From Segetibacter sp. (GTDB lineage: Bacteria > Bacteroidota > Bacteroidia > Chitinophagales > Chitinophagaceae), in contig JAQBNO010000006.1 of assembly GCA_028288485.1 (NCBI GenBank), positions 1 through 49,672 of the forward strand: DNA of 49,672 bases, in the 5' to 3' direction. The notes beneath the pieces were generated by a model that saw only the letters and a program-made list of their open reading frames with translations, was not told the origin of the DNA and did not search any database. The translations under genes were made by a program, and so were the position numbers. Shown piece by piece: positions 1 through 49,672 of the stretch. Every line of letters starts with the position of its first letter. Positions within the stretch are counted from its first letter, which is position 1.

Positions 1-2
1 GT

Positions 3-107
3 GCAGGGATTGTAATCACTCAACGTGATGGTAAGTTTATCTACTACGCCATCAATTACGATAGAGTAGCTGAAGTTAATCAGTTCGTTGAAGATCTTGT
101 AGCGTAA
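3..107 (+). CDS. ArsR-family winged-helix regulator, C-terminal fragment
   Basis: The reading frame enters from outside the window and gives 34 residues before TAA. It contains GIVITQRDGKFIYYAIN, which matches the wing and the following strand of ArsR/SmtB repressors, where a hairpin of the type G-hydrophobic-V-x-x-R-x-(D/E)-G-(K/R)-x-x-Y-Y is usual. Members bind DNA as dimers and release it on binding a metal, a sulfur compound or another signal. The sensing residues are upstream of the window, so the ligand cannot be named. The next gene encodes a rhodanese, so a persulfide or sulfur sensor is possible (inference). A hairpin terminator follows the stop codon. Confidence 0.7.
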   Translation, partial: AGIVITQRDGKFIYYAINYDRVAEVNQFVEDLVA

Positions 108-128
108 GGTTTATAATTTAGTATTTAG

Positions 129-160
129 AAAAGGATGTTCTGAAAAGAGCATCCTTTTTT
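129..160 (+). terminator. Rho-independent terminator after the ArsR gene
   Basis: A 13-bp stem (129-141 with 146-158, one G-U pair) closes a GAAA tetraloop and runs into six T. It lies 21 bases after the ArsR stop codon, so the rhodanese gene probably has its own promoter. Confidence 0.8.
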
Positions 161-211
161 ATTTTCGGAAACCTTAACCCGGATTGTAGGTATTATAATA
201 TAGTGTGTGCG

Positions 212-219
212 TACTTTTG
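212..219 (+). promoter_or_regulatory. Bacteroidota -7 promoter element (TACTTTTG)
   Basis: TACTTTTG fits TAnnTTTG, the -7 element of the primary sigma factor in Bacteroidota. A TTG at 184-186 could serve as the upstream element, although 25 bases is longer than usual. The start codon follows about 40 bases later. Confidence 0.55.
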
Positions 220-259
220 TGAATTATTATAACTATCTAAATAGGGAAGGATATAAAGT

Positions 260-931
260 ATGGATACAAATATGGAAAACGGCTTAGCCGCATTATCGGC
301 TGAAGCGTTTAAATTAAAGATGCAGGAGGATGTAATTGTACTTGATACCCGCGAAAGTTCAATATTTACCCAGGGATTTATACCGGGTTCGATATTCCTC
401 GGCTTAGAAGGAAAGTTTACAGAATGGGCGGCGAACCTGCTTCCGCAGGGTAAACCTCTGCTTTTAGTAACAGGAAAGGGGCAGGAAAAACAAACCGTAA
501 ACCTTTTAGCGGAAGCAGGGTTTTCAAAGATCGAAGGGTTTTTGCAAGGCGGTTTTGAAGCATGGCAAAAGGCAGGCTATCAAACAGACCTGATTATTGA
601 TGTTGAAACAGACGAGTTTGCAATGGATATACCTTTTGATGCTAACCTTATAGTAGTAGATGTGCGCAAAGAAGTTGAATTTGCCGACGGTCACGTAAAA
701 GAGGCGATAAACATTCCTTTAGGTGAAATGGTGGACCCAGCAAGCATGGCTAACATAGAAGATACACATAATCTCTATTTGCATTGCGGAACCGGTTATC
801 GCAGCACTATTGCAGCGTCATTGTTAAAAAGGCAGGGAATACATAATCTCCGTAACATTCTGGGTGGGTGGGATAAAATAAAACTGGAGCCCGGAATTGA
901 TACCGAAAAAGATGCTGCGGTTTTAAATTAG
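260..931 (+). CDS. Tandem rhodanese-domain protein
   Basis: A 223-residue cytoplasmic protein made of two rhodanese domains, about residues 12-110 and 118-215. Rhodaneses carry sulfane sulfur on a loop cysteine. The second domain has the expected loop HCGTGYRS with Cys166 as persulfide carrier. The first domain has VTGKGQEK at the same place and no cysteine, so it is probably structural. In Bacteroidota this tandem often forms the C-terminal half of a longer metallo-beta-lactamase-fold persulfide dioxygenase; here the hydrolase half is absent. The ATG is chosen because GGGAAGGA lies just upstream. It follows an ArsR gene but is separated from it by a terminator. The fold is sure; the substrate is unknown. 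Confidence 0.85.
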   Translation: MDTNMENGLAALSAEAFKLKMQEDVIVLDTRESSIFTQGFIPGSIFLGLEGKFTEWAANLLPQGKPLLLVTGKGQEKQTVNLLAEAGFSKIEGFLQGGFEAWQKAGYQTDLIIDVETDEFAMDIPFDANLIVVDVRKEVEFADGHVKEAINIPLGEMVDPASMANIEDTHNLYLHCGTGYRSTIAASLLKRQGIHNLRNILGGWDKIKLEPGIDTEKDAAVLN

Positions 932-950
932 GCGTCTAGAAAGAGGAAGA

Positions 951-1003
951 TTTTGGTAGCCGGCTGAATAACTTTTCTCAACATCGTTGTGTCACTCACT
1001 TGT
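951..1003 (+). repeat. Dispersed 3' repeat, copy A
   Basis: TTTTGG near 951 is followed by the core at 980-1003 (AACATCGTTGTGTCACTC then ACTTGT). It lies just downstream of the rhodanese gene, in the same sense. Confidence 0.65.
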
Positions 1004-1309
1004 GCCTTGCCGAAAAATTGTTTGCCTTTTTGATTTTTGTTGCTATAGGTTGTAAGTCGACTGTTTACGTTTATTCATGCATAAATGACAAGCCCAAAAA
1101 CAGTAAATAGCTTATATTTTTTCGTTCTGTTTGTCATTGAATATTATCGCATGCTGGAACAAAAAAGTACAGTAATCAAAACGTTGGCTGGAAGCTTTTC
1201 CAGACGAAAATCCCTAAAATTGAAAGACTACGCTATACTTATGATGGGGTTTATTAAACATGGGACTTTTTCTCTTTTTTATAGTAACCTGCCTTGATCG
1301 ATAAAGCTC

Positions 1310-1752
1310 ATGAGAGAAAAATTTGGACTGTTCGCTTCCATCGTTTTTGTACTTTTATCTTTTGTAGGACATTCGAACAATGACAACGATAACAAAGAGC
1401 CAAATTCAAATCAAATTAGGAGATAGATGTTTGCTTCAGAGACAGTTTAAATAGAAATGCGACTTCTCTCATTGACGTAGATCTGCAAAAAACATTAGTT
1501 TCGAAATCTCAGTTTGGTATTAAGTACGGCAAAAACAAACAAGGACAAACCAACGTTCCAATCAGTGCTAACTAATGGACGACACGTTTCATCAGTGGGA
1601 CAAATTGGAAGCCATCATCAATTATCATAAACAGGACAGACGACAATAACCAGCTTGAGTAGCAGGTTGATGGTATTGTAGAATGGAAATCACCTGGCGC
1701 AACTGTTTACTCTCAATCAAAAGAATATAAAGGCATGGCATTGACAAAATAA
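1310..1752 (+). pseudogene. Eroded coding remnants of unknown family
   Basis: Short open stretches in different frames follow one another and look protein-like. The first, 1310-1426, gives 38 residues with a hydrophobic start (MREKFGLFASIVFVLLSF) and then a charged tail. Next come segments containing SLIDVDLQKTLVSKSQFGIK, DDTFHQWDKLEAIINYHK and VDGIVEWKSPGATVYSQSK, each ended by a stop. This is what a secreted-protein gene broken by frameshifts would look like. I do not recognise the parent family. Chance open frames remain possible. Confidence 0.3.
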
Positions 1753-2040
1753 GCCGGCAGCCAACAGTGTGTTTATAAAATTGTGGCGCTACATTAAGCC
1801 TTGAACTTTAAATCGCTATTTTGTTTTTTCGGTTAATTGAAACTGACGTTTTTCAATTGCGACAACTTCATAAACACTTTAGCTTTGTGTGTCATACGAT
1901 TGGTACAGCCTACCAAATTAATCGTCCGTGGAAGTAAGAACTAAAATAACAGTCGAACTTACCAAAGTCTTTATTCAGGCATGACATTAATTACCAAATA
2001 CCCTCACGTGAATAATTATCCCGCAACAGTTACCATGTAA

Positions 2041-2262
2041 AATGTCAGCCGTTTATATACATTCGCAACAAGACTTATAAGAACACTTAAATTAGCAGTA
2101 GTTGTTATTTTTAGCGGTATTGTTTTACTGACTTACAAATCTGTCTTTAATAAAGGTGACGGACTTGGAATTTCGTTTCTTCCTGCTGTATTGGCACTGA
2201 TGTTTTTACCAACTATAATTTATTACATTAATACGTCGAGCCTGAAAAAATCATATGATTGA
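2041..2262 (+). pseudogene. Membrane protein fragment without a usable start
   Basis: A frame open from 2041 to TGA at 2260-2262 encodes about 73 residues with two hydrophobic segments, LAVVVIFSGIVLLTY and ISFLPAVLALMFLPTIIYYI, separated by a short polar loop. The only in-frame ATG lies late, inside the second segment, and an in-frame TAA precedes the frame. It is most likely the 3' end of a decayed membrane-protein gene. The family is not recognised. Confidence 0.35.
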
Positions 2263-2330
2263 GTAGCACGAAGGCACAACCAAACAAATCCCTTCTCAGC
2301 GCCGAAAGTTCCAATTGCGTTCAACAATCC

Positions 2331-3296
2331 TCACTCATGTTCCCTGCCTTTCAAAACACTGTTTTTCCAGGCGTCGTTCAGCGTTTCAAACTCTTTCAAA
2401 TCTTCTTCGGTAAAGGCTACATTTTGCAGGGTTTTTAAATCTGGCTGGCCCGCATTCACCCACGCTGTGTACCAAAAGCTGGCAACAGAGGAAATGGAGA
2501 GGCGCATGCGGCGTTCAATCATTCCGTTAAGCATCTTATTGTAGGCGATGGTGAATTGAGAAGAGTATTGCCTCAGCATTTTTCCGTTTCTTTCTTCGAA
2601 CGCATATTTTTTATCAACAGGGAATTGCTTTGTCAATACTGCTTCATCTTTTAGTACGGTGTCGGATGCGGCGCTGCTTTCAAGCACGCGCTGCCATACA
2701 TAATTGGGAATGTTGTCGATATATGTTGCCTTTCCTATCATAAAGTCAAATTCCTTTTCGGCAAGTAGCTCCGGTATCCTGCTTTCCCAAAAACCATGAA
2801 TACCTTTTTGATTGCTTAACTGTCCATCGTGGTTGGAGCTGGCGTGAAGTGGAACATGAGAGTCGGCGATATAATGCCCTATTTCAGCTGACAGCTTCAA
2901 TATCTTAGCCCTGTTTTTTTCTTTAAACGCACTGGTAAGTCTTTGCTCCATTATCTGTATCCACCATGGAACTATGCCGCGGGCAATTACAGTGTCTTCA
3001 GTATACTTTTCTACTGCTTCGTCGTATTTTCTTGGCAATTGCCGGTAAGGATAACTGCCATAAAAATCTATATCAATAAAATGCTTTGGTGCTTCTGCGG
3101 CAACTGCATATCGTCTTTTATCAGGGTCCACAGCGTGGTCGGTAATAAACTGGATGTTTGGTTTGTAAAGCACCATCATTTCGGGTGGCAGTAAAAACAC
3201 GGCGTAGTAGTTAATGCGTTGATGACCATAGAAGCCCCAGCAAAAACAGCAAATGCTAATTGCACAACAAATACAGCATAATACTATCTTTTTCAT
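2331..3296 (-). CDS. Zinc-dependent phospholipase C / S1-P1 nuclease-fold protein
   Basis: A secreted protein of 321 residues with the all-helical trinuclear-zinc fold shared by bacterial phospholipase C and S1/P1 nucleases. Likely metal ligands are visible in order: Trp20 and His25 in WGFYGH, Asp53/His54 in ITDHAVD, His72 in KHFIDID, the block IGHYIADSHVPLH (His141, Asp145, His147) and GIHGFWES (His167). A GTG two codons earlier is possible, but the ATG at 3296 directly precedes the basic KK and hydrophobic signal. That signal segment is odd in holding seven cysteines. The gene lies close behind the DUF502 gene and probably shares its transcript. Whether the substrate is a phospholipid, a nucleic acid or something else cannot be told from sequence. 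Confidence 0.75.
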   Translation of the reverse strand: MKKIVLCCICCAISICCFCWGFYGHQRINYYAVFLLPPEMMVLYKPNIQFITDHAVDPDKRRYAVAAEAPKHFIDIDFYGSYPYRQLPRKYDEAVEKYTEDTVIARGIVPWWIQIMEQRLTSAFKEKNRAKILKLSAEIGHYIADSHVPLHASSNHDGQLSNQKGIHGFWESRIPELLAEKEFDFMIGKATYIDNIPNYVWQRVLESSAASDTVLKDEAVLTKQFPVDKKYAFEERNGKMLRQYSSQFTIAYNKMLNGMIERRMRLSISSVASFWYTAWVNAGQPDLKTLQNVAFTEEDLKEFETLNDAWKNSVLKGREHE

Positions 3297-3306
3297 GGGC
3301 ACGAAT

Positions 3307-3948
3307 TTATTCTGCTATTTCAGCAACACCACCACTTAATGCAAATTTCATTGCATCTGTTGAGGATAGGTTGGTGAGAAATTTTACTTTCTCAATCGGA
3401 ACGATGTATACAACGCCACTCACTGCGTAAGAATGTGGTACATAAACAACTACATGATCCTTGAGTCCTATCCCGATTCCGCTTTCCTGTGTCATAAACC
3501 CCATACGCCATACATCGTTTGCGTCTACATTCACAAGCACTGGTTTATCGAACTTGCGCTTCTCGCCGGCAAAGGCTTCTAAAAAATCTTTTACAGATGT
3601 ATAAATGAACCTGATTCCGGGAGTTCGCTCCAACACATGCCCAAAAAAATCGACCACTTTTCCAACAACATAAGATGTAGAGAACCATCCTACTACCACG
3701 ATTAAAATAACAATTACGCCAAAGCCAATTCCCGGGATTTTTATCGGTTTACCCGCCTCGTCTAATTTATAAAAAGTTGGAAACAGCGAATAGATAATGT
3801 CGGGCAGAAAATTATCTACATAAACAAATAAAGAAAAGATTGCCCAACAGGTAACAATGATAGGCGCTAAAATAATAAGTCCCTGCACAAAGTAATTGAG
3901 CAGCTTGCGCCAGCGCCATTTTAAGGGTTCGTTCACTTTGAAATCCAT
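3307..3948 (-). CDS. DUF502 family inner-membrane protein
   Basis: 213 residues with two strong membrane segments (about 20-45 and 72-92), followed by a soluble domain. The stretch ERTPGIRFIYTSVKDFLEAF and the later VWRMGFMTQESG and VVVYVPHSYAVSGVVYIVP are the conserved core of DUF502, whose role is unknown. Length is normal for the family. It ends only ten bases before the start of the phospholipase-like gene, which suggests co-transcription. A TACTTTG element lies just before the start codon on the minus strand and may be the promoter. Confidence 0.85.
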   Translation of the reverse strand: MDFKVNEPLKWRWRKLLNYFVQGLIILAPIIVTCWAIFSLFVYVDNFLPDIIYSLFPTFYKLDEAGKPIKIPGIGFGVIVILIVVVGWFSTSYVVGKVVDFFGHVLERTPGIRFIYTSVKDFLEAFAGEKRKFDKPVLVNVDANDVWRMGFMTQESGIGIGLKDHVVVYVPHSYAVSGVVYIVPIEKVKFLTNLSSTDAMKFALSGGVAEIAE

Positions 3949-4266
3949 AGCGACAAAGTAAGAGAAAAAATTAAGAAAAGCGAGTGAGGAAAGTGAGGCA
4001 GTTGTAGAAATAATACATAATCACCCGGTTCGATTTGCGGAGGAAACAGGCGACCTTTTTTAGTAATCAAAGGCGTGGATGAGCGCCGCGAGTCAATAAC
4101 ACGCAAAGACGCAAAGGAATACAACGCAAAGGCGCTACAAAGAAGCAATAGAAACATCGGGAGTGGTTTACTGAAGATCGAAAAGTACAAGTCTATCACC
4201 TTTCGGCAAGCTTAGGCTACCTACAGCAGGCTTAGGGCAAGAACTGCCGCGTTGAATAACGCGTTA

Positions 4267-4330
4267 CAGTACAAGCGAGCGTGGCAACAGAAGCTTAATA
4301 GTAGTATCGGCGCCGGCTCAAAAAAAATAC
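4267..4330 (-). repeat. Dispersed 3' repeat, copy H
   Basis: Read on the minus strand it starts with a T-run and GAGCCGGCGCC, then a variable middle, then GTTGCCACGCTCGCTTGTAC. It lies downstream of galE in the same sense. Its middle (AAGCTTAATAGTAGTAT on the plus strand) recurs exactly near 24069. Confidence 0.6.
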
Positions 4331-4349
4331 GCATCTGTATGGAACAGGG

Positions 4350-4400
4350 ATAAAATAAAAATGCACAACTAAGTTTACTAATTGTGCATTTTTATTTTAT
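4350..4400 (-). terminator. Long hairpin terminator after galE
   Basis: A perfect 19-bp inverted repeat, 4350-4368 with 4382-4400, holds GC only in TGCAC and is A/T-rich at its base, so T-runs exist on both strands. It sits about 90 bases after the galE stop codon and probably ends the pit-galE transcript. Confidence 0.8.
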
Positions 4401-4488
4401 AAGTTGACAAGTTATAAGTTGATAACTTAACATCCTCCTTCAACTTTCCAACCTTTTAACTTCCTTACGTGATGAAGCAGCAGAAGAC

Positions 4489-5544
4489 CTAATTGTACTG
4501 GAACTTCTGGTTCTTTATAATTTCTTCGTCTTGTTTAATTTTTAATTCCCATGCCCATGCGGTTCGCATCATCTCTTTAAGATCATATTTGATTTCCCAG
4601 CCGAGGGCATTTCTTGCATAATCATTATTTGCATAAATAGCAACAACGTCTCCGGGGCGACGCGGGCCTTTTACATAATTCAGTTTTTGACCACTAACCT
4701 CTTCAAAAGCTTTGATCGCTTCCAATACAGTTACGCCGTTACCGGTGCCAAGGTTAAAAATATCGCAGTTCGTTTTATTCTTATTGTTAAGAAGGTATTG
4801 CAAGGCCAGGGTATGTGCGTGTGCAATGTCTGATACATGTATGTAGTCACGAATGTTGCTTCCGTCTCTTGTATCGTAATCCGTGCCGTGAACGGTCATT
4901 TGCGGAATTTTGCCGATAGCAGTTTGCGTAATTGCCGGAACAAGGTTAGCCGGTTTACCGATAGGAAGTTCGCCAATTAAAATGGAAGGATGAGCGCCAA
5001 CGGGGTTGAAATAGCGAAGCAATATTGATTTGGTGCCTGTTGCCTTAACTACGTTTGTTATTATTTCTTCTCCCATTTGCTTGGTAGATCCATAAGGCGA
5101 TTCTGCTTTTTTTATGGGAGACTCTTCAGTAACCGGTATCTTATCGGGGCTTCCGTAAACGGTGCAGGAAGAGGAGAAAACAAAATGAGGAACTTCGAAT
5201 TCCTCGACGCATTTTAGAAGATTGATCAGCGAAAACAAATTGTTTTCATAATACATCAGCGGCTCCTCAACTGATTCTCCTACGGCTTTGTAAGCTGCAA
5301 AATGTATAATACCCTTGATATCTTCATTTTCCTGGAATACCGCCCGTGTATCATTGTAATCCTTAAGGTCTACTTTATAATTTTTTACTTTTTTCCCGGT
5401 AATTTTTTCTATTCCATCCGTCAGAAAGCGAGTGCTACGTGAATTGTCATCGATAGAAATAACATCAAAACCGTTTTCTATAAGGTCAACTATAGTATGA
5501 GAACCTATATACCCGCATCCTCCGGTCACAAGGATTTTATTCAT
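4489..5544 (-). CDS. galE: UDP-glucose 4-epimerase
   Basis: GalE interconverts UDP-glucose and UDP-galactose in the cytoplasm, feeding galactose catabolism and surface polysaccharide synthesis. The protein is 351 residues, normal for the family. It is an extended short-chain dehydrogenase: the NAD-binding motif TGGCGYIGSH is at residues 7-16, the serine-bearing strand reads FSSSCTVYG, and the catalytic YxxxK is in SPYGSTK. The frame stays open 59 codons upstream, but that extension overlaps the end of pit and looks non-coding, so the start is the ATG at 5544, right before NKILVTGG. The 74-base gap to pit leaves room for its own promoter. Function confidence is high, although some GalE homologues act on other UDP-sugars. 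Confidence 0.93.
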   Translation of the reverse strand: MNKILVTGGCGYIGSHTIVDLIENGFDVISIDDNSRSTRFLTDGIEKITGKKVKNYKVDLKDYNDTRAVFQENEDIKGIIHFAAYKAVGESVEEPLMYYENNLFSLINLLKCVEEFEVPHFVFSSSCTVYGSPDKIPVTEESPIKKAESPYGSTKQMGEEIITNVVKATGTKSILLRYFNPVGAHPSILIGELPIGKPANLVPAITQTAIGKIPQMTVHGTDYDTRDGSNIRDYIHVSDIAHAHTLALQYLLNNKNKTNCDIFNLGTGNGVTVLEAIKAFEEVSGQKLNYVKGPRRPGDVVAIYANNDYARNALGWEIKYDLKEMMRTAWAWELKIKQDEEIIKNQKFQYN

Positions 5545-5618
5545 AAAATAAGTTTTAATAACGTTTACACTTGCAAAATAAGTGAAATAGATGGTTTTTA
5601 GCGAGATAAACCAGGCGG

Positions 5619-6632
5619 CTATGCAAATAAATTTATAATATAGAAAATTATCGCGGCCATTAAACCACTTATAGGAATGGTAATGATCCAGGCCCAAATA
5701 AGGCTTACAGTTACCCCCCACCTTACTGCCGACAAGCGTTTGGTGGCGCCTACACCTATGATTGCACCGGTAATGGTATGTGTTGTACTCACCGGTATCT
5801 TAAAATGTTCGGTCATAAATAAAGTTAAGGCACCCGCTGTTTCCGCAGCAACTCCTTCAAGTGGTGTTACTTTCGTTATACGGGTTCCCATTGTTTTTAC
5901 GATTTTCCAGCCACCGCTCATTGTACCCAGGGCTATAGCCACAAAACACGAAAGAGGCACCCAGTCAGGTATTGATTTCAGGTCGGGAATATAATTACTG
6001 GCAACCATGGCAGCACCAATAATACCCATTACTTTTTGGGCATCGTTGCCTCCATGTCCTATACTGAAAGCGGCAGAAGAAATTAACTGAAGTCGCTTGA
6101 ACCATCTTTCTGCCTTATAGGGATTTGCCCTTTTGCAAATCTGCACAATGATAACGGTTATAATAAAAGCCATTATCATACCTATGAGCGGTGCAATAAT
6201 AATAAAGCTGATAGTTGGAAGTACTTTTGAAGCATTGATAACTGAGAAAGTTTTGTAGTGCGCCACCGCCGCTCCAATGAGTCCACCAATTAATGCATGC
6301 GAAGAACTCGATGGAATACCAAACCACCAAGTAATAAGGTTCCAGATTATTGCAGATAGTAAACCAGACAGGATTAGGTATAAAGCCGATGGATCACCAG
6401 TTTGAATAGACACACTTTTAGCAATAGTGTCTGCGATGCCGAAACCGCCAATCACGTACTTTGAAATAAAGAATGCGGAAAAATTAAAAAAAGCAGCCCA
6501 CATAACTGCCTGGAATGGAGTGAGGACTTTAGTAGAAACAATAGTAGCTATGCTATTTGCTGAATCATGAAAACCATTGATGTAGTCGAATATGAAAGCG
6601 AAGATGATTATAATAATCAATAACGGGACCAT
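5619..6632 (-). CDS. pit: Pit-family low-affinity inorganic phosphate transporter
   Basis: A 337-residue inner-membrane permease of the PiT family, which imports phosphate (often as a metal-phosphate complex) driven by the ion gradient. The two inverted family repeats are visible: GFHDSANSIAT at residues 20-30 and GGNDAQKVMG in the middle, with the C-terminal PVSTTHTITGAIIGVGATK block. About ten hydrophobic segments are apparent. It follows the DUF47 gene after 29 bases, the usual PhoU-like/Pit operon. The DUF47 partner is thought to regulate the permease. Substrate could include other oxyanions. Confidence 0.92.
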   Translation of the reverse strand: MVPLLIIIIIFAFIFDYINGFHDSANSIATIVSTKVLTPFQAVMWAAFFNFSAFFISKYVIGGFGIADTIAKSVSIQTGDPSALYLILSGLLSAIIWNLITWWFGIPSSSSHALIGGLIGAAVAHYKTFSVINASKVLPTISFIIIAPLIGMIMAFIITVIIVQICKRANPYKAERWFKRLQLISSAAFSIGHGGNDAQKVMGIIGAAMVASNYIPDLKSIPDWVPLSCFVAIALGTMSGGWKIVKTMGTRITKVTPLEGVAAETAGALTLFMTEHFKIPVSTTHTITGAIIGVGATKRLSAVRWGVTVSLIWAWIITIPISGLMAAIIFYIINLFA

Positions 6633-6661
6633 AGATAAATTTTAACAGTGAATAGTTGTAA

Positions 6662-7309
6662 TTAAGCGTACTTAACAATTATAGACTCAATTACATTCGC
6701 TGCATCTTCACACTTATCTGTTGCCAGTTCCAATACCTGGTATATTTCCCTTCTTTTAATTACTTCTTTGAAGTCGTTCTCCTGGTTGAAGAGTTTTTCA
6801 ATACTGAGGTCAAAAATGTCGTCGGCCTGGTTCTCGATGTCGTTTACACGTACCAGCGCTTCGGTTATTTTACGGAGGTTTTTCATGTTGCGTAATTCTA
6901 CAACTGCGCTTTGCACATGTATAGTACCTTGTTCTATCAATTCAACCATTTTTTGAATACCCGGATCATTTGGATTAACCCGGTAAAAAATTATTTTTTT
7001 CGCGGAGGAATAAATGTAGTCCGCAATGTCGTCAAGGGCCGATGCCAGGGTGTGGATATCTTCACGGTCGAATGGAGTGATGAAGTTTCTGCCAAGCTCT
7101 GTGAAAAGTTTGTGCGTATGGTCATCGTTGAGATGTTCCAGGTCCTCAAGCCTGGAAGTTAATGAAGCTCTTTTATCGAAATCGGGTTCATTAACCAATT
7201 GTTTCAATACAGCCCCCATCGTTCTAACAGTTTCTGCCACCTCTTCGAAAAGGTTATAAAAGACGGTATTCTTCGGCATAAACAATTTTCCAATAGCATT
7301 CAATCCCAT
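6662..7309 (-). CDS. DUF47 (PhoU-like) regulator of phosphate transport
   Basis: A 215-residue all-helical cytoplasmic protein. The segments ELGRNFITPFDREDIHTLA, then ALDDIADYIY, and near the end REIYQVLELATDKCEDAANV, are the conserved metal-binding E/D-x-x-x-D helices of DUF47, a relative of PhoU. These proteins are almost always encoded next to a Pit permease, as here, and are taken to control its activity. Length is normal. A primary-sigma -7 element lies about 17 bases before the ATG. Confidence 0.9.
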   Translation of the reverse strand: MGLNAIGKLFMPKNTVFYNLFEEVAETVRTMGAVLKQLVNEPDFDKRASLTSRLEDLEHLNDDHTHKLFTELGRNFITPFDREDIHTLASALDDIADYIYSSAKKIIFYRVNPNDPGIQKMVELIEQGTIHVQSAVVELRNMKNLRKITEALVRVNDIENQADDIFDLSIEKLFNQENDFKEVIKRREIYQVLELATDKCEDAANVIESIIVKYA

Positions 7310-7325
7310 GAGATAAAAATTTACG

Positions 7326-7333
7326 CAAAAATA
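7326..7333 (-). promoter_or_regulatory. -7 promoter element for the DUF47-pit operon
   Basis: On the minus strand TATTTTTG fits TAnnTTTG and is followed closely by the DUF47 start codon, implying a very short leader. Confidence 0.5.
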
Positions 7334-7465
7334 GAATTATGATCTTTAGTTCGATCACGTAACAATTACTTAATAATTAGATAACATAGAAAAATAGATT
7401 AAAAATACTTATATCCTTATTGTACAACATATCTGGCGGTTCCTGGAATACTATCAGTTACTGTC

Positions 7466-7525
7466 TTCTTTGGGGACGAACAATAGATTCTTTGCGAAAC
7501 TTCCGTTGTGTCACTCACTTGTACT
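7466..7525 (+). repeat. Dispersed 3' repeat, copy B
   Basis: TTCTTTGGGGACGAAC is followed after about 20 bases by CGTTGTGTCACTCACTTG and TACT at 7504-7525. Unlike most copies it is antisense to both flanking minus-strand genes. Nothing else was found in 7310-7639. Confidence 0.65.
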
Positions 7526-7639
7526 ATCTGTACTTCATTCAGCATTTGCAGTTGCTTCTAATTTACCTAATTTATCGTAATAGTTAAATTGCTGGTTTTA
7601 GAAAGGTCTTTACGTCACCCTATACTTTGCAAGAAGACT

Positions 7640-8851
7640 TTAGCGATTGTCTGCCGCAGGATTATAAGCATACACAATATCATAAGGAACTTTACGCAGG
7701 CTTGGTAAAGTTTGACCTATTTGAAGATCTTTTCTTTGAGGCGTAGGTTCGCAAACCCAATAATTTTTACCATTATACTTAATAGGCTCTCCTGGTAGTT
7801 TGTCAAATTCTATAGCTAAAGTGATGTGCTCCGGGTATGATAAAACAATCATCGGAAGGTTATAAAGTTCCTTCACCAGGTAAAAAAACAATGCAGCCCG
7901 ATCTTCACAATCGCTATCATCAGAAAGTAGGGTTTGCTCAGGTGACAGGCGTTTTTCTTCACCATAATTTTTAGTGTCAGTTTGGTAACTAAAAGCGTAC
8001 CTGGTAAAGCGCATCAAATAATCCACCCCATCTTTCTGCCTCATCTTTCCTATATTTTGCTTGAGCAATGGAATAAGCGAACTGTAGGTGAGTTTGCTTA
8101 AAGGAATATTGAAGTATGTTTTATAATCTACTACCGGGTAATTTTTAAACACCTTCTTAATCTGGTTGTTCATCATCACCTTAAAGTGGTAGGCCGTCTG
8201 GTAGTATTCAAACTTCAGTTCTTTAGCTGAATAATTTTCCAGCTTAAAATCAGGTAGCGTATTTACATGATAAGAAAAGGCATTCTGTGCTCCTGGAATA
8301 GCAATATTTAAAGAAATGAATTTTTCTTTCTCAAAATCAATTACCCCGTAATCGTGATAATTTAGACAGATATACTGTTTTCCGTCCTGGATACGGTAAG
8401 GGATATTAAAAACCTCATCATTAGTTTGTATGTATAACAAGAGTTTGTCGTTTCTAATGCTAATAGTAGTGGCATACCCCGACTTAACAAGGAGGAACCA
8501 TTTTAATAAAGTGTAACGTTGATAATTGACCGACTTGGGACTTATCTTTTCGGCAGTGCTTCGGATAACCTGGTAATACAGCCAATCGTCTAGTCTATAC
8601 TTTTCCCGGTAATTAAGAAGAGCAGTAACTACCGGTTGAGTATTATCAGTATTCAAGCGGTTGTAAAAAGATTGTATGATAGAATCGGAGAGGAGAGTAA
8701 TGGCAGGTCCAATAGTAGAAACATCCATCATCATCTCAATACTGTCGCCATAGAAGTCAACAGCAATACTGTTCTCTTTATTTTGGCAAAACGAAGAGGA
8801 AGGGTAATTCGACAAAGCATAAAAAAATACTATGAGAATTGCTCGTTTCAA
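7640..8851 (-). CDS. Secreted transglutaminase-fold protein of unknown role
   Basis: 403 residues with an N-terminal signal segment (MKRAILIVFFYALSNYP). The C-terminal third carries a papain/transglutaminase-like core: SDDSDCEDRAALFFYLVK with Cys315, SYPEHITLAIEF with His342, and VCEPTP with Glu368, in the right order for a catalytic triad. The middle (about 130-300) is beta-rich and unassigned. Such proteins in Bacteroidota are generally exported; whether this one crosslinks, hydrolyses or binds peptides is unknown. The start codon is TTG at 8851, since no ATG precedes the signal segment. It diverges from the TonB receptor gene, leaving a shared 230-base region. Confidence 0.7.
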   Translation of the reverse strand: MKRAILIVFFYALSNYPSSSFCQNKENSIAVDFYGDSIEMMMDVSTIGPAITLLSDSIIQSFYNRLNTDNTQPVVTALLNYREKYRLDDWLYYQVIRSTAEKISPKSVNYQRYTLLKWFLLVKSGYATTISIRNDKLLLYIQTNDEVFNIPYRIQDGKQYICLNYHDYGVIDFEKEKFISLNIAIPGAQNAFSYHVNTLPDFKLENYSAKELKFEYYQTAYHFKVMMNNQIKKVFKNYPVVDYKTYFNIPLSKLTYSSLIPLLKQNIGKMRQKDGVDYLMRFTRYAFSYQTDTKNYGEEKRLSPEQTLLSDDSDCEDRAALFFYLVKELYNLPMIVLSYPEHITLAIEFDKLPGEPIKYNGKNYWVCEPTPQRKDLQIGQTLPSLRKVPYDIVYAYNPAADNR

Positions 8852-9056
8852 ATTTAATTTATTCTAATGAAGTTAATACTTAACAATAAGACAATGCACC
8901 TTTTTTTCTTTAAAAGTCCGAAAGTTTGTTCCTACCCCTTATTTTATCAGGATAATTAATACAGTTCCCTTTCCTGGCGTGTATCTACAATACCATCTCT
9001 TCAATTATATAATATCCCGGTAACATTAGCTTCACAATTCCTTAACGCTGGAAAGA

Positions 9057-9064
9057 TACTTTTG
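9057..9064 (+). promoter_or_regulatory. -7 promoter element for the TonB receptor operon
   Basis: TACTTTTG fits TAnnTTTG. It overlaps a possible upstream TTG start of the receptor frame at 9062. Transcription would begin after it, which decides in favour of the ATG at 9083. Confidence 0.6.
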
Positions 9065-9082
9065 CCGCATCTCAAATCAAAT

Positions 9083-11887
9083 ATGGTGAAGCAACTAAGT
9101 AAATTATTTTTTGTTCTTTGGTTTATTATTCCTTTGTCAACTATTGCTCAAACATCTGTAGTTGTAAGCGGAAAAATCCTTAATAATAAAAACCAGCCTT
9201 TACCAGGTGTTTCTGTAAACGTGAAAGGTATTACCGCTGGTACTTCAACTAATGTAGACGGAAATTTTGCCATAAAACTTCCCGCCGGGAAATATGCATT
9301 TCAATTTACTGCAATTGGTTTTCAAAAAAAGGAAATGGCGGATATAACGGTAAGTTCAGAAAGAAATGAGGAACTATATGTTATCCTGGAAGATAGCGCT
9401 TCAAGACTACAGGGAGTAACAGTTACGGCAACAACACAGCGAAGAGAATCAGTTAATGCCCTAATTCAATACCAGAAAAATACAAATACAGTGGCGGCAG
9501 TAGTATCTGCCGAAGCCATCAGAAGATCTCCCGACAGAACTACAGGCGAAGTTTTAAAACGTACGCCCGGCACAAGTTTGCAGGAAGGCAGGTTTATTAT
9601 TGTAAGAGGTTTGGCCGACCGGTATAACCAGGCAATGTTGAACGGTATTTTGCTATCTACAACTGAGCCCGATCGTAAATCTTTCTCCTTCGATCTTATT
9701 CCTTCAAATATGATTGATAACATCGTTATCAATAAAGCATTTGTTCCCGAATTGCCGGGTGAGTGGGCGGGTGGCTTAATCCAGGTTAATACACGTGATA
9801 TACCTGCTAAAGGTTTTTTTAATGTGCAGGTTGGTACCGGTTTCAATACCCAAACGCATGGAAAAGATTTTTATTCTTACCAGGGTGGCAAACTCGACTG
9901 GTTAGGTTTTGATGATGGCACCAGGAAACTCCCTGAAGGTTATACTACTAAAAACAAATTCGATCTTCTAACCGGGCAACAAAAAGTTGACGTAGGAAAA
10001 CAATTTAAGAATAACTGGTCTACGCAACAAAGGTCTGCTCCGTTAAACACGTCGTTGCAAATGAGCGGCGGATTTAACTCCCGGGTTCTTGGTAAGAAAG
10101 TAGCCGGAATATTTGGCGTTAACTACACGCGAACTAACCGTTTTACAGCTCTTGCTAACAACGGCTACGCTTTTCCTGAGCGTAATACCGGCGGAAACGT
10201 TACCACCGAATTCGAGTATAACGACGACCGGTACTCGCAGGATGTTGTTTTAGGAGGCTTAGCTAATATCACAACACAGTTTAATGCCAATAACAAGGTT
10301 TCGTGGAAAGCGTTATTCAATGTAAATACTACTGACTATACAACTTTGCGTAGGGGTGTTGAGAACTTCGGAGGTTTACAAGCCGCAATGGGTTCGGAAT
10401 TATCTTTCAGGCAAAATACTTTCTTTAATACCCAGCTTTCAGGAGATCATAACCTACCTAAAAAGGCGCTTCGTTTTAAATGGTACGGATCTTTCAATAT
10501 TCTTGACGGATATATTCCTGATCAAAGAAGAACATTATATGTAAAAGAAGGTGATCAGTCGTTAGCAACTCCTTTTAGATCAAGGATTGCAAGCACCCTT
10601 TCTCAGCGTAACGGTAACCGGTATTACCAGTTTTTAAACGATTATGTTTATACTGCCGGCGGTGATCTAACACAGAATTTTAAATTGTTTGATCTCAAGC
10701 AGTCAGTTAAAGGGGGCTACATGCTCCAGGTAAAAGATCGGATATTCGACGCCAAACCATTCTCTATAACACTGCCCCGAGATAATGAAGCACTTCGACT
10801 TTTGGGGCCTGATGTTATTTTCAGTCCGGAAAATTTTGGTGATGGCTCAGAAAACAGTAACCTTTTTGCCTTTGATGCTATTAAAGGAAGCCGATTCCGG
10901 TATATTGCAAACACTATTTTAAATGCAGGCTTTCTTCAGTTTGATAACCAGTTAGCCGATGATCTACGTGTCGTTTGGGGTTTAAGGGTTGAAAATTATG
11001 ACCAGTTGGTCGGCAGCGTAAATAAGTCAGATCCTCGTCATACTTACTCTAATGTAACAGATTACTTACCCGGTGTTAATGTCAGCTACCAGCTCAATAA
11101 TAAAACCAATTTACGCTTGTCGGGCTCGCAAACAGTAGTTCGTCCAGAGTTTCGTGAGTTATCTACTTTTCAATACTACGACTTCGATCTAAATGCTGGC
11201 ATTACTGGTAATCCAAACCTTAAAAGAACAAAGATTACAAACCTCGATCTTAGGTATGAACTATATCCCGCAGCAGGTGAACTATTTACAGCAGGTGTTT
11301 TCTTCAAGCATTTCGACAAACCAATAGAACAACTTTTCTCCCTCGGTGGCGGCGGTTCAAGTTCATTTCGCTTCGAAAACCCTGATAAGGCTACTGCCTA
11401 TGGTGCAGAAGTTGAACTGAGGAAAAAACTCGGCTTTATTAACGATGTATTCAAAAACTTTACTTTCCAGTCTAACCTGGCCTATGTATACAGTCGCGTA
11501 TACGATACTGCTTTGCTGGTAGATCGTCCTATGCAGGGCCAGTCGCCTTACGTTATAAACTTCGGCCTTATGTACGACCTGGAAAAGCATGGGTTAAGTG
11601 CTACAGTATTGTATAACCAAATAGGTAAAAGAATTGCTTATGTTGGTGAAAACCTTTCTCCCGATGTTTGGGAAGCTACACGACCGGTACTCGACCTGCA
11701 GTTGTCAAAGAAATTATTGCAAAATAAAGGTGAAGTAAGACTTAACGTATCCGACATTCTTAACCGCACCCTTTATTTCTACCAGAATGCGGATGGGAAT
11801 ACAACATTAAATAAAGGTGTAGACCCCTACCGTTTTACCCGCAAATTCGGCAGCACGGTAAGCCTGACTTTCGGCTACAACTTCTAA
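9083..11887 (+). CDS. TonB-dependent outer-membrane receptor with CarboxypepD_reg domain
   Basis: 934 residues. In order: signal peptide ending near STIAQ; a CarboxypepD_reg-like beta-sandwich (VVSGKILNNKNQPLPGVSV, about 25-110), the extension common in Bacteroidota receptors; a plug domain (about 135-240, with AIRRSPDRTTGEVLKRTPG and GRFIIVRGLADRYNQAMLNG); and a 22-strand-type barrel ending in aromatic FGYNF. It would import a substrate too large for porins, powered by TonB-ExbBD. It is not a classic SusC, because the partner is a beta-helix lipoprotein instead of SusD. The frame opens earlier at a TTG, but the promoter overlaps that codon. The gene starts an operon with the lipoprotein 26 bases downstream. 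Substrate unknown; the phosphate genes nearby are only a hint. Confidence 0.9.
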   Translation: MVKQLSKLFFVLWFIIPLSTIAQTSVVVSGKILNNKNQPLPGVSVNVKGITAGTSTNVDGNFAIKLPAGKYAFQFTAIGFQKKEMADITVSSERNEELYVILEDSASRLQGVTVTATTQRRESVNALIQYQKNTNTVAAVVSAEAIRRSPDRTTGEVLKRTPGTSLQEGRFIIVRGLADRYNQAMLNGILLSTTEPDRKSFSFDLIPSNMIDNIVINKAFVPELPGEWAGGLIQVNTRDIPAKGFFNVQVGTGFNTQTHGKDFYSYQGGKLDWLGFDDGTRKLPEGYTTKNKFDLLTGQQKVDVGKQFKNNWSTQQRSAPLNTSLQMSGGFNSRVLGKKVAGIFGVNYTRTNRFTALANNGYAFPERNTGGNVTTEFEYNDDRYSQDVVLGGLANITTQFNANNKVSWKALFNVNTTDYTTLRRGVENFGGLQAAMGSELSFRQNTFFNTQLSGDHNLPKKALRFKWYGSFNILDGYIPDQRRTLYVKEGDQSLATPFRSRIASTLSQRNGNRYYQFLNDYVYTAGGDLTQNFKLFDLKQSVKGGYMLQVKDRIFDAKPFSITLPRDNEALRLLGPDVIFSPENFGDGSENSNLFAFDAIKGSRFRYIANTILNAGFLQFDNQLADDLRVVWGLRVENYDQLVGSVNKSDPRHTYSNVTDYLPGVNVSYQLNNKTNLRLSGSQTVVRPEFRELSTFQYYDFDLNAGITGNPNLKRTKITNLDLRYELYPAAGELFTAGVFFKHFDKPIEQLFSLGGGGSSSFRFENPDKATAYGAEVELRKKLGFINDVFKNFTFQSNLAYVYSRVYDTALLVDRPMQGQSPYVINFGLMYDLEKHGLSATVLYNQIGKRIAYVGENLSPDVWEATRPVLDLQLSKKLLQNKGEVRLNVSDILNRTLYFYQNADGNTTLNKGVDPYRFTRKFGSTVSLTFGYNF

Positions 11888-11913
11888 ATAAAATAAAAAA
11901 TTAAAAATAAGGT

Positions 11914-13326
11914 ATGAAAAAATTTCTTTTTTACTCTGCACTGTTTATAACACTTGCATCGGGTTGCAGAAAAATTGAAGAAGATGGTCAGATTGTATAC
12001 GTACCGGCGGGTGGAGGCACTACCCCGGTTACTGGTCAAACGGTTACTTTAAGCGGACGTATCGACAAGGATACCGTTTTAAGAAAGGGTAACGAGTACA
12101 TATTAAAGGGCCTGGTATACATGGTTAACAACGCTACAATGACCATTGAGCCCGGCGTTACAGTTAAAGGTTCCTACATAGGCAACGATGTAGGTGCTTT
12201 GATCATCACAAGGGGCGCTAAAATTAATGCCAGCGGTACACCTGATGCTCCAATAGTTTTTACTTCAAATTCTCCTAATCCCCGTTCAGGCGACTGGGGA
12301 GGACTGGTACTATTGGGAAAAGCCTCTGTTAATGCTTCTTTTTCAGGGGCAAATACTATTGAAGTTGAAGGTGGAATTAATAACTCCTTTAATGATGGTA
12401 TAGGCGGCGGTGCTGCTGCTGTTAACGAAGACGACAGCTCGGGAGTTTTAAGGTATGTACGTATAGAGTTTGCAGGATACGCTTACCAGCCCGATAAAGA
12501 AATTAATAGTTTAACCATGGCCGCTGTTGGACGCAAGACCGTAATAGACCACGTGCAGGTGTATTATGCAAAAGACGATGCTTTTGAATGGTTTGGTGGA
12601 ACTGTAAATGCATCTCATCTTATTGCATATAAAACACAGGATGACGATTTCGATACTGATAATGGATATTCAGGAAAAGTTCAGTTTGGGATTATTATCC
12701 GCGACTCGCTGATTGCTGATATTTCTAATTCTGAGGCTTTTGAAAGCGATAATAATTCTTCAGGATCTACTGCTTCTCCTAAAACAACTGCAGTTTTCAG
12801 TAACATTACCGCCGTTGGACCGAAAGCAACTTTAAATAATAACGGGAGCAGTTTATTTTTAGCAGGCGCACACATCAGGAGAAACACGGGTATTTCTATT
12901 TATAATTCCATTTTCCTGGGTTGGCCCACGGGTATTTTTATTGATGCAAGTACAGGTACTGCAGTTGATAAGAATATTGACGATAGCACAATTCGAATTA
13001 GAAATAGTGTTATTGCCGGATGTCCTGTTCCTATCAGGTATAGAGCTAATGCAACAGCTACCCCAACTACTGATGCAACACTTCTGCAGTGGTTTACAAA
13101 TCCATATCATGGAAACACCATTTTTACAACAGTAGAAGAAGCAAGGTTAATTCAGCCGTTTAATTATGGGGCAGTTGATATTACGCCCTTCGGTAATTCC
13201 CCTCTTGTATCGGGGGCTAAATTTACCGATACAAAACTGGAAGGGTTCACTAATGTAACTTTCCGTGGTGCTCTTGCACCTGCCGGTAAAGATGCAACAT
13301 GGTGGAAAGGTTGGACGAGATTCTAA
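11914..13326 (+). CDS. Surface-type lipoprotein with parallel beta-helix fold
   Basis: 470 residues. The signal LFITLASGC gives lipidated Cys18, and the following RKIEED is acidic a few residues after the cysteine, as in Bacteroidota surface-export signals (inference). The body contains NNATMTIEPGVTVKGSY, ALIITRGAKINASGTPDAPI and SGDWGGLVLLGKASVN, repeated short strands typical of right-handed beta-helices; similar proteins are often annotated only as hypothetical. A central part rich in acidic residues (KDDAFEWFGG, TQDDDFDTDNG) could bind metal or sugar. It follows the TonB receptor by 26 bases, so it probably captures substrate for it, as SusD does for SusC. Function beyond that is unknown. 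Confidence 0.7.
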   Translation: MKKFLFYSALFITLASGCRKIEEDGQIVYVPAGGGTTPVTGQTVTLSGRIDKDTVLRKGNEYILKGLVYMVNNATMTIEPGVTVKGSYIGNDVGALIITRGAKINASGTPDAPIVFTSNSPNPRSGDWGGLVLLGKASVNASFSGANTIEVEGGINNSFNDGIGGGAAAVNEDDSSGVLRYVRIEFAGYAYQPDKEINSLTMAAVGRKTVIDHVQVYYAKDDAFEWFGGTVNASHLIAYKTQDDDFDTDNGYSGKVQFGIIIRDSLIADISNSEAFESDNNSSGSTASPKTTAVFSNITAVGPKATLNNNGSSLFLAGAHIRRNTGISIYNSIFLGWPTGIFIDASTGTAVDKNIDDSTIRIRNSVIAGCPVPIRYRANATATPTTDATLLQWFTNPYHGNTIFTTVEEARLIQPFNYGAVDITPFGNSPLVSGAKFTDTKLEGFTNVTFRGALAPAGKDATWWKGWTRF

Positions 13327-13355
13327 TAAGTGAAATGAATATTTTTAAATAATCA

Positions 13356-13389
13356 AAGCCTGCTCTCGTCTTGTGAGCAGGTTTTTTTT
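13356..13389 (+). terminator. Rho-independent terminator of the TonB operon
   Basis: CCTGCTC (13359-13365) pairs with GAGCAGG (13375-13381) and is followed by eight T, about 30 bases after the lipoprotein stop. Confidence 0.9.
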
Positions 13390-13413
13390 CTTAATCTTAC
13401 TTGAGTGTTTCTG

Positions 13414-13473
13414 GTTTTTTTGGGGGACAAGCTTCACATCTACTGTTAACATCGTTGTGTCACTCCCTTGTAC
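13414..13473 (+). repeat. Dispersed 3' repeat, copy C
   Basis: A run of seven T then GGGGGACAAGC, a middle of about 15 bases, then AACATCGTTGTGTCACTC and CCTTGTAC. It starts 25 bases after the terminator of the TonB operon, in the same sense. This copy shows the full layout well. Confidence 0.75.
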
Positions 13474-13660
13474 AGCAAATCATCGGGCTGCTTTTTCTTA
13501 ATTTCCTGTAAATGGGTATTATTGGTGTAGATAAATTTTGGCGGCAGAAGATGCTGATCGATTTTAAGCTGGAAGTTACCCGGAGAGAACTACAATTAAA
13601 ACGATTAATTTGTTAATTACTTTGCGATTAAAGTTGCTCGTTAAAGCGTTGCCGTTAAAA

Positions 13661-13716
13661 CGGAGCGTCGCAACAACTGCCCCTCAATATTCAGTAGCCC
13701 GCAGTCAAAAAAAAAT
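13661..13716 (-). repeat. Dispersed 3' repeat, copy K (partial)
   Basis: On the minus strand a nine-T run is followed by GACTGCGGGCT, a middle, then GTTGTTGCGACGCTCC. The CTTGTAC end is missing. Together with copy C it makes an inverted pair about 190 bases apart. Confidence 0.5.
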
Positions 13717-13820
13717 AACAAGAATCAACAACCGGTACTGGTAACCGGAAACCTGCAACTTGTTACCTGAAACTCTTGCCGTTCAAAATATATTGCTTTC
13801 AACTTTTATCTCCTTTCGTT

Positions 13821-13828
13821 TACTTTTG
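13821..13828 (+). promoter_or_regulatory. -7 promoter element for serC
   Basis: TACTTTTG fits TAnnTTTG, 18 bases before the ATG. A TTG at 13793-13795 could be the upstream element. Confidence 0.6.
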
Positions 13829-13845
13829 CACTTCAATTTTTTAAA

Positions 13846-14913
13846 ATGGTACATAATTTTAATGCAGGCCCGAGCATACTTCCATATGAAGTTCTGCAAC
13901 AGGCAAGCGAAGCATTACTGAACTTTAATAATACCGGCCTTTCCATCCTCGAGATTGGTCACCGTACGCCTGTGTTTGAGGGAGTTTTGAATGAAGCTGT
14001 TTCGCTGGTTAAAGAATTGATGCAACTCGATAGCGAGCATGAAGTGTTGTTTTTGCATGGCGGCGCCAGTACACAGTTTATGCAGGTGCCAATGAATTTA
14101 TTGGAGGAAGGCAAAACGGCTGCATATATTGACAATGGAATATGGGGCAGTAAGGCAATAAAAGAAGCGCGTCTTTTTGGCAATGTAGAGGTGGTTGCTT
14201 CTTCAAAAGATAAAAACCATACTTATATTCAAAAAGAATTTACTGTTCCTGCAGACGCACTTTATCTACATTATACTACAAACAATACGGTAGAAGGTAC
14301 GCAGTGGCATTCCATCCCTGAAACAAATGTGCCGTTGATAGCCGATATGAGCAGCGACATTTTGAGCAGGCAACTCGATTTTAACCGCTTTTCGCTTATA
14401 TATGCCGGGGCTCAAAAAAATGTTGGAATTGCAGGTGTAAACTTATTGGTTGTAAATAAAAATGCGCTTGGTAAAGTCAGTAGGAAGTTGCCAACTATTA
14501 TGGATTACCGTAGCCATATCGATAACGGGTCGATGTTGAATACACCGCCTGTTTTTGCTATTTACGTTAGCATGCTTACACTCAGATGGATTAAAAAAAT
14601 GGGCGGCGTTACCGGCATTGAAAAGCTAAATAACGAGAAAGCGGAACTTTTTTACTCAACTCTTGACAGCCTGCCCCTTTTTAAAGGGCTGGTAGCAAAA
14701 GAAGACCGCAGTAAAATGAATGCTGTCTTCATAATGGAAAACCCTGATCTGGAAAAGCAGTTTCTCGACGTATGCAAAAGGGAAAACCTGTATGGGATAA
14801 AGGGACACCGTTCTGTTGGAGGTTTCCGGGCCTCTTTTTATAATGCATTGCCTGTCAGCAGTGTTCAGGTACTTGTACAGGTAATGAAAGATTTTGGCAC
14901 CCAGTTTGGATAG
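13846..14913 (+). CDS. serC: Phosphoserine aminotransferase
   Basis: SerC is a class-V PLP aminotransferase that converts 3-phosphohydroxypyruvate and glutamate to phosphoserine, the second step of serine synthesis; it also serves pyridoxine synthesis in some bacteria. The protein has 355 residues, normal length. It begins with FNAGPS, the substrate-binding start of the family, has LHGGASTQF (about 70-78), the aspartate strand ADMSSDI, and the PLP lysine Lys191 in YAGAQKNVGIAG. The C-terminal GHRSVGGFRASFYNALP is also typical. serA is not beside it, although serC and serA are often adjacent in this phylum; a DUF1015 gene follows instead. Confidence 0.95.
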   Translation: MVHNFNAGPSILPYEVLQQASEALLNFNNTGLSILEIGHRTPVFEGVLNEAVSLVKELMQLDSEHEVLFLHGGASTQFMQVPMNLLEEGKTAAYIDNGIWGSKAIKEARLFGNVEVVASSKDKNHTYIQKEFTVPADALYLHYTTNNTVEGTQWHSIPETNVPLIADMSSDILSRQLDFNRFSLIYAGAQKNVGIAGVNLLVVNKNALGKVSRKLPTIMDYRSHIDNGSMLNTPPVFAIYVSMLTLRWIKKMGGVTGIEKLNNEKAELFYSTLDSLPLFKGLVAKEDRSKMNAVFIMENPDLEKQFLDVCKRENLYGIKGHRSVGGFRASFYNALPVSSVQVLVQVMKDFGTQFG

Positions 14914-15048
14914 CAGAAGGAGGTTGCCAGTTACCGGTTGCAGGAAATTGCAACGGGGAACCGGGAACTCGAAACCCGGCTCTCTTTTCAAACGTTTTCA
15001 GGTTACAAAAAACCATTTACTATCTTGCAGGCATAATTTGTTTGATTA

Positions 15049-16281
15049 ATGGCAAAAATTTCACCCTTTAAAGCACTTAGACCGGCGGCAGAACATGCCC
15101 CTAAAGTAGCTTCAAGACCCTATGATGTGTTGAACAGCAAAGAAGCTAAAATAGAAGCGCAGGGTAATTCTTATTCTTTTCTCCATGTTACAAAAAGCGA
15201 AATAGATCTTCCTGAAAGTGCAGATATTTATAGCCGAGAGGTGTATGATAAAGCGAAGCAAAACCTGCAGGCATTTATGCAACGCAATATACTTTTCAGG
15301 GAAAGCAAGCCTTGCTATTATATTTACGAACTCGTAATGAACGGCAGGAGCCAGACCGGCCTCGTTTGTGGCAGTTCAGTAGATGATTATGAAAATGATA
15401 TTATTAAAAAGCACGAGTTTACAAGGCCCGAAAAAGAGCAAGACCGCATCAATCATATTTCAATAACAGGTGCACAAACAGGTAATGTATTTCTTGCATA
15501 CCGGAATGTGGAGGCGATCGATAACCTGCTGAGCCAATGGAAACGTGACAGGAACCCTATATATAATTTTACTGCTACCGATAATATACAACATACTATC
15601 TGGGTAATAAATGATTCATCTTCTATCAGTCATCTAACCTCCCTTTTTGAAGAGGAGGTGCCAAATACATACATAGCCGACGGACATCACAGGGCAGCAT
15701 CAGCCGCTAAAGTTCGTACAGCGTTAGGTGCAAAGGCAGGTGAAAATGCGAATTATTTTCTAACTACTTTGTTCCCGGCTAACGAATTATATATCATGGA
15801 GTATAACCGTGCTGTGAAAGACCTGAACGGCTTATCAGTAAATGAATTCCTGGGAAAGGTTAGCGAGGATTTTACCGTACAGAAGTCGGAAGAAGCCGAA
15901 GTAAAGCCGGCCGCTCTTCACGAATTTGGCATGTATATCGATGGAAGCTGGTATTTATTAAAAGCTAAAGAAGGAACTTTTACCAGCGACCCCATTGGAG
16001 TTTTGGATGTTACCGTTTTACAAAACAATATCTTACATAAATTGTTAGGCGTCGAGGATCCGCGAACTGATAATAGAATAGACTTCATTGGTGGTATAAG
16101 AGGACTGGGCGAACTGTCTAAAAAAGTAGATAATGGCGAAATGGCTGTTGCTTTCAGCTTGTACCCGGTAAGTATTCAGCAGTTATTTGATATTGCAGAT
16201 AGCGGAAATGTGATGCCACCAAAAAGTACCTGGTTCGAACCTAAACTACGGGATGGATTGTTAACACATCTTATAGATTGA
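15049..16281 (+). CDS. DUF1015 family protein
   Basis: 410 residues, cytoplasmic, normal length for DUF1015. Conserved marks are the N-terminal ISPFKALRP, SRPYDVLN, the middle HEFTRPEKEQDRINHI and the signature YIADGHHRAASA near residue 210. No enzyme activity is established for this family that I can name. In many Bacteroidota it is linked with serC and serA, which suggests a link to serine or one-carbon metabolism (inference). The 135-base gap to serC holds short GC-rich inverted sequence (CCGGTTGCAGG-like, also seen near 13735). Confidence 0.85.
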   Translation: MAKISPFKALRPAAEHAPKVASRPYDVLNSKEAKIEAQGNSYSFLHVTKSEIDLPESADIYSREVYDKAKQNLQAFMQRNILFRESKPCYYIYELVMNGRSQTGLVCGSSVDDYENDIIKKHEFTRPEKEQDRINHISITGAQTGNVFLAYRNVEAIDNLLSQWKRDRNPIYNFTATDNIQHTIWVINDSSSISHLTSLFEEEVPNTYIADGHHRAASAAKVRTALGAKAGENANYFLTTLFPANELYIMEYNRAVKDLNGLSVNEFLGKVSEDFTVQKSEEAEVKPAALHEFGMYIDGSWYLLKAKEGTFTSDPIGVLDVTVLQNNILHKLLGVEDPRTDNRIDFIGGIRGLGELSKKVDNGEMAVAFSLYPVSIQQLFDIADSGNVMPPKSTWFEPKLRDGLLTHLID

Positions 16282-16288
16282 ATATAAG

Positions 16289-16319
16289 AAAGAGAGACGA
16301 CCTTTGATCGTCTCTCTTT
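16289..16319 (+). terminator. Perfect 12-bp hairpin after the DUF1015 gene
   Basis: AAAGAGAGACGA (16289-16300) pairs fully with TCGTCTCTCTTT (16308-16319) around a 7-base loop. The T-tract is only the end of the stem. It ends 19 bases before the TPR start codon and may be only partly effective. Confidence 0.7.
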
Positions 16320-16338
16320 GTGTATAAAGTGTTTGATT

Positions 16339-17391
16339 ATGAAGAAATACCTGGTTATTGTTTTACTGTTTGCTACAACTTTTTGTTTTGCCCAGGCTTC
16401 GCAGGATGCTGCTACACTGCATGAAACTGCCAAAACTTTCATGCGGCAGGGCGATTACGAAAATGCCGTATTGGTATTAACAAGGGCCCTTCAAATACGT
16501 CCAACCGATATGCAGATCAGCAAAGACCTTCTTTTTACCTATTACCTGAAAAGAGACTTTGCAAAAGCCATGGAATTAGGAAAGCCATTAATTGAACGGC
16601 CCGATGCAGATGTGCAAAGTTTTCAAATGCTTGGGCTTGTGTTTAAAGCGTTGGCAGAAGATAAGGAAGCCGAAAAGTTATATAAAAGGGGAATAATTAA
16701 ATTTCCGAATGAGGGCGTACTATACAGCGAATACGGAGGTCTTATTGCAGCCAGGGAACCTGCAAATGCATTAAGTCTATGGCAAAAGGGTATTGAAGTA
16801 GACCCAAATCATAGCGGTAACTATTACTTTGCTGCAAAGCAATATGCAGAATCAGCTAATATCGTATGGAGCATTCTGTACGCCGAGATGTTCCTGAACA
16901 TGGAAAGTTTTACCGAGCGCAGTACAGATATGAAGAATTTGCTTCTGGAGCAGTACAAAAAATTCTTTATTTCCGGAAATGCAATTCCGCTTACCACAGC
17001 AACTGTTGATACCAAAAAGAAGCGCGGTAAATCTAAGGTGCCGCCGGTGCAATTTACTTCCGCAGTTGCTGAGACATTAAATAAACAGCAAAGCCAGATA
17101 TCGTTAGGTATAACCCCGGAGTCGCTTACCGTCATCCGCACCCGGTTTATATTGGATTGGTACGACAAGTATGGCGACAAATTTCCTTTCAGGCTGTTCG
17201 ATCATCAAAAACAATTGTTACAGGAAGGTATGTTCGAGGCCTACAATTACTGGATGTTCGGTCCTGCTGCAAATCTTAAAACTTATCAAACCTGGCAACA
17301 GTATCACCAACAGGATCTGAATACCTTTCTCGGCTTTATCAGGGGCCGTGTATTTAAAGTACCTGAAGGGCAACAATACAGGGCCATGTAA
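16339..17391 (+). CDS. Secreted tetratricopeptide-repeat protein
   Basis: 350 residues from the ATG at 16339. The frame opens earlier at a TTG inside the preceding hairpin, which is not credible. A signal peptide (MKKYLVIVLLFATTFCFAQA) leads to helical TPR units at about 25-175, for example FMRQGDYENAVLVLTRALQI and KALAEDKEAEKLYKRGI. The C-terminal half (about 215-350) has no repeat pattern but ends in a conserved-looking WMFGPAANLKTYQTWQ segment. It is periplasmic or outer-membrane associated and probably a protein-binding scaffold. No specific partner can be named. Confidence 0.75.
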   Translation: MKKYLVIVLLFATTFCFAQASQDAATLHETAKTFMRQGDYENAVLVLTRALQIRPTDMQISKDLLFTYYLKRDFAKAMELGKPLIERPDADVQSFQMLGLVFKALAEDKEAEKLYKRGIIKFPNEGVLYSEYGGLIAAREPANALSLWQKGIEVDPNHSGNYYFAAKQYAESANIVWSILYAEMFLNMESFTERSTDMKNLLLEQYKKFFISGNAIPLTTATVDTKKKRGKSKVPPVQFTSAVAETLNKQQSQISLGITPESLTVIRTRFILDWYDKYGDKFPFRLFDHQKQLLQEGMFEAYNYWMFGPAANLKTYQTWQQYHQQDLNTFLGFIRGRVFKVPEGQQYRAM

Positions 17392-17444
17392 TTGTATTCA
17401 TTTTCCGTTGCTGTAACCGTTTCTAACGGCCGCTTCAACTATAG

Positions 17445-17517
17445 ATTTTGTTTCCTCCCATCCGCAGGTTCTCTATCTAACATCGTTGCTTCCGATAGCG
17501 TCGGAACGCTTGTACTG
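17445..17517 (+). repeat. Dispersed 3' repeat, copy D with replaced core
   Basis: AACATCGTTG and CTTGTACTG flank a palindromic insert, TTCCGATAGCGTCGGAA, in place of the usual TGTCACTCA. It lies downstream of the TPR gene in the same sense. The rest of 17392-17837 shows no gene. Confidence 0.6.
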
Positions 17518-17837
17518 TAACGCATTTTAGACAGTGGCAGTTTTTAGCCGTAGCCTGCTGAAGGATACCCTCTGCCTGTCGAAGAGTGGCATACTTCAAC
17601 TGCTGCTAATTCTATTGAGCTCGTTAAATTTTTTATGACGTTACAATGCTTCGCCGATTGTGCATCCTCTTGATATTATTGCGACAGATGGAACAATATA
17701 TGCTCAAGATGTGATAAACGTTACGCTTTCTTATTCGGTTTCCTGAGCCGGTATCTATGGCTTTGCCGATATTCCTGGTTGTCCACTTTTTTATTTGTTT
17801 CAAATTACCTACTTTAAGGTCTTATAAATATAATATC

Positions 17838-18122
17838 ATGAATGATATTAAAGATGAAAGGCTTTGGGTTATTGCCCGTAAAAGGGCTCTTTTCAGAAAA
17901 AACCTGTATTCTTATATTGTCGTCAACATTTTCCTATGGCTGGTGTGGTGGTTTACTACAGGCAATAAAACCGGCTTCACCGGTTATCCATGGCCTGTAT
18001 GGTTAATGTTAGGGTGGGGCTTTGGAATTGTTACACAATATTATAAGACGTATCATGGTAGTACAAGCAACGTCACAAATAAGGAATATGAGAGGCTAAA
18101 GAGAGAACAGGAAGGAAGGTAA
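17838..18122 (+). CDS. 2TM domain small membrane protein
   Basis: 94 residues from the ATG at 17838; the upstream open frame lacks support. Two membrane helices, about 22-40 and 48-68, with a tight GYPWPVW turn and basic ends (ARKRALFRKN before, YERLKREQEGR after), match the 2TM domain family often seen in Bacteroidota, alone or fused to LytTR-linked histidine kinases. The charged tails suggest the N- and C-termini lie in the cytoplasm. Function unknown. Confidence 0.8.
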   Translation: MNDIKDERLWVIARKRALFRKNLYSYIVVNIFLWLVWWFTTGNKTGFTGYPWPVWLMLGWGFGIVTQYYKTYHGSTSNVTNKEYERLKREQEGR

Positions 18123-18364
18123 TGTGAAATTTAGCTACCCGATAGAAATATTACGAACTCTTTTGAATAAAGAATTGGCCACAATCCATGGCAAGAAGAT
18201 TACGTTATAGGGAAAGGGAAGTAGACTAAGCTGTAAATACAAGTCACCATAGTTTATGTCTTTGTGTTACTTCGGGTTCTTTGTACGCCTGAGCTATGAG
18301 CGGGCAAAGCGCGTTAAACAGGCGATAAAACGGCAGGTTAAAAAATAAAATTCAGAAGTGTAAT
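18123..18364. other. Intergenic region, nothing recognised
   Basis: No promoter, hairpin or gene is clear between the 2TM gene and the acyl-CoA synthetase gene. Confidence 0.5.
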
Positions 18365-20149
18365 ATGGAATTAAAACGATTGTTTGACTGTATTGATTAC
18401 CAGTTATCGAATTACCCTAAAGAAGATACGCTGGGGGCCAAAATAAATGGAACATGGGTTAAGTACAGTACGCAGCACGTACAGGATACTGTTAACGCCC
18501 TTTCCGCAGGACTGTTAGGTGAAGGCTTCAGTGGCAACGATATGACTATTGAAGGCGCTGATAAAATTGCGATCATCAGCAACAACAGGCCTGAATGGGT
18601 TTTTGCAGACCTCGCCGTACAACAAACGGGTGCTATACTTGTTCCGATCTATCCTACAACGGGTGCGATAGAGCTTGAGTTCATACTGAAAGACTCTGCA
18701 GCAAAAGCAATCTTTGTAAGCAATAAAGATTTGTATGAAAAAGTATTAACCGTATTGGACAGACTGCCTTTATTAAAAAAAGTATACACTTTTGATGAAG
18801 TTGAAGGCGCATTACATTGGAACAGCCTCCTGGCTAAAGAGCCGGCTTTATTACAGCAGGTGTCGGCCATAAAAGCAACTGTTTCTCCAAAGCACGTGGC
18901 TACTATTATTTATACTTCAGGCACAACGGGTACTCCAAAAGGTGTTATGCTTAGTCATGAAAACATTTATTGCAACGTACAGTTTAGTAAAGTAAGTTTT
19001 CCATTTCCTGATGCGCCGCATATGAAGGTCTTAAGCTTTCTACCCCTTAACCATATTTTCGAAAAAATGGTAACCTACATTTTCCTGTATAGCGGTATCG
19101 GCATTTATTATGCAGAAAGCCTTGAAACTATACCGGAAAATATGAGGGAAGTAAAACCTGATGGATTTTGCACAGTTCCTCGTTTGCTGGAAAAGGTATA
19201 TGAAAAGATCATGGCGAAGGGGAGCGATCTGACGGGGATTAAAAGAAAGTTGTTTTTCTGGGCAGTAAATCTTGCTGAAAAATACGATAACCAGCGAAGC
19301 CGGGGTTTGTGGTATAATAGCCAGCTTGCTCTTGCCAATAAACTTATTTTCAGTAAATGGAGAGAGGCGCTAGGCGGTAACATATCATTTGTTATATCAG
19401 GTGGTGCCGCGTGCCAGGCAAGGCTGTTAAGGATCTTTACAGCAGCAAAAATACCGGTGTATGAAGGTTACGGTCCAACCGAAAACAGCCCGGTGATAAG
19501 CGTTAACCGAAAAATTCCAAACACTGATACAAAGTTCGGAACAGTTGGTCCTCCTCTCGAGGGCCTTGAAGTAAAACTGGCAGAAGACGGTGAAATATTG
19601 GTAAAAGGTCCAACAGTAATGCTTGGTTATTATAAGCGACCTGATCTTACCGCGGAAGTAATAGTTGACGGCTGGCTACATACCGGCGACATCGGCGTTT
19701 GGGACTGTGGCAGGTTTTTAAAGATAACTGACCGTAAAAAGGAATTGTTCAAAACCAGCGGGGGAAAATACGTAGCACCGCAGCCCATAGAAAATAAATT
19801 AAAGGAGAGCCCTTATATAGAACAGGTAATTATAGTAGGTGCCAATAAAAAATTTGTGGGTGCTCTAATCGTTCCTGCTTTTCCTACTTTAAGAGCATGG
19901 ATGAAGGAAAATAAAATCTCCTTTTCCAGCAATGAAGACGCTATTAAGAACGCAGAGGTGCAGAATTTATTTAAGGACCTTGTTGACAGCTTTAATAAAT
20001 ATTTCAATCACATCGAGCAGGTAAAAAAGTTTGAATTACTGCATGCAGAGTGGAGTATTGAGACCGGTGAAATGACGCCGAAAATGAGTTTAAAAAGAAA
20101 GGTGATCCTTGAAAAATACAAAGACGTTGTAGATAAAATTTATTCGTAA
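18365..20149 (+). CDS. Long-chain acyl-CoA synthetase (AMP-forming)
   Basis: 594 residues, the length and layout of bacterial long-chain fatty acid CoA ligases. It activates free fatty acids to acyl-AMP and then acyl-CoA, for beta-oxidation or lipid synthesis, at the inner membrane face. The AMP-binding motif IIYTSGTTGTPKG is at residues 181-193; the A5 motif is YEGYGPTENSP; A7 is GWLHTGDIG; A8 is DRKKELFKTSGGKYVAPQPIE, which carries the hinge region; the C-terminal lysine motif is TPKMSLKR. All key motifs are intact, so it should be active. Chain-length preference cannot be read from the sequence. Confidence 0.93.
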   Translation: MELKRLFDCIDYQLSNYPKEDTLGAKINGTWVKYSTQHVQDTVNALSAGLLGEGFSGNDMTIEGADKIAIISNNRPEWVFADLAVQQTGAILVPIYPTTGAIELEFILKDSAAKAIFVSNKDLYEKVLTVLDRLPLLKKVYTFDEVEGALHWNSLLAKEPALLQQVSAIKATVSPKHVATIIYTSGTTGTPKGVMLSHENIYCNVQFSKVSFPFPDAPHMKVLSFLPLNHIFEKMVTYIFLYSGIGIYYAESLETIPENMREVKPDGFCTVPRLLEKVYEKIMAKGSDLTGIKRKLFFWAVNLAEKYDNQRSRGLWYNSQLALANKLIFSKWREALGGNISFVISGGAACQARLLRIFTAAKIPVYEGYGPTENSPVISVNRKIPNTDTKFGTVGPPLEGLEVKLAEDGEILVKGPTVMLGYYKRPDLTAEVIVDGWLHTGDIGVWDCGRFLKITDRKKELFKTSGGKYVAPQPIENKLKESPYIEQVIIVGANKKFVGALIVPAFPTLRAWMKENKISFSSNEDAIKNAEVQNLFKDLVDSFNKYFNHIEQVKKFELLHAEWSIETGEMTPKMSLKRKVILEKYKDVVDKIYS

Positions 20150-20199
20150 AGAAATGCAACGGGTGAAGAAAGTAGTATGTCAACCAGGAAAAAAATGAT

Positions 20200-20544
20200 A
20201 TGAAACGGCTTATTATCAGTGGCTTTTGGTTAATGACAGTAATCATTTCCGGTTGCAGAAAATCATGTGTTTCTACGGTGATTTCCGATTGCATTAAAAA
20301 TACAATTGAAACAAATAAAAATAAGGAAGACTGGGGTGTTAAGGCTGTAGAGGAATATGAGTACCAGGGAAAGCTTGTATACATATTTGTGCCCGAACAA
20401 ATTCATGCGGATATGCAAACTGAAGTTACAAGCAGCAATTGTACTCCACTATGTTTCCTTGACGGAATAACAGGAAATCAAATGTGTAATGGAGATGAGT
20501 TCTATAAAAAGGCTGTTTTGATAAGGAAAGCTTGGCAGAAATAG
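20200..20544 (+). CDS. Small lipoprotein of unknown function
   Basis: 114 residues. The signal MKRLIISGFWLMTVIISGC gives a lipidated Cys19. The mature part has four further cysteines (CVS, SDC, SNC, PLC and QMC around them give potential disulfides) and the compact motif VKAVEEYEYQGKLVYIFVPE, which recurs in small Bacteroidota lipoproteins, in my recollection. A ribosome-binding AGGAAA precedes the ATG. It follows the acyl-CoA synthetase by 50 bases and may be co-transcribed. Function unknown. Confidence 0.7.
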   Translation: MKRLIISGFWLMTVIISGCRKSCVSTVISDCIKNTIETNKNKEDWGVKAVEEYEYQGKLVYIFVPEQIHADMQTEVTSSNCTPLCFLDGITGNQMCNGDEFYKKAVLIRKAWQK

Positions 20545-20644
20545 CCAATTTACAAATTGTAATAAAGAGTCACTGCGTGGTTGGTTCAACTTCGTAAGCA
20601 ACTCCTTCTTCAGTCCGATGTGTTGGTAAACCGAGTGCCTTTTT

Positions 20645-22099
20645 TTATAATCCACCAATACATACGTATTTCACCTCCACATACTCTTCAATTCCGTATT
20701 TGCTCCCTTCACGTCCGATACCGCTTTCTTTCATGCCGCCAAACGGCGCTTCTGTGTGTGATACCACTCCTTCATTTACACCAACGATTCCGTAATCCAG
20801 GGCTTCTGCTACTCTTATGGCTCTGCCAATATTCTGTGTGAAGAAGTAAGCAGCCAAACCATACTCCGTGTTATTTGCCATTTGTATAGCTTCTTCGTCT
20901 GTCCTGAATTTGTAAATGGCAGAAACGGGGCCAAAGATCTCCTCACGGCTAACCGCCATTTCACTATTGCAGCCTTCAATTATACTCGGTTGATAAAAAA
21001 GCTTTCCAGCTTCATGCTTATTACCGCCGGCGGTAATAGTAGCGCCTCTTTCTAAGGCATCGTTCATCAGCCTGTTTATTTTTTCAATAGCATTTTCATC
21101 TATCAACGGGCCAATTTCAACGTTGGGTTTAGTGCCTTCCCCGACGTTTAATGCTGTCACTGCTTTTTTATACCGTTCCATAAAAGAATCGTAGATGTTC
21201 TCCTGTACATAAATACGATTTGCGCAAACACACGTCTGGCCTGCATTTCTATATTTACTTGCCAGCGTACCTTTTATAGCCAGGTCAATATTTGCATCAT
21301 CAAAAACAATTAATGGTGCGTTTCCTCCCAACTCAAGCGATACTTTTTTTACGGTTGATGCACATTGCTGCATCAGCATCTTTCCAACTTTCGTAGAGCC
21401 AGTAAAAGAAAACTTTTGCACGAGCGGATGTTCAGTCATAACCTTGCCAACCTCAGCAGCGCGGCTTGAGGTAATAATGTTTATGACACCGTCAGGAAAG
21501 CCAGCTTCTTTTGACAGGTAAGCCAGTGCCAGTGCACTTAAAGGAGTTTGTGCTGCAGGCTTAATAACGACTGTACAACCTGCAGCAATAGCCGGCGAAA
21601 TTTTTCGGGTGATCATCGAAACCGGGAAATTCCAGGGCGTAATTGCAGCCACAACTCCTATTGGTTGCTTTGTTGCAATTATTCTCCTGTCGTTTAAAGG
21701 AGTTGGAATCACATCACCATAAATTCGCCGGGCTTCTTCTGCAAACCATTCTATAAATGAGGCTCCGTATATTATTTCTCCCTTTGCCTCTGCAAGGGGC
21801 TTTCCTTGTTCCGTGGTCATGATCATAGCGAGGTCATCCATATTATCGGAGACCAGGTTAAACCATTTCTTCATAACAGCCGATCTTTCTTTTGCAGTCT
21901 TCTTACTCCAGCTTTTAAAAGCTGCAGATGCTGCTTTTACGGCTTGTTCTGTTTCCACAGCTCCGCAATCTGCAATTGAAGTAATCACTCGCTGATCAGC
22001 CGGGTTTATAACGTCGAAAGTAGCCCTGTTAGCCGGGCCGACCCACTGGTTATTTATAAAGGACTGCGTTTGTAAAAGTTGTTGATTTAATAGTTGCAT
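20645..22099 (-). CDS. gabD: NAD(P)-dependent succinate-semialdehyde dehydrogenase
   Basis: 484 residues of the aldehyde dehydrogenase superfamily, closest by eye to GabD. It oxidises succinate semialdehyde to succinate, the exit of the GABA shunt into the TCA cycle. The motifs are complete: PWNFP (155-159), cofactor loop FTGSTKVG (232-239), general base Glu256 in LELGGNAP, catalytic Cys290 in GQTCVCANR, with Cys292 two residues on, a pair that forms a redox switch in some SSADH enzymes. The C-terminal PFGGMKESGIGREGSKYGIEE is typical. No gabT or other GABA gene is nearby, so the substrate is by family likeness only. Confidence 0.85.
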   Translation of the reverse strand: MQLLNQQLLQTQSFINNQWVGPANRATFDVINPADQRVITSIADCGAVETEQAVKAASAAFKSWSKKTAKERSAVMKKWFNLVSDNMDDLAMIMTTEQGKPLAEAKGEIIYGASFIEWFAEEARRIYGDVIPTPLNDRRIIATKQPIGVVAAITPWNFPVSMITRKISPAIAAGCTVVIKPAAQTPLSALALAYLSKEAGFPDGVINIITSSRAAEVGKVMTEHPLVQKFSFTGSTKVGKMLMQQCASTVKKVSLELGGNAPLIVFDDANIDLAIKGTLASKYRNAGQTCVCANRIYVQENIYDSFMERYKKAVTALNVGEGTKPNVEIGPLIDENAIEKINRLMNDALERGATITAGGNKHEAGKLFYQPSIIEGCNSEMAVSREEIFGPVSAIYKFRTDEEAIQMANNTEYGLAAYFFTQNIGRAIRVAEALDYGIVGVNEGVVSHTEAPFGGMKESGIGREGSKYGIEEYVEVKYVCIGGL

Positions 22100-22419
22100 A
22101 TAGTAAGAGTTTTGTAAAGACGGGCCCGGACTTTAAAACATAGTGCGTGTCAAAATACAATCAATTGGCCACGGTTGCTGCAAAAATAATTCAAACAAAA
22201 GAGTGGCAATTATTTTACTGGTGGTTGCTTAAGCTGTTTGCGAATTGAAGTAACGGAGATCGAAATATGCTTTCATTTTATAAAAAAGCTCACTAGTCCT
22301 TCGTAGAGAAGCTTCCTCAATAACGTTAAACAAAGCATGGCTTACCGGGTACTTTCTCAAAAAACAACGTCTTCTTTTGGGTACGGTTTTCGACTAGTAT
22401 ATTGAAAGGAGATTAATTT
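22100..22419. other. Divergent intergenic region gabD / topoisomerase IB
   Basis: No small gene is supported. The topoisomerase side holds GGGTACGGTTTTCGAC at 22379-22394, a weak match to the TGG-box described in the findings, and an AAAGGAG ribosome site before the ATG. Confidence 0.4.
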
Positions 22420-23517
22420 ATGCAGTTGGAAGCGCCTGTTGATCCCATAGCTAGTATTCCTAAAAGAAGATTGAGATCGCTTTTAAAGAATCCGGTAAAA
22501 ACTGCAGAAGCAGTTAACCTTGTTTACATGAACGATACCAAACCTGGTATTGAAAGAGTAAAGGTAGAAGATGGCTACGAGTATTATTATGAGGGGCACC
22601 ACGTTACAGATGACGAAACTTTATTAAGAATAAAACGGCTGGTTATTCCACCTGCCTGGCAAAACGTTTGGATTTGCCCGTTAGAAAATGGTCATTTGCA
22701 GTGTACGGGAATTGATACAAAAAGCAGGAAGCAATATAAGTACCATGCGTCGTGGAACGCATTAAGGAACCATACAAAATTCTACCGGCTTTACCAGTTT
22801 GGAACCGTAATACCTTCATTAAGGTTGAAAATCGAAAAGGACCTCTCTTATCCCGGGCTACCTCTTGATAAAGTTCTAGCCACGGTAGTAAGCCTGATGG
22901 AAAGAACGAACATTAGAGTTGGCAACTGTTCATATGAGAAGGCCAACGGTTCTTACGGTATTACTACACTTAAAGACAAGCACGTAAAAGTAAAAGGCAC
23001 CAGCATTAAGTTTTCATTTAAAGGAAAGAAGGGTGTTTATCACGATATCGACATCCAAAGTAAAAGGCTTGCGGGTATTGTAAAGCGTTGCCAGGATATA
23101 CCGGGTAAGGAGCTTTTCCAATATATAGCCGACGATGGAAGCAGGAGAACAATTGATTCAGGAATGGTGAATGATTACATAAAAGGAATAACGGGAGGCG
23201 ATTTTACCGCAAAAGATTTAAGAACCTGGTCGGGAACCGTACAAGCTCTGTTAGCATTTAAAGAACTTGGAATTAGTGAAACAGCCACACAGACAAAAAA
23301 GAATATTGTTGCAGCATTAGATATGGTATCACAAGCTCTTGGAAACACCAGGACTGTATGCAAAAAATACTATGTCCACCCGCTTATTGTTTCTCTGTAT
23401 GAAACACAATCACTGGAAAAATATTTAAAAAACCTGGATAGATTGGAAGTAGATGATGAAAAGTCAGGCCTTACAAAAGAAGAAATGGTGCTAATGAATA
23501 TTTTAAAATCGAATTAA
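22420..23517 (+). CDS. DNA topoisomerase IB
   Basis: 365 residues, the usual size of bacterial type IB topoisomerases (poxvirus-like). The enzyme relaxes supercoils through a 3'-phosphotyrosine intermediate. The N-terminal DNA-binding part has the conserved LVIPPAWQNVWI and GHLQCTGIDTKSRKQYKYH; the catalytic domain shows RTNIRVGN (Arg166), TLKDKH, KDLRTWSGT (Arg268) and the active tyrosine in KKYYVHP, probably Tyr318. In bacteria these enzymes are accessory and often sit in stress or accessory settings. An AAAGGAG ribosome site lies 11 bases before the ATG. Confidence 0.92.
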   Translation: MQLEAPVDPIASIPKRRLRSLLKNPVKTAEAVNLVYMNDTKPGIERVKVEDGYEYYYEGHHVTDDETLLRIKRLVIPPAWQNVWICPLENGHLQCTGIDTKSRKQYKYHASWNALRNHTKFYRLYQFGTVIPSLRLKIEKDLSYPGLPLDKVLATVVSLMERTNIRVGNCSYEKANGSYGITTLKDKHVKVKGTSIKFSFKGKKGVYHDIDIQSKRLAGIVKRCQDIPGKELFQYIADDGSRRTIDSGMVNDYIKGITGGDFTAKDLRTWSGTVQALLAFKELGISETATQTKKNIVAALDMVSQALGNTRTVCKKYYVHPLIVSLYETQSLEKYLKNLDRLEVDDEKSGLTKEEMVLMNILKSN

Positions 23518-23608
23518 AAAGCGGTTGAGGCAGTTCTAGTTTGAATAGTGAGTTTCTGGTTCTTTGCACTGGTTTTTGTTCTCATTTTTGGTACGCAAAG
23601 TACCTTAA

Positions 23609-23660
23609 GTACAAGAGTGCGACACAAGAAGCGTCGGCTCCGATACCGTGAAAAATAAAC
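23609..23660 (-). repeat. Dispersed 3' repeat, copy I
   Basis: On the minus strand TATTTTTCACGG is followed by the middle and CTTGTGTCGCACTCTTGTAC. It points away from topoisomerase IB and lies, at 600 bases, downstream of the minus-strand YtxH operon. Confidence 0.6.
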
Positions 23661-23727
23661 TTTTACTGCGATCATTTATAACTCAAGCTGTGCGGCTTTG
23701 TTACTGCAACGGGACTCCACCCCTTGT

Positions 23728-23755
23728 TTCTGAAACCGCTTCGCTGGTTTCAGAA
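23728..23755. repeat. Hairpin repeat with GCTTCGCT loop (1)
   Basis: TTCTGAAACC and GGTTTCAGAA form a perfect 10-bp stem around GCTTCGCT. The same loop sequence occurs in the next hairpin. Confidence 0.7.
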
Positions 23756-23880
23756 GGCCTTCGCCTGGCACCCAACGGGCCCAGGTTGCTTATGTAATAA
23801 CTGGTGTCAGAAGCGAATATTATAATACCAACCCATAAAGACAGGCACCAACTTTATTCTTTTGTTGCCAGGCAATGCAG

Positions 23881-23920
23881 CCAAACGGTACCCTTCGGCT
23901 TCGCTCAGGGTACCGTTTGG
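23881..23920. repeat. Hairpin repeat with GCTTCGCT loop (2)
   Basis: CCAAACGGTACCC pairs perfectly with GGGTACCGTTTGG over 13 bp, with a 14-base loop containing GCTTCGCT. No T-run follows, so it is not an ordinary terminator. Confidence 0.75.
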
Positions 23921-23940
23921 CAGGCTCAGGGTAAAAACAG

Positions 23941-23985
23941 CTACGCTAAGTTCTATCAAAGAATTAAAAGTTGAACTGAGCGTAG
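23941..23985. repeat. Imperfect inverted repeat
   Basis: CTACGCTAAGTTC (23941-23953) pairs with GAACTGAGCGTAG (23973-23985) at 12 of 13 positions. It lies directly beside repeat copy L. Confidence 0.55.
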
Positions 23986-24030
23986 CAACGATGATTCTTA
24001 TAGTACAAAAAGTCGGTATCCAAAAAACTT
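23978..24030 (-). repeat. Dispersed 3' repeat, copy L (divergent)
   Basis: On the minus strand TTTTTTGGATACCGAC is followed by a middle and AATCATCGTTGCTACGCTC. The first half and ATCGTTG match the family; the core end has changed. Between here and 24170 an AAGCTTAATAGTAGTAT fragment of the copy-H type is also present. Confidence 0.45.
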
Positions 24031-24171
24031 TAAAAATAAAGACAGCAAAAACGAGTTCATTAGTAGAAAAGCTTAATAGTAGTATGAGCCCCGTAAGACT
24101 GTTTTGCGAGACTAAGAGATGTTGTTTTTAAATAGTTTTAGCAATAGAAAAAACTAGCATATTCATCTAGC

Positions 24172-24216
24172 ATATTCATGAAAAAAGCCGTTTAACAACG
24201 GCTTTTTCATGAATAT
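24172..24216 (-). terminator. Terminator of the YtxH-holin operon
   Basis: GCCGTT and AACGGC close a TAAC loop. The stem extends through A/T tracts to ATATTCATG and CATGAATAT with one bulge. It lies 14 bases beyond the last stop codon of the minus-strand operon, and T-runs exist on both strands. Confidence 0.85.
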
Positions 24217-24229
24217 ACTTTTACTAAAC

Positions 24230-24646
24230 CTATTTATACTTAACGAATGGATAAATAGGAGAATGTGGCGGAGTATGTTTCCGGAACAGCGTAATTCCTT
24301 TTGATAGCAAGCTCTCTGGATGTTTCTGTTCAAATTGCGATACCTGGTAATTAACAAGATTTTCTACTGTGCTGTTTAAAGAGTCTTCCGACAGAAGTTC
24401 AACAGCCTTTTTCGATGCGTATCCTAATATAAACCCTATAACAGTATTTACAAGAGTTCGTTGAATTTCAGGCGTCTCTGCCACGTAACTAAAGGTATTT
24501 TTTACAACTCTTTTCGGCTGTAAGTTTTCTTTCACCTGGTTGTAATTAACCTTCAGGTCCAGTTCCTGAACCTGGACTCTTTTCTCAAGGTCCTTCATTG
24601 CCTGTTGCAACTCCTGCGAATTGGTAATCTTTCTTGTTAGAGCCAT
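24230..24646 (-). CDS. Hypothetical protein of the YtxH-holin operon
   Basis: 138 residues. The N-terminal half (about 1-50) is heptad-rich and probably coiled coil (LQQAMKDLEKRVQVQELDLK). A moderately hydrophobic stretch, TLVNTVIGFILGYASKKAV, near 65-83 could lie in or against the membrane. The C-terminal end is polar, with a proline-rich HTPPHSPIYPF. It is the last gene of the operon, two bases after the holin-like gene. I do not recognise a named family. Its place suggests a role with the envelope proteins before it. Confidence 0.7.
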   Translation of the reverse strand: MALTRKITNSQELQQAMKDLEKRVQVQELDLKVNYNQVKENLQPKRVVKNTFSYVAETPEIQRTLVNTVIGFILGYASKKAVELLSEDSLNSTVENLVNYQVSQFEQKHPESLLSKGITLFRKHTPPHSPIYPFVKYK

Positions 24647-24648
24647 GG

Positions 24649-24993
24649 TTATAAGAATTTACGAATGAGAGCGTTTGCTACAGGGTCTTTGAATAACTTG
24701 TTTCTCATAGAAAATAAAACAAGACCGGCGATTAAATAAATAGCAGCTAAAATGAGGAAGCCTGCATACGCTTTACCTACTAATTCACCGATAAGTAAGG
24801 CGATACCTATATTCAGAACAATAAAAAAAATGAAAAACACGATAAACAATGCTATTCCGGAAATAATTGATGAAGCAACACTTGATGTTTTATCAATCAT
24901 TTTCAATTTATACAATTCAAGTCTGTTATCTACATACTCTTTTGTTTGACCGAAAAGTGATTCTATTAAAGTTAACGTAGGTTGCTTACTCAT
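24649..24993 (-). CDS. Phage-holin-superfamily (Phage_holin_3_6 type) membrane protein
   Basis: 114 residues with an amphipathic N-terminus (LIESLFGQTKEYVDNRLELYKLKMIDK) and two long membrane helices at about 38-65 and 72-97. This layout matches the chromosomal Phage_holin_3_6 family (old DUF1469). Despite the name, there is no lysis module here; such genes are common in stress operons with YtxH. It probably sits in the inner membrane and is the middle gene of a three-gene operon. Confidence 0.85.
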   Translation of the reverse strand: MSKQPTLTLIESLFGQTKEYVDNRLELYKLKMIDKTSSVASSIISGIALFIVFFIFFIVLNIGIALLIGELVGKAYAGFLILAAIYLIAGLVLFSMRNKLFKDPVANALIRKFL

Positions 24994-25048
24994 AGCTATT
25001 TTTTAAATAATCGCCGGGAACCTGTTGATTCAAGTGCTAAAAAGAAAA

Positions 25049-25420
25049 TTATGATTGAGTCGGATTTTGATAAGAAGAAGCTTTGTCTGCTACTGCCTGC
25101 GCTCCGTTAGCTGTTGCCTGAGCTCCTGTTGCCACAGAACCTGCTGCATCAGATTTTAAAGCCTGAGCCACATTGGTTGCTTTAGCTCTACCTTGCTCAT
25201 AAAGATCTGCAGCACTTTCTTTTACACTTTCGTACTTGTCAGCAAGTCCGTCTACGAATTCTCCGAACTTATCTTTTAAGTTAGATGTTAGGTCTCTGCT
25301 ACCTTCAGAAATACGTTTTCTTGTTTCTTCGCCTTTGTCAGGAGCAAATAAAACTCCTAAAATAGCACCTGTAGCAGCTCCTGCTAATACACCTAATAAT
25401 ACTTTTGATCCTGAGTTCAT
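25049..25420 (-). CDS. YtxH domain-containing envelope stress protein
   Basis: 123 residues. One N-terminal membrane segment (VLLGVLAGAATGAILGVLFAP) is followed by DKGEETRKRISE, the signature of YtxH, then an amphipathic helical region (DLTSNLKDKFGEFVDGLADK) and an alanine-rich tail with low complexity. YtxH proteins relate to Bacillus general-stress proteins; their action is unknown. It is the first gene of the operon with the holin-like protein. A TGGCATT box with an eight-T run lies 60-75 bases upstream and may be its promoter. Confidence 0.88.
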   Translation of the reverse strand: MNSGSKVLLGVLAGAATGAILGVLFAPDKGEETRKRISEGSRDLTSNLKDKFGEFVDGLADKYESVKESAADLYEQGRAKATNVAQALKSDAAGSVATGAQATANGAQAVADKASSYQNPTQS

Positions 25421-25477
25421 AATAATGGTTTTTAATTGTAAGAAATATTTTTGGATGCTTTTGTATACAACAGGTTT

Positions 25478-25493
25478 AAAAAAAACAATGCCA
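25478..25493 (-). promoter_or_regulatory. TGG-box with T-run upstream of the YtxH operon
   Basis: On the minus strand TGGCATTG is followed by eight T, 73 bases before the start codon. It belongs to the shared motif listed in the findings. The remainder of 25494-26031 holds no supported gene. Confidence 0.35.
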
Positions 25494-26031
25494 CAAAAAT
25501 TACAATACTACTACCTATATAATTATTAATAATCAGTAGATAATAAATGAGTTATAAATATTTTGTGGAATAATTTTCCCATGGAATAGCCCTTTTTTCG
25601 CTCGGAAAAATATCGGAAATTCGTTTTTATTTATTATTCCAGGCTATATCTTTTTGACTAATAATCTCATCGGCACCTATCAAAAATGCGCTTATTTCTG
25701 CTCCCTTTTTCACAGCCTCACGCAGGTTGTTAAAGGCAAACCGGGAATAAAAATAGTTCATCTGCAGTCTTATTCTGAAAGTCGGTTTGATGCTATTATA
25801 ACCCCGGAAAGAAAGCAAGTACTTCTTCCTAAAAAACTGGCTTAATACTTTCTTATTTATCATTCTTCCCGAATACGGAAAGCGGCGTTACAATTTCCCG
25901 GAGACCGCCAGGAGGCGAACAGGAAGAATGTCGCCGCCTGCTGGTCATCCTGTTCGCTGTGCTCAGACGACCCGCGCAACTAAAAGCAATGCCGCTTCTA
26001 ATAAAACTTTTATTACATTAAAAATTAACCA

Positions 26032-26301
26032 TTGAACTCTACAAATATAATCGGAATCGTTGCAGGCATTTTTACGTCAGTTTCGTTATTACCCCAGCTT
26101 ATAAAAATTATAAAAGAGAAAAAAGTAGAAGATCTTTCAATTGCAATGTTTGCAAGCCTTTTAGTTGGCCTCGTCCTATGGTCATACTACGGAATCTTAC
26201 GTAGCGATATACCAATAATCGTTACTAATGGCTTCTCTGTTATATTAAATGTTGTTATTCTTATACTTCGATTTAAATACAGGAACAACAGTAGTTCTTA
26301 A
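26032..26301 (+). CDS. SemiSWEET-type sugar transporter (PQ-loop)
   Basis: 89 residues with three membrane helices (about 4-22, 36-58, 62-82), the size of a bacterial SemiSWEET, which works as a dimer and moves sugars passively across the inner membrane. The PQ motif is clear in SLLPQLIKIIKEKKVEDLS, followed by WSYYGILRSDIPIIVTN, whose Trp and Asn line the sugar pocket in known structures. The start is TTG at 26032, as no ATG is in range. The transported sugar is unknown. Confidence 0.88.
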   Translation: MNSTNIIGIVAGIFTSVSLLPQLIKIIKEKKVEDLSIAMFASLLVGLVLWSYYGILRSDIPIIVTNGFSVILNVVILILRFKYRNNSSS

Positions 26302-26309
26302 AACTGGTG

Positions 26310-26323
26310 TGGCATTTGTTTTA
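26310..26323 (+). promoter_or_regulatory. TGG-box with T-run before the iron-permease-like gene
   Basis: TGGCATTTGTTTTA, 66 bases before the ATG, matches the YtxH box in its first seven bases. Confidence 0.3.
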
Positions 26324-26375
26324 CTATTGTCGACCTAAAATTTTAAACAGGAAAAGGAATACGTTAATATGAAAT

Positions 26376-26828
26376 ATGAAAAGAGAAAATACCAACCGTA
26401 AACCTTTCGACAATTTTTCGACTACGGTTACAAAGGTTACGGGTTCTTCGTGGTCTTTTATTATTGCAGTTATTTTAATCCTGTTTTGGGCTTTCAGTGG
26501 TCCTTTATTTCATTTTTCAGATACCTGGCAACTAGTTATTAATACCGGTACTTCAGTAGTTACTTTTTTAATGGTATTTATTATCCAGCAATCGCAGAAC
26601 AAGGATACGATGGCCTTACAGCTAAAGTTGAACGAGTTGATTGCGGCAAGTAGTAAGGCAAGTAACCGGCTGATTGATATAGAAGATCTCACGGAAGAAG
26701 AATTGCAAAGGTTAAAAAGATTTTACACCGAGTTAGGCGAACTTGCAGAAAAAGACAAAGACCTTTTTACTTCTCACTCGGTGGAAGAGGCGAAAGAAAT
26801 CCAGCAGGAAAAAAATGAATTCAGGTAA
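26376..26828 (+). CDS. Low-affinity iron permease family membrane protein
   Basis: 150 residues. FDNFSTTVTKVTGSSWSF opens the family domain, with two membrane helices (about 26-46 and 52-72) and the conserved FLMVFIIQQSQNKDTMALQLKLNELI. The C-terminal part is a charged helix. The name comes from a yeast iron-uptake protein (Fet4-related domain); bacterial members are short and iron transport is not proven. A GGAAAAGGA ribosome site lies before the ATG. Confidence 0.85.
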   Translation: MKRENTNRKPFDNFSTTVTKVTGSSWSFIIAVILILFWAFSGPLFHFSDTWQLVINTGTSVVTFLMVFIIQQSQNKDTMALQLKLNELIAASSKASNRLIDIEDLTEEELQRLKRFYTELGELAEKDKDLFTSHSVEEAKEIQQEKNEFR

Positions 26829-26860
26829 TAAATTTAAGTGTAGTCACTAGGTGGCCCGAA

Positions 26861-26905
26861 CTTTTTTATTACTATATAACATCGTTGTGTCACTCACTTG
26901 TACTG
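26861..26905 (+). repeat. Dispersed 3' repeat, copy E
   Basis: A T-run at 26862-26867, then AACATCGTTGTGTCACTC and ACTTGTACTG at 26878-26905. It lies downstream of the iron-permease-like gene in the same sense. Confidence 0.7.
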
Positions 26906-26991
26906 CAAACCATTATGCTGCAATTTGTACGAGCGATAAATAATATTGGTAATAGTAAACGTTTAGATATTAACTATATAAAAATAAAAAG

Positions 26992-27159
26992 ATGAGAAAT
27001 AAGTTGTTTTTTGCCGTGGTGCTTGTTATGAGTTCATTTTCCCTAACCAGTTGCGAAGCAATTGGCAGCATTTTTAAAGCGGGTATGTGGATGGGAGTTA
27101 TTATAGTAGTGGTAATTATCGCGCTGGTTCTATGGTTGATAAGAAAAATAGGAAAATAA
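26992..27159 (+). CDS. Short lipoprotein with one C-terminal membrane helix
   Basis: 55 residues, below common ORF cut-offs. MRNKLFFAVVLVMSSFSLTSC is a lipoprotein signal with Cys21; EAIGSIFKAGMW follows and then one membrane helix, MGVIIVVVIIALVLWLI, with a basic RKIGK end. This is a small family common in Bacteroidota, sometimes labelled phosphatidate cytidylyltransferase although it is far too short for that enzyme. ATG is preceded by an A-rich leader without a clear Shine-Dalgarno site, which is normal in the phylum. Function unknown. Confidence 0.75.
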   Translation: MRNKLFFAVVLVMSSFSLTSCEAIGSIFKAGMWMGVIIVVVIIALVLWLIRKIGK

Positions 27160-27480
27160 GAACTCCAAGAAGCGAAATAAAAACCTGTTTTCAACAACAG
27201 CATTCCACTTGGTTGTTATAGTTATTTAAATTTCTATATAGCCCCCGTGCTCCTTTACCTCTAACGTTTATTGCCATTGAATAAATTAAATCAAAAGCCA
27301 TATAACCAGGATCGATACAGTAAGATTTCCAGTGTCGCAACCGGTTATCAGCACTTTTCCGTGAGGAATAATTTCTACACCGTTTCCCTGTTTTTCTAAA
27401 AATTGCTTTATATGTGATTGAGAAACAGAAAGCTACGTAGTAAAGCGTTCTGGTGCGTCTTTTGACTACTAAATGTATTC
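27160..27480. other. Intergenic region before tamB
   Basis: A minus-strand frame open from 27432 to 27286 contains EIIPHGKVLITGCDTGN but has no start codon. Near the tamB start, TGGTGCGTCTTTTGAC (27451-27466) resembles the shared TGG-box. Confidence 0.35.
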
Positions 27481-30400
27481 ATGCAGAACAATGAAGACGT
27501 AAGGCGTATGCAACAAGAAAAATCTACCCCCCCCAAAAAATCAGTACTTGCAAAGATAGGACGTGGTATAGGCATATTCATACTGTCTATAATAGCACTA
27601 ATTGTATTGGTGCTAATCCTGATACAAACGGCCCCCGTCCAAAATTTTGCACGGAAGAAAATAGTTGCATTTCTTGAAAATAAACTCAAAACACGCGTTG
27701 AAATCAAAAGGCTCGATATTGATTTCCCGAAGATGCTTGTTTTGGAAGGGGTGTATATAGAAGACAGAACCAAAGACACGTTAATTGCCGGCAATCAATT
27801 GAAAGTCGACATCGACATGTTTAAATTGATACACAGCGAGATCCAGATAAATGAAATCAATTTAAACCAGATAACTGCTAAAATTAAGAGACAACTTCCT
27901 GATACGGTTTTTAACTACCAGTTTATAGTTGATGCTTTTTCCTCTCCTAAAGATACCGCGGTAAAAAAAGATACGGCGGCCATGAAAATGGCCATTGAAA
28001 AAATTATCGTTGATAAAACAAGGTTGGTTTATTTTGACGTGGTTACCGGCAACGATGTCGATGTTTATTTAAATCATTTTGATACGAGGATCAATACTTT
28101 TGATCCTGCAAATTTGCGGTACGACGTACCTAGTATTGTTGTAAAGGGTATACGTGGCAGGGTTAACCAAACCAAGCCGATGGAAGTTACTGCGGTTGTC
28201 TCTAACCCCGATCCGGCTGTTAAAAATGAGACCCCTAAATTTCTGAACTTCACTAATAAGGAAATGCTACTAAGTGATTTTGATCTTGCTTATTCCAACG
28301 ACGTTTCTGCATTAGCCACTCATATCACCCTAAAAGATCTGAAGATTCACCCTGAAAGTTTTGATCTGAAAAATACAAATATTGCTATTAAAGATATTCA
28401 GTTAAAAGGCTTAAACGGTTTTGTAAGAATGGGTAGCTCTGCCGATACAAAAGTGGTTAAGCTTACTAACGAAAATTCTAAAGAAGTAGCAGCCGCAACA
28501 ATTCCATGGAAATTTACTGTTGCTTCAATTAGGTTCGACGATAACAACTTCGTGTACGACGACAATACGCAACCAAGGCTTTCGAGAGGCATGGATTTCG
28601 CACATCTTAACCTGCAAGACCTGGTACTTCATGCCGATAATTTTCTATTTCATAATGATACAATTGCTGCGAATATTGTTGAAGCGAGCATGAAAGAGAA
28701 AAGCGGCTTTGTTCTAAATAAATTTCAAACCAACGTTACTTATACTAACCAAGGGGCTTCATTGCAAAATCTTCTTATCCAAACTCCCGGTTCTGAAATA
28801 AAACGAAGCGCTGTTATTCGTTACCCGTCTCTTGCTGCCATTCAAAAAGAAATGGGTTTACTCGAAATGGATATAGATATTGACAATAGTTTTTTACAGG
28901 TAAAAGATATTCTTACGTTTGTTCCTACGCTTGCGTCGCAGCCCGCTTTTAGGAATCCTTCCGCTAAGATTTATTTTGATAGTCGTTTGAAAGGCACGCT
29001 TAACCGGTTAGAGATACAAGAATTTAAATTTAGAGGTTTAAGCAATACAAGCCTTGATCTATCGGGAGTTGTAGGTAATGCAATGGATGCAAAAAATGTA
29101 ACTGCAGATTTAAATATCAGGAAGTTCAATACGAGCAGGGGCGACATCATGTCCCTGGCTCCTGCCGGCTCCCTTCCTAAAGGAATTTCTCTGCCTGAAA
29201 CGATGGCATTAAACGGAAGAATAAGAGGCGGCATGAGAAGAATGGAAATTAACCAGTTCCAGTTTAGAGATTCGCGTAATACAATAATTGATATATCAGG
29301 GGTAGTTAATAATGCAGCCGATGCGAAGAATGTTTCTGCCGATATGAATATTCGTAAGTTCTACACTACCAGAACGGAGATTATGGCATTGGCGCCTGCC
29401 GGCTCTATTCCGAAAAATATTACCATCCCTCAAACAATGTCTTTGAACGGAAAGATTAAGGGAGGAATGAAAGATGTGTTCGCTAATATTTATCTCAACA
29501 CCTCTCTGGGCTCCGCAAAGGTTAACGGAAGAATTACAAATCCAACAGATAGTATCAATGCCAGGTATAATGCAACTATTAGTACCACTGCTCTCAACCT
29601 TGGTGCTATTATGCAGCAGCCCGAAAATTTAGGTACTTTAACCGCCAGCTTTACCGCTAATGGGCGCGGCTTTGACCCTGACCGGGCAAATGCCAGCATA
29701 AAAGGAATGGTTACGGCAGCGGAAGTGAAAAAATATGTTTACCACGATTTAACTTTAGACGCATCAATTGCTAATCAGAAGTTCACTGCTAATGCTGCAA
29801 TGCAAGACCCTAATATTCATTTTGCCTTGCAGGCTGAAGGCGACATGGGTGGCAATTTGCCCAGCTTTGTTTTCAATGCTAATATTGATAGTATCAAAAC
29901 TTTCCCCTTACATCTTACGCCCGATCCGATAATCTACCATGGAAAGATAACCGCTAATGTTCCTGAATTAAACCTGGATGCTTTGAATGGCAGGATTGAT
30001 ATAATCAATTCCCTCCTGGTAATGAATGGTAAGAGAATAGTAATGGATTCTTTATCTGTTGTTGCAAGCCATATCAACAACGAACAGGTTATCGGTATTA
30101 AAACAGATTTTGTGAATGCGATTTTGAGAGGACAATACAAGTTGCAACAAATGGGTGATATTATGATGGAAGCCATACAACCCTATTATGCAATTAATAC
30201 AACAGGAAAGCAGGTAAATGTAGATCCCTATAATTTTACCATTAACGCCAATGTAATTGACCATCCCACCTTACATGGATTTATACCTACGCTAACACGT
30301 TTTGACGGTTTAACAATTAAATCTAACTTTTCAAGTAGTGATGGCTGGAATGCAAACATTGCAGCACCTCATATTGTAATGGGGACAAATACTATTGATA

Positions 30401-32988
30401 ACCTTACAATGGATGCAGTAGCGGCAAATAATGCATTGAATGTTACAGCCAACGTAAACCAGGTAACGAGCGGAGCAAGCATCGCATTGTATGGTACCGC
30501 TATTAAGGCTACTCTCGCAAATAATAAAATCGACTTTGGCTTGTCAATTAAAGATAAAGTTGCAAAAACAAAATATCGCTTCGGTGCGCTACTTTCCCAA
30601 GAGCCTGACAGTGTTTATGCATTTTCTTTAAAACCCGACAGCCTGATGTTGAATTATAACCCGTGGTCGATTAGCGCCGACAATCTAATTCGTTTTGGGT
30701 CTACAGTTGTAAATGCCCGTAATTTTGATTTGAGCCAGGGGAACCAGCATCTAGTAATCAATAGTCTTAATTCAACTGCAAATAGTCCTTTGCAAATAGA
30801 TTTCGCGAATTTCAATATTGCTACCCTCTCCGCTTTTGTTCAATCCGATTCTTTGTTGGTAGATGGAATTCTTAACGGAAATGTTCAATTAAGGAACATT
30901 CTACAACAGCCGAATTTCACCACAGATCTTACATTAAACAACCTTGCAGTCAAAAGAGATACTATAGGCGATGTAAACATTAAAGTAAATAACAATACCG
31001 CGAACGTGTTTGCAACAAACGTGGCAATAACAGGAAGAGGTAACGATATTAGCTTAACCGGCAACTATTACCTGAAACCTGCAAACAACAGCAACTTTGA
31101 TCTGAACCTCGATATCAAGCAACTTCCTTTTAAAACAATTGAAGCCTTAAGTATGGGTGCGGTTGATAGTGCCACTGGTAACCTCACAGGCCAGGTCGCT
31201 ATTAATGGTACCGTTAAATCTCCTAACGTAGATGGAGGGATTACCTTCAATCAAACAGGCTTCAACCTGGCGATGTTAGGCAGCTACTTTACAATAGATG
31301 GAGAAACTATAAAAGTAAATAACCAGGGCGTTCGTTTCGACACATTCACCATAAAAGATTCTGCTAATAATAGTTTGGTTATCGATGGTCTTGCTGGTAC
31401 TACCAACTTCACTAATTATGATCTTAATTTAACTGTAAAGGCAAGAAATTTCAGGGGGTTAAATTCGCAAAAAACCCGGGGAAGTCTTTACTATGGGCAA
31501 TTGTTCTTTAACACTAGTATGAGTATAAAGGGAACAGAAACGGCTCCCATTGTTGATGGCTCTTTACGCATTAATGAAAACACAAACCTGTCCCTTGTAC
31601 TTCCACAGGCAGAACCGGGGATCGTAGACAGGCAGGGAGTCATAGAATTTGTAGACATGGATGCGCCAATGAGCGACTCCTTATTCAAATCCACACTGGC
31701 TAAATACGACTCGTCTTTTAATACGAGTGCCGTTACCGGTTTCGATATCTCTGCTAACATTGAAATTGTGAAAGAAGCTAATTTCAATGTAATTGTAGAT
31801 GAAGCGAATGGAGATTTTCTTAATATCAAAGGAGCAGCACTTTTAACCGGGGGAATTGATCCGAGCGGAAAAATAACAATGACCGGTACTTATGAAATAG
31901 AATCCGGAGGATATGAGTTATCATTTAATTTCCTTCGGCGCAGATTTGATATAGAGAAGGGCAGCAAAATTACCTGGACGGGCGAACCTACTACAGCAGA
32001 CCTTGCTGTAACAGCTATTTATGTAGCTAACACTTCTCCGATGGATCTGGTTCAAAATCAGATAGCTGATCCTGGGCAACGAGGCTACTATCAACAAAAA
32101 TTACCGTTCCAGGTGAGGTTGATTGTAAAGGGAGAAATAATGAAGCCGCTGCTTACATTCGATATTACCTTACCTACTGAAAATAATGTGCGGGTTAATA
32201 ACGAAATTCTTACGACAGTCAATACAAGGCTTGACCAGGTTAGGGCCGAACCTTCAGAATTGAACAAACAGGTATTTGCACTGTTACTGCTAAACCGTTT
32301 TGTTGGTGAGAATCCATTTGAAAGTAGTGGTGGCGGAGGTGGTTTCAATGCCGGATCTTTTGCACGGCAAAGCGTAAGTAAAATATTAACCGAACAATTA
32401 AACAAATTGGCGGGCGACCTTATCGCCGGTGTAGAAATAAATTTTGATGTAAATTCTTCTGAAGATTATACTACCGGTGAGAGGCGCGACAGAACCGATT
32501 TCAATGTAAACTTATCTAAGCGTTTGCTAAACGACAGGTTGAAAGTTTCAGTAGGAAGCAACTACGAGTTAGAAGGTCCGCAACAAACTAAGCAGACGGG
32601 TAGCAGTGTAATAGGTAATGTTAGCGTCGATTATAACCTCAGTCAGGATGGCCGGTATCTTATAAGAGGCTACCGCAAAAACGATTACGAAGCTGTGGTA
32701 GAAGGATACGTAGTTGAAACGGGTCTTAAGTTTATTATTTCTGTTGATTACAACAGGTTTAAACAAATTTTCCAAAAAACAAGAACCAGGAGAGAAAGAA
32801 GAGAACAAAAGAAACAGGATCAGGAACTGGAAAAAATACAAAAGGAAAAAGAAGAAAAAACGAATAAAGCAACTACGGGTAACTATCCTGTAGAAGAAAA
32901 CCAAACTGTTTTATTTTCTGACAAAATCGTAATGGATAACAGAAAATCTATTCCTGGGTTAGTAAAAGATTCAACAGATGAAAATTAA
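27481..32988 (+). CDS. tamB: TamB-like translocation and assembly module protein
   Basis: 1835 residues. An N-terminal inner-membrane anchor (about 28-52, GIGIFILSIIALIVLVLILI) leads to a very long periplasmic beta-rich body (AsmA/TamB type, thought to form a lipid-conducting groove) and a C-terminal DUF490 domain (about 1400-1740), where FLRRRFDIEKGSKITWTGEP and QVRLIVKGEIMKPLLTFDI are typical. TamB links the inner membrane with an outer-membrane BamA-family barrel and helps assemble the outer membrane or carry lipids. The next gene, tamL, overlaps its end by 11 bases. Residues 509-585 and 587-663 are a 65 percent identical tandem duplication. The tail (about 1760-1800) is highly charged. 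Start ATG directly precedes QNNEDV. Confidence 0.9.
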   Translation: MQNNEDVRRMQQEKSTPPKKSVLAKIGRGIGIFILSIIALIVLVLILIQTAPVQNFARKKIVAFLENKLKTRVEIKRLDIDFPKMLVLEGVYIEDRTKDTLIAGNQLKVDIDMFKLIHSEIQINEINLNQITAKIKRQLPDTVFNYQFIVDAFSSPKDTAVKKDTAAMKMAIEKIIVDKTRLVYFDVVTGNDVDVYLNHFDTRINTFDPANLRYDVPSIVVKGIRGRVNQTKPMEVTAVVSNPDPAVKNETPKFLNFTNKEMLLSDFDLAYSNDVSALATHITLKDLKIHPESFDLKNTNIAIKDIQLKGLNGFVRMGSSADTKVVKLTNENSKEVAAATIPWKFTVASIRFDDNNFVYDDNTQPRLSRGMDFAHLNLQDLVLHADNFLFHNDTIAANIVEASMKEKSGFVLNKFQTNVTYTNQGASLQNLLIQTPGSEIKRSAVIRYPSLAAIQKEMGLLEMDIDIDNSFLQVKDILTFVPTLASQPAFRNPSAKIYFDSRLKGTLNRLEIQEFKFRGLSNTSLDLSGVVGNAMDAKNVTADLNIRKFNTSRGDIMSLAPAGSLPKGISLPETMALNGRIRGGMRRMEINQFQFRDSRNTIIDISGVVNNAADAKNVSADMNIRKFYTTRTEIMALAPAGSIPKNITIPQTMSLNGKIKGGMKDVFANIYLNTSLGSAKVNGRITNPTDSINARYNATISTTALNLGAIMQQPENLGTLTASFTANGRGFDPDRANASIKGMVTAAEVKKYVYHDLTLDASIANQKFTANAAMQDPNIHFALQAEGDMGGNLPSFVFNANIDSIKTFPLHLTPDPIIYHGKITANVPELNLDALNGRIDIINSLLVMNGKRIVMDSLSVVASHINNEQVIGIKTDFVNAILRGQYKLQQMGDIMMEAIQPYYAINTTGKQVNVDPYNFTINANVIDHPTLHGFIPTLTRFDGLTIKSNFSSSDGWNANIAAPHIVMGTNTIDNLTMDAVAANNALNVTANVNQVTSGASIALYGTAIKATLANNKIDFGLSIKDKVAKTKYRFGALLSQEPDSVYAFSLKPDSLMLNYNPWSISADNLIRFGSTVVNARNFDLSQGNQHLVINSLNSTANSPLQIDFANFNIATLSAFVQSDSLLVDGILNGNVQLRNILQQPNFTTDLTLNNLAVKRDTIGDVNIKVNNNTANVFATNVAITGRGNDISLTGNYYLKPANNSNFDLNLDIKQLPFKTIEALSMGAVDSATGNLTGQVAINGTVKSPNVDGGITFNQTGFNLAMLGSYFTIDGETIKVNNQGVRFDTFTIKDSANNSLVIDGLAGTTNFTNYDLNLTVKARNFRGLNSQKTRGSLYYGQLFFNTSMSIKGTETAPIVDGSLRINENTNLSLVLPQAEPGIVDRQGVIEFVDMDAPMSDSLFKSTLAKYDSSFNTSAVTGFDISANIEIVKEANFNVIVDEANGDFLNIKGAALLTGGIDPSGKITMTGTYEIESGGYELSFNFLRRRFDIEKGSKITWTGEPTTADLAVTAIYVANTSPMDLVQNQIADPGQRGYYQQKLPFQVRLIVKGEIMKPLLTFDITLPTENNVRVNNEILTTVNTRLDQVRAEPSELNKQVFALLLLNRFVGENPFESSGGGGGFNAGSFARQSVSKILTEQLNKLAGDLIAGVEINFDVNSSEDYTTGERRDRTDFNVNLSKRLLNDRLKVSVGSNYELEGPQQTKQTGSSVIGNVSVDYNLSQDGRYLIRGYRKNDYEAVVEGYVVETGLKFIISVDYNRFKQIFQKTRTRRERREQKKQDQELEKIQKEKEEKTNKATTGNYPVEENQTVLFSDKIVMDNRKSIPGLVKDSTDEN
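29005..29469 (+). repeat. Tandem 78-residue duplication inside tamB
   Basis: Two units, 29005-29238 and 29239-29469, encode R-(L/M)-E-I-x-x-F-x-F-R through NG-(R/K)-I-(R/K)-GGM. By hand alignment 50 of 77 residues are identical, with no gaps. LAPAGS and NIRKF are kept in both. Confidence 0.85.
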
Positions 32989-35299
32989 AAAGCCTCAAAT
33001 TACTGCTGCTTATACAATCTATATTATTTCATTGGTTTTATTATCTTCCGGATGTAGCATTACTAAGAATGTTCCTGATAATGATGCTTTATATACCGGG
33101 CATAAATTAGAGATAAGAAATTCAACAGCGAGTAATAGTTATAATAAGGTTCTTAAATCTGACCTTTTGGGTTTATTACGTCCCAAACCAAACTCCAGCA
33201 TATTAGGTATCAAGTTCAAACTTGGGATCTATAATATGGCTGGTAAAAAGAACAACTTTATAAATAAATTTCTTCGCAAAACCGGGGAGCCGCCTGTGTT
33301 GTTAAGTCAACTTAATCTTACCCGGAACATACAGGTATTAACCAACACGCTGGAGAATAAGGGTTTTTTTCACGCTAAGGTTACCGGCGACACCACCATT
33401 AAAAATAAGAAAGCATCATCTTCTTATGTGGCTGATGCAGGTACACAGTATAAAATAAACGAAGTAACTTTTCCCGATGACAGCAGCGCAATCAGCCAAA
33501 CGATTCGCGGTATTTCGGACAAAACTATCTTGAAAAAGGGAGAACCATTTATCCTGGATGTTGTAAAAGGCGAGCGCTTGCGTATAGATGTTGCTTTAAA
33601 AGAAAAGGGCTTTTATTACTTCAATCCCGACGATTTGATCGTTTTGGTCGACAGTACGATTGGCAACACTTTGACTAACCTGCATGTTCGTTTCAAGCCT
33701 GAAATACCGATGCCAAATAAGCAGGCTTACAGAATAAACAACGTGTTTGTTTATTCCAACTATAACCTTAATACGGCTGCAAGAGACACTGTTAAAACAG
33801 ACTCAATTCTTCACGCAGGCTACTATGTAATCGACAGAAGGAAAACATTCAAGCCACAGGTATTTGAACGAATGTTGAGGTTTAAGCCAGGAGACCTTTA
33901 TAACAGGACCGATCATAATCTTTCTTTAAACAGGCTTATCAACTTAGGTACGTTTAAGTTCGTAAAGAACCGGTTTGAGCAAATACCCGATTCTTTTAAG
34001 CTCAACTCCTATTACTACTTAACACCCTTACCAAAAAAATCACTGAGTGCGGAAATTGGGGGGCTGACTAAGTCAAATAATGTAACTGGTTCGGAAATAA
34101 CATTAAGGTGGAGAAACCGGAATACTTTCAGGGGAGCAGAGTTATTAACTATAAATGCCTACGGAGGTTTTGAAGTTCAATATAGCGGTCAGTTTAGTGG
34201 CTACAACACTTTTAGATATGGTGCTGAAGCAAATCTTACCTTCCCAAGGTTTATCATTCCTTTCTTCGATCTCAACACTCAGGGTTCGTTTGTTCCCCGA
34301 ACTAATATTCAATTAGGATACGACATATTGCAGCGTCAGAAACTCTATACGCTTAATTCTTTCCGCGGACAATTTGGATATATCTGGAAAGAAAATGCGC
34401 GGAAAGAGCACCAGTTTAACCCTATTTCCATCAACTATGTTCAGCCGCTAAACCGTACAGATTCATTTAATAAGTATCTTAAGCAACGGCCTATCCTTCA
34501 AAGAACTGTTGACACGCAGTTTATAGTAGGGTCGAATTATAACTTTAACTATAATGAACTGGTGGGAAGAGAAAAGAATGCGGGTGGACTTTATTTTAAC
34601 GGCTTGATCGATCTCTCAGGAAACCTTGCCGGTCTTATTTCAGGCGCAAATGCAAAACAGGGCAAGGTGCGTGAATTATTCGGCACACCATTCTCTCAAT
34701 ACTTTAAAACCGAATTAGATACAAGGTATTACGTTAAAGTCGGACAAAAGAGTCAATGGGCTAACCGGCTGATTATAGGTGTCGGTATACCTTATGGAAA
34801 CTCAACCATTCTTCCTTTTGTTAAACAATTCTTCGCCGGGGGCAGCAACAGCCTCAGAGGATTTAGAAGCCGGTCTGTTGGCCCAGGCGCTTATAACGGA
34901 AGTCGTATTGCTGATAGTGCAGGTTTCTTTCCTGATATAACAGGCGATCTGAAACTTGAAATTAACACCGAATACCGGACTAACCTGGTTAGTATTTTAG
35001 ATGGAGCTTTCTTTGTAGACGCCGGTAATGTTTGGTTGTATAACGAGCCGCCCCCGCAAAGCTTACAAGAGAAGGCAAAATTTTCTAAGAATTTTTTAAA
35101 GGAACTGGCGGCCGACGTTGGGGTAGGGTTACGGATAGATATAACTCTTCTCCTGCTTCGTTTAGATGTCGCTATTCCTATACGAAAACCATGGCTCCCC
35201 GAGGGGCAACGAAATGTTTTAAACCAGGTCGACTTTGGTAGTAGCGACTGGAGGAAGCAAAATATTATTTGGAACCTCGCTATTGGTTTGCCTTTCTAA
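32978..35299 (+). CDS. tamL: TamL, lipidated BamA/TamA-family outer-membrane protein
   Basis: 773 residues. The signal ends in LLSSGC, giving a lipidated Cys26; lipidation sets TamL of Bacteroidota apart from proteobacterial TamA. POTRA-like domains follow (about 45-340: LTRNIQVLTNTLENKGFFHAK and similar), then the Omp85 barrel (about 360-773), with FFAGGSNSLRGFRSRSVGPG as the lid-lock-type motif and a terminal phenylalanine (AIGLPF). It would work with TamB to insert outer-membrane proteins or move lipids. The 11-base overlap with tamB points to translational coupling. Confidence 0.9.
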   Translation: MKIKKPQITAAYTIYIISLVLLSSGCSITKNVPDNDALYTGHKLEIRNSTASNSYNKVLKSDLLGLLRPKPNSSILGIKFKLGIYNMAGKKNNFINKFLRKTGEPPVLLSQLNLTRNIQVLTNTLENKGFFHAKVTGDTTIKNKKASSSYVADAGTQYKINEVTFPDDSSAISQTIRGISDKTILKKGEPFILDVVKGERLRIDVALKEKGFYYFNPDDLIVLVDSTIGNTLTNLHVRFKPEIPMPNKQAYRINNVFVYSNYNLNTAARDTVKTDSILHAGYYVIDRRKTFKPQVFERMLRFKPGDLYNRTDHNLSLNRLINLGTFKFVKNRFEQIPDSFKLNSYYYLTPLPKKSLSAEIGGLTKSNNVTGSEITLRWRNRNTFRGAELLTINAYGGFEVQYSGQFSGYNTFRYGAEANLTFPRFIIPFFDLNTQGSFVPRTNIQLGYDILQRQKLYTLNSFRGQFGYIWKENARKEHQFNPISINYVQPLNRTDSFNKYLKQRPILQRTVDTQFIVGSNYNFNYNELVGREKNAGGLYFNGLIDLSGNLAGLISGANAKQGKVRELFGTPFSQYFKTELDTRYYVKVGQKSQWANRLIIGVGIPYGNSTILPFVKQFFAGGSNSLRGFRSRSVGPGAYNGSRIADSAGFFPDITGDLKLEINTEYRTNLVSILDGAFFVDAGNVWLYNEPPPQSLQEKAKFSKNFLKELAADVGVGLRIDITLLLLRLDVAIPIRKPWLPEGQRNVLNQVDFGSSDWRKQNIIWNLAIGLPF

Positions 35300-35440
35300 T
35301 TACCCGCATACAATTATATATAAGCATTGCTCTCGTTTTGGTGCAACGCTTTTTTAAATCGTGTTACACTCACAAGCGGAAACGTTTGTACTCTTGAAAT
35401 CGGGATTGAAATATGCAAAACAATTCGAACTGAAGAAACC

Positions 35441-35492
35441 TTTTGGGACAGGCTTTAAGGATCACTAAGCAACATCGTTGTGTCACTCACTT
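35441..35492 (+). repeat. Dispersed 3' repeat, copy F
   Basis: TTTTGGGACAGGC, a middle, then AACATCGTTGTGTCACTC and ACTT. It lies downstream of tamL in the same sense. 35300-35911 has no supported gene. Confidence 0.7.
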
Positions 35493-35541
35493 CAGCAACA
35501 AACCCTTTATCAGTCTTTTTTTCTGCTGAATTATTTTGCCC

Positions 35542-35606
35542 TGTACAAGAGTGCGACGCAACAGGAGACTGTTGTAGTTCTAATGCCTGGGCCCCAAAAA
35601 ATACAC
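35542..35606 (-). repeat. Dispersed 3' repeat, copy F' (inverted to F)
   Basis: On the minus strand TATTTTTTGGGGCCCAGGC, a middle, then GTTGCGTCGCACTCTTGTAC. It follows the minus-strand beta-barrel gene in its sense, so the convergent gene pair has one copy at each 3' end. Confidence 0.75.
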
Positions 35607-35911
35607 AACCCGGCTAAGATTGAAGTAATAGCAGCAGGTGCATAATAAAACTCTTAATGGTCCCTTACAAGAACAACAACTTTTGCAGGAACTCGCTAAT
35701 AAATTGTATTAGAACATCTTTAAGAACAACCAGGGATGACTTTGGTAAGGCGACATAAAAAAGTTGCGAAGAAAGCTTACGGGGTAAACATTCTTCACAA
35801 CCTTAGTGTTTGTATTAATAATTGTCGGCGAGCAGTAATGCGATGCGATAGATGGCTTTCAAATGCTTTAATTATTGCCTGCTATTTATGCTTCAAATGC
35901 TCACCAGCTTT

Positions 35912-36379
35912 CTAAAATGTGTACCTGATACCCAATCCACCCCAGCTTCCTGCGAAGCCACGTCCATCGGCAAATTCAAAAGAAGGTTGCCAGTCAATAG
36001 AAAGGTTGATAGGCGCCCTGTTGATCTTATAATCAAGGCCAAGAACACCATCAACACCAGCAACAATGTTGTCGCCTTTGTAATAATCTTTATCATAAAT
36101 GCCCAAGTGTGCACCGGGACCTACGTACCATCTTAAACCGGGAGCACCGTTGATATTCCCATGTATTTCATAAAGACCTGTAAACCTTGTACTGTTGCGG
36201 TTAAAATAACCGATCACTTCGATGGCGTTGCTTGGAGCAACAAATGTTTTAAAGGTAACTCCTGCACCATCCCAGACTTTTACTCCCAAAGCAGTTTTAT
36301 AAGTTCTGCCCATGCTTTGTGCATTTGTAACAAGACTTAGAACACAAAAAATCGAGAATAATAATAACATCTTTTTCAT
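35912..36379 (-). CDS. Small outer-membrane beta-barrel protein
   Basis: 155 residues. Signal peptide MKKMLLLFSIFCVLSLVTNAQ, then alternating strands with aromatic girdle residues (GAPGLRWYVGPGAHLGIY, APINLSIDWQPSFEF) and a final aromatic (GIRYTF), as in 8-strand barrels. No enzymatic motif. It may be a structural or stress porin-like protein. A TGGCACGACTTTTTCC box lies 27-42 bases before the ATG. It converges with tamL. Confidence 0.8.
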   Translation of the reverse strand: MKKMLLLFSIFCVLSLVTNAQSMGRTYKTALGVKVWDGAGVTFKTFVAPSNAIEVIGYFNRNSTRFTGLYEIHGNINGAPGLRWYVGPGAHLGIYDKDYYKGDNIVAGVDGVLGLDYKINRAPINLSIDWQPSFEFADGRGFAGSWGGLGIRYTF

Positions 36380-36405
36380 AAATCAATTTAGTTTTGAAGT
36401 ACACC

Positions 36406-36421
36406 GGAAAAAGTCGTGCCA
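36406..36421 (-). promoter_or_regulatory. TGG-box (TGGCACGACTTTTTCC) of the beta-barrel gene
   Basis: On the minus strand a perfect TGGCACG, the sigma-54 -24 consensus, is followed by a T-run; the -12 GC is absent. It ends 26 bases before the start codon. Confidence 0.45.
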
Positions 36422-36598
36422 TCAAGAATTTCCAGGTTGCTTTGGGTAATAAATAGTAGAATAAATTGAACGTGAAAAAACCATTAGTAATTAAATAAGT
36501 TATTGGCGCTCAATGAGTGAGCGTGGAAAAATTTGCCCACAAGGGCACAACTTACACAAATAAAACAAGAAAAGTTTTAATGTAGAATAGAAAGAAAC

Positions 36599-36614
36599 TG
36601 GCTCGTTTTTTTTA
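36599..36614 (+). promoter_or_regulatory. TGG-box (TGGCTCG plus T-run) of the PA2169-like gene
   Basis: TGGCTCG followed by eight T and A, 57 bases before the ATG. Confidence 0.4.
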
Positions 36615-36655
36615 TAAATTGGTCAAACCAGTTTTAATTACAAAATCTATAAAAC

Positions 36656-37123
36656 ATGGAAAAGCAAGAAGAATTAGTAGGCGTTTTAAATGACCTGATA
36701 CAAATAAATAACGACCGGGTGGTAGGTTATGAAAGGGCCGCCAAAGAATCAAAAGATTTAGACGTTGATCTTATAGCTATATTTAATGAGATGGCTGATC
36801 AAAGCAGAAAATATACCGCAGAACTTACCCAGGAAGTTTCACGGCTTGGCGGCGATCCGGCATCGGATACCACTATTTCAGGCAAAGTATACCGGGTATG
36901 GATGGATTTGAAAGCTGCTATAACAGGTAAGGATCGGGAGAGCATCCTGGGTTCTTGTGAATATGGTGAAGATGTGGCGCAGAGAGCTTATGAAGCCGCT
37001 TTAGAGTCTGATGCATATATGAGCACCGAAATCAGGCAATTGATTACCACGCAAAAAAGTAATTTAAAAACATCGCATGATTTAATTAAAAAATATCGTG
37101 ATCTGCACGAGAAAGTAAGTTAG
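36656..37123 (+). CDS. PA2169 family (DUF2383) four-helix-bundle protein
   Basis: 155 residues, almost wholly helical, with the ferritin-like DUF2383 pattern: ELVGVLNDLIQINNDRVVGY, AAKESKDLDV, then IFNEMADQSRKYTAEL, CEYGEDVAQRAYEAAL and the closing QLITTQKSNLKTSHDLIK. These soluble proteins occur near stress and envelope genes in many phyla; metal binding has been guessed from the fold but is not established. It has its own upstream TGG-box and a terminator, so it is a single-gene unit. Length is normal. Confidence 0.88.
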   Translation: MEKQEELVGVLNDLIQINNDRVVGYERAAKESKDLDVDLIAIFNEMADQSRKYTAELTQEVSRLGGDPASDTTISGKVYRVWMDLKAAITGKDRESILGSCEYGEDVAQRAYEAALESDAYMSTEIRQLITTQKSNLKTSHDLIKKYRDLHEKVS

Positions 37124-37151
37124 GTGTATAGAGTGTTTTATCATTTTGAGA

Positions 37152-37180
37152 AAAAGCCGGTATTTATTGCCGGCTTTTGT
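37152..37180 (+). terminator. Terminator of the PA2169-like gene
   Basis: AAAAGCCGG (37152-37160) pairs with CCGGCTTTT (37170-37178) around a 9-base loop. Confidence 0.85.
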
Positions 37181-37214
37181 ATTAAAACCTTTTATCATTG
37201 CAGAATAACTTATC

Positions 37215-37230
37215 TGGCAAGAAATTTTTA
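37215..37230 (+). promoter_or_regulatory. TGG-box (TGGCAAGAAATTTTTA) of the next gene
   Basis: TGGCAAG, four bases, then T-run and A, 38 bases before the ATG. TAACTTTT shortly downstream could act as a -7 element. Confidence 0.4.
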
Positions 37231-37252
37231 TTAACTTTTTAAACTGAATTTT

Positions 37253-37630
37253 ATGGAAGAGAATGATTCACTGGAGAATAACAAAAACGTTGAAGAAGTC
37301 CCTCACATGAAATCGTTGGCGTTAGTTCTCAACAAGATGGTTCTGGAAGGCTATGAGGATGATTTTAAAATAGCCGACAAAGGATTACGTTCTTTGAAGA
37401 CTGAAAAGATTTATCAGCCCGAACAACTGAACATTGTTAACTTCTTCAGGTTCGAAGGACAATCAGACCCCAATGATAATACCATCATGTATGTAATAGA
37501 AACTACTGATGGGCTAAAGGGAACTTTAGTTGATGCTTACGGTCCTTATGCCGATCGCAAACTCTCTGAGTTTATGACCCAGGTGGAAAACATCCATAAG
37601 AAGACAACCAAATCAGATGCTCCGAGCTAA
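37253..37630 (+). CDS. Small conserved Bacteroidota protein, often labelled PRPP synthetase-like
   Basis: 125 residues, soluble. Conserved block: LNKMVLEGYEDDFKI, then VNFFRFEGQSDPNDNTIMYVIE and GLKGTLVDAYGPYAD. Homologues of about 100 residues in Bacteroidota are, in my recollection, sometimes annotated as phosphoribosylpyrophosphate synthetase. That label is not supported here: the protein is about one third of Prs length and lacks its PRPP-binding loop. The first 18 residues are an acidic extension. Function unknown. Terminator follows directly. Confidence 0.7.
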   Translation: MEENDSLENNKNVEEVPHMKSLALVLNKMVLEGYEDDFKIADKGLRSLKTEKIYQPEQLNIVNFFRFEGQSDPNDNTIMYVIETTDGLKGTLVDAYGPYADRKLSEFMTQVENIHKKTTKSDAPS

Positions 37631-37636
37631 TATTTT

Positions 37637-37660
37637 AGCACCCATCCGGGTGCTTTTTTT
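37637..37660 (+). terminator. Terminator between convergent genes
   Basis: AGCACCC and GGGTGCT close an ATCC loop and run into seven T. It touches the stop codon of the convergent minus-strand gene. Confidence 0.9.
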
Positions 37661-39818
37661 ATATTTTAATGGTAAGTGTTTGTCTTAAACCTGTGAATAT
37701 CGATTTCCAGATAAAATTGAAGAATGAGCGATATTTGTCTGGTTTCAATACAATATTTGCAGTTCGTGCACCAGGTCCTGCCTTATTCTTGTTTTTAACG
37801 AGAATGTTTGCGAGAAAACTCAGTACGTCCTTTTTGTTATACTCATTGCCCTTCTTTTTTAGTACTGTTACCTTAATATCGTCGTAAGTTATCGTTAAGC
37901 TTCCCTGCGAAATACTTGTGTCTGCCATAATATTAAACCTGAAAGAATTTACCACTCCTTTTTCAATTTTGACCATCGACATAGGTTGTGTTAACTGGCT
38001 TAAAATAGTCGCATCAAAGCTTTTATTTATTTCAGCATCAACCATAAATCTTCCCTTCTTGTAATTATCCAGGTATAGTACAAAGCTTCCCGAAACCGGT
38101 ATTTTTTCAAGGAAAGTACTGGTAAAGTCCATGGTAATTTTTCCGGGCACTTTTGTGGGCTGGTTCGAAACGTTATCTATAGTAAAGGAGGTATTAGAAA
38201 ATCGAACTCTTCCACTGCTCTGGCTAGCCGGATTTTTTTCTTTGTATTCTATGTATGTTTTTTTGGCAATAACCTTATTAATTTTTATAGGGAAGCCAAG
38301 GTCGTAAAGTAAATGATGCGGGTAAGTTGCACGTTTTCCTTGTTTCGAGATTGTATCGACAGGATACGACAAGTCATGAAAAATATTTATCGAATTTCCG
38401 GACGTAATCAAATTGTCGATCACTATTTCACCTTTTAATAATTTTTCGAACTCAACCCTGCTGCATTCGATATTATTGAATTTCGCATCAAATCTATCTG
38501 ATTGCACTTTCATCTTTCTTGCAAAATCCGCTTCATTTAGCCGGGGTAAAATTTTTATTGATTTTATAGTTATTCTTTTCGAAAGTGTATTTAGTGTAAG
38601 ACCTTCAAAGCGATAATTGTATAACTGGTCCTCACTCGTTAAATTAATTTCCTCGTTTTTTATGTCGATTTCTTTAGTCCTGTTTACAAGGCTTTCGTCT
38701 AACAGCGTTTCCCGGTCAATGAGAAGGTCTTTTATGATAAAGGAATTGTTTTTTACTGTATAGGTCTTCTTTTTGGCGCCCGACGACTTACTTACAAAAG
38801 TGAGTGACTTTAATTTTAATTCAGTAAGTGAAAATGTTTTAATCCATCCTGTAAGTATTAAGCTCTTTTTATTTGCGGTCTTTTTTTTATCACTTTTTTT
38901 ATCCGACAGTGTTTCTAATTCTCCTCTTTCCAGGGCCGCGACGCCAATTGTAAGATCAGAGTTTTCTACTGGTCCTGTCCACGAAATTCCTTTAAGAGAA
39001 ATTCCTTCTAACTTACTTTTAAAAAAGCCTTTATTCTTATAAGCGTCATATTCAAATTTCTCCAGTGTCACTATTTCCGATCTTGTATCAAAAGAAGCTT
39101 TTGTAATTTCAGCGGCATTAGCCTTATCTCCTAAAACGACTTTGTCTGATTGTATTTCAATTTCTTTACAAAAAAGAGTTCTGGTAGTATCCTGGTTATA
39201 AGTACTGTCAATTGCTATATCACTTAAATGAATTGTTGTATTATAAGTTCGAAATTTTACTTCTTTTGTATAGAAGTCCATTGCTACAACCCTGGTGTTA
39301 GTAACAGACACATTTTCCGCCTTTATTAATTTAAAATTCCCAAGTATTTGTTTGTATAACTCTTCCTGCTCCGCTTTTGCGTTTCTTGCCTTCGCTTGCC
39401 CGGGAAATAGATATATCGTCACTTGGGGATCAGAGATCAAGACCTGTTTACATTCCATCTGCTTCGCAACTAATGCACTTGCCGTTCTAAAATCTACAAC
39501 CTTTAATAAGGGAATATAAATATCAAGAAGCATTTTCGACGCATTGGTATCGCCGCTTTTTATCATCTGCAACAGCTTGGCGGTATCGCCTTTAACATAC
39601 AAATTCCTGATATAGAGATCGCCGTCGACTTCATTAACCGAAATAGAATCGTAGCTTAAGTTATAGAGTTGGTTTGTTTTATTGTGTACAATAGTTTGAA
39701 GCTGATGATCAAGAAAGGCGTGCTTTTTTACTCTATACAATACATAGCCCGAAATAATTACAATAGCAGTTGCGAAGATTACTAAGTACTTTGTTTTCCT
39801 CCTCCCGGTAATATTCAT
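37659..39818 (-). CDS. AsmA/DUF748-like periplasmic protein
   Basis: 719 residues. One N-terminal membrane anchor (about 10-28, YLVIFATAIVIISGYVLY) and a long beta-rich periplasmic body with no cysteine-rich or catalytic motif. Repeated patterns such as LIKAENVSVTNTRVV, LEGISLKGISWTGPVENSDL and a C-terminal part with MVKIEKGVVNSFRFNIM suggest an AsmA/DUF748-type protein, distantly like TamB and shorter. Such proteins may carry lipids between membranes. A lysine-rich linker (about 308-320) breaks the body. Assigned on architecture; family confidence is moderate. Confidence 0.6.
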   Translation of the reverse strand: MNITGRRKTKYLVIFATAIVIISGYVLYRVKKHAFLDHQLQTIVHNKTNQLYNLSYDSISVNEVDGDLYIRNLYVKGDTAKLLQMIKSGDTNASKMLLDIYIPLLKVVDFRTASALVAKQMECKQVLISDPQVTIYLFPGQAKARNAKAEQEELYKQILGNFKLIKAENVSVTNTRVVAMDFYTKEVKFRTYNTTIHLSDIAIDSTYNQDTTRTLFCKEIEIQSDKVVLGDKANAAEITKASFDTRSEIVTLEKFEYDAYKNKGFFKSKLEGISLKGISWTGPVENSDLTIGVAALERGELETLSDKKSDKKKTANKKSLILTGWIKTFSLTELKLKSLTFVSKSSGAKKKTYTVKNNSFIIKDLLIDRETLLDESLVNRTKEIDIKNEEINLTSEDQLYNYRFEGLTLNTLSKRITIKSIKILPRLNEADFARKMKVQSDRFDAKFNNIECSRVEFEKLLKGEIVIDNLITSGNSINIFHDLSYPVDTISKQGKRATYPHHLLYDLGFPIKINKVIAKKTYIEYKEKNPASQSSGRVRFSNTSFTIDNVSNQPTKVPGKITMDFTSTFLEKIPVSGSFVLYLDNYKKGRFMVDAEINKSFDATILSQLTQPMSMVKIEKGVVNSFRFNIMADTSISQGSLTITYDDIKVTVLKKKGNEYNKKDVLSFLANILVKNKNKAGPGARTANIVLKPDKYRSFFNFIWKSIFTGLRQTLTIKI

Positions 39819-39833
39819 AGCTTAAGTTGAAAT

Positions 39834-39866
39834 AAAAAGCTACAGGCATAATACCTGTAGCTTTTT
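39834..39866 (-). terminator. Perfect 13-bp terminator after the lmo0937-like gene
   Basis: AAAAAGCTACAGG (39834-39846) pairs with CCTGTAGCTTTTT (39854-39866). It separates the 48-residue gene from the AsmA-like gene on the minus strand. Confidence 0.9.
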
Positions 39867-39902
39867 AATAAGATGGTGGTCAAACTAATTTACAAAAGGT
39901 TA

Positions 39903-40049
39903 TCACGCTCTTCTTATTATGCCTATAAGCAGAGATATGACGGCAAGTACTAATAAAATATGAATTAAACCTTTAACGCTATATACAAAAACACCTAAAA
40001 GCCAACCAATAATTAAGATTACAGCCAGGATATACAAGATACTTCTCAT
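39903..40049 (-). CDS. lmo0937 family small membrane protein
   Basis: 48 residues, too short for common ORF cut-offs. MRSILYILAVILIIGWLLGV then FVYSVKGLIHILLVLAVISL and a basic end, IGIIRRA, match this two-helix family closely (the GWLLG and G-I-I-R-R ends are typical). Members are stress-induced in some bacteria; the role is unknown. It has a TGGCAAG box 29-45 bases upstream and a perfect terminator downstream. Confidence 0.88.
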   Translation of the reverse strand: MRSILYILAVILIIGWLLGVFVYSVKGLIHILLVLAVISLLIGIIRRA

Positions 40050-40077
40050 GATAAAAAGTTTAGTTAAAATATAAGAA

Positions 40078-40094
40078 TTTAAAAAACCTTGCCA
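40078..40094 (-). promoter_or_regulatory. TGG-box (TGGCAAGGTTTTTTAAA) of the lmo0937-like gene
   Basis: Read on the minus strand, 45 bases before the ATG; TATATTTT follows as a possible -7 element. Confidence 0.45.
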
Positions 40095-40188
40095 ACATTT
40101 TAATTAACACATTATCGGGTTGTCTAACCCCTTGATATAAAACGAAGTAGGTGTAAAAAAATCCCCATTAAAAATAGAGTAGTTTTAC

Positions 40189-40204
40189 TGGCACGAACTT
40201 ACTG
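40189..40204 (+). promoter_or_regulatory. TGG-box (TGGCACGAACTTACTG) of yihY
   Basis: A perfect TGGCACG 38 bases before the ATG, here without a T-run. TATAAATTC follows. Confidence 0.35.
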
Positions 40205-40226
40205 GTATAAATTCAATAATTATAAA

Positions 40227-41180
40227 ATGAAAGCAGTTAAAAAGTATTGGCATGTATTTAAAGAAGCTGTAAGTGCCTTTGTAGAAGATAATTGTGTTAA
40301 ACTCAGTGCCTCACTGTCTTATTATACCATTTTTTCAATTGGTCCTTTATTAATTATTATCATTTCTCTTTCTACGATATTCTGGGGTAGGGAAGCAGTT
40401 ACAGGCAGGTTGTATGGCCAGATTAGTGGGTTAATTGGGAGCGATGCAGCCATCCAGATACAGGAAATAATAAAAAATAGTCAACAATCAAGCAACGGTT
40501 TTATTGGTACTGTTATAGGGACCGTAATTCTTGTGATAGGCGCTACCGGAATTTTTACCGAGATCCAGGATTCGATTAACTATATATGGTCATTAAGGGC
40601 TAAACCCAAAAGAGGTATTGTAAAATTCCTCTTTAACCGCATGCTTTCATTTTCTCTGATTGTGAGCCTCGGCTTTTTGCTTTTGGTATCTCTTGTTATT
40701 AGCACTCTTCTCGATTTACTTAGCGATCGTCTTACCCATTTTTTCCCTAATACCACCGTTTATATCTTTTATGTCATAAACCTGTTCATAATTTTTGCGC
40801 TCATCAGTATTTTATTTGCAATTATTTTTAAAGTGTTGCCCGATGGTAAAATTAAATGGAAGGACGCCTTCGTTGGGGCTTCGTTTACCGCAATCCTATT
40901 TTTGATAGGTAAGGCAGGAATTGGATATTACCTCGGCAGGTCGAATTTGGGAGCGACTTATGGCACTGCCGCCTCTGTTATTCTTATACTTACATGGGTT
41001 TATTATACTTCCATAATTCTATATTTCGGAGCCGAATTTACCAAGGTTCACGCCTTAGAATACGGAGGAGGAATTGTACCTAACGGAACTGCCGTGTTTA
41101 TTATTAAAAGAGAAGCCAAGGAAATTGAGACGATACCGGCAAGATTGGCAGGTAAAAACAACGACGCTGTTAATACATAG
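40227..41180 (+). CDS. YihY/BrkB family inner-membrane protein
   Basis: 317 residues with six to seven membrane helices. The family core is clear: KLSASLSYYTIFSIGPLLII near residue 25, then GATGIFTEIQDSINYIW, VLPDGKIKWKDAFVGASFTA, and GATYGTAASVILILTWVYYTS near 245. The family was once thought to be ribonuclease BN, which is wrong; transport or envelope functions are suspected. The C-terminal tail is soluble. It diverges from the lmo0937-like gene over a 177-base region. Confidence 0.88.
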   Translation: MKAVKKYWHVFKEAVSAFVEDNCVKLSASLSYYTIFSIGPLLIIIISLSTIFWGREAVTGRLYGQISGLIGSDAAIQIQEIIKNSQQSSNGFIGTVIGTVILVIGATGIFTEIQDSINYIWSLRAKPKRGIVKFLFNRMLSFSLIVSLGFLLLVSLVISTLLDLLSDRLTHFFPNTTVYIFYVINLFIIFALISILFAIIFKVLPDGKIKWKDAFVGASFTAILFLIGKAGIGYYLGRSNLGATYGTAASVILILTWVYYTSIILYFGAEFTKVHALEYGGGIVPNGTAVFIIKREAKEIETIPARLAGKNNDAVNT

Positions 41181-41251
41181 CTACCGGTACTGATTATTTA
41201 TTTTTAGCAAGAGTTTTACCGCTATGTTAGACGAGGGTTGTAAACACGATT

Positions 41252-41310
41252 CTTTTGGAGACAGACAGTAATAACTTTAATCATCATCGTTGTGTCACTC
41301 ACTTGTACTG
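41252..41310 (+). repeat. Dispersed 3' repeat, copy G
   Basis: CTTTTGGAGACAGAC, a middle, then CATCGTTGTGTCACTC and ACTTGTACTG at 41285-41310. It lies 72 bases downstream of yihY in the same sense. In the rest of 41181-41709 no gene is supported. Confidence 0.7.
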
Positions 41311-41660
41311 TTGTTATTTTATGAGCAATAGGAAAGCGATCTTTAAATGGTTGTATTCTACTTGGTTTATCCGTCGAAATATATATGAACACCCCACCGC
41401 TGTGAAGTGTTTACTGTTTGCGTTCGCTACTGTTTCTACTTCAACATCTTATTTCTTATACCACCTAATTCCCATTCATACACTATTACCAAATGGTTGT
41501 TGTAGAACCTAAAGCAGGCGACGTATCGCTGCTTTTTCTTACAAATTGAAGAGTGGACCCGGCTTGCTTAACTGTAGGAAGAGTAAGTCCGTCGGTCATC
41601 AAATACTCGTTTCTGTTCTTTGCGGCAATTATCGTAAAAACACGAAGAATTACCACGGGC

Positions 41661-41677
41661 TGGTACGTTCTTTTTTA
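41661..41677 (+). promoter_or_regulatory. TGG-box (TGGTACGTTCTTTTTTA)
   Basis: TGGTACG plus T-run, 49 bases before the start codon of the general stress protein 26-like gene. Confidence 0.4.
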
Positions 41678-41709
41678 CAGCAACATTATAACATTATAAA
41701 TTCTTTATT

Positions 41710-42213
41710 ATGCAACAGCAAGACCTTAACTCAAATGAATCTTTAAAAAAATTAGTTGACCTGGTTGAAGAAGTAAAAGTTTGCATGTTTGCAACGATCC
41801 ACGACGATTACTCTCTTTACAGCCGGCCCATGCAGTCTATAAAAGTTGATGAACAAGGCAGTATCTGGTTTTTCACCAATGAATTTTCCGGAAAAGTTGA
41901 TGATGTCTCAAAAGAAAATACAGTTTACTTAATGTACTCCCATCCCGGCCAAAATACTTATTTACACGTAAAAGGAAAATGTACAGTCGTTAATGAGCGT
42001 GAAAAAATAGAGGAATTATGGTCACCAATTGTTAAGGCATGGTTTCCAAAAGGTGTAGACGATCCTGCACTATCATTATTAAAGGTTGAAGTTGATGAAG
42101 CCAGCTATTGGGACGGAGCCTCTAACAGCTTTGTTGTGTTTTACAATATTATCAAAGCTATTGCTAAAGGTGAAAAACACAACGACGGGGAATTTGGAAA
42201 GTTGAACATTTAA
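41710..42213 (+). CDS. Pyridoxamine 5'-phosphate oxidase-like (general stress protein 26 type)
   Basis: 167 residues of the FMN-binding split-barrel fold. KVCMFATIHDDYSLYSRPM, then GSIWFFTNEFSGKVDDV, VYLMYSHPGQNTYLHVKG and the C-terminal LKVEVDEASYWDG match the general-stress-protein-26 family. Members bind FMN or FAD and may reduce small molecules; the real substrate is unknown. Length is normal. It is followed by a more divergent relative after 308 bases. Confidence 0.88.
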   Translation: MQQQDLNSNESLKKLVDLVEEVKVCMFATIHDDYSLYSRPMQSIKVDEQGSIWFFTNEFSGKVDDVSKENTVYLMYSHPGQNTYLHVKGKCTVVNEREKIEELWSPIVKAWFPKGVDDPALSLLKVEVDEASYWDGASNSFVVFYNIIKAIAKGEKHNDGEFGKLNI

Positions 42214-42521
42214 TTCCTCTGGTCTTTTGTGAGAAAGGGAAGAAGCTGTGTGTGTAAAGCTTGTTAGGAGAAAACTACCTTAAATTTTTGTTACGATGCA
42301 TCGTTAAAACCAAATTTTGAATCTATAATGAAGAATGATAGTTGAATAGAAACGACATTTTTTTTTCGCCAGATTTTCTTTTTACGAGGTTTCGCGGCCG
42401 GCCGGCTTACAATACATGGTTAATTAACAGCTTAAACTTAAATGACTTATGTGGAAAGAAGTTTCGAAAAATATTTTAAAAACCGGTATACTTTTAGCAG
42501 TAATACTACAAAATCTTTAGT
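42214..42521. other. Intergenic region between the two split-barrel genes
   Basis: No terminator or small gene is evident. CGGTATACTTTTAGCA at 42484-42499 contains GG-N10-GC, the minimum of a sigma-54 promoter, 22 bases before the next ATG. Confidence 0.35.
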
Positions 42522-43037
42522 ATGGATAATGATAAAATTCTACACTTTATTGCCGAAAAAATTGAAGACATAAGGTTAGCAATTTTCTATTGTCACAGCA
42601 ACAGCACCCTTAAAATAAACAATACCATTATTCATACTTACAGGGTAGATGACAACGGTAATATCACCTTCTTCATTAATCGGCCACAGCAACTGATCAG
42701 GGAGTTTGATCAGGAATTTCCGGTCGGACTTAATTATTTCAAAAAAGGCAAAAACTGCTTCCTGAACATTTTTGGTAAAGCAAGGATCATCAATGACCCC
42801 GAAGAACTAGCTTACGAAACAGATCTGTCGCCAGAAGAAATTAATAGCGCACTTACAACCCACATCCTTATTAGGGTTAAGATCTTGAAAGTTGATTTTT
42901 ATGATAACGATTTTGAAAAGAAGAATTTGCTTTTGAAAAAGGCATGGTCTGTATTTGCAAAGTTATTCGATTCCTTAAGTGCTTCCCGCAGTTACGACTT
43001 GAGCCCGAGGTCTTCGTTACACCATTTCGGTATCTAA
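42522..43037 (+). CDS. Divergent split-barrel (PPOX-like) protein
   Basis: 171 residues. The order of elements follows the preceding gene product: IRLAIFYCHSN, HTYRVDDNGNITFFINRPQQ, FPVGLNYFKKGKNCFLNIFGKARIIN and a late VKILKVDFYDND strand. The arginine-proline of the flavin site (SRPM in the neighbour) is missing, so flavin binding is doubtful. A polar tail with SLSASRSYDLSPRSS ends the protein. Probably an ancient duplicate of the neighbour with a changed job. Confidence 0.65.
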   Translation: MDNDKILHFIAEKIEDIRLAIFYCHSNSTLKINNTIIHTYRVDDNGNITFFINRPQQLIREFDQEFPVGLNYFKKGKNCFLNIFGKARIINDPEELAYETDLSPEEINSALTTHILIRVKILKVDFYDNDFEKKNLLLKKAWSVFAKLFDSLSASRSYDLSPRSSLHHFGI

Positions 43038-43100
43038 AAGTTCAGAAATGGGGTGCTAAATGAATCAAAAGTTTTGAGAATTGGATTTTTTGTTGGATAA

Positions 43101-43136
43101 AAAAAGAGGCGACCAAAAATGGTTGCCTCTTTTTTA
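43101..43136 (+). terminator. Bidirectional terminator
   Basis: AAAAAAGAGGCGACC (43101-43115) pairs with GGTTGCCTCTTTTTT (43122-43136), one G-T pair. It serves the PPOX-like gene and the convergent kinase gene. Confidence 0.9.
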
Positions 43137-43167
43137 TGGAACACCTCTTTTAGATTAGGGATTCTGA

Positions 43168-44664
43168 CTATGTTAATAGCGATTTGTCGCTTTTCTTAAA
43201 AGTAATGATAAATGAGGTTCCAGAGCCCACTTCTGACTTAACGTCGATATGAGCATTATGTGACTGGATGATGTTGAGTGTAGATGCGAGACCTAAACCC
43301 ATTCCATTTCTTTTCGATGTAAAATAAGGCTCAAATAATCTTTGCATATTTTCTTCACTTATCCCGCTTCCGTTGTCAGTTATTTCTACAACATGCACTT
43401 CATCTGTAGAATAAACTGCGATTTTTAATTTACCTGCATCTTCAGCCATAGCCTCTATGGCGTTTATTATTATGTTCAGGAATGCCAGTTGTACTTTTTC
43501 GGGATCGATCAGTGCAAAACAATCAACTTTTGGATAAGAAACTTCGAGATCAATGTGCTTTAATGTTAACCTGTCAAGCGCCGAGGAAATAGCGCTATCC
43601 ATTACCGACTGCAAGGAAGATTCCTGGAGGTTTATTTGAGAAGAAAGCCTGGAGGAATTAAGAAGTTCGGTAATAAGGTCCCCAATTCTTTTACCATTAC
43701 GTTGAACGATACTAAGGTACAATTTCGAGTCTTCGTCGTTTGACTGCTGTAATAATTGCTCTATAGAAAGATTAATGTTATTAAGGGGATTTCTTACTTC
43801 GTGGGCAAGTGTGCGCACCAGGCGACCCGTTGCGGCCAGTTTTTCAGCTTGCAAAGCAGTTTTTTCTGCTTTCTTCCGGCTGGTATTATCGTGTATAATG
43901 CCCTGAATATATTTCTCCCCATTGTTGTTTATTTCTATTGAGGCAGAAATTATACAGTTTTTGATGTCGCTATTTTTTGCGACAAGATCAGCTTCGTAAT
44001 CGTAAAACTCACCGATATCATTTAATATATTTAAGAAGTAGGTTTTATCATCCTGGCTTTTAAATACAGATAAAAGACTGGCACCGAGCAGCTCATCTTG
44101 TTCATAATCGAGTAACTCAGTAGCTGCATAATTTATATCAATAATTTTAAAATCGGTAGATGTGATAAACACGACGTCCTTCGATTTCTCGAACATGCCG
44201 CGGTATTTTCTTTCATTTGCTTTTAACGCATGAATTGAAGAGGCGCGTTCAAGAGAATAGCGGATGCAGCGCTCCAGTTTTTCTGTATTTAACTCAGATT
44301 TGATCAGGTAATCGTACGCTCCACTTTCCATAGCTTTAACGTCTATTTCCTGTGTGCCTTTACCGGTGAGCAAAATAATGGGAGCTTCGCAGCCACGAGC
44401 AATTGCATCAGTAAGAAGATCCATTCCTGTTTTTATTCCTAACCGGTAGTCAACAAAATAAATGTGGTAGTCGTTGGAAACCAGTTTTTGCAATGCGTCT
44501 TTATAATTGTACGACCAGTCAACTATAAAATTATTTGAAGGAATACTTTTAATGTATTCTGAAGTAATGAAAAAATCATCTTCATCGTCATCCACTATCA
44601 ATATCCGCTTTTCCTGAATTTTACTGTTCATTTTACCATCAATTTTTTTTAGTAGTCCTTTCAT
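43168..44664 (-). CDS. Receiver-PAS-histidine kinase
   Basis: 498 residues, no membrane segment, so cytoplasmic. In order: receiver domain (about 19-140, phosphoacceptor Asp72 in FVDYRLG), PAS domain (about 150-265), HisKA with His288 in LAHEVRNPL, and the HATPase domain with NIIINAIEA, DNGSG (430-434) and GMGLGLA (454-460). It senses an unknown signal through PAS and is itself controlled by phosphorylation of the N-terminal receiver. A second ATG at residue 12 (44631) is an alternative start. It lies 416 bases after an NtrC-type gene and may be its partner, though a terminator stands between. Confidence 0.92.
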   Translation of the reverse strand: MKGLLKKIDGKMNSKIQEKRILIVDDDEDDFFITSEYIKSIPSNNFIVDWSYNYKDALQKLVSNDYHIYFVDYRLGIKTGMDLLTDAIARGCEAPIILLTGKGTQEIDVKAMESGAYDYLIKSELNTEKLERCIRYSLERASSIHALKANERKYRGMFEKSKDVVFITSTDFKIIDINYAATELLDYEQDELLGASLLSVFKSQDDKTYFLNILNDIGEFYDYEADLVAKNSDIKNCIISASIEINNNGEKYIQGIIHDNTSRKKAEKTALQAEKLAATGRLVRTLAHEVRNPLNNINLSIEQLLQQSNDEDSKLYLSIVQRNGKRIGDLITELLNSSRLSSQINLQESSLQSVMDSAISSALDRLTLKHIDLEVSYPKVDCFALIDPEKVQLAFLNIIINAIEAMAEDAGKLKIAVYSTDEVHVVEITDNGSGISEENMQRLFEPYFTSKRNGMGLGLASTLNIIQSHNAHIDVKSEVGSGTSFIITFKKSDKSLLT

Positions 44665-44692
44665 ATGTTTTTTTGGTTGGCCCAGGTTGGAT

Positions 44693-44735
44693 AAAAAGAA
44701 AAAAGGGTAAAGACGTTTTACCCTTTTTTCTTTTT
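44693..44735 (-). terminator. Perfect 19-bp hairpin terminator
   Basis: 44693-44711 pairs with 44717-44735, a GGGTAAA/TTTACCC core with A/T arms that give T-runs on both strands. It probably ends the rpoN-NtrC transcript, about 345 bases after its last stop codon. Confidence 0.75.
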
Positions 44736-44792
44736 ATCAGCTACTATTTTGCCATATAATAAAGCAGCTTCAGGTTCAGGAGAATTACTGAA

Positions 44793-44856
44793 TGTACAAG
44801 AGTGCGACGCAACAAAAGCAATATCAGCTACTACTGTCGGGTACCAAAAAAATACG
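44793..44856 (-). repeat. Dispersed 3' repeat, copy J
   Basis: On the minus strand TATTTTTTTGGTACCCGAC, a middle, then GTTGCGTCGCACTCTTGTAC. It follows the NtrC-type gene in its sense. In 44665-45079 nothing else was recognised. Confidence 0.75.
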
Positions 44857-45079
44857 ATCTTTTTAAGCCGGCAGTATTCATTCGCAATCTTCATGCAGAA
44901 CGGTCCTGGAAAATCTCGATCCCTTGTACACCAAACCGTTCATTTAACTTTCCTGTTCATTTATATTTTTCAGTTGCAACAGTTGTAAAAAACAGCTACA
45001 CGCTTCTTTTTACAAGCGGTAATTTTAGTTGCGAACATTTAAAAGCTATCGTAATGTAGCTGCTTTTGGCAAGACCATT

Positions 45080-46603
45080 TTATAAGTCACTGTTAAACTG
45101 CTTATACTGCTTCATTTTATTATACAGCGTTTTTCTATCAACGTTTAATATTTTGGCAGCTTTACTTTTATTGTAATTTGCTTTTCTTAAAGCTTCTACA
45201 ATCATTTCGTATTCCGCATCTATGCTTGCTCCTTTTAAACTGTGCTCGTTAATTTCGAGTTGTTTTGTAAATACAGGTTCAGAAACCACAGGTGCAGTAT
45301 ATGTGTTAACTACCGTAGGCGGGGGAGCGGGTATATCGAACTGTTTGGTTTGGATGATGGAAGTTGCTTCCTCTACCGTTTCGTTAAACTGCAACTTCGT
45401 GAAATTGGTTATCTCAAAAGGTAAAACAGTCGGCATGATGTATTCAGTATCACACAGCAGGGTAGCTCTTTTTACAACGTTCTTCAATTCGCGAAGATTT
45501 CCCGGCCAAACATAGGTTTTAAAAATAGCTTCTACTTCTGGTGAGAACCCCCTGATGTTCTTATTCAACTCTTCATTTGTAAGTCTTAAGAAGTGCTTTG
45601 CAAAGATCATGATGTCATATTTCCGTTCGCGCAATGGCGGCACTTCTATACTGAACTCGTTGAAGCGGTGATAAAGATCTTCCCGGAACTTACCCTTTCT
45701 CGCCGAGTCTAGTAGTCTTTCGTTACTGGCTATAATTATTCTTACATCCAGGTCGATATCTTTGTTCCCACCAATTCTGCGCATTTTTCTTTCCTGCACC
45801 ACGCGTAGTAGGGCAACCTGTACATCGTACGTTAGGTTGGCTACTTCATCAAGAAAAATAGTTCCGCCATTAGCGATCTCAAAATTCCCTATTTTTTGGT
45901 TTAGCGCACCTGTAAATGATCCTTTTTCATGTCCGAACAGCTCACTTCCCGCTAATTCTTTCGACAAAGCGCCACAGTCTATTGCCACAAAAGGCATGTC
46001 CTTCCGCTTACTGCGTTTGTGAATTTCCTGCGCAATCGCTTCCTTGCCACTTCCACTTTCTCCATAAATAAGAATGCTGTAATTAGTAGGAGAAACAAGG
46101 TCGATCTGCTTGAGAATGTTTTTAAATTCTGCACTATCACTAAAAATATACTGGCCGGAAGTGATTGTTTTCCCGCGGTTAGCGTTCTTTAAGTCATCGT
46201 CGGGCATGATCACCGTACTGGTACTGTTGTCTTGTTTGGCGGCACTTTTCTGTAGCGCGGTTTTAATGCTTAGTAATATCTCATCGGGAAATAAAGGTTT
46301 CGTTACATAATCGTAGGCGCCCAACTTCATTACATCTACCGCTACTTTAATATCGCTGTAACCGGTTACAATTATTACCGGTGTACGTGGATATTTCTCT
46401 TTAATTTTTACCAATAACTCTTTACCATCTATATCTTCCAGTCTGAAGTCGCATAATACAAGATTGGGTTCAGCATTTTCCAGTTCTTCCAGCGCTTTTT
46501 TTCCATTGTGAGCCAGGGTTACTTCATATCCGTTTTTACTCAAAAACCGCTTCAACAGAAGGCACATATCTACATCGTCGTCAATAACTAAAATTTTGCT
46601 CAT
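45080..46603 (-). CDS. NtrC-family sigma-54-dependent response regulator
   Basis: 507 residues. Receiver domain (1-120, phosphoacceptor Asp52 in CDFRLEDIDG), AAA+ domain with Walker A GESGSGKE (181-188), sigma-54 contact loop GSFTGA (228-233, a serine variant of GAFTGA), Walker B GGTIFLDE (246-253) and WPGNLREL (366-373), then a proline-rich linker (about 420-445) and a Fis-type HTH (about 465-500, NKSKAAKILNVDRKTLYNKM). It binds enhancer sites and drives open-complex formation by sigma-54 RNA polymerase. It starts 39 bases after rpoN, so activator and sigma factor are probably co-transcribed. Target genes cannot be fixed from here. Confidence 0.95.
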   Translation of the reverse strand: MSKILVIDDDVDMCLLLKRFLSKNGYEVTLAHNGKKALEELENAEPNLVLCDFRLEDIDGKELLVKIKEKYPRTPVIIVTGYSDIKVAVDVMKLGAYDYVTKPLFPDEILLSIKTALQKSAAKQDNSTSTVIMPDDDLKNANRGKTITSGQYIFSDSAEFKNILKQIDLVSPTNYSILIYGESGSGKEAIAQEIHKRSKRKDMPFVAIDCGALSKELAGSELFGHEKGSFTGALNQKIGNFEIANGGTIFLDEVANLTYDVQVALLRVVQERKMRRIGGNKDIDLDVRIIIASNERLLDSARKGKFREDLYHRFNEFSIEVPPLRERKYDIMIFAKHFLRLTNEELNKNIRGFSPEVEAIFKTYVWPGNLRELKNVVKRATLLCDTEYIMPTVLPFEITNFTKLQFNETVEEATSIIQTKQFDIPAPPPTVVNTYTAPVVSEPVFTKQLEINEHSLKGASIDAEYEMIVEALRKANYNKSKAAKILNVDRKTLYNKMKQYKQFNSDL

Positions 46604-46642
46604 TTATAAAAGTTAATACTTAAAATTAATTCTTTTCGATTT

Positions 46643-48064
46643 TTACGCCCACATTCTCCTTAACTGAGCAACCGGGATCTGCAGCTGTTCCCTGTATTTT
46701 GCTATCGTTCTGCGGGCTACGTTTATACCTTTGTTTGCTAAAATTGCTACCAATTGCTGATCGGTGTAAGGGTTAAGCTTATCCTCGTTTTCTATAACCC
46801 CTTCGATCGCTGATTGTATTACCCTGTTGCTAATTACTTCTCCTTCCTTGTTAATAATTCCTTCAGTAAATAAATTTTTCAGCAATATTATTCCAAAAGG
46901 AGTATCTACATATTTGTTTGAAGTAACACGAGATACCGTAGAAATATCAACTCCTACTTTATCAGCAATGTTTTTCAGGATCATTGGTTTTAACAGGCTC
47001 ACTTCACCGGTTTTAAAATATTCTCTTTGCAGATCTACTATTGCCTTCATTATTTGCATCATTGTGCCTTCGCGTTGCTTGATGGCGTTTACAAACCACT
47101 GGGCCGAACTTAATTTGCTCTTAAGGTACTGTGTAGCAGATTTGTCGCGGGTGGCCCCACCAAATTGTACGGTCTCCATTAAAGACTGGTTGATGTATAA
47201 GGAAGAAGACCTTGACCGGTAAAGATTAACCTCGATATCGCCGGAATCATCTACAGTTAAAATAAAATCGGGGATGATATTATTATTAACTCCTGTTCCT
47301 TCAGTTTCTTCAAGAACTGGTTTTAGTTTTAAAGATGCCAGCAGGCGCAGAATTATTTTCAATTCTTCTTCATCAATCGCAAGGGCTTCCATGATCTTTT
47401 CCATGTTACGATGAGAAAGATCGGCGTAATGGTTTTCAAGAAGTTTAATAGCCATTTTTACATCGGGCCCTTTCTTTTGCAGGCTGTGCAGTTGCAATAG
47501 TAAGCATTCTCTTGTATTCTTAGCCCCTACACCAACAGGATCAAGCGTTTGAATTTGATTAACTACTAATTGAAGTTCATCGGCTTCTACAAGCACACCC
47601 TGCTTAAAAGAAAGATCGTCGGCCATATCTTCAAGATCCTGAATTAAAAAACCGTTGCAATTCAGGCAGTCGATGATATAATCTGCGAGTTGAAGCTCTC
47701 TGTCGGAAAGGCCCATATACCGGATCTGGTCCTTCAACGCTTCGCGGTAGTCACTAAAAGCTTTAATAGGAATGTTTGGAACAGAATCGCTGTTAAAGTA
47801 GTTTTCATACTCGAGCTTATAATCGGGAACATCGTCATAGCCGTGTTCTTCCCAATCTTCATAATCCTGTACACTTTCTTTTGCAAATTTTTCAACCGCC
47901 ACAGTTTCTTCTTCTTCGTTCATCTCTAACAGAGGATTTTCCTCTAACTCATCTGATATCCGCTGATCTAACTCTAAAACATTTAAATGAAAAATGTTCA
48001 GCATTTGAATTTGCTGGGGCAAAATTTTCAATTGCTGTTTCTGGGTTTGGATTTGGCTGAGCAT
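46643..48064 (-). CDS. rpoN: RNA polymerase sigma-54 factor
   Basis: 473 residues, normal length. The N-terminal activator-contact region is glutamine-rich (LSQIQTQKQQLKILPQQIQM), followed by an acidic region II (about 45-95), the core-binding domain (about 105-290) and the DNA-binding domain with HTH (SVLSRVTSNKY-like, DISTVSRVTSNKYVDTPFG) and the RpoN box ARRTIAKYRE at residues 450-459. Sigma-54 recognises -24/-12 promoters (TGGCACG-N4-TTGCA) and needs an AAA+ activator; one is encoded right behind it. No clear promoter was found upstream. Confidence 0.96.
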   Translation of the reverse strand: MLSQIQTQKQQLKILPQQIQMLNIFHLNVLELDQRISDELEENPLLEMNEEEETVAVEKFAKESVQDYEDWEEHGYDDVPDYKLEYENYFNSDSVPNIPIKAFSDYREALKDQIRYMGLSDRELQLADYIIDCLNCNGFLIQDLEDMADDLSFKQGVLVEADELQLVVNQIQTLDPVGVGAKNTRECLLLQLHSLQKKGPDVKMAIKLLENHYADLSHRNMEKIMEALAIDEEELKIILRLLASLKLKPVLEETEGTGVNNNIIPDFILTVDDSGDIEVNLYRSRSSSLYINQSLMETVQFGGATRDKSATQYLKSKLSSAQWFVNAIKQREGTMMQIMKAIVDLQREYFKTGEVSLLKPMILKNIADKVGVDISTVSRVTSNKYVDTPFGIILLKNLFTEGIINKEGEVISNRVIQSAIEGVIENEDKLNPYTDQQLVAILANKGINVARRTIAKYREQLQIPVAQLRRMWA

Positions 48065-49031
48065 ATTGATTATCTGTGGTTTAAAACGTTCACAATCATA
48101 GAATCCAATACAACACCAAACTTTAAAAATGTGAAAAAAAATTAAAAAACGTTGATAATTAGATATTTACGCTTAAGAAAGAAAATATATTTATAATGCT
48201 CAGGTAAATAATGCCTTAAACAAAACATCTAGTGTAGAAAAAATTCCCCAGCCTATGCTGTTTATCGGTTTTTGTCTTCTACTACGGTTATGATATTAAA
48301 AAAAATTTAAAACATATGTAGTTGTTTATCAGCCTTTCTTTCGTTGGAAATGTGTTTATCTCTATTATTATTCGAATATAGTTTAATTTGGATAACAAGG
48401 TTGATTAAGAAGCGGTTTAAGTGTGCGAAGTAGTCAAGTCGATTATTAAAAGTGGAATCAAATTGCCGGTGAAGAAAATAGGGTACCAGAAGCGTTTATA
48501 GCGCAAAAAAGGTGGTTGGCTGTATAGTATAACCTTTCATATTAGATGGGACAGGGAAGTTAACTATCGAACTCTAAAAAGGAGAAATAATAAAAGTTCC
48601 TGGAATCGTTTGGCTCTGTTGCAAACTCTGGTATATTTTATATCAGCCTTTTTCTGCTAGCAGGAATACAATCAACTCCTGGAGTGGTGGTAAGGATTCC
48701 TGTAATTGAAATGAATGTAAGAGCAATTACAATGAAGGTAAAAACAAGAAAGTTTGGGCACGACACTCTAGTTCAATCTTCTGCGCTTTTTTATGATTGA
48801 TCCCAGGTTCCTTCTATAGTAGAATAAAACATGATTAAAATCTAATTCAACTCCGGGTAGTAATACGCACTGGGTGACACATTCCAGGGCATTCTTTAAA
48901 AATCTTTTTGGCGATCTCATAGGTGCGACTTGTTTCCCTTCTAAAGTAATTACCATACCAATTAGTACAGAGACGGAGAAAATAAGGAAATTTTTTTATG
49001 TAGAATTGTTTTCACTAATACAGTGCCCAAC
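48065..49031. other. Long intergenic region without a supported gene
   Basis: The region between rpoN and the DUF1328 gene is AT-rich. A plus-strand frame around 48590-48800 stays open for about 75 codons, but an in-frame stop precedes it and no start fits. The minus-strand frame at 48768-48956 looks random. No hairpin or repeat copy was found. Confidence 0.45.
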
Positions 49032-49048
49032 TGGTACGATTATTTGAA
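49032..49048 (+). promoter_or_regulatory. TGG-box (TGGTACGATTATTTGAA) of the DUF1328 gene
   Basis: TGGTACG followed by a T-rich stretch, 56 bases before the ATG. Confidence 0.4.
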
Positions 49049-49087
49049 TATTCGAATAAAACATTTCAAAACTTTAAATTCTCTGTT

Positions 49088-49252
49088 ATGTTACGTTGGA
49101 CAATAACCTTCTTAATTATTGCAGTTATTGCAGCTATTTTTGGCTTTGGTGGTATTGCCGCAGGTGCTGCAACAATCGCAAAGGTCTTATTCTTTATATT
49201 TATCGTATTGTTCCTTCTTTCTTTAATAGGCGGAAGGAAAACAATAGATTAA
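49088..49252 (+). CDS. DUF1328 small membrane protein
   Basis: 54 residues, normal for DUF1328. [20 protein letters not shown], then [20 protein letters not shown] and [11 protein letters not shown]: two membrane helices joined by the conserved glycine-alanine-rich turn. Members occur widely next to stress genes; role unknown. It has its own TGG-box and terminator, so it is a single-gene unit. Confidence 0.9.
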
Positions 49253-49275
49253 AAACCTATCTTATAAATTATTCC

Positions 49276-49300
49276 AAGTGCACTAGTTGCACTTTTTTTT
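49276..49300 (+). terminator. Terminator of the DUF1328 gene
   Basis: AAGTGCA and TGCACTT close a CTAGT loop, followed by a run of T. In 49301-49672 nothing further was recognised. Confidence 0.9.
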
Positions 49301-49672
49301 ATTCGGTTAATTTATTCTGTGTGATGTCAAAAGGTGAATGTGGCAGGTCGAAATGAGAAATTTATTTTCAAGTTTCACTTTTGACGTTTCACCAGGCAAC
49401 AATGTTCAGTTGACCTGTCACTAGCACTCCAAGCCAGGTTGGACCCTCTACCGTTTTAAACGTTTCAATAAAACATTGCTCATACTCGTACTCATTCAAC
49501 TGGGTTAATAATTATGTTGCTGTCATATAAGAGTGAACATTGAATGTTGAGCGTGGAACTTGCCTGGTTGCGGTAATCTTCTGTTGCAGAACCTTCTTTG
49601 CGCAATTAGTTAGTTTGCCTATAGGATCGAACTTTTCTTTTTTGGTTTCATGCCCTCGTCGTCCTTTCTACA

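Follow-up and report, generated by a model that had tools for sequence, protein, structure and literature searches.

MITEs are short, non-coding, dispersed elements, and DNA uptake sequences, known in Neisseria and Haemophilus as DUS/USS, are common inside genes. REP sequences and REPINs, with their RAYTs, have been described by Bertels and Rainey 2011 (PMC3116915; see also PMC8049555), and these reports portray hundreds of extragenic copies, inverted hairpin doublets and singles alongside doublets. CGTC-tagged REPs (Di Nocera 2013, PMC3733652) are extragenic repeats that lack a dedicated transposase, form head-to-head dimers and carry a terminal tag, after which comes an 8-9 bp stem with a 4-5 base loop.

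Here we describe a repeat of the Chitinophagaceae that resembles each of these in part. It came to attention in the window, the whole 49,672-nucleotide stretch of a Segetibacter sp. contig that was analyzed, where an earlier note had listed 13 copies; the observation holds up, and the repeat family proves larger than first noted. The element shares with REPINs its hundreds of extragenic copies, its inverted hairpin doublets and its coexisting singles. Unlike REPINs as portrayed there, its half-unit is not palindromic (fold z near 0 for 187 copies in 16 folding windows), its doublets mix two core types in the genome we label G164, its singles are not less conserved than its doublets, and it needs no Y1/RAYT gene, none having been found in G164. 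Inverted doublets are in excess in G164 and G230 taken together (57 of 60 close pairs face each other) and show no excess in the window's genome. Like the CGTC-tagged REPs, the element is extragenic, has no dedicated transposase, forms head-to-head dimers and carries CGTC or TGTC within its C and T cores; it differs in that the motif is internal to the core and no such stem and loop comes after it.

The element is short, non-coding and dispersed and has inverted doublets, as a MITE might, but neither target duplication nor a cognate transposase was found, and singles dominate in the window's genome. Its copy number, exact core with T-tract and inverted pairs recall DNA uptake sequences, whereas its near-absence from genes, its 77-bp unit and its two core types do not. 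No description of the element was found in the open-access literature searched, REP/REPIN work being among the matches listed; core fragments retrieved an unrelated plant paper from open-access text and, among the matches listed, no title on a bacterial repeat.

Core, arm and copies in the window

The element is built around a nearly invariant 20-bp core, GTTGYGTCRCWCNCTTGTAC. Ten cores occur in the window at up to three mismatches (shuffle mean 0.04), and the genome-wide search that the earlier note had proposed, run on the window's genome (6.38 Mb, 220 contigs), found 519 + 520 core places (1,039) at up to two mismatches, against 2 + 0 for a reversed-pattern control; exact cores number 277 + 302. 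We aligned 187 copies from the window's genome and genome G001 (cores at up to two mismatches) and found an element of ~77 bp with sharp edges, reading in order a T-tract, a G + C.RGC motif, a weak CTATT.AAC/AGC motif, ATC, the core and a tail TGTAA...TATTCAGC. The arm between T-tract and core drifts in sequence. The 'variable middle of 15-35 bases' of the earlier note is variable in sequence, its length being nearly fixed, with the T-tract at about -36 to -33 relative to the core. Left and right arms compared as direct repeats within a copy match weakly (z 2.6). An Rfam scan of the window at gathering score gave no matches.

Two further roles were considered for these sequences and dropped. 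A coding function was set aside on inspection, given that the arm-to-core spacing shifts by 1-2 bases between copies and stop codons lie inside. The idea that the T-tract supplies the U-tract for a terminator lying upstream was rejected: under a loose stem rule, stems of at least 8 bp are only slightly in excess in G164 (0.28 versus 0.16) and not in excess in G230 and G172 together; there is little excess in the window's genome.

Cores fall into a T type (GTTGTGTCACTCACTTGTAC), a C type (GTTGCGTCGCACTCTTGTAC) and a minor third form (GTTGCCACGCTCGCTTGTAC), the last followed in several copies by AGCGTGGC. Among 152 cores (up to three mismatches) in a 785-kb sample of the window's genome, the T hexamer is present in 76, the C hexamer in 57 and the third form in 14. 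Where AGCGTGGC follows the third type (seen at window 4251-4326 and in the 14 copies of the sample), it could give a hairpin, and some copies of this type have a tail like CCTGAGCCTGTCGAAGGG. Other hairpins, CCGATAGCTATCGG-like, lie inside the core or the arm and tail of some copies (window 17485-17515 and loci L107 and L108), giving the appearance of insertions of another small repeat.

All 13 window places carry the repeat, seven on the plus and six on the minus strand by reading, and 10 of the 13 have a core at up to three mismatches; the copies first placed at 13661, 17445 and 23978 proved degenerate. The note's statement that every copy is intergenic stands, all 13 lying outside simple gene calls. 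The extents of intact elements given here were set by rule, from 38 bases before the core to 18 after it. Plus-strand T-type elements with exact cores lie at 7467-7542 (core 7505-7524, flanked by two minus-strand genes), 13416-13491 (core 13454-13473), 26846-26921 (core 26884-26903) and 41251-41326 (core 41289-41308, downstream of a gene of the BrkB family, PF03631). Another plus-strand T-type element, at 948-1023, has a single core mismatch (core 986-1005) and a readable T-tract and arm. Facing the element at 13416 is a degenerate minus-strand copy at 13654-13715 with a core-like GTTGCGACGCTCCGTT, seen by direct reading and not found at three mismatches. Two more copies were recognized by direct reading: a plus-strand one at 17447-17535, whose core (region 17485-17515) is split by TTCCGATAGCGTCGGAA, and a degenerate minus-strand one at 23973-24030 with a core-like GTTGCTACGCTCAGTT. 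The minus strand also bears a third-type element at 4251-4326 (core 4269-4288, two mismatches), one with a mixed T/C core, CTTGTGTCGCACTCTTGTAC, at 23591-23666 (core 23609-23628, one mismatch), and a C-type element at 44776-44851 (core 44794-44813, exact). The remaining two copies make up the window's sole T/C doublet: a plus-strand T-type left half at 35439-35514 (core 35477-35496, three mismatches) faces a minus-strand C-type right half at 35525-35600 (core 35543-35562, exact) at a pair spacing of 66, and the doublet folds weakly (z -1.8).

Genomic placement and distribution

In the 785-kb sample of the window's genome, none of the 123 placeable copies is genic (74% of random positions are; 17 of 140 copies at stretch edges could not be placed), so the scatter inside genes that the earlier note had named as evidence against a repeat family was not seen. 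When samples of four genomes were taken together, genes called by a simple codon-usage caller contained 2 of the 428 cores (0/140, 2/188, 0/48 and 0/52). This near-absence from genes bears on the idea of an uptake-like signal, in which biased uptake of DNA, with recombination, would disseminate the cores and preserve their sequence. In its favour, the 1,000 to 2,000 copies, the exact core with its T-tract at a set distance and the inverted pairs resemble DUS/USS, and a lone core suffices for conservation; with so few cores in genes and a unit much longer than DUS/USS, we consider it very unlikely.

Position relative to gene ends, which the earlier note had listed among its checks, is biased only in part. 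Between co-directional genes in the window's genome, the sense strand after the gene is preferred moderately (49 versus 28), and the bias is small or absent among G164 singles (30 versus 26). The first of these counts, and the strong hairpins that doublets form, would suit a 3' regulatory RNA or a transcription terminator. The G164 orientations, together with the presence of an element in 22 of 33 G164 divergent gaps of at least 100 bp, do not support a 3' RNA as a general role. Nor does folding: on the element strand alone, the 187 copies gave a mean RNA z of -0.3 to +0.2 over 16 folding windows, and two single window copies gave +0.9 and +0.3. The T-tract stands before the core, and direct reading places an element of genome G008 downstream of a separate terminator-like hairpin. 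We therefore regard an RNA or terminator role as most unlikely, and of the three options in the earlier note the REP/MITE-like element and the protein-binding site survive. That note had also read the sub-types as compensated; two types do exist, but compensatory RNA changes inside one unit are not borne out, no RNA structure having been found in it on the element strand and no convincing stacked Watson-Crick covariation.

The core appears confined to one family and varies widely in number there. At up to one mismatch, it is carried by 149 of the 294 Chitinophagaceae genomes sampled and by 68 of 101 genera, with copy numbers ranging from 0 to 2,113; G230 (2,113), G164 (2,093) and G172 (1,750) hold the most. 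Within the genus of the window, counts range from 3 to 1,263. In a sample of the phylum, exact matches were found in 6 of 395 genomes, all six among the 14 of Chitinophagaceae, and in none of the 381 outside the family. Matches listed in a scan of named genomes came from Chitinophagaceae genera and from assemblies that bear the label Chitinophagales, Bacteroidota, Bacteroidetes or Sphingobacteriales. Different genera share the two 20-mers.

Cores are also present in 28 viral stretches, most with arm and tail visible by inspection; two of them (L366 and L375) do not show these parts and look like chance matches. In another (L358) the core sits in a phage, with NinB, NinG, replication-initiation and primase/helicase neighbours. 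Separately, genomes G005 and G008, which belong to two species, have almost identical element-bearing stretches at contig ends (L151, at the start of G005 contig C93, and L150, at the end of G008 contig C68), and are ~81% identical at the response-regulator locus; the near-identical stretches perhaps reflect recent transfer.

Inverted doublets and the search for a mobilising factor

In 504 kb of G164 and G230, neighbouring cores less than 400 bp apart face each other in 57 cases, stand back-to-back in 3 and never point the same way. The 45 facing pairs of G164 comprise 37 T/C, 5 C/C, no T/T and 3 unclassified pairs, a heterotypy with p about 1e-7 (on 42 of the 45 pairs, the three unclassified being dropped). 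What the earlier note saw as sub-types are two kinds of element, which in copy-rich G164 form head-to-head pairs. Heterotypy is not universal, because G230 doublets are mostly C/C (10 of 12 facing pairs), against the T/C rule. In the window's genome, 13 pairs closer than 400 bp compare with 10.1 expected (nine facing, three back-to-back, one same-way), and T/C accounts for five of the seven facing pairs closer than 300 bp; close pairs are not in excess there, and most copies are therefore single.

Doublets fold. The 57 facing pairs have a mean fold z of -5.2 against mononucleotide shuffles, and a 64-nt doublet unit from G172, folded as DNA, has a z of -3.9 against dinucleotide shuffles. The shortest doublet form has a 24-base interior, and T-tracts are outermost. 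By inspection, longer interiors (~60-120 bases) in G164 and G230 often contain unrelated imperfect palindromes made of simple words that differ between copies. One G172 locus (L325:2051-17953) is a tandem array of ~800-aa paralogues, presumably permease-like, with 27-38% protein identity; a PHROGs scan of one paralogue gave no match. Closely similar 64-bp doublets lie between six of these paralogous genes, in each sampled gap, and six of the seven doublets of the array are T/C and one C/C.

A partner matching at 14 or more of 19 positions accompanies 26 of 140 cores in the window's genome and 86 of 185 in G164. It is either well kept or absent, and no decayed partner was detected above background beside single copies. 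Pairing makes little difference to the core in G164, where exact cores make up 23 of 37 paired and 22 of 32 single T cores, and 21 of 41 paired and 38 of 78 single C cores. Outer arms are no more complementary within pairs (0.38) than between them (0.41). The absence of partners beside singles and the outer-arm result sit poorly with a MITE of an unrecognised DNA transposon, in which the doublet would be the full element and singles its broken halves, although inverted doublets with T-tracts outside are what such an element would show. No target duplication or inverted flanks were found around 187 copies or 56 doublets, and in the sampled regions the 635 ORFs that lie between cores spaced 300-4,500 bp apart include no conspicuous gene family that could be an autonomous partner. 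We consider such a MITE quite unlikely.

The earlier remark that no transposase is linked holds in the regions examined. The complete G164 genome, with its 2,093 copies, has no match to PF01797 (Y1_Tnp), and a match is as common among genomes that carry copies (10 of 12) as among those with zero copies (10 of 12); mobilisation by Y1/RAYT as a requirement was rejected on both counts. A core lies within ~2 kb of 9 of 30 Y1 loci, close after the match at one (L329), and no flanking pattern recurs. Downstream of the Y1 gene in the window's own genome (L064:8021-8590, contig C195) stand palindromes resembling GTTGGGCTCTGCCCAAC in place of the core element; these are possibly a separate repeat family. 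The YxxNQ..HH motif of this gene resembles subclass 1.2 of the Bacteroidetes Y1 classes, as given in PMC6006769.

A comparison of 138 named and viral loci revealed no empty site with exact boundaries; in 19 alignment rows, a number that includes reciprocals, the alignment runs across an element present in both sequences. A search for phage relatives with an empty site gave four near-identical contigs and none in an annotated phage set.

Possible constraint at shared sites and candidate explanations

Within the genus, presence at a given gene end varies: brkB and the response-regulator gene each have an element after them in 2 of 10 genomes, and among the matches listed the counts are 4 of 7 for the 35912 gene, 2 of 6 for the Omp85 gene and 3 of 3 for the rhodanese gene. 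Elements at all five gene ends are in the sense 3' orientation, and core type differs between species at four of them, agreeing at the rhodanese gene.

We also compared G164 with G082, whose aligned blocks are 66-85% identical. Seven of the 15 L297 cores (up to four mismatches) could be matched to an orthologous site within a single G082 region; two of the 15 fall at or past the edge of this region, and one is an apparent chance match. At the seven sites, the core is identical at 133 of 140 positions (95%), a value biased upward because a site that has lost its core goes undetected, and the type is always kept. Identity is 151/245 (62%) in the arm, 96/245 (39%) on the inner side and 211/490 (43%) in the far flanks, with a random-sequence baseline of ~36% under the same best-shift rule; at one site the arm is conserved because it abuts a conserved gene. 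For the G164 doublets at 4398, 6024 and 13229 one end is kept, and its partner was not found in G082 at up to four mismatches. This alignment points to a constraint that would act on single ends. Retention of core and type while the inner side and far flanks are near chance favours a function at each site.

Exact cores at shared sites and the equal conservation of singles and doublets favour a host protein-binding site, with core and T-tract bound by an abundant protein (a nucleoid protein, insulator or transcription roadblock) and purifying selection on each copy. Consistent with such a site, the two 20-mers are the same from genus to genus, and copies are spread along the G164 chromosome evenly and in a Poisson-like manner (mean 9.0, variance 7.9 per 20 kb, 21 stretches). 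Copy number, however, differs hugely between relatives, type is not kept at four of the five genus gene ends, and the G164/G082 sites were chosen for a detectable core in both genomes. We treat a host-bound site as a tentative possibility.

The varying copy number, the presence or absence of copies at gene ends and the similar doublets between old paralogues instead favour a family-specific, non-autonomous miniature DNA element, REPIN-like with a trans-acting partner and not itself a REPIN. The preponderance of facing doublets (57 against 3 and 0), their heterotypy in G164, their folding and the cores in viral stretches favour it as well. It is weakened by the lack of a pair excess in the window's genome, by the constancy of the G164/G082 core, by the C/C doublets of G230 and by the failure to find an empty site, a target duplication or a mobilising gene; singles are conserved like doublets, which a mobile doublet does not predict. 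We hold this REPIN-like element to be a serious candidate with somewhat less than an even chance, slightly ahead of the host-bound site. Both can be true together, the element having been domesticated as a site.

For the REPIN-like element, the proposed unit is a half-element of ~77 bp comprising T-tract, arm, 20-bp recognition core of T or C type, and tail. Two halves, in G164 usually T + C, can join head to head as an inverted doublet, which folds into an imperfect hairpin when single-stranded. A putative trans factor, presumably a core-binding protein, would recognise the core and slowly copy or insert the element into gaps between genes, and carriage by phages may help it to spread.

A more speculative description, which we offer as doubtful, is of a two-letter genomic address: a family-wide two-variant 20-bp site beside a T-tract, exact at gene boundaries that can number in the thousands and putatively read by a protein. 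Selection or biased drive would keep the site while its surroundings drift, with heterotypic head-to-head hairpins in some lineages.

The element is very abundant in its carrier genomes. A core that served as a bound site would mark the majority of the larger gaps between genes that were sampled in G164. Since much of the pattern seen in REPIN populations recurs here without the transposase, what keeps such repeats alive becomes testable in a new setting.
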